Shown in pieces: positions 1-64,000 of a stretch of DNA of 64,000 nucleotides. The stretch comes from Piscicola geometra (lineage: Eukaryota; Annelida; Clitellata; Hirudinida; Piscicolidae). A program made the translations under genes and the position numbers. The DNA lies in contig OX030958.1 in assembly GCA_943735955.1 (NCBI GenBank), positions 9,312,126 through 9,376,125 on the forward strand. The letters are read 5' to 3'. Below the pieces are notes generated by a model. It searched no databases. It was not told where the DNA came from and saw only the letters and a program-made list of their open reading frames with translations. The first letter of the stretch is position 1. Each line of letters begins with the position of its first letter.

Positions 1-1987
1 TATAAACCTGTAATAGTAATAGGAAATATCACAAAACTAATTTTCAAAGGGTTTATATTTTAACTAATTCATAATATATGGTTTATTTGTAAGGCATAAG
101 AAATAAGTAACAATGCAAGAAACTCTGATTTATCCTTTGTTTATAAACAATGCTGAGATCATAATTCATCTTTTCTTTTTTTAACTTTTAAAATATAAAA
201 CCATATATATTTTATTAAACTTTATTTCTATATCGAGAACCATCCGAAAAATTTATCTTTCATAAACAATTTTGAAAAATAAAGATACCATAAAGCCAAA
301 AATTTGATACAATTAAAAATCTTGGTAATCTTATCTATTTTCCGTGTATTTTTCGTATAGAGCTCATACTAGTTCACATCTTAGTCATCTTATCATATGA
401 TTTGCGTTACTATTTAAGATTTAAAAAAGAATAATCAAGATGTTGAAAAGTATACCGAAAAACATAAATTTTATGACATCATAAATAAAAAATATAAAAC
501 AAAATGCTAACACCAAATGTTGTCTTTAAAAATAGTCATGATTTTTATAACAATAAAACTTACTGCAGAAAAATAGAGGGTAACAGTAGAAACAACAAAT
601 ACTCAATTAATTAACTGCAACTTTTTTTCACAATTATAAAAACATGTAAATGTTCAATACAGAACTGATTATTTTAATGTATTATTGATAAATCTATTCA
701 TTTGAATCTTGTAGTTCTCTAATTGAAATAATTTCTTTTAATTGTTAAAATTCGGTTATTAATAAAATCAAATTCTAAATAAATTATCCTCAGAAATTTT
801 ATTTTAGGTACAACATTATAAAGTCGCTTATTTAATTACTGTAGCCTCATTAAAAGTTCATAAAGCAAGATACAAAGAAATAATTACTTGGTGTTAGAAA
901 TAAGTGTAGCGTGAAATATGAATGATCGGAAATATTTATTTTTAAATAGGAAAGAATTTAATTGCATTCATCACTTTGCTAAAAAAATTAATTTATCTTT
1001 TAGAAAACCTATTTTTTGGGGAAAGTATAAATCATCAACTTTAAACTGGTATATTTTCTTCTTAACATTTTTAAAATAACTTAAAAAGATCATGCTTCTA
1101 ATTAATCGCTCTTTTATTATAGTATTGAATACTTTATATTAGTATTTTTAAAGATTTTATTTTATGCATCTTGGATGGATCTTTATGCCCATGGTATTAC
1201 TTAAATGGGTATCAATCTATAATCAATCATAATTATTTAAATTTGAAAACTATTTTAAATTTTATCATAAATCATGTATGATAAATGACATTTATTAAAT
1301 GTGATCACAAATTATAACCTGTTTGTATTTGGGTCAATAATAGTTGTAAAACACAGTTTTGGAATACATAATACTTCAATAAAACGTTAAATATCTACAA
1401 AATGCAAAATACTTGAGACAAACAGACTATTATATTCTACATTTCCACCTTAAAGTTACTGTTTAAACTTTAAAGTTTAAACTTTAAACGTATAATTATG
1501 CATACTTACATAACTAAGAACTTTATTTTACAATGTAACTAATTTATGCAATTTAGAAAAAGGCTAAACTTTAAATCAATAAATAAACATTGAGAAAATA
1601 ATATTTATGAGAAAAAAGATCTTGGAATAAAACTCGTCTGCAGTCAGATTCATACGAACTTATGAATATTTTTACTAGGTCAAGGCGGCATAGATAATTT
1701 TTTAGTGATGGGCGATTTATTTAACAATATAAAAAAATTGAAAAAGCAAACTGCAATAAAAAATGGAAAAAAATTTTCATATAATATAAGATTCACATTT
1801 TAGAATTATCGAAATATTTTTTAAATGAGGTTCCAGACATCAAAAGTTGTCTCCCTTCTAAGAGCTTTTCTTGATTTTTCTGATTTTCCTTAATATTTCA
1901 AATGTAAAGAATTCACTCGAAAATTTTTTTCTTTATGTGACTTTTCAACTTTTGATATCTACGAATTTTTCCCACATCATATATATG
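1..1987. other. AT-rich non-coding DNA
   Basis: Very AT-rich sequence with stops in all frames. I see no coding exon, RNA gene or clear repeat family in it. Confidence 0.6.
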
Positions 1988-2135
1988 GTCCTGGGGTCCG
2001 AACCCCCCCCCCCCCTCCTCCCCCAATTTTTTAATAGTAAGGGGTCCACCTTAATGGTAGTGACCCCAGAACCACCCAGAATCACCGCCCATTCTGGGTA
2101 GAACCCCTCCAAGATTTGCAGCAAATCGCTGTCTT
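1988..2135. mobile_element. hAT-type MITE fragment (GGGCGGCGAT family)
   Basis: G/C-homopolymer-rich block containing CTGGGGTCC and, at its right end, AAGATTTGCAGCAAATCGCTG. This matches the right end of a family seen complete at 30859-31165 and 35497-35876. Here neither the GGGCGGCGAT terminus nor a target duplication is recognisable, so this is a decayed copy. Confidence 0.55.
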
Positions 2136-2681
2136 TGCTAAGGATCCATCGTTTTAGAGAAAAACCTACTTTTAAAGGGAAAAAAGCTATATACAAAATA
2201 ATATTTAAAAAAGTATTAATGTAATTTTAAAATAGGCAATTAAAATTTAGTTTAAATTATAAGAAAAAAAGTTTACAAACTAACCTTAGCCTAGTGAATA
2301 CTAAAAAATCATTGAACAGGAATGGCGGCCTTAAAATGCATCCTTCTAAGCAAATTGAAAATCATGTTTTTAGAATAAGTTACGTTTTAATGTATTCTTA
2401 TGAATACTTTATCGATTTGAAATAAATTTTTTGATTCTTATTTGTATAATAATTTGAAATTTAAGTTAAGTTTTGAAGCAGCGTAAAAGATTTGCGTTTA
2501 AAATTCAATCTATTTCGATAATAGGAAACCCCCTTCTACTATATACAGTGTATATCATACCCACTTCCACTTAACTCAATAAAAATAATTTTCACATATC
2601 ACAATAAATCAAAAGTCTAAGCCTCCATTTGAGACATCGACACCCGCACACAAACACATGTAAGAAGAAAGACTAAATAAA

Positions 2682-2792
2682 TTAGAATTCTTTGATTGGA
2701 TTGACAGGGATCTCGACTTCCACATTAATGAATCCTGCATACTCAGCTCGAACAATGATCGATGGGTGGCGGATATGAAGGATATAAGACCT
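2682..2792 (-). CDS. possible terminal coding exon of an unknown gene
   Basis: A GC-richer block in otherwise AT-rich DNA. Read on the minus strand, an open frame of 36 codons follows an AG (2794-2793) and ends in TAA at 2684-2682. The peptide includes IRHPSIIVRAEYAGFINVEV and looks like a beta-rich domain end rather than random translation. The upstream pyrimidine tract is poor and no partner exon was found, so the call rests on composition and residue pattern only. I do not recognise the family. Confidence 0.25.
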   Translation of the reverse strand, partial: RSYILHIRHPSIIVRAEYAGFINVEVEIPVNPIKEF

Positions 2793-2799
2793 CTAGATC

Positions 2800-7208
<4,409 letters not shown>

Positions 7209-10031
7209 TTGCGAGAAGTGGAACGTCGCAGCATGTGGCAGTTTCCTTGAAATCCTTCCGCCCTGTTGCGGCCCTTGGCGAAAACATGACCTTGACGTGC
7301 AGAATTCAAGGTCGAAGTTTCAGCCAGTTAGAAGAGAATAAACTAAATTGGGCCAAGTCGTCGACCAATCATGAGCAGTTTATTTTTAAGGATGGCCTAG
7401 TTCAGGGCGTCTACCAATCATTGGGTAGATACCACGTTGAAACGATTCCGATTGGTTCCGCCATCATATCCATCTTGAACATCATTGGTTAGTTTTTCTG
7501 TTGCAACATTTTTATTTGCGTCTGAGGGCTTATTGTGATGGAGTTTCGGATGAGTGATTGAAGGTGGAGTGGTCTTTGATCCCGTTTTAGAAAAATGTTT
7601 CAGTGATCAACAGGATTATTTAAAAAAAAATTATTTTTATAAATAAAAATAAATATTTAAAAAAATCTTTAAAATTGTTTCTTTTAATAATGTTTTGATC
7701 TCATTTAAAATTATTTGATTTTATTTGAACTTGAAAAAAAATAAAACCGTCGAAATTGTAAAAATAATTTAATTGAAAACATCATAGTTTTTAATAAATG
7801 TTATTTAGCTTTAAACTATTTCAAACAATTGAAATAATTGATGAATTACAAAAGGGGTGCGATGGGAAGACAGTGGTCGGGTGGGGTGCTACTACGGAGA
7901 CCTCTCTCACACACAAGCCTACGTCAATCTGAGTGTTATAAGTGAGTTTATATTTAAAAATCATTAAAATAACTAATTAATTAACTAGTTGAAATTTCTT
8001 TTCCATAATTATCTTGATTATTAATAGAAATGAGATGGATGCCACCATATATATATAGTGAAAAACTTAATATTATATGTATATGGATGGCACCAAAAGC
8101 AACTTTAAAAATTCCGAAACAGTTTTTAATTCCAGTTCAACATTTACGTTTTTCCAGATGTTAAATGAAGCAATCAATTATACCAACCCTTCTCTTTCCA
8201 GAACCTCCCTCTGACATCCACTTCCACTCCAACTCTGGAGCGTACTCTAACCTGCTTCTAGGCAAAGAGTTGAAGGCCACATGCACCATCAATGACGTCA
8301 TACCACTTCCAGCACACGTGAGCATGAGTCTTGGAGACGTGCCGTTGGACAGGTGGATCAGTGAGGAGGTCAAGACGAATGTCATATGCTCGCTGTCTCA
8401 AGTCAAAAGAAGAAACACGCGCAGTGCTGGCTTCGGAAATACTGTAGATCACCGTTATAAGTCTGCTCCTAACTATATCCACAAGTTTCATCGGAAAAAA
8501 TTCTCCACTCATAAGTTTAAGACAGACGAAAGCCCTCTTCAGAGCTCCTGGCTTGCGCCCACCATAAACGAACACCTCGCCAACGTCGACAACTGCATCC
8601 TGCACGAGACACACAGTGTCATTGTTAAACTCTCGGGTTATATTTTATCCAAAGCGGATAATGCCAAGGTGTTACGTTGTTACGTGAACGATAGCAAGTA
8701 CCTTGATCACGCTTCGAATTCTGAATCGTACAATGCCGATGGTAGTGTTCTTTACTCTGTGAAGGCCTACCGCATCAATTTGAAATGTAAGTCGAATTAT
8801 TTTTAGAAAATAATTAACAATAATATAGTGAAAAACATTTTGCAGTAGTATTTGGTTTATTCTTAAATATTTAAAGAAATCATCAGCAATCAGAATATTT
8901 ATTAAATGTATTTTAGTTAATATTTCTAAGTTTATAAACTAAATTCATTGACTACTTATCGAGTTGAAAATATAAATTCTCAATCTAGATGCACCGGTCT
9001 TCAATTGCTCACAGAATTTGTCATCTCTAGCTCTTAAAAGGTACTCCTCACCCTCTGGTCAATTAACTAGAACTCTTTAAATAAATAATAAATAAAAGTT
9101 GATTATAAAAATTTAATTTAAAAATTAACTTTATTTAAAATAAAAATATATTTATAATATTAGTACATTTTAAATCATAAAAATTAAAAATAATTGTTCA
9201 TTTATCCGAGATTTTATTCAAACAAAACACTCGACAGAGGCAGTAATCTCAAAGTAGTCTGCCATTTGACGTACAATCCGAAACCTCACCACATCAGCGT
9301 GTGGTGGTTCAAAAACGAAGCGAATGATGTCAATAGAGTATTCTTGGGACAGCCGAAGTTCGGAGTTTCTTTAAGCGAAAATGTAAAGTGGATATAAAAA
9401 TATAAACTTGCATAAAATATTTGATAATGATTCTAATTGAAAATTATTATAATTTTTACTAAAGTGAATTGGATTGAAATAATATTAAGCGATATTAAGC
9501 GATGAATTATATTTTATCAAAAAATACATTGAAATTCAAACAAAAAAATTTTCCTTTTTATGTCAGTACGATTTAAAGTCTTAAATGCTTCTCCAGGAGC
9601 TCGGCACAAAGGAGTCCGTGCTCTTGTTCACGGCCAGAAGTTCTGCAAGTCGCGACGTCTCCACTTTTCACCTGGTTGCCTCAAATGAAGTCGACATCAG
9701 TACTGCAACCATCCAAGTGCCACATTCAGGTTTTAATGCGAAGTTATAGCAAAAAGGGAATATGGTGTTTAAAAGAACTATAATAAAAAGCGATAACAGC
9801 GGCATATTTGTTGTATTACTATTTCAACTTTTTCATTACTTACACGCAGTAAAGCCTGTCGATCCTGTCGACCATCACCCTTCAGTGAAGAAACAACAAG
9901 GTTCTAAGTTTGAGTTCACCTGGCCCACTCCAAATTCAAACTTTATTTTACAACAAGTCAATTCATCTTTGCTTTTTGTCATTTTTCTTTTAAGCTTGTT
10001 CATGCAGATCTTTTCATATGATTTATTTTGA
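7209..10031 (+). CDS. Ig-superfamily cell-surface protein, 3' seven exons
   Basis: Probable adhesion or receptor protein with three Ig-like domains. Exons by frame and splice sites: 7209-7487 (start uncertain; the frame is open back to ATG 7148), 7855-7941, 8202-8786, 8989-9040, 9211-9382, 9597-9729 and 9850-10031 with TGA. Most domain borders are phase 1, typical of Ig genes. Ig1 is split over the first two exons, with LGENMTLTCRIQG, then a core Trp, then EDSGRVGCYYG. Ig2 sits in one 195-codon exon, with the strand-B Cys in LKATCTIND and the strand-F Cys in VLRCYVND. These are much further apart than usual because of a basic, His/Lys-rich insert. Ig3 has LKVVCHLTYN, WWF and FHLVASNEV, but I see no obvious strand-F Cys. 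The last exon ends in a hydrophobic run (SLLFVIFLLSLFMQIF) followed by six residues and stop. That fits a GPI-attachment signal or a very short membrane anchor. About 496 aa are visible. No signal peptide exon was found, and the exact family is unknown. Confidence 0.72.
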
Positions 10032-10428
10032 AAACAATCTGACTCTTAGATTTTTTTAGTCATCGTATTTGAGTCGTTATTTTATAATGTTTTACGTTTC
10101 AAAGTTTAGGATGACTAAAGATAAGCCTGCTCTTTAAAGTGAAATTTATAATTTGGAAATTTAAAGTTTTAAATTATTAAAAGTAAAGAAATTAGAAAAA
10201 ATATATTCAATAATTCAGAAAAATTTTATTGTTCCTAAAACACAATTTAAAATCAACAAAATACTTGGCTAACACAGCTTAAGATTCTATATTGAAAACC
10301 TCATTGAGGAAAAAGGTAGAAAACCAAGTGAGACCAAAAATAAAGATGGGAAGAAACCTTTTTTCCAAAACTAGTATCCATGAACATAACTGAGTTGTTC
10401 GTGAAAAAATAGTTTCATATAATATTGA
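10032..10428. other. intergenic DNA
   Basis: AT-rich 3' flank of the Ig gene. No feature recognised; it lies outside the duplicated segment. Confidence 0.5.
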
Positions 10429-12473
10429 TTAAAAATCCAAACTTTTCATTTTTATATAACCACAAATTAATTAATCTACTAAGTTCCGTTTGATGTCTTT
10501 AAATTCATAAAAGTCATCATCCAACATTTGAACTTCTGGAATTTCGGAAAAAGCGTGACTAAAGTTTTCTAATTTGTAAATATTTCAACGATGATCTAGA
10601 TGAAACATTCTTTAGTAAGAATTTATACTATATTTTCTGTTCCATTGTAAAGATAAAATTAACATCTCTATTAGATATTAATGAACATTAAAATAGGTTT
10701 TCTCATAAAAATGTATAAACAATTTCATATTAATGGAAAAAATGTATTATTATTTTTTTTAAAGTTAAGGTATTTTTTTTATTGAGTGTGTTGTATACAA
10801 TCTAATTGTTTGTGGTTTCAAAGCTATGAATTAGAGGCAAACTAGTGCTAATTTAATTCATAAATACCATGCCACATTTCATACACTAATCACTTGCTAA
10901 CAGTTAGTTGTAAAAAAATGGAATAAATATTAATTTTAAACAATAACTTTTTTCCTTTAAGATGATTTTCCGTTTAAACTGCTTTAATTTAAAACTGTCA
11001 GAGATTTCTCCTGTTAGATAGCTTTATGTGGTTTCAATGTAGGCTAAAACCTACGCAATCAGAGATTCAAAGCATGTTGATTCAAAATTAATAAGCCACA
11101 TTTAATGTTTGGCTATTTATATAACCGAAAACAAACTAATCTCTCTAAGTGCTTTTAGAACTCAGAAAACATTTGAACTATGGAAAAATGTAAGTCCAAA
11201 GTTTCATATTATGAAATTTGTAAAGCTGATTTAGGTGTAAAATTATTTGTTTCAAAATATTGTTTAAATTCATATCACGAAAAAAATCGGTCCGTCAGTC
11301 AGCATTTTTTTACGCATGAGAGGTAACTTTAAAATAAAAAAGATACCTGCGTCTTATACAGTATAAGTTATACTGCTGATAACAACATGAACAAACCTGT
11401 TTTTTCAAATTTTGATGGTAACATTTTGAAGTCATTTGCTAATTCATTTCACAATCAAACGAATAAATTAAATAAATAGTTTTCCAGCAATTTATCACAA
11501 ATAGACAAAATATTAATGAAATTCAAATCAGAGCATTCATTTTTTCCCTCGATATACCTCAACGTAGACTCTTATACACGTTGTTATATTTTTTTCTCTT
11601 TCATTCTTGCGTTTCTCAACTCAAAATCCTGGGTACGGGCCTGGGAAGACAGGGGCTTTTTTAGTCAGAAATACCAAGCCACTTTTATTGACAAAAACGC
11701 GTAAAATTCTTTAGGCAGTTTAGACAACTTTATTAGAACATCTTTTAATATTTCTCCAGTTGGATTAGTTCATGGTGGTTAAATTGTCAAAACTATATGT
11801 TTTATAATCATTTGGATAATTAAATTGTAATATAAAGTCAACGAAAAAGCAAAGCTTCATTTTAAGGTACATATAAATTTATAAAAAGAACAATAATTTA
11901 AAATGCGTCGTTAGTTTATAGTCACAAAAACTTCGAAAATATTTTTTCAATGTAGACTTTTATTTTTTAAAGTAATTTACATTAGTTTTTCTATAAACGA
12001 GTTTTCTCTGAAAGAATTTATTTTTTAAATGCTTATTGTTTTTTAGTATAAAATAATAATTATCTACGCATGGAGTGAAATTTTAAAACTAAAAATACTA
12101 AAAAAAGTTTATTTTTCATGCCTAATAAATCATTATCGACTTTGTTTCATAATGTTTTGCCAAAACTTTATCCCCTGTTCTACTTCATGGTTACGCAATT
12201 ATTTAATTTGTTTTATTCCTTTTTCATTTAACCTCTAAAACTATCAGACTATTTATACCTTTAAATTATGTTTGACCTTTAGGCGTGGGAGTAATTCAAA
12301 ATTAAGTAAAGTTCAAACCTTTATGATTTTAAAAATATTTTCAATTTAGTAAAATATGTATTAACTGAATTTTAAAAAAACTAGAGACCGTTTAGCAAAG
12401 ACGGTGGGTCCTAAAGTATACTCACTTATGAAATAGGTTTAATGGTTATATAATAATTATGTGCTGAATTAGG
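10429..12473. repeat. 5' flank of the duplicated lyase segment, copy 1
   Basis: Collinear and highly similar to 54068-55623 upstream of the second lyase gene. It holds no recognisable gene. About 485 bp here (roughly 11865-12350) have no counterpart in copy 2: the second copy joins AAAGTCAACGAAAAAGCAAA directly to AATATGTATTAAC. This is an insertion in copy 1 or a deletion in copy 2. Confidence 0.8.
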
Positions 12474-12480
12474 TATATAA
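12474..12480 (+). promoter_or_regulatory. TATA box, lyase copy 1
   Basis: TATATAA about 160 bp before the start codon, conserved with the same surroundings at 55624-55630 in copy 2. A transcription start near 12505 is inferred from the usual spacing. Confidence 0.55.
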
Positions 12481-12551
12481 GTTAGAAGCTTCAATCATCG
12501 CATGTGCATCTTCAACTAAAGTCGTCTCGTCATTGACCAGATTGACTTTTC

Positions 12552-12625
12552 AAAGATCAAACCTTTCAACTTCAGAAAAGATCAAACCTTTACAACTTCA
12601 GAAAAGATCAAACTTAAACTTCAGA
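12552..12625 (+). repeat. 5' UTR short tandem repeat
   Basis: Three imperfect copies of about 24 bp, each with GATCAAAC and AACTTCAG, lie immediately before the start codon. Copy 2 retains two or three shorter versions. The function is unknown. Confidence 0.6.
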
Positions 12626-12639
12626 AAAACTTCATCAAC

Positions 12640-15600
12640 ATGGGCATCAGAGAAGGACACAAAGAGCTGGTGGGACTCGCCTTGAAGGACTTTTCGTCCC
12701 CCGTTCGACTCGACCTTGCCTTCGCTCGTTTCGACATCGGCCACCTCGCCCGCATTGCATCCTTCCGCGCCTCAGACCAACACCACGTGCAGCTGAATGA
12801 AATCTCTCGAAGCCATGTGAATGCTAACCATGAGTTTCTGCTTGATTACTTCAACAAGGGAAAGATCATCTATGGAGTGAACACGGGATATGGCGGTAGT
12901 GCTGATGTGATCACGCAAGATGCCATCGTCACGCAAAAAGCTCTCATCCAGCATTTGAACGTTGGCATATCAAGTCAAACGTGAGTTTATGAGCAGTTTT
13001 ATTTAAATAATGTTAATAGTAGTTGTTGAAAACAATATTGTTATTGTTATTGTTATAATTATCGTAACACACCGCGCATGACGATCAGTTTCCCACTAAT
13101 TTTTCCAAACGCACAGAGCTTGTGTGCATTCCATTTGTTTTTCTTATTCACAAAATTACGATAGTCGTAAGCGTTTTTTGCCAAACTTTTCTCTTTCCGT
13201 TGATTCTAATCTTTTTTTCTATTTTGCAATATCTGAAATTCTGTGCGCATTATAAATGACCAGATTTTGCCCTGGTGTTTCATGGAGATTTAATCTCAAC
13301 ATTCTCCTTCTTGTTTTAAAAAGAAAATTTAATTCCTAATTTTTGAACATTTCTTCATACATTTCTCGAATCCGGTTTGGTATTATGTCATAAATTCCTG
13401 GAAACCTTGTATTATGAAGTAGTATTGTATTAAATAATTTTTCTTCTACAAAAACCACCGAAAGACTGCCTGCAGGGATCGTCAAGGCAATCATGTTGGT
13501 GAGGGCAAACAGTTTGAGTTTGGCGAGGTCGGGAGTGAGGGGGGAAGTGATCGACCTTCTGTGCTCCATGATCAACCACGACATAGTGCCTGTGGTTCCG
13601 TTGAGAGGCACGGTGAGTTCTAGCGGAGACCTCATGTGCTTGTCTTACATCGCCGCCTGTATGAATGGCAGCAAAAAAGATTCTCTGGTTTACTACAAAG
13701 GCGTGAGAAATGTCACCGCCGAAGAAGCCTTTGAAAAAGCAGGACTTTCATTCGTCGAGTTTCATCACAAAGGTTTGGACATTTGCAATGTCTCATTTTT
13801 TTAATTTAGTACAATTGAGCTTGGTTACATAACATATAGGTTAATTTTTAAAGCGATGTTACGTATTAAAAAGAACGAAATTAAACTTTGCTCCTGTGTA
13901 ACTCATTAAATGGTGCCATTAATTACTCCAAACAGAGGCGTTGGCAGTGGTCAACTCGGCATCTTGCTCGTCCACACTGGCTTCTGACAACCTCTTCCAC
14001 TTTGGCTACCTGATGCTGCTCACCCAGGTGGTGACCGCAATGTGTGTCGAGGCGCTTCATGGCAGGATGGAGTCCTTCGATACTTTCATCTACGATACCC
14101 TCAGTCATGTGGGAATTGCAGAGGTTTCCGAAAACATCAGAAGTCTTCTTGAAGACTCGAAACTTGTTCGGTTGGTTTGTTCACTTATTTAATTACCAAC
14201 TGAATACATTTTTGATAAATATAGACAAGTTAATTATTTAATAAATGAAACTCATTATTATAAAAAACTGTATTTATGCTTTCTAACATTTATTCAACAT
14301 TTATTCAACATTTCTTACATTTTTAGATCTTTTGAAGGAGATTATTCAGGACTCGAGTGTCTTGAAGCCGACGAATTAGCTCAAGATAGGTAAGAACATT
14401 TATTTTTAATAATTGGTTTCTTTAAACCAGTTTCAATAGAATAAGTAGGTTAAATTGCTTATACAAATTTTTTAGAATAATATTCAAACTTTATTTTATC
14501 CAATTCAGGTTTTGAATGAATTTCCTTTAAAAATTAATTGCAAATTAAAAAAAATAAATCTTCGAAATACTAAAATTGGTGACTACCACGCAGGTATGGT
14601 CTAAGAACCAGTCCTCAATGGTTGTCTCCAGTGGTCGAGACCTACATGGAGTCGGTGAGGAGGATCAGAGTGGAAATAAACTCCACCTGTGACAACCCTC
14701 TGGTCGACCACAAAGCTGGAAAGATCATTCATGGCGGGAACTTCCAAGGCACGTTTTAAATTAATATTTTGCCTAGTTTTTGCTGATTATAACTATCTTT
14801 CTTTATATTTTCAAGTTTACCTTGATTAAGTTTTTTGTGTAAGTTTTGAACTTTGCTTTTAAATTCGTTGAATACGAATATCAAAAACGCGATCAAATTG
14901 TAACTTTACTCAGTGAGTACAAAGACTAAAACTGACATAAAAAGCCAAAAAAGTTTTTATTCATCTAGGTTTAAACAAGAAAATAAGTAAAAAATATTTA
15001 ATAAAAACAGAATTTTTATTGACGGAATGTTTTTTTACTTCGTTTTCCCATTCAAGGGGTGAGTGTGACAGTGGCGATGGACCAGACCAGGCAAGGGGTG
15101 CAGATGTGCGGCAGACTGATGTTCGCGCAGTTGAGTGAGGTGCTCAACCACAACATGAACCTCATCCTGACGCCCAATCTGGCGGGAAGAGACCATTGCG
15201 TCGATTTCGGATTCAAGGTTTCGTGAAAAATATTTATTTCTCGTTTTTGAATATTTTACTTTAAATTTTAATTTTTCTTTAATTTTTACTATTTTAAAAT
15301 ATTTTTCAGCCGCTTGCTCACATTTTTTTTCTCACAAATTTCCTCTTCTTCAGGGCGTCGACACCGCCTTAGCTGCTTATGCCAGTGAGTTGGACTCGAT
15401 TGCGAATCCGATGACGAACCACGTTTTGAGCGCCGAAATGCACAACCAATCGGTCAACTCAATGGCCTTGGTGAGTGCTAGGAAGACGAAAGAAGCTATG
15501 GAGATTTTGAAGCTGATCGTCGCAAGTTCTTTGGTGGCGTTGTGCCAGGCTTTGGACTTGAGGTGGCTTCGCATGCAAGTCTTCGAAGCTCTCGAAAGCA

Positions 15601-16215
15601 CTTTGGAGCAGTTTGGAGTTCATTCTCCGGCCTGGTGCGTTGCTTGTGACAGATTTTATCTTTAATACTTCTTTTATAGTATTTAAATTGAAAAATTTTA
15701 TTTTAACAAATTGTATTGCGTTTTAGTGAAAAAACAATGAAGAAAAACTGGTACGAAGTGGCCTTCAGGTTTGACGTCCTGAAAGGGGACCTAGACTTGA
15801 TGATATCTGAAAACTCCTTGAAGGAAAACGCAAAAACAAGAGAAATGTTTCTGACGACGCTTAAAGCAAAGTGTGAAGAAAGTGTCCAAGACGTTTATGA
15901 AGGCAAGAATGAACAGAAAATAGCTGCATTGCTAGGCAAAGGTGTGTCGAGTGGACTTTTTATATTGAACATAACGTTTCAATTCTTTATTCACACACAA
16001 AAATTCACAAATATTCATATTAATAAACTTATTTCTCAAAGAAATTTATATTTCATTAAAAAGGAACGAAACAAGTTTATAACTTCGTGAGGAAAGAGGT
16101 AGGCGTGAAGTTTTATAAAGGACTCACTACTCTGGACGAAGACTGCCAAAGGCTGCACGATGTGTTGGACAGTGACCAGATGAGAAAACTCATTCAAGAT
16201 GTATTCAGTATTTGA
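12640..16215 (+). CDS. aromatic amino acid ammonia-lyase (PAL/TAL type), copy 1
   Basis: Predicted MIO-dependent lyase removing ammonia from an aromatic amino acid to give an aryl-acrylate. Nine exons: 12640-12980, 13465-13772, 13936-14170, 14327-14389, 14594-14748, 15057-15217, 15354-15634, 15727-15941, 16064-16215. They total 1911 nt in one frame, 636 aa plus stop. Family residues, placed by alignment to plant and fungal enzymes: Tyr78 in [15 protein letters not shown] triad Ser166-Ser167-Gly168 in GTVSSSGDL, Tyr317 and Arg320 in [10 protein letters not shown], Asn350 in DNPLVD, Phe366 in HGGNFQG, Glu449 and Gln453 in [11 protein letters not shown]. The selectivity position, 27 residues after the Tyr, is His105 followed by Leu, as in bacterial tyrosine ammonia-lyase. 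The protein is nearer fungal PAL than animal histidase and is shorter than usual (about 700 aa), mainly at the N-terminus and C-terminal arm. Intron 5 is GC-AG. Activity with a Ser-Ser-Gly triad is inferred, not proven. Confidence 0.93.
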
Positions 16216-16816
16216 ATTGATCCGCTCATTTTAAATGTTCGGTGATGTTAATTTTACGCATTTAAAGAAGTATTTTGTTTTTAAAGTGACATTCCCCAAG
16301 ACTATGTTAATTATAATGTAGAGAATCTTGATATTAGCTATTCTATAGGTACATTTCTGTCCAGTGAGTTGAGTTTCCAAGAATATTCATCTTTTAATCA
16401 TTATAAATCATTTATTAAATGCTTTGAAATGGTCGCGTTATGATACGCAAAACAAGCGCTTCAAACGAACTTACTCTAATACAACTGCTTCTTCGAGTTT
16501 GAATTCTGCTGTAAAGCTCATAAAAATTATCATTTTTATAACAAACTTATTAATTGAATTCGGAGTCAGTCACGACTGCAACTCTCTCATGGTTTAGGAG
16601 TGGTCTTGTAACCTTGTGAATTCACGCCACGTTAATAATATTGGTCGTTGTATTGTATTTTAATTGTAAGGTATTGACTCAAAGGTTGAGAAAACACAGT
16701 TTAGAAGGCCTATCTGAAAGAACAAGTCCATGAAGCCATTTGAATTTGTTTCCTCAAACAACACATCTTAGGCATTCAGAACTATCTACTCATCAACGAA
16801 ATCTCACATTGTTTCA
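16216..16816. other. 3' flank of lyase copy 1
   Basis: Non-coding, collinear with 61089-61690 after copy 2. It probably contains the 3' UTR. No clear AATAAA was found; an ATTAAA lies near 16414. Confidence 0.5.
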
Positions 16817-16839
16817 TGCAGCATTGAAGTGTTGAGGCA

Positions 16840-16970
16840 AGTCTCCACATGCATCCGAATGGTCGCAGCGTGGTCACGTTGATCGAGTCTTCAGAGGGCT
16901 GCATTGAAGTCCGCAATGCAAAACCGCGTCACCACATACAGCCGAAAGTGTGCGATAAAAAACATGGATT
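16840..16970 (+). other. conserved GC-richer block, possible exon remnant
   Basis: A GC-richer stretch conserved in both duplicated segments (copy 2 at 61716-61862). One plus-strand frame stays open and reads GRSVVTLIESSEGCIEVRNA and onward. The few differences from copy 2 in this frame are synonymous or mild (Val/Ile, Ile/Val). A one-base difference in an A run (near 16957) shifts the last dozen codons. In copy 2 the frame closes at TGA (61860-61862). It may be a terminal exon or relic of a second duplicated gene; I do not recognise it. Confidence 0.35.
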
Positions 16971-16978
16971 TTACTTTC
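16971..16978. repeat. target-site duplication, left (TTACTTTC)
   Basis: The same 8 bases occur at 52064-52071 immediately outside the right end of element B. The homologous unoccupied site beyond lyase copy 2 (around 61846-61853) has them once, followed by GAGCTATGATG. Left and right can be stretched to 10 bp with one mismatch. Confidence 0.75.
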
Positions 16979-16982
16979 GAAT

Positions 16983-17114
16983 TGCAGTCGATTCACCCCT
17001 TAACCGATTCACCCCATAACCGATTCACCCCATAACCGATTCACCCCATAACCGATTCACCCCTTAACCGATTCACCCCATAACCGATTCACCCCTCAAC
17101 CGATTCACCCCTTA
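16983..17114 (+). repeat. left TIR of element A, 8 x 16 bp
   Basis: Tandem units CCGATTCACCCCWTAA, the outermost starting TGCAGTCGATTCACCCC. The array runs into TTAAAATAGTTAAAAA. The right TIR at 20955-21083 is the inverse, with the same unit number and nearly the same order of unit variants. Confidence 0.9.
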
Positions 17115-17124
17115 AAATAGTTAA

Positions 17125-18470
17125 AAACGGACTTTTTTTAAATAAAAATTTTAATATAAAATAAAATTGTAAATATAAAATAAAATTGTAAATATAAAAT
17201 AAAAGTTTAATTATAAAATAAAAGTTTAAATACAAAATACAAGTTTAAATACAAAATACAAGTTTAAACATAAAATAAATTGTAAATATAAAATAAACTT
17301 TTAAATATAAAATTTTAAATATAAAATAAAATTTTAAATATAAAATAAAATTTTAAATATAAAATAAAATTTTAAATATAAAATAAAATTTTAAATATAA
17401 AATAAAATTTTAAATATAAAATAAAATTTTAAATATAAAATAAAATTTTAAATATAAAATAAAATTTTAAATATAAAATAAAATTTTAAATATAAAATAA
17501 AATTTTAAATATAAAATAAAATTTTAAATATAAAATAAAATTTTAAATATAAAATAAAATTTTAAATATAAAATAAAATTTTAAATATAAAATAAAATTT
17601 TAAATATAAAATAAAATTTTAAATATAAAATAAAATTTTAAATATAAAATAAAATTTTAAATATAAAATAAAATTTTAAATATAAAATAAAATTTTAAAT
17701 ATAAAATAAAATTTTAAATATAAAATAAAATTTTAAATATAAAATAAAATTTTAAATATAAAATAAAATTTTAAATATAAAATAAAATTTTAAATATAAA
17801 ATAAAATTTTAAATATAAAATAAAATTTTAAATATAAAATAAAATTTTAAATATAAAATAAAATTTTAAATATAAAATAAAATTTTAAATATAAAATAAA
17901 ATTTTAAATATAAAATAAAATTTTAAATATAAAATAAAATTTTAAATATAAAATAAAATTTTAAATATAAAATAAAATTTTATGTATAAAATAAAATTTT
18001 AAATATAAAATAAAATTTTAAATATAAAATAAAATTTTAAATATAAAATAAAATTATAAATATAAAATAAAATTTTAAATATAAAATAAAATTTTAAATA
18101 TAAAATAAAATTTTAAATATAAAATAAAATTTTAAATATAAAATAAAATTTTAAATATAAAATAAAATTTTAAATATAAAATAAAATTTTAAATATAAAA
18201 TAAAATTTTAAATATAAAATAAAATTTTAAATAAAAAATAAAATTTTAAATATAAAATAAAATTTTAAATATAAAATAAAATTTTAAATATAAAATAAAA
18301 TTTTAAATATAAAATAAAATTTTTAATAAAAAATAAAATTTAAATATAAAATAAAATTTTGAATATAAAATAAAATTTTAAATATAAAAAAAAATTTTAA
18401 ATATAAAATAAAATTTTAAATATAAAATAAAATTTTAAATATAAAATAAAATTTTAAATATAAAATAATT
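17125..18470. repeat. 19-bp satellite, arm 1 of element A
   Basis: About 70 copies of AAAATTTTAAATATAAAAT, with variant units at the outer edge (AAAATTGTAAATATAAAAT) and scattered single-base changes. Each unit contains TATAAAATAAA when read across the junction. That motif is also present on the opposite strand of arm 2. Confidence 0.93.
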
Positions 18471-19216
18471 TATTAAATTCAAAATACTTTATCAAAACAA
18501 AATATTGAATAAAAAATAAATTATTCAACACAAAACAAATTACTAAATACAAGGCACTCTTTTCAACCAATTCATTTTAGGGTTGTATTTTATGACAGCC
18601 TTTGGACAAAATGAACCTTAAGAAATGATTCTTTTTAGAGTTAATTGAACTTTTTTAGCAAGTAAAAGCGAAGCATACATTGGTAATTTTTAACATGGGG
18701 CAGATCATGCAGTTGATTAGGAATTGATTAGGAAGTGAGGAAAAAACAGACTATTTTTAAAGGACATATAAAAACGGTGCTTTTTTCTCTTTCCTATCTA
18801 TTTTCTTTGCAATCAGTTGACTTGAATCGTCCATCATGCCCATATCTTACTTCTACTGAATTTATACATTTTTGCACATTTCCCAGTTTTTAGGCAATTC
18901 TTACCCGTATCTCACATCTCATGATAATTGTGAGAGAACTATGTATTAGTTTGGTTCCAACCTTGTCGAAAACCTTGTTTATTTTGTCGAAAAAATAAAA
19001 TTTCGGTTAAAAGTACACTAGAATACTGAAAGTAAACAACGAATACATACATCTGCCATTAATGGAGATTTCGTTAATAGGTTAACCTGGCTTCTATTCT
19101 TTCCCTGAATCATAAATTGAAAATAACTCCAAAATAATTATTTTTTTGACAAAAAACACAAAAACATTTTTTCTCTTAAAAACCAATTCATGATATTAAA
19201 TTGTCATTATTCAATA
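18471..19216 (+). other. conserved unique core of element A
   Basis: About 745 bp of unique sequence nearly identical to 38190-38940 in element B. It has no long open frame. It contains a TATA-like ATATAAAAACGG near 18765-18776. About 65 bp later there is a seven-codon open frame (ATG CCC ATA ... TGA, near 18836) after a pyrimidine-rich stretch. The core could be a promoter for a non-coding transcript; this is inference from composition only. Confidence 0.5.
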
Positions 19217-19570
19217 ACCAGTTATTCAATATAAAATATACTATATAAAACATAAATATAATGGTATGAATATAAATATACTGGTATAAATATAAATATA
19301 CTGGTATAAATATAAATGTACTGGTATAAATATAAATATACTGATATTAAAAATATAAATATACTAGTATAAATATAAATATACTGGTATAAATATAAAT
19401 ATACTGGTATAAATATAAACATACTATAAAAAATATAAATATGCTATATAAAATATAAATATACTATTAATAATATAAATATGCTATATAAAATATAAAT
19501 ATACTATTAATAATATAAATATGTTATATAAAATAAAATATACTATTACTATAGTTATTAAAAATATACT
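19217..19570. repeat. about 20-bp tandem repeat, element A
   Basis: Units of the type AAATATAAATATACTGGTAT, grading into units ending ACTATTAATAATAT. Equivalent to 38950-39449 in element B, where the second type has expanded. Confidence 0.85.
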
Positions 19571-19572
19571 AT

Positions 19573-19609
19573 TGAGGGGTGGATCGGTCAAGGGATGAAT
19601 CGACTGCAA
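19573..19609. repeat. internal diverged right terminus
   Basis: GAGGGGTGGATCGGTC then AAGGGATGAATCGACTGCA. It matches the right-end consensus (GGGGTGAATCGGTTAAGG) with substitutions. Together with the left TIR it delimits a 2.6-kb sub-element, so the arm-2 part looks like a later addition. The same feature occurs at 39450-39485 in element B. Confidence 0.7.
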
Positions 19610-19710
19610 CTCCATAATTATAACTGCACTTTTTCAGAAATAACAAGTTTTGGATCTTTTTACAATGCGCGTACAAACAAACCGTTGATTTCCGTGATGG
19701 CCAATCAAAG

Positions 19711-20660
19711 CTATTTATTTTATAATTATCTATTTATTTTATAATTATCTATTTATTTTATAATTATCTATTTATTTTATAATTATCTATTTATTTTATA
19801 ATTATCTATTTATTTTATAATTATCTATTTATTTTATAATTATCTATTTATTTTATAATTATCTATTTATTTTATAATTATCTATTTATTTTATAATTAT
19901 CTATTTATTTTATAATCATCTATTTATTTTATAATTATCTATTTATTTTATAATTATCTATTTATTTTATAATTATCTATTTATTTTATAATTATCTATT
20001 TATTTTATAATTATCTATTTATTTTATAATTATCTATTTATTTTATAATTATCTATTTATTTTATAATTATCTATTTATTTTATAATTATCTATTTATTT
20101 TATAATTATCTATTTATTTTATAATTATCTATTTATTTTATAATTATCTATTTATTTTATAATTATCTATTTATTTTATAATTATCTATTTATTTTATAA
20201 TTATCTATTTATTTTATAATTATCTATTTATTTTATAATTATCTATTTATTTTATAATTATCTATTTATTTTATAATTATCTATTTATTTTATAATTATC
20301 TATTTATTTTATAATTATCTATTTATTTTATAATTATCTATTTATTTTATAATTATCTATTTATTTTATAATTATCTATTTATTTTATAATTATCTATTT
20401 ATTTTATAATTATCTATTTATTTTATAATTATCTATTTATTTTATAATTATCTATTTATTTTATAATTATCTATTTATTTTATAATTATCTATTTATTTT
20501 ATAATTATCTATTTATTTTATAATTATCTATTTATTTTATAATTATCTATTTATTTTATAATTATCTATTTATTTTATAATTATCTATTTATTTTATAAT
20601 TATCTATTTATTTTATAATTATCTATTAATTTTATAATTATCTATTTATTTTATAATTTT
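19711..20660. repeat. 19-bp satellite, arm 2 of element A
   Basis: About 50 nearly perfect copies of ATTTATTTTATAATTATCT. Read on the minus strand, the unit shares TTATAAAATAAA and the 19-bp period with arm 1. The two arms are therefore related in inverted orientation. Confidence 0.95.
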
Positions 20661-20954
20661 TTAAATATTTTATCATTTTTTAAATATTTTATAATTTTTA
20701 ATATTTTATAGTTTTTTAAATTTCTTATAGTTTTTATATATATTTTTTAGATATATTTTATAATTTAAAAAAATAATTTGCCATTTATTTTATCTTTTTA
20801 AATAAATGTATTTATTCGTTTTATAATTTTTTCATAGTTTTTTATTTATTTGAACAAATTATAGTTTTTATTTTCATTATTTAAAAAATAATAATGTATT
20901 ATTTTATTTTAGCAAAATACCTATAAAAAATAATGTCAATTTTTAACTATTTTA

Positions 20955-21083
20955 AGGGGTGAATCGGTTGAGGGTGAATCGGTTATGGGGTGAATCGGTT
21001 AAGGGGTGAATCGGTTATGGGGTGAATCGGTTATGGGGTGAATCGGTTATGGGGTGAATCGGGTATGGGGTGAATCGACTGCA
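20955..21083 (-). repeat. right TIR of element A, 8 x 16 bp
   Basis: Inverse of the left TIR: units GGTTATGGGGTGAATC, ending GGGGTGAATCGACTGCA. The adjoining bases TCCC are shared with the right end of element B. Confidence 0.9.
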
Positions 21084-21697
21084 TCCCCTCTAAAAATATA
21101 ACCACAGCTCATGTGTTTGAAGAAAAACTTAACTTTCTTCTACAGTTTTTAGCGATTTGAGAAAAAATAATTAGGTTTTGAATTGCGTACTTATAGATTC
21201 AATTAATGTTATTCTTATATTCTTACAGTCATTTACTTTATATATTTTTATCTCCAATTATTTTATGAACGACTAAAGAAAACTTCCCACAAATCCTTTT
21301 ATTATTTACAATCTATTTTCAGTTCTTTTTATACAAAAATAAATTTGCACAGATTTGCACCCATATGCCATGCCCCGATAAAATAGTGAAATTTCTTTCA
21401 AATAAATAATAATTAAATGTCCGGACAATCTGGTTTTTTAGTCATCATATTATCAAAGTATATATAAATGTCAAGTCACTAAAAATTAAAACATTAATAT
21501 AACATAAATATTTAGGATAACTAACTAGATAGACCAGGAATAAAGCTGTATTCATTTTGTTGATGAAACTCTAATTATAAATAAACAATTTATTGTGTTA
21601 GCCACAGACAGATAAATTTACACTCTGGGTCAAAATAAACCATGCCGCTCTATCTTTATATATAACAATGGCGATTTTCAATTTTTGCACTATTTAA
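21084..21697. other. non-coding DNA inside the composite
   Basis: AT-rich sequence with no gene or recognised repeat. The bases beside element A's inner end (CTCTAAAA) do not match those beside element B's inner end. Confidence 0.5.
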
Positions 21698-22110
21698 CAT
21701 GGGCGGCGATCATGGGGGGGTCCTGACCCCAGGACCCCCTCACTTTTTTTCAATTTTTGTATTCAAAAATTTCTATTTGGATATGAGCATAATCGTCAAC
21801 CATCGCATAAAAGTAAATGTTTATAAAGTAATTCATTGTGAGTATGTGTAGTTATAGTGATAGCTGTCTAAAACAAAAATATTCTTTGCTTACTGAAATA
21901 CTCCTTCATCTAGGAATCCTGAAAGGGTCTGGGATCCACCTCTAAAAGAATCCCCTCACTCTTTTAAAAATACACATTTTTCAACTATAATTTTAATACG
22001 AGCCTAATCGTCAACCATCGGATAAAAAAATGCTAATACAGTAATACATTGTGAGTATGTATGGGCAGCGATGCTAGGGGGGTCCTGGGGTCCATCTTAA
22101 CATGGACTTT
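21698..22110. mobile_element. hAT-type MITE left-end fragments
   Basis: Begins CATGGGCGGCGATC, then a G-run and TCCTG, as in the other members of this family. Related segments recur twice more within 400 bp: GGGTCTGGGATCC near 21927, and GGGCAGCGATGC near 22062 followed by GGGGGGTCCTGGGGTCC. Each recurrence comes with the shared TAATCGTCAACCAT motif. It looks like nested or tandem partial copies. Confidence 0.55.
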
Positions 22111-22539
22111 CTTCAGTTTTACAAATACAATAATTTCTCAACTCCTATCTTAATACAAGCATAATCGTCAACCATAGCATGAAACAGAATTTTTATTCAG
22201 TAATATATTTTTTACATTTTCGCAAGCAGACATTTAGGATGCTTTTCAGAAAATATCAGTTCACTTTTTACAAGCAGACAGATTTACATTTTTATAAAAA
22301 AAATCATTCTTATTGTACTACTTATTTTTCATAGGCGACGTTCATGGGTTCTGAGGTTTACTTCAATATCGACCCTTTCTATTTTTTAGATGAACCAAGG
22401 TTAATGAGTTTCAAAAAGCTTCGAACATTAACTAAAGCTGTGGTTAAATCAAACTACAAGTTTCATATCGCATAACTGCCAAAAAGAAATGCTGAGGCTT
22501 TTAGCTCATTCTATCTTTAGAAACATAGTGTGCACTGTA

Positions 22540-23451
22540 AATGCCGAATCATGCCAGTTTGATGTTGTGGTTGACGGCACACAAGACTGCAATGGGTTAG
22601 AGCAGGAGTCGATATGCATTCGTTTTGTTGATTAAGCTCTGAATGTTAATTAACAGTTTATTGATTTATTCGGCCTACCAGATACGATCAGAAAAACATT
22701 ATCTGCTGTAGTAAAAGATTTTCTGATCAGAATTATGCTACCTATAGAAAAACTAAGAGCTCAGACTTATGACGGCGCTACTATAATGAACCGCCAATAT
22801 AATGGTTGTGAGGCTATTATCAGTGAGCATCTGCTTGAATTGTTTTTCCACTGTTCTGCACACTGTGCAAATCTTGTTGCTCAGCATACAGCTGCTGCAA
22901 ATCCCTTTGTGAGCAACTCACTTCAGTTTGTCCAAGAGTTATGTGCTTTTTACAATCGTTCAAGGAAGGTCAAGAAGCAGTTTAGTGATGCTTTAGTGTC
23001 TCCAATTATTGCCTTTCTTGATGAGCCACTGAATAAAAAGTATAGTATAAAACTTCTTTGTCCTACAAGATAACTGACCAGAGTTTCTACAGTGTCTTCT
23101 GTGCTTAAAAATTATGAAGTGGTACTTGTTAGCTTGGAATCATTTGCTTCCATTGGTACTGCTGATAAAACAGCTGAAAGGCTTGAGACCTTTTTTCAAC
23201 AAAACACTACTGCACTGGCCCTCAAGGTAGTTTTTTTAGTGTTTTCCCTTCTGGAACAGTTAAACAAGTCGTTGCAATCAGATCTTGCGAAACTGGCAAG
23301 AAAGTACTTGTCATCTCCTGCAAGTACAGTTCCATGTGAACGCCTATTCAGCTTGTCAGGACACATAGGTAGCAAGAAAAAAGCCTCTTTAGATCCAACT
23401 AATGTTGATAATCTTGTTTGCGTGAGTAACTGGCTCAAAAAGAATGTGTGA
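22540..23451 (+). pseudogene. hAT transposase remnant (DUF4371/hAT-C type)
   Basis: Decayed transposase with stops. It contains FDVVVDGTQD (first catalytic region), LRAQTYDGATIMNRQYNG, and HCSAHCANLVAQH. After an internal deletion comes the C-terminal dimerisation domain, with YLSSPASTVPCERLFSLSG and a tail ending in NWLKKNV. Open pieces are 22735-23073 and 23092-23451. It may be the relic of an autonomous relative of the GGGCGGCGAT family around it, but no matching ends enclose it. Confidence 0.8.
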
Positions 23452-23559
23452 CATTTGCATTTTTTTATCCTTTATATATTCTTTTTAAAAAAATAAAATG
23501 TGGATTATTTTTAGAAATAAATTCTGATAAAATTTTTATTACATTTGTGAGAGAAAATT

Positions 23560-23663
23560 CTTAAAATACTATTTTATACAAATGTTAAATATTCTAAAAA
23601 CATTGCGTTAAAATACTATTTTATACAAATGTTAAATATTCTACAAACATTGCGTTAAAATAC
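23560..23663. repeat. 51-bp direct repeat, two copies
   Basis: TTAAAATACTATTTTATACA and the following AAATGTTAAATATTCTA occur twice in tandem, with the start of a third copy. Confidence 0.8.
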
Positions 23664-23984
23664 GATTAACGCATGATTAAAATTTTAATCGAACGATTAA
23701 CGTCGATTAAAATTTTTTAAATCATGGAACAGCTCTAATTTTTATAAACATAATCCATTAACTTAAATCCATAAATATAAAAAGAAGAGTAGGTGGAGAA
23801 ATATTTGAGAAAGCAAAGAATAATTTTGCTTCAGGCAGCTATTACTATAACTACGCCTACCCAAAATAAATAATTGAATGAAAAATCTGTTTCATGTTAT
23901 AGTTGACGAATATGCTTGTATTGAGATAGAGAAAATATTGTATTTGAAAAATTGAGGGGGGTCCATGTCAAGTGTATTCTGAAT

Positions 23985-24440
23985 TGCAATGCGGCTTCAG
24001 ATCAGGAGGATCCACATTCGACATGATCTTCTCCATGATCAGTTCCAGGAAAAGTGCAGAGAGTAGCGGATTTCGTTGTATATCACCTTTATTGACCTAA
24101 CCAAGGCATTCGACCTTGTAAGCAAGAGCGGTCTGTTTCGGCTACTCCAGCAAATCGACTGTCCACCTCAGCGTCTCAACATTACAACTTCCTATCACGA
24201 CGGGACACCTCAGAACCCTTCACAATCATGAGTGGGGTCAAACAGGGTTGTGTGCTAGCGCCTACATTATTCGGCATCTTCTTCTCGATGCTGCTGAACT
24301 TTGCATTTAAGGACTCTGCCGAAGGTGTCCACCTACGCCTAAAAGCAAAGACAAAAATTCGCATTGACATGCTGTTTGCTGATGCAGCCCTGGTGACACA
24401 CACGGAAGAACACCTTTGCTTAGGCTTGCAAGAAATTTGT
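23985..24440 (+). pseudogene. LINE reverse transcriptase fragment, 5' part
   Basis: Frameshifted non-LTR retrotransposon. Recognisable blocks are CGFRSGGSTFDMIFSM, the TKAFD-like block, MSGVKQGCVLAPTLFGIFFS, and MLFADAALVTHTEEHL (the FADD box, with one Asp replaced by Ala). The same open frame resumes at 25350 after a transposon insertion. Dead copy. Confidence 0.8.
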
Positions 24441-24448
24441 TCTGACCA

Positions 24449-25341
24449 CTGGGCGGCAACCGAGATTCTCTAAGCAGTATCGTGAGTTAAATGAAACCGG
24501 TCTTTGTTCGCAGTTAACTATGTTTAAAGACCAGAATGAACTTTAGCACAAACGCAAAAATAATGCGAGCTATGATCACGGAAGTCAGACATCTGTTTCC
24601 TTAGGTTGAAAGATTGATCAAATTGATGCATGTGTGTCCAACAACGTCATGTACTGTAGAAAGATCTTTTAGTGCTTTGCGGCGTCTTAAGACTTGGTTG
24701 CGTGCACCTATGACACAGCCTCGCATCAATTCACTGACCGTTTGTCATGCACCTCAGGATATACTTGACAGTCTGGATTTTAAAAGACTAGCAGAAGAAT
24801 TTGCCAGTCGGTAAAACATTCGAAAGGGTCTTTTTGGAAATTGGAGTGAACGAGCTGTGGGGAGAGGGCAGTAGGACAGGCAGAGAGGGTATTTTATGTT
24901 ATCTAAATATACACTGTGGGCAAAAAAAATTCCCCAATGTATATTTGTTTTTAACTTTGGCAAATTCAAATCTATTTGTAATTTTTTTAAACTCTTGTTT
25001 TGATTCAGAAATTAATGGAAAACAAGATGTTATAAAATTTATTTGATGGGTTGATGGCTAGTTGTAATTGAATTTATATAGATGAAAAATAATAAAAGGT
25101 ACTAAAATCGCTTTTTTCTTTCTTCAAATCGCTAATAATGGCAATAGAAAAGTATTCTTATTGAGTATCAAACATTAAAAATTTTTTTTGGTGATACAAG
25201 TATTAATAGTTGATACAAAAAGAATTTGCACTACAGCAAACAATACTAAATAATATCGCTGGTACTGTATTGGTCGATACCGGTTCTTTGATTCCAACCC
25301 TGGGAGACCCCCTCAAGATTTTCAGCAGATCGCCACCTCTG
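24449..25341. mobile_element. hAT element inserted in the LINE, 8-bp TSD
   Basis: 893-bp insertion flanked by TCTGACCA at 24441-24448 and 25342-25349. The ends are CTGGGCGGC and the inverse of CAGAGGTGGCGATC. Inside is a hAT C-terminal dimerisation piece (24614-24814, with TSCTVERSFSALRRLKTWLR). From 24905 there is a Tc1/mariner-like terminus, TATACACTGTGGGCAAAAAA, so the element is itself nested. Confidence 0.8.
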
Positions 25342-25349
25342 TCTGACCA

Positions 25350-25578
25350 TAAGTATTAAAAAAACCAACATCATGGGTCAAGACATTCCTGTTCCATCCT
25401 CAATCACAATCGACAATCAGGTGCTGGAGGCCACTGACAAGTTCACATACTTGGGCTCCGTCATTACTAGCAGCCTATCCCTCGACATCGAGATTGACAT
25501 GAAGCTCGCCAGAGCAGCCAGCGTCACGGCTAGATGGAGCAAAAGTGTATGGTCTAACAACCAAGTATTTAAGTAAAC
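25350..25578 (+). pseudogene. LINE reverse transcriptase fragment, 3' part
   Basis: Continuation of the LINE broken at 24440: frame with KFTYLGSVITSSLSLDIEID and ARAASVTARWSKSVWSN, typical of the thumb region after the FADD box. Closing the gap at TCTGACCA restores the order. Confidence 0.78.
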
Positions 25579-25914
25579 AAGTAATAGTTTTGTTTTAGAC
25601 ACTAAAACTATACATACTCACAATCTCTTACTCTTTGAGCTGTGCCCTAATCTATGTTAATTTTCGATTGACGCGTTAATCAATTAACGCTGTTAAACAT
25701 ATTAAAGCATTTAATAAGATGTAACGCATTTAAAAGTTTAAAAATTGTAACGAAATGTTCAAATGTATTAAAATTAAACTGTTTTTGCTGTGTTGGGTGC
25801 CTTGTCAGCAATTGAACACAAACTATGTCAATAAACGAATGGGAAAACTTGCATTTTTTGATAAAACTTCTTATTCCTTGTTGTTTTCAAGTCTTTTTTT
25901 ATTATTCTTAAAAT

Positions 25915-26498
25915 TAAAAACCCTTCTCTTGATCTTGCATCCTTATCTAGTTATAGACGTGTATCTAATCTTTCTTTTCTTTCTAAGGTCCTTGAAAAAG
26001 TTATTTCTCAACAATTATTCTTCTATCTAGAAAAATACTCTTTACTTCCTTCCTTTCTATTTGGTTTTAGAATTGGCCACTCCACTGAAACTGCTTTACT
26101 TAAACTCTATATTGACCTTATTTCAACTTATGATTCTAATGCATCAACTCTTCTTTTATGCCATGATTTTTCACCTGCTTTTGATACTATTGATCATACT
26201 CTTTTACTAAATGTTTCAGATTTTTTGATAGGTATTTCTTGATCTTCCCCTAACTGGCTTAAATCATATCTTTGTAAGCGAACTTCTTATGTGTCAATTG
26301 AATCTTTTTGTTCTTCATCTGTTTCTTTATCTTATGGTGTCCCACAGGGCTAAATCCTTGGATTCTTACTTTTTATTCTCTACACCTCTGAACTACCTAA
26401 TATTATCTCTTTATCTTCTTTAGATAGTCAACTTTATACTAAGGACTCTTATATTTATACATCATTTACTGACTCTTCTTGCTAAAATAACTCCATGT
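25915..26498 (+). pseudogene. CR1/L2-like LINE fragment, 5' part
   Basis: Reverse transcriptase with stops. Blocks are SSYRRVSNLSFLSKVLEKVI, GFRIGHSTETALLKLYIDL, SPAFDTIDH and SYGVPQG. It resembles the LINE at 56966-58684 but is much more decayed. Interrupted by the insertion that follows. Confidence 0.8.
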
Positions 26499-26506
26499 CT
26501 TCAATC

Positions 26507-27682
26507 CATGGGCGGCGATCCTGGTGGGGTCCTGACTTTTTTCTTTAAATAATTTTTAAACTCTTGTTTTGATGCGAACAGAATCGTCAAACATGCCATA
26601 AACAGAATTTGTACATATTAATACATTGTGAGTAAGGGGAGGGTGCTCAAGATGAACCGGCACCAAAGATAGAACTGGCTTATTTACAGTTATGCGCTTC
26701 AAAAATTAACTTTTTATTGATTTCATATCTATGCATCCATCTTAGATGCACATTTTAATGTTGGTTTCGTTTTGGCAAGTTGTCTGATTCAATTAGAATA
26801 CTTTAACAAAATTGATTTCTAGAAGAATTTTTAAAATATTGGGAGATAACATTTTGCTTTTTTTTCTAAACTTCCGAAGGTATATAATTTCATTTTTTTA
26901 TAAGTAATTAGATGATGCAATACAGTTTTATTTTGTGCAAGTTGTAAAATAAAAAATTGAGTGATTGGCCTGTTATGACCATGATTATGTGCATGGTCAT
27001 AGTTTCCTAACATGGACCATGAATAATTAACGAATTAAAAAAAAAGTGAAGTAATTTTCGAAGAAGTTGAACCATTAAAGGTCGAAATGAAAACTAGAAA
27101 GCTTAGAGCAAAAAAAAGTTTTTCAAAATTAACCTAAAAGCTAAATTTAATTCAATTTAGTCAATTTGATTAAATGACAATTCACATTAAAATACATACT
27201 GGTGTATTTCTTTAGATAACTAAAAGATTTTGACGATAAATACAACTTTTAAATGACATTTTTTATTAAATACAATATAAATTCATCTATTGAGTACCCA
27301 GTTGCTCAACATGGAATTTTTTGGTGTTGATGTTTGAAGTAAACAAACTTGTGTTTCTTTTTTATCTAGTTTTATGTTTGAGTTCACATTACTAGACAAG
27401 GTATCAATATAATGGCTGGATAAATTCAAATTTAAATTATTTCTTATGCAATTGAGCTATGAGGCTACGTTTAAAAATCGTCCCGACTTATGCAACCTCC
27501 CCCTATGTGTAGTTATAGTTATAGCTGTCTAAAATAAAACTTTTTTTTGCTTACTTAAATATTCGTCTAAAAACAGAAGTGAAAAATGTTTGTTTAAGTG
27601 TCTGGACCCCAGGAGACCCCCCCCCAGGATCGTCTATGCTGGCTAGGACCCCCCCAAGATTTGCAGTAGATCACCGCTCCTG
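26507..27682. mobile_element. hAT-type element with imperfect 8-bp TSD
   Basis: Starts CATGGGCGGCGATC and ends with a variant of GATCGCCGCCCCTG. Flanks are CTTCAATC (26499) and CTTTGATC (27683), 6 of 8 identical, and the LINE frame is continuous across it. Most of the interior is a foreign repeat (about 27120-27490) that recurs inverted at 35400-36180. Confidence 0.65.
27120..27490 (-). repeat. dispersed repeat, inverted partner of 35400-36180
   Basis: Shares long blocks in inverted orientation with 35400-36180, such as ACAAGGTATCAATATAATGG. Near 27393-27400 it carries ACTAGACA uninterrupted. The partner copy has a MITE at exactly this site, so this copy is the empty-site control. Confidence 0.75.
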
Positions 27683-28265
27683 CTTTGATCTATAATTTCT
27701 TGGGCTTCATCTATGTTTCTCAAGTTAAATCCTGATAAATTTGAACTCATCTATGTCGATAGAACATCCAAATCTTTACTATCCCTTTCTTCTTTAGTTT
27801 TGCTTCCTTCTTTCTCATTATCTCTAAACCCTTCATCTTCTATACGGTATTATCTAACCTACCTTTAGCTCTTAAATTCTATCTGTTTCTAAATCTTGTT
27901 ATTTCCACATTCGTCGTATTAAACAGCTTCTTGCTTTTCTTGACGATCCTACTTTGCAGCTTCTTGTATCTGTAACTAGAAGTTCTCTCCAGGATTGATT
28001 ATTGCAACTCTCTTTACTATGGCCTCATTGATACTACTTTAGCTTCCTTAAATAAAGTTTTTAATTGTGCTGCTCATCTTTTTGCTCGTGCTCCTAAATT
28101 CTCTCTTATTTCTTCTTATCTTCGTCTGTTACATTGGTTACCTTTGAGATCTAGTTTGATTTTTAAAATAGGCCTAAATTAAGTTAAAATTCATAACTTT
28201 ACTGCTCCAATTTATTTTACAAATCTAATTAAACAACCCTCTAAATCTGGCCCAAGATCTTCGAC
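27683..28265 (+). pseudogene. CR1/L2-like LINE fragment, 3' part
   Basis: Decayed continuation of the LINE at 25915-26498. It has LKLNPDKFELIYVDRT, then remnants of the IDYCNSLYYG-like and LHWLPL-like blocks with frameshifts and stops. Confidence 0.7.
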
Positions 28266-28459
28266 CTTTAAGTAGGGGGGAGGGGGCATAAGTAGGCTAA
28301 AAATAAAAAAAATGGAAATTCGTTACGTCCACTTGGAATATGGTTCACTAGATTATTCCAAAAATATTTAATTCTTTAGGGATCTCACTGAGCTCTCAAG
28401 AATAAACCCACAAAGATTTAACATCTCCCATTTGCATTAATTTTATCTAGCTTAATCTT

Positions 28460-28822
28460 TAAAAAAATTTAAATTAGCAAAAACCGTTTTGTGAAACATA
28501 AAAATGTTTTCAAATTTTCAATTTTATAAAATTTTCAATTTTCAATTGAAGTCTTTAATTTTTAAATTATTACTTTTTTATCTTTATTTCAAAAAATTTG
28601 TTTCTGTGGCGAACGCGTTCAACTTTCAGCCAGTCGTTGAAGGTTTCTGTAGGCGTGTCAAAGCTTGGCCAAACGCGTCGGATTTTTGTTGCACCTGGAG
28701 TTAAAATCAATGGTGCATATAACAGAGATGTGCTGTTGAGAGAAGAGTTACTTGAGGTAACTTCTTCGTCTTCAAGCAAGATAGTGCACCATCACACTGG
28801 GCGCGTCAGACAGACCTTGTTT
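28460..28822 (+). pseudogene. Tc1/mariner transposase fragment 1
   Basis: Encodes SVGVSKLGQTRRIF, GVKINGAYNRDVLL and a broken continuation that jumps to sequence also seen beside the mariner-like terminus at 24905. Related to fragment 2 (29185-29990); internally deleted. Confidence 0.7.
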
Positions 28823-29099
28823 ATAACTTTGGCAAATTTCAATCTATTTGTAATTTTTTAAACTATTTGACTCAGAAATTAATGGAAAACAAGATGTTAT
28901 AAAATTTATTTAATGGGTTGATGGCTAGTTGTAATTGAATTGATATAGGTAACAAATAATAAAAGGTACTAAAATCGTTATTGTTTTTCTTCAAATCGCT
29001 CATAGTGGCAATAGAAAAGTGTTTTTATTGAGCATCAAACTTTTTTTTGATGTTTGCTGATAAAAATATTAATAGTTGATACAAAAATAATTTGCACTA

Positions 29100-29172
29100 T
29101 TGGTCGATACCGGCTCTTTGATTCCAACCCTAGGAAGGACCCCCCAAGATTTTCTGCAAATCGCCGCCCCTG
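29100..29172. mobile_element. hAT MITE right-end fragment
   Basis: Ends AAATCGCCGCCCCTG after a C-run and AAGATTTTCTGC. The preceding 280 bp match the interior of the element at 24449-25341. Confidence 0.6.
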
Positions 29173-29184
29173 CTTTAATCGAAC

Positions 29185-29990
29185 GAAACTTAAAAAAGTG
29201 TAAAATTAGCAAAAACCGTTTTGTAAAACAAATAATAATGTTTTTACTTTTTCAATTTTATAACAATTTTAACTTTGTAATTTAATTTACTATTTCAAAA
29301 TTGTTATTTTTTATATTTATTTTAAACATTTTGCTTCTGTTGCGAACGCGTTCAACTTTCAGCCAGTCGTTGATGGTTTCTGTCGGCGTGTCAAAGCTTG
29401 GCCGAACGCATCTGATTTTTGTTGCATCTGGAGTTAAAATCAATGATGCATATTACAGAGATGTGCTGTTGGGAAAAAAGCTCCTGTCTGTGAAAAGGGA
29501 CATTTCAGGTAACTTCTTCGTCTTCAAGCAAGATAGTGCGCCATCACAGCGGGCGCGTCAGACAGACAGCTTGTTAAAGCAAGGGACACCTGCATTCATT
29601 CTCAAAAACCTGTGGCTTCCAAACAGTCCAGATTACCGTCTGGAACGAATTGAAGCAAAGCGTCATCGATGATGCAAGTGACAACAGGCAGAAACGTCGA
29701 GTTTTTTCCTCAAGATATGAGTTTCTATTACTTTTATAAATTCATTATATTTTTTTAATTTTTTGATTACATTTTTGTAATATTTATTTAAAATTTACAC
29801 AAAGGTTTTTTCTAGTTTCACACTTGCTTAAGTTTCACTAGGTAAAGCTACTGAATATTGTAGAAATCGAAATAAGTTTCTTATTCCTTCCTGAGTAATG
29901 TAGTGGAATGAATTAAAAATAGATTAATATTTGGCAAAGTTATAGACAAATCTACAGTGGCATATTATTTTTTGGCCCACAGTGTATAAA
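29185..29990 (+). pseudogene. Tc1/mariner transposase fragment 2 with right terminus
   Basis: Frame 29335-29672 reads SKLGRTHLIFVASGVKINDA, then FVFKQDSAPSQRARQ (the DSAP catalytic block) and LWLPNSPDYRLE. The expected PDLNP is degraded and the frame ends early. The terminus GCCCACAGTGTATA at 29975-29988 is the inverse of the one at 24905. Confidence 0.78.
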
Positions 29991-30377
29991 CATAAACAAA
30001 GAATCCATCAGACAGTCTAGACGAAAGCACAGGGAAGAAACAACTAGAGAAATTTGGAAATCTTTCAATCCTAATTGCCCATTGACAGTTTCAAAGGGAC
30101 TGTAAAATGTTGCCCGCTTCAATGTAAAAAAATAAAGTTGATCGGTTTGTAGTTATGTTGTCTGGAGATGAAACAATGAAACTGTAAAGCGTCCCAAAAC
30201 TGCCCAATAAACTGGAGAGGCAGACTCCACTCCAGTTGTCGTTTCTGTTTCTTGGAGCAAAGTTCTAGGCTTAAATACGTTTAAAATGTCAATCATTCAC
30301 TTTTCTGAAGCGTTAGATCGCCCAGATCATCTTTAAACAAAAATTAAATTTTATTACGTTTTTTTTTCACATTTTAG

Positions 30378-30850
30378 TTGACTGAACAAAAATTTTCAAC
30401 ACTCGGTTTCTTTAACACTTTTGTTTTTAGGGTTTACATTAAAGTCTGGCTCGCATGTGTGTGCGGTGCATCCAATGATCTGCATCTTTTGCGCCAGTTG
30501 ACAAGCTACAAAAGGATTCACGAAGCTAGTGATGAGACTGAAATCAAGTCCTTCGGTCAAAACTTGTGGTGTTCAAGTAAACTTCTGGTTGGTATTTTTT
30601 AGCCTAAAGTATTAGCAGAGATGAATGCAGCCATGGTTACAGCTTTCAACAAAACCACAGCAGGTCATTCTGTCACCTTGTTTTCCACCTTCCTCTACTT
30701 CAAAGAAGGTTGTAAGACTTGGTGTTAGAACACAAAAAGAACCTACTCACAGCATTAGAACTACCTTAAACAAGTCCTAACACATGGAGCTGTGGTGTTG
30801 AGGGTGCGACAGGAAGTTTAGAAAAGGTCCTTGCCATGACTGAAACTGTT
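30378..30850 (+). pseudogene. ORF resembling an uncharacterised repeat-associated protein
   Basis: Open frame 30378-30602 has FRVYIKVWLACVCGASNDLH and LLRQLTSYKRIHEASDETEI, then a Leu-Trp pair. The pattern is reminiscent of the C-terminal part of an uncharacterised family found in many copies in some invertebrate genomes; that resemblance is from memory. A further stretch (about 30612-30728) is open in another frame. Likely a mobile-element relic; function unknown. Confidence 0.35.
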
Positions 30851-30858
30851 GTTGCTGT

Positions 30859-31165
30859 CATGGGCGGCGATCTTGGGGGGGTCATGAGGTCCAGACCATC
30901 CCTTTTTTTGGTAGTAAGCCTTAATGTGGTTCTCTCTACTTTTTTCAATAAAACATTTTTAAACTCTTGTTTTTATTGGAATAGAATCATCAAACATGGT
31001 ATATAACACAATTTTTACATAGTAATACATTTTGAGCATGTGTAGTTATAGTTATAGCTGTCTAAAACAGTGGAAGGGGGTAAGGTCTAAACCCCAGGAT
31101 CCCCCCCAGGATCGTTCATGCTGAGAAGGACCCCCCCTAAGATTTGCAGCAGATCGTCGCCCCTG
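30859..31165. mobile_element. complete hAT MITE, 8-bp TSD GTTGCTGT
   Basis: 307-bp element. Left end CATGGGCGGCGATC, right end inverse of CAGGGGCGACGATC, flanked by GTTGCTGT at 30851-30858 and 31166-31173. It has no coding capacity and is the reference copy for this family in the window. Confidence 0.88.
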
Positions 31166-31173
31166 GTTGCTGT

Positions 31174-31689
31174 GGATGGTTTCCTTTTTTTGTTGCAGCT
31201 CACCCAGTTTGCTGCATGCTTTTTCCGACAGGCTGAAAACGAACTAATCACAAAAAATATTCTTATTAAAACTATTTAATTATTATTTAAAGTTAAAATA
31301 TTTAAATAGTATACGCAAGAGCGTTTGTTCAATAAAATGTATCGGATGATAACATCTTATTTATAATTTTAAAATCTTAAAATTATATAAATTATATAAA
31401 TATCAATACTTTTTAGAAGCTTCAGATTAAATTTAATTTACAGTTTTAAAATAATAATTTTTTATGTTTTTTTGATTACCCCTTAAGACATTATTCTCGC
31501 AAGAGTAATTAACGATCAATGTATTACGATCTTTAAGCAATTGAGAAAGACAAGTTTAATGCAAGATTTATTCGAAAACTACAAACATTATAAAAATTTA
31601 AAATAAGGAAAAATAAATCAGCTAGTTATATTTTAAATTATTCTTCACAACTTTAGATCAATCTGCCATTTTTTACAAGATGGTTGCGA
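31174..31689. other. 3' flank of the PAN-domain gene
   Basis: AT-rich. The minus-strand AATAAA at 31572-31567, about 118 bp after the stop codon, is a plausible polyadenylation signal for the PAN gene. Confidence 0.45.
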
Positions 31690-34241
31690 TCATCCACTCT
31701 CACAGATACCTCCAAATTGGTAAGTGGAAACATCCTTGTCAAACGTAGGCTTTCCATCTCCTTTCATAACCCCGCTCAAAATGTGGCATTCCCCATTTCT
31801 TATATTCCACTTGTAGAATATACACGCCGACTCATGACAACTCATTCTACAATGCAAGTGAGAAACAACAAGTATGCTCTTTAGATTATCGAAGGTTTTG
31901 TCTTCACCGTCACGTCTAGTCCAGCATGAGGCCTCTGAAAATATAATTGTATATATTATTTAACAAAAACCTCTTTTTCAGTAGTTAATTAAATCTTTGA
32001 AGCATTTTTCTTGCACATACTTTTGCAAAGAGGCTTCAATTCAAAGACATATTTTGCGGTGGTTCCCTTAAAAAGAGTGGTTCCTAATGAGAGGGATTGA
32101 GTCTTTTGGATGAAGCAAGTTTGACCAAAATATGCAATGTGGAAGCAATATTCGGTCTCCAAACATTTTAACCTGCAATCATTCTCACTGGAAGAATCAA
32201 CTTTTTCCAAGTTAACTCTTTTTTTGGCGGACTTTGACCAACAAGCGTCTCCTGCGAAAAATAAAAACTTTGAAAATTTAATTTCTACTCCATTTTTTAT
32301 CACCCACCTCGACACTCGTCTTTCAGAAAATAGGTTTTTGCTTCTTTTTTAACAGTTAGTTTTTTCATATCGAACTTGTCACTGTCAAAAGGTAAAGAAC
32401 AATGCCCATCGAGGGAAGAGACGGAACAGAAGCCTATCAACTGGTCATAAGCAAAACATTGATCCATACTAGAGGTCGGACATGGACGATTTTTCATTCC
32501 CGGTCCCGTCCCGTTCCCGAAATTTGTTTTCCCGTCCCGTCCCGTTCCCGATGGGACATCAGAATTTTGATTCCCGTCCCGTCCCGTTCCCGAAATTTTT
32601 TTTCCCGTCCCGACCCGTTCCCGAAAGCTTTTTGTTTTTTTATTCATTTTCGCTGCCGTTTTCACTGGTCCCAAACTTGCTAGTTCTAACATTTCTTAAA
32701 ATTTATTATTTGAAAGTCAGAGAATATTTCTTTTAATAAAATGAAAAAAACACGATTTAAATTTCAAATATTTATTGAAATGAAAGTATTGAAGTTAGTC
32801 ATTGTTTTTGAGTAATTCAATCAAGTCTTTATTGCTTTTCACACGGGTTAAACCGTTAAGAGTTTCAGTTTTCAAATGAAATGATTTTGGGTCTGAAGTT
32901 AAACGACCACATATTGAAAAATTCCGTTTACAGCGAATATAACTTGCAGATATACTAAACAAAATTTTGGCTACTTCTTGTAGTATTTTAAAATTGCTCA
33001 TTTTATTCCAATAAAATAAAACATCTTTATAATTTTCAATTTTTTTGGGACGTAATTGTGAATATTTGTACAATTCATCCTCTTCTGAATTTTTTTCTTC
33101 GTTCATTATTATTAATTCTTCAATAATGTTAGAAATATGTTTTTTGATAACGTTCTTATTCTCCACAACTGCAAATATAAAATCATTCGTATAATTTGAT
33201 AGTATAATAATTTTATTATAATTTTTACGTTATAAAAACAAACATAATAGGTCTAAATAACCATCATTTGTTTTTTTTCTCAACGGCACGGCTGTATAAA
33301 ATAGAATTAAATTTTCTCTAATGAAAGTCTTGGTATTTATTTCTTTTCTATCCCAAACTTTTTTCCTATTATTCTTTCATACTGGGGATGCAACAGACAT
33401 GCTGTCATATGAATAAGATCAATGGCATTTTTTCTTTTGTCGAAATGATCAACTGAGCAATCAACTGGAAATTAATCATTCAAATTTAAAGTATTAATTT
33501 ATAAAATTAAAATAATATAACTGACCAGTTTGATTTAATCTGAAAAGTTTTCATCATCACCCATTTGTTCTAATCTCCCTAATCTTGGACTCATCATAAC
33601 AACTTCAAATGTAGTGTTGGAGATTTCGACATTGGCAATGGTGGCTTCGTTATACATTTCTATTGCATTTAATACTTATTTTAAGTACGGAGAATCGATG
33701 AAATAAAGATTTCCATACTTGGAAGTTTGCTGAAAAATCATTTTTAAAGAATCGAATCCCAATAACTTTTATTCCCGTTTTTCCCGTTCCCGATTTAAAA
33801 GTTGATTCCCGTTCCCGTCTTTTCCCGTTCCCGATTTGAATTTTGACTCCCGTTCCCGTTCCCGTCCCGAAAACCTATTCCCGGTTCCCGACTTTTCCCG
33901 TCCCGAAATTAATTTTCATTCCCGTTCCCGCGGGAGTCCCGCGGGTACCCGGTCAGATCGGGTACCCGGTCCGACCTCTAATCCATACATCTCATTCCCT
34001 GGATGATATTGGTCGAATAGAGGCCGGTGTATGCATTGTCATACGTCTCCCAACAGGAATCTTCCGCTGAAAAATATCATTGAGTTTGAAAACCATTCTT
34101 CAATGTTTAAATCATGTTTTAGCAGATAACGTTGAATAGAATCGAATGCTTTCTGCATTAACAATATGAAAGGATTTTCAAACCTGCGTCGCTACCCACG
34201 ACCAGAGCAAGAAGAAGGAAGATGGAGCCGCTGGAAAACAT
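31690..34241 (-). CDS. secreted three-module PAN/apple-like protein, broken by a transposon
   Basis: Four exons on the minus strand: 34241-34184 (start ATG), 34066-32308 (interrupted by a 1511-bp hAT element), 32251-32021 and 31934-31690 (TGA). Ignoring the element and one copy of its 8-bp duplication, the coding length is exactly 774 nt, 257 aa plus stop. All introns are phase 1. Exon 1 is a signal peptide (FSSGSIFLLLALVVGSDA after Met). Each later exon is one module beginning with Cys-Trp and holding six cysteines, spaced about C-x(21-24)-C-x3-C-x(4-9)-C-x(8-11)-C-x(~30)-C, similar to PAN/apple folds used in protein or sugar binding. The partner is unknown. With the element in place the frame hits TAG immediately after Met-Asp in module 1, so this allele should be null unless the element is spliced out. 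Confidence 0.82.
32470..33980 (-). mobile_element. hAT element inserted in the PAN gene
   Basis: Perfect 12-bp inverted ends TAGAGGTCGGAC and a perfect 8-bp duplication ATCCATAC (32462-32469, 33981-33988). Subterminal regions are rich in CCCGTTCCCG-type repeats on both sides. It is an internally deleted derivative: it encodes only a hAT dimerisation-domain relic on the minus strand (32795-33166). That relic has VAKILFSISASYIRCKRNFS, where Ala-Ser-x-x-x-Glu-Arg is expected. Confidence 0.93.
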
Positions 34242-34309
34242 CAGAGTGGTGTAGTTCAACGTTTAGAAGAGGAAACCTGCTGAAGATAACTTCGTCTAAA
34301 CTTCAGGGG

Positions 34310-34317
34310 TATTTATA
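34310..34317 (-). promoter_or_regulatory. TATA box of the PAN gene
   Basis: TATAAATA on the minus strand, 69-76 bp upstream of the start codon, with no other candidate nearby. Confidence 0.5.
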
Positions 34318-35006
34318 GAACTCAAAGGCATAGCAAGGGCTTTAAAATCAATAAGATTAATGCAAATTTTTAACTTTTTATTTTCAAACCTCTTCATCGA
34401 TCGCACATTAAAAGCCTTGTGATTGATTGAAGGCTTTTAAATTATTAACGACTTCGAATGAATGCTAAACCAATGGATTGAACGCCAGCTACACTTGACG
34501 TCACCGCGTTTGCCACTCCAACGTAGGCACGTGTGGCACTCAATTAACAAAAAGAATTTAGACACTTTTTTTGGAAATTGAAATGTTATTTTACTTTTTT
34601 TAACGACGGTGCTTTCAAAGATAATGATAACTTGATTGATCATCATAAAAATCTCAAAATTAATCTGAAGGTTTTATGAGAATTGTAACAACGTCATAAC
34701 TTCTCATCCACAAGCTTATGAAATCAATATTCACGTATGCTGATATTTGTAACATAGATTTTATATTTTAGAATCTTCGGTTCTTTTTTTTCTTCCCACG
34801 TGTTCAGGGGTCCTCTGGAGCATCGATGCACATCAAAAAAATCTTTGAACAAATAAAACTATAAAATAAATAAATAAAAATGCAAATTCATAAACAAAGA
34901 TTCATTGTAAAGCGACTAAGCCAGGCTTGAAATGGTCTTTCATACGAAGAATTGTAATTTTTTTTGACGTTGTTATTATAATAAAGTTGTTATTGTTGGC
35001 GTTTTT
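34318..35006. other. non-coding DNA
   Basis: 5' flank of the PAN gene. No other feature recognised. Confidence 0.4.
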
Positions 35007-35009
35007 TTG

Positions 35010-35130
35010 GAAGTTTTGTTTCTGTTGTTGGTGGTAGTGTTGCTGTTGTTTCTGTTGTTGGTGGTAGTGTTGCTGTTGTTACTGTTGTTGGTGGTAGTGG
35101 TGCTGTTGTTACTTTTGTTGGTGGTAGTGC
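35010..35130 (+). repeat. about 30-bp minisatellite (GTTGTTGGTGGTAGTG)
   Basis: About four imperfect units built from GTT/GTG triplets. The Leu/Val-rich open frame across it is a by-product of the repeat. Confidence 0.85.
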
Positions 35131-35256
35131 AGATGAGGTTGTTTGTATGGTTTCCTTCAAGATTTTGTCGTTGTTTCTATTACTTTTTAATTACTATCAT
35201 CGTTCTTTATTATTATTTTTTTTTAATTCTTATGATAACCTTTATCATTTGCGAGT

Positions 35257-35330
35257 GGGTTGGCACAGATGGTAAAACGTTAGAACTGCAATTCAAAGGA
35301 CGCCAGTTCGAATCCCTGTTGAGCCAACCG
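35257..35330 (+). repeat. tRNA-derived SINE head
   Basis: Contains an RNA polymerase III box A (TGGCACAGATGG, 35261-35272) and box B (GTTCGAATCC, 35306-35315) at tRNA-like spacing. It does not fold into a clean cloverleaf by eye and runs into an unrelated tail, so a SINE is likelier than a functional tRNA gene. Confidence 0.55.
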
Positions 35331-35399
35331 TGAGCTATTATATACCTAGTGTATATGATGCGGTGTGTTGAGGTAACCGTAAGTTATTAGTGGGAGGTT

Positions 35400-36180
35400 T
35401 GACAAGACGGAACGATTTTTAAACGTAGCCTTATAGCTCAATTGCATAAAAAATAATTTAAATTTATCCAGCCATTATATTGATACCTTGTCTAGTCAAG
35501 GGCGGCGATCTGCTGCAAATTAGGGGAGGGGGTCCTAACCAGCATAGACGATCCTGGGGGGGTCTTGGAGTCCAGACTACCCCTCCCCCCACTTACAAAA
35601 AACATTTTAAAACTTCTTTTTTGATACTACTATTTAAGTAAGCGAAGAACAGTTTGGTTTTGGAAAGCTATCACTATAAATACACATAATCACAACGTAT
35701 TACTATATAAACATTCTGTTTTATGCCATGGTTGACGATTATGCTCGTATCAAAACGAGTTTTAAAATATTTATATCGAAAAAAGTGGAAGGGGGGTCCA
35801 CATTAAGGCAGACCTCCTCACTACCAAAAAGTGGAGAGGTCTGGACCCCAGGACCCCCCCAGGATCGCCACCTATGTGTCTAGTTATGTGAACTCAAACA
35901 TAAGAATAAATAAACAAAAGAAAAACAATTTTTTTAAATTTAATCATGAACACTAAAAAATTCCATCGCGAGCAACTGGGTTCCCAAGATGGAATGCTTG
36001 GTTCCCTTTGATAAAACTATCTTGTATTTAATAAAAAAATCTCATTTAAACGTTGTATTTATCGTCAAACTTGTTTAGATATCTAAAGAAATACACCAGT
36101 TTGTATTTCATGTGAATTGTCATTTAATCAAGTTTACTTAACTAAATTTAATTAAGCCTTTAGATTACTTTTGCAAATTA
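35400..36180 (+). repeat. dispersed repeat, inverted partner of 27120-27490
   Basis: Inverted relative to 27120-27490 and split by the MITE at 35497-35876. No coding capacity. Confidence 0.7.
35497..35876. mobile_element. complete hAT MITE, 8-bp TSD TGTCTAGT
   Basis: 380-bp element starting CAAGGGCGGCGATC and ending GATCGCCACCTATG, flanked by TGTCTAGT at 35489-35496 and 35877-35884. The related unoccupied site is at 27393-27400 (inverse). Confidence 0.87.
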
Positions 36181-37537
36181 AGCTTGGGAAAACACACAAA
36201 AAATTTAAAAGCTGGTTTATAGAAAAAGCGAAAAAGACTTGAACTTTTATTCCTGTTGAAATCAAAAGATGATCCTTTCACTGAAAATGAAGAAGTTGAA
36301 ATTTTTTTATTTATTAATGAAATAATTAATTAATAAAAATAAAAATATATAAAAAAACAAAAAAGTTTACAAAAAATTGTTTTTCTAGTTAATAAACGGT
36401 TTAACATATCCCATTTTGTTTGTTTTTTTTCAATCGTGGGTGGGAGAGGTTATTTTTGACATAAAAAATTAGTTTTTGTGTTCAAATTTCTTGTAGTGTT
36501 AGTATTAATTATGTCCTAAGAGGACGTTTTGAAATTTTGAAATCGATGATTATGCCCCCCCCAGGGGCGCAACCAGCCAAAAATGCTGGGGGGGGCTCAA
36601 CTTTAGTATAAAAAAATATTATTTACCGCAACTGTTGTGTTTTGCATCATCCATTTTAAAATTTTTTTGCTCTTTTAATACCGATTTTTTTTCAAATATT
36701 TTGTACAATAAATTTTAAATTAATAAGTTAAATTTCAAAATTTTTCATTTTATTATTCATAATCTTTTATTTCCTGTTCACATTTAAAATTTTTCAAAAC
36801 AATTTTTCCTCGCTTAGATAATTTTTCAATTTTCTCATTCGATTTTAGTATTTTTTTTACAAATTTAGTCCTAATTTCAGGGTGAGAAGATAGTTAATAC
36901 ATGAATTAATTTTTTATATATTCAAAATAACTTTTAAAAGGTTTCCAATGCTTTTGAAAATTAATGGTGCGTTTTCGCAACTTTGACGTAATATGATTTC
37001 ATATGATTTTTATTAAGCCTAGTCATTCATTACAATAGTTATTATAAAAATAATAAAATTATTAATTTGATGTTAATGTATTATGACATTTATAAAATTA
37101 AAATTAAAAGTTGAATTTGTAGATGAATGTTGATTTTTATATTTCGAAAACAATTCCAAACCGCAAATGCTTCACACTTGAAGCTTTTATTGAAGAAAAT
37201 ATAATTTTTAACCTCTCATAAGTTGATTATAAAATTAAAATAAAGATAACATTCGTCGTCATGTCGTCTTTGAAAAAGCACGACAGTTTATGAGTATGAT
37301 GTTGTAATTCACATTAAATAATTTTCTTTGTTGTAATTAAAAGAATAATAATTATTATTATAACTAATAAAATAGTTAGAAGTCATAATTTTATCGAACT
37401 ATTTGCAATTGAAATTTATTTCTGTTTTAATAAATGTGGTTTGAATACATTTATTTATGATTTCTTACTGCACATTTTGCCACATAAAAACTTATGAAAT
37501 ATTTTTTTCCAATTTTGCTTGAGTTGTTATTATGAAT
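36181..37537. other. AT-rich DNA with a lone hAT-like end
   Basis: No gene seen. CAGGGGCGCAACCAG at 36562-36576 resembles a hAT terminus, but no partner end was found. The remainder up to element B is unique AT-rich sequence. Confidence 0.4.
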
Positions 37538-37629
37538 TGCAGTCGATTCACCCCTTAACCGATTCACCCCATAACCGATTCACCCCTCAACCGATTCACC
37601 CCTTAAAATAGTTAAAAACGGACTTTTTT

Positions 37630-38190
37630 AAAATAAAAATTTTAATATAAAATAAAATTGTAAATTTAAACTAAAATTGTAAATATAAAATAAAAATGTA
37701 AATATAAAATAAAATTGTAAATATAAAATAAAATTGTAAATATAAAATAAAATTGTAAATATAAAATAAAATTGTAAATATAAAATAAAATTGTAAATAT
37801 GAAATAAAATTGTGAATATAAAATAAAATTGTAATTATAAAATAAAATTTTAAATATAAAATAAAATTTTAAATATAAAATAAACTTTTAAATATAAAAT
37901 AAAATTGTAAATATAAAATAAAATTGTAAATATAAAATAAAATTGTAAAAATAAAATAAAATTGTGAATATAAAATAAAATTGTAATTATAAAATAAATT
38001 TTTAAATATAAAATAAAATTTTAAATATAAAAAAAAAGTTTAAAAAAAATTTAAATATAAAATAAAAGTTTAAATATTAAAAAAAAATTTAATATAAAAT
38101 AAACTTTTAATATAAAATAAAATTTTAAATATGAAATAAAATTTTAAATACAAAATAAAATTTTAAATATAAAATAAAATTTTTAATATA
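37630..38190. repeat. 19-bp satellite, arm 1 of element B
   Basis: About 30 units, mostly AAAATTGTAAATATAAAAT in the outer half and AAAATTTTAAATATAAAAT in the inner half. It is shorter and less uniform than arm 1 of element A, where the second type was amplified. Confidence 0.9.
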
Positions 38191-38940
38191 AAATAATTTA
38201 TTAAATTCAAAATACTTTATCAAAACAAGATATTAAATAAAAAATAAATTATTCAACACAAAATAAATTATAATACAAGGCACTCTTTTCACCAATTCAT
38301 TTTAGGGTTGTATTTTATGACAGCCTTTGGACAAAATGAACCTTAAGGAATGATTCTTTTTAGAGTTAATTGAACTTTTTTAGCAAGTAAAAGCGAAGCA
38401 TACATTGGTAAGTTTTAACATGGAGCAGATCATGCAGTTGATTAGGAATTGATTAGGAAGTGAGGAAAAAACAGACTATTTTTAAAGGACATATAAAAAC
38501 GGTGCTTTTTTCTCTTTCCTATCTATTTTCTTTGCAATCAGTTGACTTGAATCGTCCATCATGCCCATATCTTACTTCTACTGAATTTATACATTTTTGC
38601 ACATTTCCCAGTTTTTAGGCAATTCTTACCCGTATCTCACATCTCATGATAATTGTGAGAGAACTATGTATTAGTTTGGTTCCAACCTTGTCGAAAACCT
38701 TGTTTAATTTGTCGAAAAAATAAAATTTCGGTTAAAAGTACACTAGCATACTGAAAGTAAACAACGAATATATACATCTGGCATCAATGGAGACTTCGTT
38801 AATAGGTTAACCTGGCTTCTATTCTTTTCCTGAACAATAAATTAATAATAACTCCAAAATAATTATTTATTTGACAAAAAACACAAAAATATTTTTTCTC
38901 TTAAAAACCAATTCATGATATTAAATTGTCATTATTCAAT
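38190..38940 (+). other. conserved unique core of element B
   Basis: Nearly identical to 18471-19216 in element A, including the TATA-like ATATAAAAACGG (near 38492) and the short open frame (near 38560). There is no other coding signal. Confidence 0.5.
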
Positions 38941-38949
38941 AACCAGTTA

Positions 38950-39485
38950 TTCAATAAAAAAAATATTATATAAAATATACTATATGAAATATAAGTATAC
39001 TGGTATGAGTATAAATATACTGGTATAAATATAAATATACTGGTATAAATATAAATATACTAGTATAAATATAAATATACTGGTATAAATATAAACATAC
39101 TATAAAAAATATAATTATGCTATATAAAATATAAATATACTATTAATAATATAAATATGTTATATAAAAAATAAATATACTATTAATAATATAAATATAC
39201 TATTAATAATATAAATATACTATTAATAATATAAATGTACTATTAATAATATAAATATACTATTAATAATATAAATATACTATTAATAATATAAATAATT
39301 TATTAATAATATAAATATACTATTAATAATATAAATATACTATTAATAATATAAATATATTATTAATAATATAAATATACTATTAATAATACAAATATGT
39401 TATATAAAATATAAATATACTATTACTATAATTATTACAAATATACTATTGAGGGGTGGATCGGTCAAGGGATGAATCGACTGCA
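38950..39485. repeat. about 20-bp repeats and internal terminus of element B
   Basis: First AAATATAAATATACTGGTAT-type units, then an expansion of ATAAATATACTATTAATAAT units. It is closed by the internal diverged terminus (39450-39485, ending GAATCGACTGCA). Confidence 0.85.
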
Positions 39486-39588
39486 ACTCCATTAATATAA
39501 CTGCACTTTTTCAGAAATAACAAGTTTTGGATCTTTTTACAATGCCCGTACAAACAAATCGTTGATTTCCGCGATGGCCAATTAAAGC

Positions 39589-42500
39589 TATTTATTTTAT
39601 AATTATCTATTTATTTTATAATTATCTATTTATTTTATAATTATCTATTTATTTTATAATTATCTATTTATTTTATAATTATCTATTTATTTTATAATTA
39701 TCTATTTATTTTATAATTATCTATTTATTTTATAATTATCTATTTATTTTATAATTATCTATTTATTTTATAATTATCTATTTATTTTATAATTATCTAT
39801 TTATTTTATAATTATCTATTTATTTTATAATTATCTATTTATTTTATAATTATCTATTTATTTTATAATTATCTATTTATTTTATAATTATCTATTTATT
39901 TTATAATTATCTATTTATTTTATAATTATCTATTTATTTTATAATTATCTATTTATTTTATAATTATCTATTTATTTTATAATTATCTATTTATTTTATA
40001 ATTATCTATTTATTTTATAATTATCTATTTATTTTATAATTATCTATTTATTTTATGATTATCTATTTATTTTATAATTATCTATTTATTTTACAATTAT
40101 CCATTTATTTTATAATTATCTATTTATTTTATAATTATCCATTTATTTTATAATTATTTATTTATTTTATAATTATCCATTTATTTTATAATTATCTATT
40201 TATTTTATAATTATCTATTTATTTTATAATTATCTATTTATTTTATAATTATCTATTTATTTTATAATTATCTATTTATTTTATGATTATCTATTTATTT
40301 TATAATTATCTATTTATTTTACAATTATCCATTTATTTTATAATTATCTATTTATTTTATAATTATCTATTTATTTTATAATTATCTATTTATTTTATAA
40401 TTATCTATTTATTTTATAATTATCTATTTATTTTATAATTATCTATTTATTTTATAATTATCTATTTATTTTATAATTATCTATTTATTTTATAATTATC
40501 TATTTATTTTATAATTATCTATTTATTTTATAATTATCTATTTATTTTATAATTTTTTAATATTTTATAATTATCTATTTATTTTATAATTTTTTAATAT
40601 TTTATAATTATCTATTTGTTTTATAATTATCTATTTATTTTATAATTTTTTAATATTTTATAATTATCTATTTGTTTTATAATTATCTATTTATTTTATA
40701 ATTATCTATTTATTTTATAATTTTTTAATATTTTATAATTATCTATTTATTTTATAATTTTTTAATATTTTATAATTATCTATTTGTTTTATAATTATCT
40801 ATTTATTTTATAACTATCTATTTATTTTATAATTATCTATTTATTTTATAATTATCTATTTATTTTATAATTATCTATTTATTTTATAATTATCTATTTA
40901 TTTTATAATTATCTATTTATTTTATAATTATCTATTTATTTTATAATTATCTATTTATTTTATAATTATCTATTTATTTTATAATTATCTATTTATTTTA
41001 TAATTATCTATTTATTTTATAATTATCTATTTATTTTATAATTATTTATTTATTTTATAATTATCTATTTATTTTATAATTATCTATTTATTTTATAATT
41101 ATCTATTTATTTTATGATTATCTATTTATTTTATAATTATCTATTTATTTTACAATTATCCATTTATTTTATAATTATCTATTTATTTTATAATTATCCA
41201 TTTATTTTATAATTATCTATTTATTTTATAATTATCCATTTATTTTATAATTATCTATTTATTTTATAATTATCTATTTATTTTATAATTATCTATTTAT
41301 TTTATAATTATCTATTTATTTTATAATTATCTATTTATTTTATAATTATCTATTTATTTTATGATTATCTATTTATTTTATAATTATCTATTTGTTTTAC
41401 AATTATCCATTTATTTTATAATTATCTATTTATTTTATAATTATCCATTTATTTTATAATTATCTATTTATTTTATAATTATCCATTTATTTTATAATTA
41501 TCTATTTATTTTATAATTATCTATTTATTTTATAATTATCTATTTATTTTATAATTATCTATTTATTTTATAATTATCTATTTATTTTATAATTATCCAG
41601 TTATTTAATAATTATCCATTTATTTTATAATTATCTATTTATTTTATAACTATCTATTTATTTTATAATTATCTATTTATTTTATAATTTTTTAATATTT
41701 TATAATTATCTATTTGTTTTATAATTATCTATTTATTTTATAATTATCTATTTATTTTATAATTTTTTAATATTTCATAATTATCTATTTATTTTATAAT
41801 TATCTATTTATTTTATAATTATCTATTTATTTTATAATTATCTATTTATTTTATAATTATCTATTTATTTTATAATTATCTATTTATTTTATAATTATCT
41901 ATTTATTTTATAATTATCTATTTATTTTATAATTATCTATTTATTTTATAATTATCTATTTATTTTATAATTATCTATTTATTTTATAATTATCTATTTA
42001 TTTTATAATTATCTATTTATTTTATAATTATCTATTTATTTTATAATTATCTATTTATTTTATAATTATCTATTTATTTTATAATTATCTATTTATTTTA
42101 TAATTATCTATTTATTTTATAATTATCTATTTATTTTATAAATATCTATTTATTTTATAATTATCTATTTATTTTATAATTATCTATTTATTTTATAATT
42201 ATCTATTTATTTTATAATTATCTATTTATTTTATAATTATCTATTTATTTTATAATTATCTATTTATTTTATAATTATCTATTTATTTTATAATTATCTA
42301 TTTATTTTATAATTATCTATTTATTTTATAATTATCTATTTATTTTATGATTATCTATTTATTTTATAATTATCTATTTATTTTACAATTATCCATTTAT
42401 TTTATAATTATCTATTTATTTTATAATTATCTATTTATTTTATAATTATCTATTTATTTTATAATTATCTATTTATTTTATAATTATCTATTTATTTTAT

Positions 42501-45500
42501 AATTATCTATTTATTTTATAATTATCTATTTATTTTATAATTATCTATTTATTTTATAATTATCTATTTATTTTATAATTATCTATTTATTTTATAATTA
42601 TCTATTTATTTTATAATTATCTATTTATTTTATAATTATCTATTTATTTTATAATTATCTATTTATTTTATAATTATCTATTTATTTTATAATTATCTAT
42701 TTATTTTATAATTATCTATTTATTTTATAATTATCTATTTATTTTATAATTATCTATTTATTTTATAATTATCTATTTATTTTATAATTATCTATTTATT
42801 TTATAATTATCTATTTATTTTATAATTATCTATTTATTTTATAATTATCTATTTATTTTATAATTATCTATTTATTTTATAATTATCTATTTATTTTATA
42901 ATTATCTATTTATTTTATAATTATCTATTTATTTTATAATTATCTATTTATTTTATAATTATCTATTTATTTTATAATTATCTATTTATTTTATAATTAT
43001 CTATTTATTTTATAATTATCTATTTATTTTATAATTATCTATTTATTTTATAATTATCTATTTATTTTATAATTATCTATTTCTTTTATAATTATCTATT
43101 TATTTTATAATTATCTATTTATTTTATAATTATCTATTTATTTTATAATTATCTATTTATTTTATAATTATCTATTTATTTTATAATTATCTATTTATTT
43201 TATAATTATCTATTTATTTTATAATTATCTATTTATTTTATAATTATCTATTTATTTTATAATTATCTATTTATTTTATAATTATTTATTTATTTTATAA
43301 TTATCTATTTATTTTATAATTATCTATTTATTTTATAATTATCTATTTATTTTATGATTATCTATTTATTTTATAATTATCTATTTATTCTACAATTATC
43401 CATTTATTTTATAATTATCTATTTATTTTATAATTATCCATTTATTTTATAATTATCTATTTATTTTATAATTATCCATTTATTTTATAATTATCTATTT
43501 ATTTTATAATTATCTATTTATTTTATAATTATCTATTTATTTTATAATTATCTATTTATTTTATAATTATCTATTTATTTTATAATTATCTATTTATTTT
43601 ATAATTATCTATTTATTTTATGATTATCTATTTATTTTATAATTATCTATTTGTTTTACAATTATCCATTTATTTTATAATTATCTATTTATTTTATAAT
43701 TATCCATTTATTTTATAATTATCTATTTATTTTATAATTATCCATTTATTTTATAATTATCTATTTATTTTATAATTATCTATTTATTTTATAATTATCT
43801 ATTTATTTTATAATTATCTATTTATTTTATAATTATCTATTTATTTTATAATTATCCAGTTATTTAATAATTATCCATTTATTTTATAATTATCTATTTA
43901 TTTTATAACTATCTATTTATTTTATAATTATCTATTTATTTTATAATTTTTTAATATTTTATAATTATCTATTTGTTTTATAATTATCTATTTATTTTAT
44001 AATTATCTATTTATTTTATAATTTTTTAATATTTCATAATTATCTATTTATTTTATAATTATCTATTTATTTTATAATTATCTATTTATTTTATAATTAT
44101 CTATTTATTTTATAATTATCTATTTATTTTATAATTATCTATTTATTTTATAATTATCTATTTATTTTATAATTATCTATTTATTTTATAATTATCTATT
44201 TATTTTATAATTATCTATTTATTTTATAATTATCTATTTATTTTATAATTATCTATTTATTTTATAATTATCTATTTATTTTATAATTATCTATTTATTT
44301 TATAATTATCTATTTATTTTATAATTATCTATTTATTTTATAATTATCTATTTATTTTATAATTATCTATTTATTTTATAATTATCTATTTATTTTATAA
44401 TTATCTATTTATTTTATAAATATCTATTTATTTTATAATTATCTATTTATTTTATAATTATCTATTTATTTTATAATTATCTATTTATTTTATAATTATC
44501 TATTTATTTTATAATTATCTATTTATTTTATAATTTTCTATTTATTTTATAATTATCTATTTATTTTATAATTATCTATTTATTTTATAATTATCTATTT
44601 ATTTTATGATTATCTATTTATTTTATAATTATCTATTTATTTTACAATTATCCATTTATTTTATAATTATCTATTTATTTTATAATTATCTATTTATTTT
44701 ATAATTATCTATTTATTTTATAATTATCTATTTATTTTATAATTATCTATTTATTTTATAATTATCTATTTATTTTATAATTATCTATTTATTTTATAAT
44801 TATCTATTTATTTTATAATTATCTATTTATTTTATAATTATCTATTTATTTTATAATTATCTATTTATTTTATAATTATCTATTTATTTTATAATTATCT
44901 ATTTATTTTATAATTATCTATTTATTTTATAATTATCTATTTATTTTATAATTATCTATTTATTTTATAATTATCTATTTATTTTATAATTATCTATTTA
45001 TTTTATAATTATCTATTTATTTTATAATTATCTATTTATTTTATAATTATCTATTTATTTTATAATTATCTATTTATTTTATAATTATCTATTTATTTTA
45101 TAATTATCTATTTATTTTATAATTATCTATTTATTTTATAATTATCTATTTATTTTATAATTATCTATTTATTTTATAATTATCTATTTATTTTATAATT
45201 ATCTATTTATTTTATAATTATCTATTTATTTTATAATTATCTATTTATTTTATAATTATCTATTTATTTTATAATTATCTATTTATTTTATAATTATCTA
45301 TTTATTTTATAATTATCTATTTATTTTATAATTATCTATTTATTTTATAATTATCTATTTATTTTATAATTATCTATTTATTTTATAATTATCTATTTAT
45401 TTTATAATTATCTATTTATTTTATAATTATCTATTTATTTTATAATTATCTATTTATTTTATAATTATCTATTTCTTTTATAATTATCTATTTATTTTAT

Positions 45501-48500
45501 AATTATCTATTTATTTTATAATTATCTATTTATTTTATAATTATCTATTTATTTTATAATTATCTATTTATTTTATAATTATCTATTTATTTTATAATTA
45601 TCTATTTATTTTATAATTATCTATTTATTTTATAATTATCTATTTATTTTATAATTATCTATTTATTTTATAATTATCTATTTATTTTATAATTATCTAT
45701 TTATTTTATAATTATCTATTTATTTTATAATTATCTATTTATTTTATAATTATCTATTTATTTTATAATTATCTATTTATTTTATAATTATCTATTTATT
45801 TTATAATTATCTATTTATTTTATAATTATCTATTTATTTTATAATTATCTATTTATTTTATAATTATCTATTTATTTTATAATTATCAATTTATTTTATA
45901 ATTATCAATTTATTTTATAATTATCTATTTATTTTATAATTATCTATTTATTTTATAATTATCTATTTATTTTATAATTATCTATTTATTTTATAATTAT
46001 CTATTTATTTTATAATTATCTATTTATTTTATAATTATCTATTTATTTTATAATTATCTATTTATTTTATAATTATCTATTTATTTTATAATTATCTATT
46101 TATTTTATAATTATCTATTTATTTTATAATTATCTATTTATTTTATAATTATCTATTTATTTTATAATTATCTATTTATTTTATAATTATCTATTTATTT
46201 TATAATTATCTATTTATTTTATAATTATCTATTTATTTTATGATTATCTATTTATTTTACAATTATCCATTTATTTTATAATTATCTATTTATTTTATAA
46301 TTATCCATTTATTTTATAATTATTTATTTATTTTATAATTATCCATTTATTTTATAATTATCTATTTATTTTATAATTATCTATTTATTTTATAATTATC
46401 TATTTATTTTATAATTATCTATTTATTTTATAATTATCTATTTATTTTATGATTATCTATTTATTTTATAATTATCTATTTATTTTACAATTATCCATTT
46501 ATTTTATAATTATCTATTTATTTTATAATTATCTATTTATTTTATAATTATCTATTTATTTTATAATTATCTATTTATTTTATAATTATCTATTTATTTT
46601 ATAATTATCTATTTATTTTATAATTATCTATTTATTTTATAATTATCTATTTATTTTATAATTATCTATTTATTTTATAATTTTTTAATATTTTATAATT
46701 ATCTATTTATTTTATAATTTTTTAATATTTTATAATTATCTATTTGTTTTATAATTATCTATTTATTTTATAATTTTTTAATATTTTATAATTATCTATT
46801 TGTTTTATAATTATCTATTTGTTTTATAATTATCTATTTATTTTATAATTATCTATTTATTTTATAATTTTTTAATATTTTATAATTATCTATTTATTTT
46901 ATAATTTTTTAATATTTTATAATTATCTATTTGTTTTATAATTATCTATTTATTTTATAACTATCTATTTATTTTATAATTATCTATTTATTTTATAATT
47001 ATCTATTTATTTTATAATTATCTATTTATTTTATAATTATCTATTTATTTTATAATTATCTATTTATTTTATAATTATCTATTTATTTTATAATTATCTA
47101 TTTATTTTATAATTATCTATTTATTTTATAATTATCTATTTATTTTATAATTATCTATTTATTTTATAATTATCTATTTATTTTATGATTATCTATTTAT
47201 TTTATAATTATCTATTTATTTTACAATTATCCATTTATTTTATAATTATCTATTTATTTTATAATTATCCATTTATTTTATAATTATCTATTTATTTTAT
47301 AATTATCCATTTATTTTATAATTATCTATTTATTTTATAATTATCTATTTATTTTATAATTATCTATTTATTTTATAATTATCTATTTATTTTATAATTA
47401 TCTATTTATTTTATAATTATCTATTTATTTTATGATTATCTATTTATTTTATAATTATCTATTTGTTTTACAATTATCCATTTATTTTATAATTATCTAT
47501 TTATTTTATAATTATCCATTTATTTTATAATTATCTATTTATTTTATAATTATCCATTTATTTTATAATTATCTATTTATTTTATAATTATCTATTTATT
47601 TTATAATTATCTATTTATTTTATAATTATCTATTTATTTTATAATTATCTATTTATTTTATAATTATCCAGTTATTTAATAATTATCCATTTATTTTATA
47701 ATTATCTATTTATTTTATAACTATCTATTTATTTTATAATTATCTATTTATTTTATAATTTTTTAATATTTTATAATTATCTATTTGTTTTATAATTATC
47801 TATTTATTTTATAATTATCTATTTATTTTATAATTTTTTAATATTTCATAATTATCTATTTATTTTATAATTATCTATTTATTTTATAATTATCTATTTA
47901 TTTTATAATTATCTATTTATTTTATAATTATCTATTTATTTTATAATTATCTATTTATTTTATAATTATCTATTTATTTTATAATTATCTATTTATTTTA
48001 TAATTATCTATTTATTTTATAATTATCTATTTATTTTATAATTATCTATTTATTTTATAATTATCTATTTATTTTATAATTATCTATTTATTTTATAATT
48101 ATCTATTTATTTTATAATTATCTATTTATTTTATAATTATCTATTTATTTTATAATTATCTATTTATTTTATAATTATCTATTTATTTTATGATTATCTA
48201 TTTATTTTATAATTATCTATTTATTTTACAATTATCCATTTATTTTATAATTATCTATTTATTTTATAATTATCCATTTATTTTATAATTATTTATTTAT
48301 TTTATAATTATCCATTTATTTTATAATTATCTATTTATTTTATAATTATCTATTTATTTTATAATTATCTATTTATTTTATAATTATCTATTTATTTTAT
48401 AATTATCTATTTATTTTATAATTATCTATTTATTTTATGATTATCTATTTATTTTATAATTATCTATTTATTTTACAATTATCCATTTATTTTATAATTA

Positions 48501-51500
48501 TCTATTTATTTTATAATTATCTATTTATTTTATAATTATCTATTTATTTTATAATTATCTATTTATTTTATAATTATCTATTTATTTTATAATTATCTAT
48601 TTATTTTATAATTATCTATTTATTTTATAATTATCTATTTATTTTATAATTATCTATTTATTTTATAATTTTTTAATATTTTATAATTATCTATTTATTT
48701 TATAATTTTTTAATATTTTATAATTATCTATTTGTTTTATAATTATCTATTTATTTTATAATTTTTTAATATTTTATAATTATCTATTTGTTTTATAATT
48801 ATCTATTTATTTTATAATTATCTATTTATTTTATAATTTTTTAATATTTTATAATTATCTATTTATTTTATAATTTTTTAATATTTTATAATTATCTATT
48901 TGTTTTATAATTATCTATTTATTTTATAACTATCTATTTATTTTATAATTATCTATTTATTTTATAATTATCTATTTATTTTATAATTATCTATTTATTT
49001 TATAATTATCTATTTATTTTATAATTATCTATTTATTTTATAATTATCTATTTATTTTATAATTATCTATTTATTTTATAATTATCTATTTATTTTATAA
49101 TTATCTATTTATTTTATAATTATCTATTTATTTTATAATTATCTATTTATTTTATAATTATCTATTTATTTTATAATTATCTATTTATTTTATAATTATC
49201 TATTTATTTTATAATTATCTATTTATTTTATAATTATCTATTTATTTTATAATTATCTATTTATTTTATAATTATCTATTTATTTTATAATTATCTATTT
49301 ATTTTATAATTATCTATTTATTTTATAATTATCTTTTTATTTTATAATTATCTATTTATTTTATGATTATCTATTTATTTTATAATTATCTATTTATTTT
49401 ACAATTATCCATTTATTTTATAATTATCTATTTATTTTATAATTATCCATTTATTTTATAATTATTTATTTATTTTATAATTATCCATTTATTTTATAAT
49501 TATCTATTTATTTTATAATTATCTATTTATTTTATAATTATCTATTTATTTTATAATTATCTATTTATTTTATAATTATCTATTTATTTTATAATTATCT
49601 ATTTATTTTATGATTATCTATTTGTTTTATAATTATCTATTTATTTTACAATTATCCATTTATTTTATAATTATCTATTTATTTTATAATTATCTATTTA
49701 TTTTATAATTATCTATTTATTTTATAATTATCTATTTATTTTATAATTATCTATTTATTTTATAATTATCTATTTATTTTATAATTATCTATTTATTTTA
49801 TAATTATCAATTTATTTTATAATTTTTTAATATTTTATAATTATCTATTTATTTTATAATTTTTTAATATTTTATAATTATCTATTTGTTTTATAATTAT
49901 CTATTTATTTTATAATTTTTTAATATTTTATAATTATCTATTTGTTTTATAATTATCTATTTATTTTATAATTATCTATTTATTTTATAATTTTTTAATA
50001 TTTTATAATTATCTATTTATTTTATAATTTTTTAATATTTTATAATTATCTATTTGTTTTATAATTATCTATTTATTTTATAACTATCTATTTATTTTAT
50101 AATTATCTATTTATTTTATAATTATCTTTTTATTTTATAATTATCTATTTATTTTATAATTATCTATTTATTTTATAATTATCTATTTATTTTATAATTA
50201 TCTATTTATTTTATAATTATCTATTTATTTTATAATTATCTATTTATTTTATAATTATCTATTTATTTTATAATTATCTATTTATTTTATAATTATCTAT
50301 TTATTTTATAATTATCTATTTATTTTATAATTATCTATTTATTTTATAATTATCTATTTATTTTATAACTATCTATTTATTTTATAATTATCTATTTATT
50401 TTATAATTATCTATTTATTTTATGATTATCTATTTATTTTATAATTATCTATTTGTTTTACAATTATCCATTTATTTTATAATTATCTATTTATTTTATA
50501 ATTATCCATTTATTTTATAATTATCTATTTATTTTATAATTATCCATTTATTTAATAATTATCCATTTATTTTATAATTATCTATTTATTTTATAATTAT
50601 CTATTTATTTTATAATTATCTATTTATTTTATAATTATCTATTTATTTTATAATTATCCAGTTATTTAATAATTATCCATTTATTTTATAATTATCTATT
50701 TATTTTATAACTATCTATTTATTTTATAATTATCTATTTATTTTATAATTTTTTAATATTTTATAATTATCTATTTGTTTTATAATTATCTATTTATTTT
50801 ATAATTATCTATTTATTTTATAATTTTTTAATATTTCATAATTATCTATTTATTTTATAATTATCTATTCATTTTATAATTATCTATTTATTTTATAATT
50901 ATCTATTTATTTTATAATTATCTATTTATTTTATAATTATCTATTTATTTTATAATTATCTATTTATTTTATAATTATCTATTTATTTTATAATTATCTA
51001 TTTATTTTATAATTATCTATTTATTTTATAATTATCTATTTATTTTATAATTATCTATTTATTTTATAATTATCTATTTATTTTATGATTATCTATTTAT
51101 TTTATAATTATCTATTTATTTTACAATTATCCATTTATTTTATAATTATCTATTTATTTTATAATTATCCATTTATTTTATAATTATCTATTTCTTTTAT
51201 AATTATCCATTTATTTTATAATTATCTATTTATTTTATAATTATCTATTTATTTTATAATTATCTATTTATTTTATAATTATCTATTTATTTTATAATTA
51301 TCTATTTATTTTATAATTATCTATTTATTTTATGATTATCTATTTATTTTATAATTATCTATTTATTTTACAATTATCCATTTATTTTATAATTATCTAT
51401 TTATTTTATAATTATCCATTTATTTTATAATTATCTATTTATTTTATAATTATCCATTTATTTTATAATTATCTATTTATTTTATAATTATCTATTTATT

Positions 51501-51665
51501 TTATAATTATCTATTTATTTTATAATTATCTATTTATTTTATAATTATCTATTTATTTTATAATTATCCAGTTATTTAATAATTATCCATTTATTTTATA
51601 ATTATCTATTTATTTTATAACTATCTATTTATTTTATAATTATCTATTTATTTTATAATTTTTTA
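39589..51665. repeat. 12-kb 19-bp satellite, arm 2 of element B, with higher-order structure
   Basis: About 635 copies of ATTTATTTTATAATTATCT in uniform orientation. Variant units (TATCC, TTTTTTAATATT, TTTGTTTT, TTCATAATT) recur in the same order in blocks. One marker, CCAGTTATTTAATAATTATC, is found at 41597, 43856, 47668, 50658 and 51568, each followed by the same series of variants. This shows amplification of multi-kilobase blocks rather than single units. Confidence 0.95.
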
Positions 51666-51958
51666 ATATTTTATAATTTTTTAAATATTTTATAATTTTT
51701 TAAATATTTTATAATTTTTTTAATATGTTATAGTTTTTTTATATATTTTTTAAGATATATTTTATAAAAAAAAAAATAATTTGCCATTTATTTTATCTTT
51801 TTAAATAAATGTATTTATTCATTTTATAATTTTGTCATAGTTTTTTATTTATTTGAACAAATAATAGTTTTTTATTTTTTTCAATATTTAAAAAATAATA
51901 ATTTATTATTTTTTTTTAGCAAAATACCTATAAAAAATAAATTCCGTTTTTAACTATT

Positions 51959-52059
51959 TTAAGGGGTGAATCGGTTGAGGGGTGAATCGGTTATGGGGTG
52001 AATCGGTTAAGAGGTGAATCGGTTATGGGGTGAATCGGTTAAGAGGTGAATCGACTGCA
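51959..52059 (-). repeat. right TIR of element B, 6 x 16 bp
   Basis: Units GGTTATGGGGTGAATC and variants with AAGAGG, ending GGTGAATCGACTGCA. Followed by TCCC (shared with element A) and then TTACTTTC. Confidence 0.9.
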
Positions 52060-52063
52060 TCCC

Positions 52064-52071
52064 TTACTTTC
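52064..52071. repeat. target-site duplication, right (TTACTTTC)
   Basis: Matches 16971-16978. The following TAGCTATGATGATGAATAAG continues the 3' flank of lyase copy 1, as shown by copy 2 at 61855 onward. Confidence 0.75.
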
Positions 52072-52498
52072 TAGCTATGATGATGAATAAGTATTTGAAA
52101 AAATTATGTGAATTGAATTTGAAGAAAGAGCGCTATAGAAATCTATTTGATTTGATTTTTATTTGAAAATTGATTTTATTTATTTAAATAGTAAAAAGAT
52201 ATATAAAGAAATGAATTATTAATGGTTTTTAAATGTACCGAATTTTGATGTTGTTCAATCGCCCAATTTGATACTGTTGAAAGAACCAGAGTTTGGAGAT
52301 AGGCTGGAGTTACCCACGATGTACTAATAAATAAATATATTGAATCATAAAAATATAATATAAATAAAAACTGAATTTAAATATTAAAAACATAAAAATT
52401 ACTCGAACTTAAATAAAAAATATATAAAAACATCGTAGTCGTTGGATGCGAGGAATATGCATGGTTTTTAGATAGATGAAGAGTTTGAATAACAAGAG
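52072..52498. repeat. resumed 3' flank of duplicated segment, copy 1
   Basis: Collinear with about 61855-62230 beyond lyase copy 2. Non-coding. Contains one short LINE-tail insertion (see 52113-52147) absent from copy 2. Confidence 0.8.
52113..52147 (+). mobile_element. very short 5'-truncated LINE 3' end
   Basis: AAGAAAGAGCGCTATAGAAA then TCTATTTGATTTGATT is the last few dozen bases of the LINE at 56966-58684, including its ATTTG-type tail. It is absent from the matching place in copy 2 (near 61885). Confidence 0.75.
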
Positions 52499-53830
52499 CA
52501 GTGATGGGCACTCAACTACTTTTGAGTAGTTAAACTTTTGCTAACTACTTAACTACTTTTGAGTAGTTAAACTTTTGCTAACTACTTAACTACTTTTGAG
52601 TAGTTAAACTACTAGTTAACTACTAACTACTTTTCAATAGTTAAACTTTTAGGGCTTAACTACTTTTCAGTAGTTGGAGTAGTTAACTACATTTCAACTA
52701 CTTTTTCTCTAAGTTAAGCATATATTATATCGACACCGGCTGTAATACTTATCAATCAATACCTTACTGTTAGTTTCATATTACTGTTTATGTCTACATA
52801 GGTAAGACAGAGGAGACAACTATAATTGTCACTAATAACACTCTGTAATTTTCTTGATATCAGAACAGTCAACACAAAAACAATGGAAGTATTTAATCAT
52901 ATATATAGAATATATTATACATACATATGTATTTACTGCTCAATTGCTGGTGGTATTCAAGTACCATGTACTGGGTAGGATTATTGAGTGGTACAAATAT
53001 TCATAATATCTTTAAAACTCAGAGTGATTACAATAAAATGGCCAGTTTAAACAGTTTTTAGAGTTTTATAACACAAAGAAAAATAAAAGACAGTTTTATA
53101 AGATTTACACTATAGTGTTACTCTTTAATAACGCTCTCAGCTTTGGTTACTTGCCTTAAGAAGACAAGTTTTTCAAACATGCTGTCAGAAAGTTCACAAC
53201 GCCTTGGAACCAGAATTTGTCCAGCAGCACTGAACAACCTTTCGACTGCAGCACTACTGGGCAAGGATGCATTAAATTTCAGAAAGACATTTCACAGTCG
53301 AGGAAATTTAAATAGAACTTTTAGTTCAGTGTCAGCACTAGAAAGATAATTATGAATTTCTTCTTCTATGCTGCTGTCAACAGTAGTGTCAGTATCATTG
53401 CTTTCTGTCACAAAAGAATACAAGTCATCAATCGGCTCTCCTTCTGATCTAAAAACTGGGGCTAACCTTCAGATGCTTCAGGAAATTAGAGCTTGACGAG
53501 ATATTTCCACTAATCTGAACTCCACAACAATGCTTACACGTTGCGACGAAATTTTTTTTGTCAGATTTGATATTTGGGTTTTTTAAATGTTCTTTTACTA
53601 CTGCTGAATTCATGATGCAATACTAGCAGAAAACTAGCAAGGGCCAAACTAACAGTTTATTTTAATTATTTTTGTTTCGATAAAGAATTTTTTACCATGG
53701 AATTTCCCAGTGATGGGCACTTCAACTGATATTTATAAATGTGGATTTTTTGTAGACAAAATTACCTTTCAACTACTTTTGAGTAGTTAAACTACTTTGA
53801 GTAGTTAACTACAACAAACACCCCTTATCC
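52499..53830 (-). mobile_element. hAT element remnant (CAGTGATGGGCA end)
   Basis: Begins with the hAT terminus CAGTGATGGGCA, followed by palindromic ACTACTTTTGAGTAGTT repeats. On the minus strand it carries a BED-type zinc finger relic (about 53631-53470, FVATCKHCCGV with a later His-x3-His-like end) and a hAT dimerisation domain (about 53345-53150, SSAAVERLFSAAGQILVPRR). The central transposase region is missing. A second CAGTGATGGGCA at 53710 is in the same rather than inverted orientation, so the right end is rearranged and no TSD is seen. Confidence 0.75.
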
Positions 53831-53849
53831 CTACCAAAACAAATATTTC

Positions 53850-53998
53850 CATCCCTACCACAACCACATACCCCTTAACTCACCACAACCACATACCCCT
53901 TAACTCACCACAACCACACACCCCCTACCTCACCACAAGCACACCACCTCCTACCTCACCACAGCGACACACCTCCTACCTCACCACAAGCACACCAC
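53850..53998 (+). repeat. about 25-bp C-rich minisatellite
   Basis: Imperfect tandem units of the type CACAACCACATACCCCTTAA plus CTCAC, five to six copies. Confidence 0.8.
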
Positions 53999-54067
53999 AC
54001 AACGCACAGATTTACTGGTGGATTCCTTCAGATCACTCACCATCATGAGCGCCTTCAACATAATACT

Positions 54068-55623
54068 GAATAAAAATCCAAACTTTTCATTTTTATATAA
54101 CCAAAAATGAATTAATCTATAAGTGCCGTTTGATGTCTTTAAATTAATAAAAGTCATCATCAAACATTTGAACTTCTGGAATTTCGGAAAAAAATTGACT
54201 TTAAAGTTTTCTAATTTTTAAATATTTAAACGATGATCTAGATGAAACGTTTTTTAGTGAGAATTTATTCTATATTTTCTGTTCCATTGTAAAGATAAAA
54301 TTAACATCTATATTAGATATTAATGAACATTAAAATATGTATAAACAATTTCATATTAATGGAAAAATGTATTGTTATTTTTTTTCAAAGTTAAGGTATT
54401 TTTTTTATTGAGGGTCTTGTATACAATCTTATTGTTTCTGGTTTCAAAGCTATGAATTAGAGGCAAACTAGTGCTAATTTAATTTATAAATACCATGCCA
54501 CATTTCATACACTAATCACTTGCTAATAGTTAGTTGTAAAAAAATGGAATAAATATTAATTTTAAACAATAACTTTTTTTCATTTAAGATGATCTTCCGT
54601 TTAAACTGCTTTAATTTAAAACTGTCAGAGATTTCTCCTGTTAGATAGGTTTATGTGGTTTCAATGTAGGCTAAAACCTACGCAGTGAGAGATTCAAAGC
54701 ATGTTGATTCAAGATTAATAAGCCACATTTTATGTTTGACAAGTTATATAACCGAAAACAAACTAATCTATATAAGTGCTTTTAGAACTCAGAAAACATT
54801 TGAACTATGTCATTTCTGGAAAATGTAAGTCCAAAGTTTCATATTATGAAATTTGTAAAGCTGATTTAGGTGTAAAAGGGTTTGTTTTAAAATATTGTTT
54901 AAATTCATATCACGAAAAAAATCGGTCCGTCAGTTAGCATTTTTTTACGCATGAGACGTAACTTCAAAATAAAAAAGATACCTGCGTCTTATACAGTATA
55001 AGTTATACTGCTGATCACTACATGAACAAACCTGTTTTTTCAAGTTGTGATGGTAACATTTGGAAGTCATTTGCTAATTTATTTCACGAACTAATGAATA
55101 AATTAAATGAATAATTTTCCAGCAATTTATTACAAATAGACACAATATTAATGAAATTCAAATCAGAGCATTCATTTTTTCCCTCGCTGTATCTCAATGC
55201 TATTATCACCTCAACGTAGACTCTTACACACGTAGTTTTATTTTTTTCTCTTACATTCTTGCGTCTCTCAACTCAAAACCCTGGGTACGGGCCTGGGAAG
55301 ACAGGGGCTTTTTTAGTCTGAAATACCAAGCCACTTTTATTGACAAAAACGCGTAAAATTCTTCAGGCACTTTAGACAACTTTATTAGAACATCTTTTAA
55401 TATTTTTCTAGTTGGATTAGTTCATGGTGGTTAAATTGTCAAAACTAGCTGTTTTATAATCATTTGGATAATTAAATTGTAATATAAAGTCAACGAAAAA
55501 GCAAAATATGTATTAACCGAATTAAAAAAACTAGAGACCGTTTAGTAAAGATGGTGGGTCCTAAAGTATACTCACTTATGAAATATGTTCAATGGTTATA
55601 TAATAATTATGTGCTGAATTGGG
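54068..55623. repeat. 5' flank of the duplicated lyase segment, copy 2
   Basis: Collinear with 10429-12473 apart from small indels and the 485-bp difference described there. No gene seen. Confidence 0.8.
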
Positions 55624-55630
55624 TATATAA
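55624..55630 (+). promoter_or_regulatory. TATA box, lyase copy 2
   Basis: TATATAA in the same context as 12474-12480 of copy 1, 136 bp before the start codon. Confidence 0.55.
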
Positions 55631-55765
55631 GTCAGAAGCTTCAATCAACGCATGGCATCGTCAACTTAAGTCGTATCGTCATTGACCAGATTGACTCTTC
55701 AAAGATCAAACCTTTAAAACTTCATAAAAGATCAAACTTTAAAACTTCAGAAAAACTTCATCAAC

Positions 55766-58700
55766 ATGGGCATCAGAGAAGGACACAAAGAGCTGGTAGG
55801 ACTCGCCTTGAAGGACTTTTCGTGCCCCGTTCGACTCGACCTTGCCTTCGCTCGCCTCGACATCGGCCACCTCGCCCGCATTGCATCCTTCCGCGCCTCA
55901 GACCAACACCACGTGCAGCTGAATGAAATCTCTCGAAGGCATGTGAATGCTAACCATGAGTTTCTGCTTGATTACTTCAACAAGGGAAAGATCATCTATG
56001 GAGTGAACACGGGATATGGCGGTAGTGCTGATGTGATCACGCAAGATGCCATAGTCACGCAAAAAGCTCTCATCCAGCTTTTGAACATTGGCATTTCAAG
56101 TCAAATGTGAGTTTATGAGCAGTTTTTATTGAAATAATGATAATAATAGTAGTTTTTAAAAACAATATTGTTATTGTTATTTTTATAATTATCGTAACAA
56201 GCAGTTTTTCACTAACTTTTCCAAACGCACAGACCATACGTGCCTTCCATTTGTTTTCTTATTCACAAAATTACGATAGTCGTAAACGTTTTTTGCCAAA
56301 TTTTCCTCTTTCCGTTGATTCTAATCTTTTTTTATATTTTGCAATATCTGAAATTCTGTGCGCGTTAGAAATGACCAGATTTTGCCCTGGTGTTTCACTG
56401 AGAGTTAATCTCAACATTCTCTTTCTTGTTTATTAAAAAATTTAATTCTTTATTTTTGAACATTTCTTCATACATTTCTAGAATCCGGTTTGATATTATG
56501 TCATACATTCTTGATGACCTTTTACTATGAAGTATTATTGTAGTAAATAATTTTTCTTCTACAAAAACCACCGAAAGACTGCCTGCAGGGATCGTCAAGG
56601 CAATCATGCTGGTGAGGGCAAACAGTTTGAGTCTGGCGAGGTCGGGAGTGAGGGGGGAAGTGATCGACCTTCTGTGCTCCATGATCAACCATGACATAGT
56701 GCCTGTGGTTCCGTTGAGAGGCACCGTGAGTTCTAGCGGAGACCTCATGTGCTTGTCTTACATCGCCGCCTGTATGAATGGCAGCAAAAAAGATTCTCTG
56801 GTTTACTACAAAGGCGTAAGAAATGTCACCGCCGAAAAAGCCTTTGAAAAAGCAGGACTTTCATTCGTCGAGTTTCATCACAAAGGTTTGGACATTTGCA
56901 ATGTCTCATTTTTTTAATTTAGTACAATTGAGCTTGGTTACATATCATATAAGTTAATTTTTAAATCAATCAATCAATCAAATAGATTTCTATAGCGCTC
57001 TTTCTTCAAATTCAAGAGCGCTCGTAAATAAATTTGTCGAACAGATATGTCTTCAGATCCTTACGAAAAGTAAATAATGATTTAGACGTAGTTAAATAAG
57101 GAGGTAATGAGTTCCAAATATATGGACCTGCATAATGGAAAGAACGTTTAGCAAAAGAGTTATTAATGGAAGGGATGAAATAATGATTTTGAGTGGATGA
57201 TCTTAAATGACTTCTATGAGGGTGAGTTATTAATGATTTGAGGTATATTGGGGATACTGGGGAGTTTTTTAATTTAAACATAAAAACACAGATTTTAAAT
57301 ATAATCCTAAATTTGATGGGGAGCCAATGTAATAAGATGAGAGAGGGTGTAATGTGGTGATAAATAGGAGTACGGCTAACGACTCTAGCAGCATAATTAA
57401 ATACTTTATTTAATGGTTTTAAAGTAGTTTCAGGTAAATTATAATAGAGTGAGTTACAATAGTCAATTCGAGATAAAACAAGTGCAGAGACTAACATCTT
57501 TAAAGAAGGGTCATCTAAGTAAGGTAATAATTGTCTGATACGTCTGAGATGAAAATAGCAAGATTTAGTGACTGATAGAATTTGGTTTGATAAGGTTAAT
57601 TTTGAATCGAAAATAAATCCTAAGCTACGAATATGATTAGATGGAACAATAGTATGAGTGGCGAAATTACATGGGCCATTAATTAGTTTACCATTTTTAT
57701 CAAAAAATATAAGTTCAAACTTTAGTGGATTTAATTTTAAAGACATTGAGCTAGACCAGTTTTCAATAGATAATAGACATGAAGATATAGACGACATAAC
57801 AGTATTATATGATGATGTATCGAAGCTGACATATAACTGCGAATCGTCAGCATAGGATAGGGAGTTGAGAGAATGAGAGGAAATGATAGAAGATAATTCA
57901 GAGACGTATAGAATAAAGAACAAAGGACCAAGAATAGAACCTTGAGGAACACCATATGAGTAAGTAGATGGGGTAGAGGTACAGTGATTTAAAGAAACAT
58001 AAACAGATCTATTAGATAAATATGACTTAATCCATAAAAACGAAGAATCCTTAATATTGAACTTATTTTTTAGTAATAGTAGTAATAAAGAGTGGTCTAC
58101 AGTGTCAAAAGCGGCCGAATAATCTAAACAAACAAGTACAGAAAAATTTTTTGTTATCAAAGGCGTAAATAAGATCATTATAGAGTTTTAAGAGGGATGA
58201 TTCACAGTTATGACCTAAACGAAAACCAGATTGTGAATAAGGTATAAGGGAGTTAACATTTAAATATGAATAGATTTGTTGATAGACTACCTTTTCTATT
58301 ATTTTAGATATGAATGTTAGATTGGAAATAGGTCTATAGTTAGAAATTTGAGTAGGGTCTAATGAATTATTTTTTAAAGTAGGTATGATAACAGCAGCTT
58401 TATATAAAGTCGGAAATTTAGATGTAGAGAGAGACAGATTAACAATGAAAAGAATTATAGGGTAAAAAATATCAGACAATTCTTTAATCAAATAAGTTGG
58501 AATTATGTCAAGAGAACAGGTAGATGTAGACATGGAATTAATAATTAAAGACAGGTCAGGTAGAGAAATTGAAGAAAAACTGACAAAACTGAATTCACTA
58601 TTGTTAATATAATTATTAGGGCTAGGAATAGAGGTATTAGTGTTAAAATTAGACCTTATTGTTTCTACTTTACTTGCTATGTAAGCGATGTTACGTATTA

Positions 58701-61088
58701 AAAAGAGCGAAATTAAACTTTGCTCCTGTGTAACTCTTTAATAGGTGCCATAAACTACTCCGAACAGAGGCATTGGCAGTGGTCAACTCGGCATCTAGCT
58801 CGTCCACACTGGCTTCTGACAACCTCTTCCACTTTGGCTACCTGATGCTGCTCACCCAGGTGGTGACCGCAATGTGTGTCGAGGCGCTTCATGGGAGGAT
58901 GGAATCCTTCGATACTTTCATCTACGATACCCTCAGTCATGTGGGAATTGCAGAGGTTTCCGAAAACATCAGAAGTCTTCTTGAAGACTCGAAACTTGTT
59001 CGGTTGGTTTTTTATAACTTCACTAATGAATAACTATCCGATAGAAAATAAAACTATCAAGTCTAAAATATTGATAATAAACAGATGCATTGTATTATTT
59101 ATTTTAGATATTTTTCTTTCCAACATTTATTCAAAAATTTTTACATTTATAGATCTTTTGAAGGAGATTATTCAGGACTCGAGTGTCTTGAAGCTGACGA
59201 ATTAGCTCAAGATAGGTAAGTACATAAAACTTTTAATAATTAGTTTCTTTAAACCAGTTTCAATAGAATAATTTTTATATATTTTTTTAATAAAATCAGT
59301 TATTTAAAAATAAATAGGTTTAAATTGCTTATACAAGTTTTCTAGATTATTATTAAAACTTTATTTTATCGAAGTCAGGTTTTGAATGAATTTTCTTTGA
59401 AAATTAATTGAAAAAAAAAAGTTTAATAAAAATAGAATCTTTGAAATACTAAAATTGTTAACTACCACACAGGTATGGTCTAAGAACCAGTCCTCAATGG
59501 TTGTCTCCAGTGGTCGAGACCTACAAGGAGTCGGTGAGGAGGGTCAGGGTGGAAATCAACTCCACCTGTGACAACCCTCTGGTCGACCACAAAGCTGGAA
59601 AGATCATTCATGGCGGGAACTTTCAAGGCACGTTTCAATTAATTTTTGTTTTTGCATAATTTTTGTAGTTTTAAACTATACTTCTGTATATTTTCAAGTT
59701 TACTTTGATTTAGTATTTTGTGTAAGTTTTGAACTTTGCTTTTAAATTCGTTGAATACGAATATCAAAAATACGATCAAATTGTAAATTTTTCTCAGTCA
59801 GTACAAAGACTAAAACTGACATAAAAAGCCAAAAAAAGTTTTTATCCATCAAGGTTTAAGCAAGAAAATAAGTAAAGATATTTATAAAAACAGCATTTTT
59901 ATTAACGGAATGTTTTTTTTACTCCGTTTTCCCATTCAAGGGGTGAGTGTGACAGTGGCGATGGACCAGACCAGGCAAGGGGTGCAGATGTGCGGCAGAC
60001 TGATGTTCGCGCAGTTGAGTGAGGTGCTCAACCACAACATGAACCTCATCCTGACGCCCAATCTGGCGGGAAGAGACCATTGCGTCGATTTCGGATTCAA
60101 GGTTTCAGGATATTTGTTAAAACTTGTTATTTCAAACAATTTCTATCACAATATTTTATCCCTTTCATTAAAAAAATTCTTTTAACGTCTTGCTCACATA
60201 TTTATGCGTATGTTCCTCTTCTTCAGGGCGTCGACACGGCCTTAGCTGCTTACGCCAGTGAGTTGGACTCGATTGCGAACCCGATGACGAACCACGTTTT
60301 GAGCGCCGAAATGCACAACCAATCGGTCAACTCAATGGCCTTGGTGAGTGCTAGGAAGACGAAAGAAGCTCTGGAGATTTTGAAGTTGATCGTCGCAAGT
60401 TCTTTGGTGGCGTTGTGCCAGGCTTTGGACTTGAGGTGGCTTCGCATGCAAGTCTTTGAAGCTCTCGAAAGCACTTTGGAGCAGTTTGGAGTCCATTCTC
60501 AGGCCTGGTGCGTTGCTTGTGACAGATTTTATCTTTGAGATTTCTTTTATAGTATTTAAATTGAAAAATTATATTTAAAAAAATTGTATTGCGTTTTAGT
60601 GAAAAAACAATGAAGAAAAACTGGTACGGAGTGGCCTTCAGGTTCGACGTCCTGAAAGGGGACCTAGACTTGATGATATCTGAAAACTCCTTGAAGGAAA
60701 ATGCAAAAACAAGAGAAATGTTTCTGACGACGCTTAAAGCAAAGTGTGAAGAAAGTGTCCAAGAGGTTTATGAAGGCAAGAATGAACAGAAAATAGCTGC
60801 AATGCTGGGCAAAGGTGTGTCGAGTGGACTTTTTATATTAAACATAACGTTTAAATTCTTTATTCACACATACAAATTCACAAATATTTATATAAATAAA
60901 CCTATTTCTCAAAGAACTTCATATTTCAATAAACAGGAACGAAACAAGTTTATAACTTCGTGAGGAAAGAGGTAGGCGTGAAGTTTTATAAAGGACTCAC
61001 TACTCTGGATGAAGACTGCCAAAGGCTGCACGATGTCTTGGACAGTGACCAGATGAGAAAACTCATTCAAGATGTATTCAGTATTTGA
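55766..61088 (+). CDS. aromatic amino acid ammonia-lyase (PAL/TAL type), copy 2
   Basis: Paralogue of the gene at 12640. Exons: 55766-56106, 56578-56885, 58768-59002, 59153-59215, 59473-59627, 59941-60101, 60227-60507, 60600-60814, 60937-61088. Every exon has the same length and phase as in copy 1; total 1911 nt, 636 aa, no stop or frameshift. I count 15 amino-acid differences, including Ser20Cys, Phe31Leu, Ser58Arg, His105Leu, Val108Ile, Thr114Ile, Met334Lys and Ile340Val. The MIO triad is also Ser-Ser-Gly, and Tyr78, Tyr317, Arg320, Asn350, Glu449 and Gln453 are kept. Leu105 replaces the His of copy 1 at the selectivity site (CAT to CTT), so the substrate range may differ. Intron 5 again uses a GC donor. 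Intron 2 has grown by a LINE insertion on the opposite strand. Confidence 0.93.
56966..58684 (-). mobile_element. 5'-truncated CR1/L2-like LINE in intron 2 of lyase copy 2
   Basis: About 1.72 kb absent from intron 2 of copy 1, which joins TTAATTTTTAAA to GCGATGTTACG directly. On the minus strand it encodes the reverse transcriptase in two overlapping frames (58533-58105 and 58178-57012). The frameshift lies at an A/T homopolymer near 58143. Motifs are NYRPISNLTFISKIIEKVVY, DYSAAFDTVDHS, SYGVPQGSILGPLFF, SYADDSQLYVSF (catalytic YADD) and LHWLPIKFRI. The endonuclease is missing (5' truncation). The 3' end has GAGCGCTATAGAAATCTATT and a (TTGA)n tail. It is recent but inactive because of truncation and frameshift. 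Confidence 0.93.
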
Positions 61089-61690
61089 ATTGATGCGCAC
61101 TTTTTAAATGTTTAATGATGTTAATTTAACACATTAAAAGAAGTATTTTGAATTTAAAGTGACATTCCCTAAGACTATGTTAATTATAAAGTAGAGAATC
61201 TTGATATTAGCTATTTTATAGGTACATTTCCATCCAGTAAGTTAAGTTCTTCAAGAATATTCATCTTTTAATCATTATAAATCATTTACTGAATGCTTTG
61301 AAATGGTCGCGTTATGATACGCAAAACAAGCGCTTCAAACGAACTTACTCTAATACAACTGCTTTTTCGAGTTTGAATACTGCTGCAAAGCTGATAAAAA
61401 TTATTATTTTTATAAAAAACTTATTAATTAAATTCAAAGTCAGTCACGACTGCAACTCTCTCATGGATTTGGAGTGGTCTTGAAACTCTTGTGAATTCAC
61501 GCCACGTTAATAATATTGGTCGTTGTATTGTATTTTAATTGTATAGTATTGACTCAAAGTTTGAAGAAACACAGTTTAGAAGGCCTATCTGAAAGAAAAA
61601 ATCCATGAACCCATTTAAAAAAAAATTCTTTAAACAACACATCTTAAGCATTCATTACTATCTACTCATCAACGAAAGCTTACATTGTTT
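61089..61690. other. 3' flank of lyase copy 2
   Basis: Non-coding, collinear with 16216-16816 with scattered substitutions and small indels. Confidence 0.5.
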
Positions 61691-61715
61691 CATGGAGCAT
61701 TGAAGTGTTGAGGCA

Positions 61716-61862
61716 AGTCTCCACGTGCATCCCAAAGGTCGCAGCGTGATCACGTTGGTCGAGTCTTCAGAGGGCTGCATCGAAGTCCGCAATGCAAAAC
61801 CGCGTCACCACATACAGCCGAAAGTGTGCGATAAAAACATGGATTTTACTTTCGAGCTATGA
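61716..61862 (+). other. conserved GC-richer block, possible exon remnant (copy 2)
   Basis: Counterpart of 16840-16970. The plus-strand frame reads GRSVITLVESSEGCIEVRNA, continues through PRHHIQPKVCDKNMDFTFEL, and ends in TGA. It spans the uninterrupted TTACTTTC target site, so it serves as the empty site for the 35-kb insertion. Unknown function. Confidence 0.35.
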
Positions 61863-62230
61863 TGATGAATAAGTATTTCAAAAAGTGATGTGAAAATTGA
61901 TTGTTTTTTTTATTTAAATAGTAAAAAGTTATATAAAGAAATGAATTATTAATGGTTTTTAAATGTACCGAATTTTGATGTTGTTAAATCGCACAATTTG
62001 ATACTGTTGAAAGAACCAGAGTTTGGAGATAGGCTGGAGTTACCCACGATTTACTAATAAATAAATATATTGAATCATACAAATATAATATAAATAAAAA
62101 CTGAATTTAAATAATAAAAATATAAAAATAGCTCGAACTTAAATAAAAATATAAAAAGTCGTTGGATGCGAGGAAAATGCATGGTTTTTATAAAAATGGT
62201 TAATAGATAAATGAAGAGTTTGAATAAAAA
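61863..62230. repeat. distal 3' flank of duplicated segment, copy 2
   Basis: Matches 52072-52498. The similarity ends near 62230, the outer limit of the duplication visible here. Confidence 0.75.
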
Positions 62231-62655
62231 GAGTTTAATCTCAATTGAAGAAAAAATTTATTAAAAATCGCATAAAACCAATAAAGAATCATTAAAAATA
62301 AATAGACCAACATTGAATTAGTATGTGTTGCCCTCACAATATATATAACATATATATTAATTAATATATATATTATTTAATATATAATATATTACAGCGG
62401 AAAAAGATATGTAGAAATAAAAAACGGTAAATATAAAATTTTTAAAAACTTGAAAATTTAAAATGTAATGAATAAAACTTTTAAAACTATTTTTACAAAT
62501 TTTTTCTTCTTAGTAGAACAACGTGCAACCAAAACATTTTTTTTTAATTCATGGAAGTTTTGGAAAATAATTCACAAAAGAGAGAAGCGTTGATGAGTTT
62601 CAATCTAATTTACTATCTTTATATCAGCATATCAGTGAAGTAGATTATATTGCTT
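62231..62655. other. AT-rich DNA with an AT palindrome
   Basis: No gene. Around 62341-62392 there is a run of AT-only near-palindromic sequence (ATATATATTAATTAATATAT). Confidence 0.5.
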
Positions 62656-62790
62656 ATGATGATGAGGATGATGCTGATAACGATGATGACGATGATGATG
62701 ACGATGATGAGGATGATGATGAGGATGATGAAGGTGATGAAAGAGGTAATAATGATGGTTATAAGAATGATGATTATGATAGTGACAATG
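62656..62790 (+). repeat. GAT/GAC trinucleotide repeat
   Basis: Imperfect GAT repeats with GAG and GAC variants. The Met/Asp-rich frames across it look like repeat artefacts; an Asp-rich coding use cannot be excluded but has no support. Confidence 0.9.
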
Positions 62791-63422
62791 CTTTTTAATG
62801 GTTTATATAAAATATTAATAAAATGTCAACGAATAGAATACAATTAAGAAGAGATATTTATATTTTAATGAAATAAAATAAGTACAATGCGAATGCAAAC
62901 AGTAAAAAATTAAAGTTGTTTTAAAACCTTCAAAAAGGTAACAAATCCATTAAATTGTATATATATACAAGTAAAATAAAATGTTCACAGAATCTAAAAA
63001 GTTAAAAGTAATTGCATTTGTAACAAGTCACCAGTCACAAGCAACGTCTTATTATGCTAGAATGTCAGTCAGAGCTACTCATTAGGGAACAATGGGTGTC
63101 TTATTTAAAACTTGGCTCAATGGAAAAGAATTTTTGTACATTTTGCAATTTTAAGAATCGTTCATAAATGTTAAAAATTTTATTTTACAAATAATACAGA
63201 AACGAATATAAATAATAAAGTATTAAAAAAAATTAATTAATGCTATGAAATGCTTATAAGAGATAAATGCATGGTTAAGAGAACAAAAAGTGATATTGAA
63301 TTGTAAACAGATTTTTGGGATGATGCATTAATTTGATAATTTAAAAATTTAAATTTAAAAATACTAAATGGATAAAAACAACTTTTTTAAAATGATATAA
63401 AATAAAGTTAGATGAAATACAT
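62791..63422. other. AT-rich non-coding DNA
   Basis: Nothing recognised. Confidence 0.5.
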
Positions 63423-63627
63423 ACGGTAAAACACCATGTAAGAGACGCGTCTGTTTTTCAATTTCAAAAACAGAAAAGATACAAGATTTAAAAATGAAAA
63501 TTAGTAAGTCAGATCGGAAAGTTCCACTCATTTACTATTGAAAATTCTTTAAATTCATGTCATTGTAAAGCTTTTAGATGTAAGAACCAAAAACCAAAGT
63601 GCGTCTTATACATGGTGTTTTACGGTG
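63423..63627. mobile_element. small MITE with about 25-bp inverted ends
   Basis: About 205 bp. Left end GGTAAAACACCATGTA followed by AGAGACGC; right end GCGTCTTATACATGGTGTTT then TACGG, the near-perfect inverse. The interior is too short to code, and the flanking duplication is not clear. Superfamily undetermined. Confidence 0.7.
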
Positions 63628-64000
63628 CTTGTAAATCATGGATAGGAAGACAGTGCAGAAGACAAAGTGTATCAGTGAAGTTAATGCAGAACTCAATGCA
63701 TCTTTTTAGATTCAGGTTTGTCTCATTAAAACGAAAAAGACATTAAAAGATTATTATTTATTTATAAATATGAAGTAATTAGAGTCATTTAAAGTGTTAA
63801 TAATAATACATTAAAAATAAAAAAAATAAAATAATCATAAAAACATGAAAGATCTACAAAATATTATTAAAAATAATAAAATTAATAATAAATACACTAC
63901 GCCTATAATATAAGAGATGAAGTTCTTAGTGCCATAGCTGAGCGTGGTGATGATGATGATGTTCGTTTGATCGAGTCAGATAAGAAAAAAGAAGATGATG
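63628..64000. other. AT-rich DNA at window end
   Basis: A second short GAT-rich run lies near 63948-63965. The plus-strand frame from about 63918 to the window end stays open (MKFLVP, then a later RVR-type or DDDD reading depending on frame), but there is too little sequence to call an exon. Confidence 0.3.

What the first reader, a model, noticed from the sequence alone, without database searches (positions are those of the whole stretch)
16971..52071. A 35-kb satellite-bounded block carrying a host gene appears to have inserted as one unit
The left end of element A and the right end of element B are flanked by the same 8 bp (TTACTTTC). The paralogous site beyond the second lyase gene (61846-61853) is unoccupied with one copy of TTACTTTC, followed by sequence that in copy 1 resumes only at 52072. 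The inner ends of A and B lack matching flanks. This is the pattern expected of a composite transposon: two non-autonomous elements plus 16.5 kb between them, including a PAN-domain gene, moved together. I know of no described composite element with satellite arms like this. Alternatives are later growth of a single insertion by recombination, or a misjoin inside the satellites.
Basis: partly seen in the sequence, partly recalled or inferred. Interest (0 to 1): 0.9.

Follow-up and report, generated by a model that had tools for sequence, protein, structure and literature searches.

The report
Gene-carrying composite foldback transposon insertion
A 35-kb stretch of a eukaryotic genome, made of two satellite-filled mobile elements with a predicted PAN-domain gene between them, sits between two copies of the same 8 bases beside a lyase gene and most likely jumped there as a single unit, probably from a group of related sequences on another contig.

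Summary
Confirmed: TTACTTTC flanks element A's left end and element B's right end, and the sister lyase copy has one TTACTTTC with colinear sequence on both sides. A and B belong to a foldback-like family; 41 of 52 adjacent end pairs carry an 8- or 9-bp target duplication. Their inner flanks are former separate insertions: A's interrupts a repeat (TE-Q) at CTCTAAAA, B's another (TE-R) at GTTATTAT; uninterrupted copies exist, and the missing halves do not lie beside A or B. Much of the cargo has a colinear paralog on C5. No left end carrying CTCTAAAA or the TE-Q left half, and no right end carrying GTTATTAT or the TE-R right half, was found, as a cut-and-paste departure of A-cargo-B predicts; recombination or a misjoin should leave such ends. 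Rival: a single insertion enlarged by ectopic recombination, which this genome also shows. Composite transposition is favoured, not proven. Ising's foldback-bounded TE and maize macrotransposons are precedents: a new variant of a known kind.

The parts
16971..16978 (+). left copy of the 8-bp target duplication TTACTTTC
   Evidence: colinear with 61846-61853
16979..21087 (+). element A, foldback-like, 4109 bp; left end GAATTGCAGTCG, right end CGACTGCATCCC; 112-nt terminal inverted arms 98% complementary
17140..18486 (.). 19-bp AT satellite, left arm of A
19592..19613 (+). right-end-like sequence buried inside A, in the same sense as A's own right end; also in B at 39469-39490
19711..20696 (.). 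19-bp AT satellite, right arm of A
21088..21690 (.). part of repeat TE-Q; begins at A's inner flank CTCTAAAA
   Evidence: 40 of 234 candidates scored; 6 of 6 fetched copies run uninterrupted across the site, 4 of 6 with exact CTCTAAAA
23460..36561 (.). cargo with a colinear paralog at C5:8697269-8707919, matched in pieces of 86-96% identity; 30102-33985 not compared at that locus
31693..32348 (-). two ORFs with weak PAN_1 matches (E 0.00075 and 0.0011, below Pfam's cut-off)
32470..33980 (.). hAT insertion in the cargo (target duplication ATCCATAC); absent from the C5:8808680-8812950 paralog by alignment and from C5:8697269-8707919 by spacing
36562..37533 (.). left part of repeat TE-R; ends at B's inner flank GTTATTAT
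   Evidence: uninterrupted copies at C5:8804241-8805784 (exact GTTATTAT) and in L051 (diverged there)
37534..52063 (+). element B, same family, 14530 bp
39588..51716 (.). 12-kb 19-bp AT satellite array in B
52064..52071 (+). right copy of the target duplication TTACTTTC
61846..61853 (+). unoccupied paralogous target site, one TTACTTTC
10419..16978 (+). aromatic amino acid lyase copy 1 and 3' flank (PF00221); resumes at 52072
54060..62233 (+). lyase copy 2 (PF00221), carrying the empty site

Best explanation
A 35,085-bp block (element A, a 16.4-kb cargo with a predicted PAN-domain gene, and element B) lies between two copies of TTACTTTC beside a lyase gene copy, and it most likely arrived in one cut-and-paste event in which a transposase, presumably supplied in trans, would have paired A's left end with B's right end. 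Shown: the family's left and right ends and 8-bp (sometimes 9-bp) duplications, the empty sister site, the non-matching inner flanks, that these inner flanks interrupt two repeats (TE-Q and TE-R) whose other halves are missing beside A and B, and that much of the cargo has a colinear paralog on C5. Inferred: at a donor locus, likely a relative of the C5 sequence, A had inserted into TE-Q and B into TE-R on either side of the PAN gene in the same orientation. The outer ends then acted as one large transposon (a macrotransposon). The hAT insertion in the cargo and some growth of B's satellite may be later. The superfamily of the transposase is unknown.
For: Outer 8-mers identical and empty paralogous site colinear. 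41 of 52 adjacent end pairs carry a target duplication (34 at 8/8, 4 at 7/8, 3 at 9/9); an exact match between random flanks has probability 5.5e-5. A and B lie in the same orientation, so A's left end and B's right end form a left-right pair. Inner flanks are former single insertions in TE-Q and TE-R. C5 paralog of the cargo. No donor ends: with up to 3 mismatches in 24 bases, 7 places resemble a left end with CTCTAAAA (best 1 mismatch, C9:5664418, which has its own matching duplication) and 12 a right end with GTTATTAT (best 2 mismatches); none is exact. By 40-bp flank, none of 82 left ends lies in TE-Q (best score 13 against 36-38 between TE-Q copies) and none of 100 right ends in TE-R (best 12 against 35). 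A is coherent: its core and its right linker both fall in one subfamily (AU p 0.020 and 0.003 against the other; the SH test does not reject for the core, p 0.08).
Against: The donor site or an excision scar was not found; the scar was not searched for. Ends with diverged motifs are outside one search's 182 (B's own right end is one such). Ectopic recombination between members of this family appears to happen: two C2 elements have swapped duplications, and 10 of 52 pairs (A and these two among them) have unmatched flanks. B's right linker groups with another subfamily than its core in the trees, though neither alternative placement is rejected (AU p 0.37 and 0.35), so a crossover inside B is not excluded. 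No other clear composite was seen among the 182 tabulated ends: further matching pairs on one contig (C9, C10, C11, C14) look like segmental copies with identical or nearly identical wider flanks. No reads were available.
Confidence: 0.6

Rival explanations
1. Two steps: a single element inserted at TTACTTTC, and later ectopic homologous recombination (integration of an excised circle, or double exchange or conversion with a cargo locus flanked by two elements) put the cargo into it.
For: Elements on C2 carry exchanged duplications (C2:11839227-11851441 and 11890150-11902907), the pattern that Galileo shows at a Drosophila inversion (PMC2775673, passages). B may be mosaic.
Against: The donor should keep a left end with CTCTAAAA in TE-Q and a right end with GTTATTAT in TE-R; neither was found. 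A shows no sign of a crossover between core and right end; its part left of the core could not be tested. It needs more steps.
Confidence: 0.25
2. Assembly artefact: misjoins inside the satellites of A and B placed the cargo here from elsewhere.
For: B holds a 12-kb near-homogeneous array; no reads were available; the C2 swap could itself be a misjoin.
Against: Two misjoins are needed, one inside a 4.1-kb element. The true cargo locus would leave orphan left and right ends in TE-Q and TE-R, and none was found.
Confidence: 0.1
3. A and B are two independent insertions, and the shared 8-mer is chance.
For: Each has both ends of the family.
Against: Neither has its own duplication; the empty site resumes exactly beyond B; chance of the 8-mer about 4e-5.
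Confidence: 0.01

Closest known systems
Ising's TE of Drosophila melanogaster, DNA mobilised between foldback transposons (PMC6431247, passages read)
   Same: A large host segment lies between two foldback-type elements and is thought to move as a unit.
   Different: Described as a mobile unit of hundreds of kilobases; here one 35-kb insertion is inferred from sequence, and the arms are 19-bp AT satellites, one of 12 kb.
Ac macrotransposons of maize (PMC9910405, passages read; Huang and Dooner 2008 seen only as a reference, not held)
   Same: Ends of separate copies act together on a larger unit; 8-bp duplication; sizes of 10.3 and 28 kb.
   Different: Ac is a hAT element (recalled) and its excision and reinsertion were observed; here the transposase is unknown and the event is inferred.
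Tetris, foldback element of Drosophila virilis (PMC4079207, passages read)
   Same: Non-autonomous foldback with tandem arrays inside its terminal repeats that grow into satellites; duplications of 8-10 bp.
   Different: About 220-bp repeats; no composite movement appears in the passages read.
Galileo, foldback-like element of the P superfamily (PMC2775673, passages read)
   Same: Internally repetitive arms; exchanged duplications at an inversion, matched here by the C2 pair.
   Different: 7-bp duplications; an inversion rather than a mobilised segment.

Membership tests
macrotransposon or composite transposon | same target duplication outside the two outer ends, one copy at the empty site | tested here: met
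macrotransposon or composite transposon | inner ends are complete element ends with unrelated flanks from separate earlier insertions | tested here: met
macrotransposon or composite transposon | outer ends form a compatible left-right pair | tested here: met
   51 of 52 adjacent pairs in the genome join a left with a right end
macrotransposon or composite transposon | excision scar at the donor, or several copies of the whole unit | tested here: inconclusive
   no second copy of the unit among the scored candidates of piecewise searches (40 scored per search) and no donor ends; scar not searched; the 16-kb query was swamped by repeats
macrotransposon or composite transposon | observed movement as a unit | not testable with these tools
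   needs other individuals or an excision assay
[quoted passage not shown]
   16-bp arrays at both ends of A and B; 112-nt arms 98% complementary in A
foldback element | no coding capacity in the element itself | tested here: met
   no ORF of 70 aa or more passing the complexity filter in A or B; long ORFs in other copies look by eye like nested retroelements or repeats
Merlin superfamily | 8- or 9-bp duplications | tested here: met
   criterion from PMC8101967 (passages)
Merlin superfamily | terminal 5'-GG-3' at both ends | tested here: not met
   right ends start GGGA but left ends start GAAT; not filed as Merlin
Merlin superfamily | mobilised by a DDE_Tnp_IS1595 transposase | tested here: inconclusive
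   81 PF12762 matches in the genome; stretches of 1.5-1.8 kb around 4 of them hold none of the end motifs, but may not reach those copies' ends

The most novel reading that the evidence does not exclude
Satellite-armed foldback elements are a recurrent gene-moving vehicle in this genome: two neighbours can become one large transposon that carries the DNA between them to another chromosome. The lineage of A and B may itself have arisen that way, since it keeps an old right end inside the element, followed by about 100 bp of other sequence and a second right arm.
Probability: 0.2. Interest if true: 0.75.

Novelty: new variant of a known kind. Interest (0 to 1): 0.57.

Why it matters
The precedents that I found are from Drosophila and maize. 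A natural insertion with base-exact junctions, an empty sister site and a candidate source region would show that foldback-type elements can move a gene between chromosomes, and that large satellite arrays can travel with transposons. It also warns that satellite-armed elements may create both real rearrangements and misjoins.

Tried and rejected
I first read the C5 data as a 110-kb inversion with a break at 29848/29849 (notebook). That was an artefact of my query ending at 29848; one search shows that the C5 match continues, so the idea was dropped. The 16-kb query was swamped by repeats and missed the best C5 paralog, so it is not used as evidence of absence. Merlin as the source of transposase was considered and left open. 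A chimera test on A and B was informative for A only. B's satellite variants show no evident switch point that would mark a crossover.
Full report
What is there. Element A (16979-21087) and element B (37534-52063) lie in the same orientation. Both start GAATTGCAGTCGATTCACCCC and end CGACTGCATCCC, with 16-bp arrays in inverted orientation at the two ends and 19-bp AT satellites inside. In A the arms are 98% complementary over 112 nt. B holds a 12-kb array dominated by one 19-bp unit.

The junctions. TTACTTTC stands directly left of A and directly right of B. Lyase copy 2 has a single TTACTTTC at 61846, and the alignment of copy 1 (flanks joined) with copy 2 is colinear on both sides. A genome search with the copy 2 site gave copy 2 itself and copy 1 as its only long matches; the other rows span less than 90 bases each (40 of 876 candidates scored).

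The family. The 17-base end motif occurs 194 times in the genome (99 plus 95), and 0 times read backwards. 82 have the left-end prefix and 101 the right-end prefix; 11 have other prefixes and were not studied. I tabulated 182 of the 183 (82 left, 100 right; one right end was not listed by the tool). B's right end carries a substitution and is outside this table. 104 ends form 52 adjacent facing pairs, and 78 ends stayed unpaired and were left out of the pair count. Of the 52 pairs, 34 have an identical 8-bp flank, 4 match at 7 of 8, 3 have a 9-bp duplication, 10 do not match (A among them) and 1 joins two left ends. The 41 matched elements range from 585 to 14,339 bp.

Chance and control. Of 7554 left-right comparisons across contigs, 0 share an exact 8-mer and 14 differ by one base; 0.42 exact matches were expected from base composition. 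On the same contig, exact sharing outside one element occurs in apparent segmental copies with identical or nearly identical wider flanks (C10, C11, C14; C9 differs by one base) and in one C2 pair whose duplications are swapped. The swap is the mark of an ectopic exchange as described for Galileo (PMC2775673, passages), or of a misassembly.

The inner flanks. The cargo starts, at A's right end, inside a repeat (TE-Q). Six of six fetched copies of TE-Q run uninterrupted across the site, and four of the six read CTCTAAAA exactly. The cargo ends, at B's left end, inside another repeat (TE-R) at GTTATTAT. The copy at C5:8804241-8805784 reads GTTATTAT and runs on; the copy in L051 also runs on, with a diverged site. 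TE-R's right half has no match in the window, and TE-Q's left half matches only two other places inside the cargo, not the sequence beside A. I conclude that A and B were once separate insertions at another locus.

Origin of the cargo. C5:8697269-8707919 matches window 23460-36561 in colinear pieces of 86-96% identity. The stretch 30102-33985 was not compared there, but its spacing is 1.5 kb shorter on C5, as if the hAT insertion at 32470-33980 (own duplication ATCCATAC) were absent; it is absent by alignment from a second paralog, C5:8808680-8812950 (window 29849-36185, 83-95%). A third partial copy lies at C5:8885312-8886172. Against a C5-only origin, parts of the cargo also match other contigs at about 77-84% (for example C4:6028379, C10:6074746 and C8:2948045), and several stretches are dispersed repeats. 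Two minus-strand ORFs in the cargo match PAN_1 weakly. Movement from C5 to C4 is inferred; about 7% divergence means that the C5 copy is a relative of the donor, not the donor itself.

Mechanism. A one-step composite jump would remove both outer ends from the donor. Recombination or a misjoin would leave a left end with CTCTAAAA in TE-Q and a right end with GTTATTAT in TE-R. With up to 3 mismatches in 24 bases, 7 and 12 places came up, none with the exact 8-mer; the nearest left candidate (CTCTCAAA on C9) has its own matching pair. Compared by 40-bp flanks, none of 82 left ends lies in TE-Q and none of 100 right ends in TE-R. This favours the composite jump but depends on the donor chromosome being in the assembly and on its ends not having diverged out of the table. 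Subfamily tests place A's core and right linker together (AU p 0.020 and 0.003 against the alternative; SH p 0.08 and 0.02) and leave B undecided (AU 0.35 and 0.37). L048, with intact duplications, shows the same mixed placement as B, so B's placement is no proof of a crossover.

Comparison. Ising's TE (PMC6431247, passages) and Ac macrotransposons, including one of 28 kb (PMC9910405, passages), are the nearest in mode of movement; Tetris (PMC4079207, passages) shows satellite growth inside foldback arms. Merlin (PMC8101967, passages) shares 8-9 bp duplications, but its terminal GG is absent from left ends, so the family is not filed there.

Verdict. It is a new variant of a known kind.

Noticed in passing
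G000:C2:11839227-11851441 and C2:11890150-11902907: Two inverted elements of about 12 kb with reciprocally swapped duplications (ACCCTGGC and CTCTTGAA), as expected of a 39-kb inversion by ectopic recombination, or of a misassembly.
   Followed up: partly
window 19592-19613 and 39469-39490: A right-end-like sequence lies inside A and B, followed by about 100 bp of other sequence; found in 10 of 40 elements at up to 3 mismatches.
   Followed up: partly
G000:C14:4650309-4836185: Four elements of 10.8-11.0 kb with the same flank TTTGACAG, apparently segmental copies of one insertion.
   Followed up: no
G000:C5:8885291-8886172: An element's left end directly abuts another partial copy of the cargo sequence.
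   Followed up: no
L041 (G000:C2:13780203-13783444): Element with intact ends and a 7-of-8 duplication whose interior is a different, GC-richer tandem repeat.
   Followed up: no
G000:C9:5871097-5872971: Three PF12762 transposase matches in tandem, 732 bp apart, near an element left end at 5874345.
   Followed up: no
window 56965-58683: A 1.7-kb stretch of lyase copy 2 with a reverse transcriptase ORF (PF00078) is absent from copy 1.
   Followed up: no
L051 (G000:C8:5363638-5371460): Element with unmatched flanks whose core holds a TE-R copy that itself contains a LINE-like insertion.
   Followed up: partly
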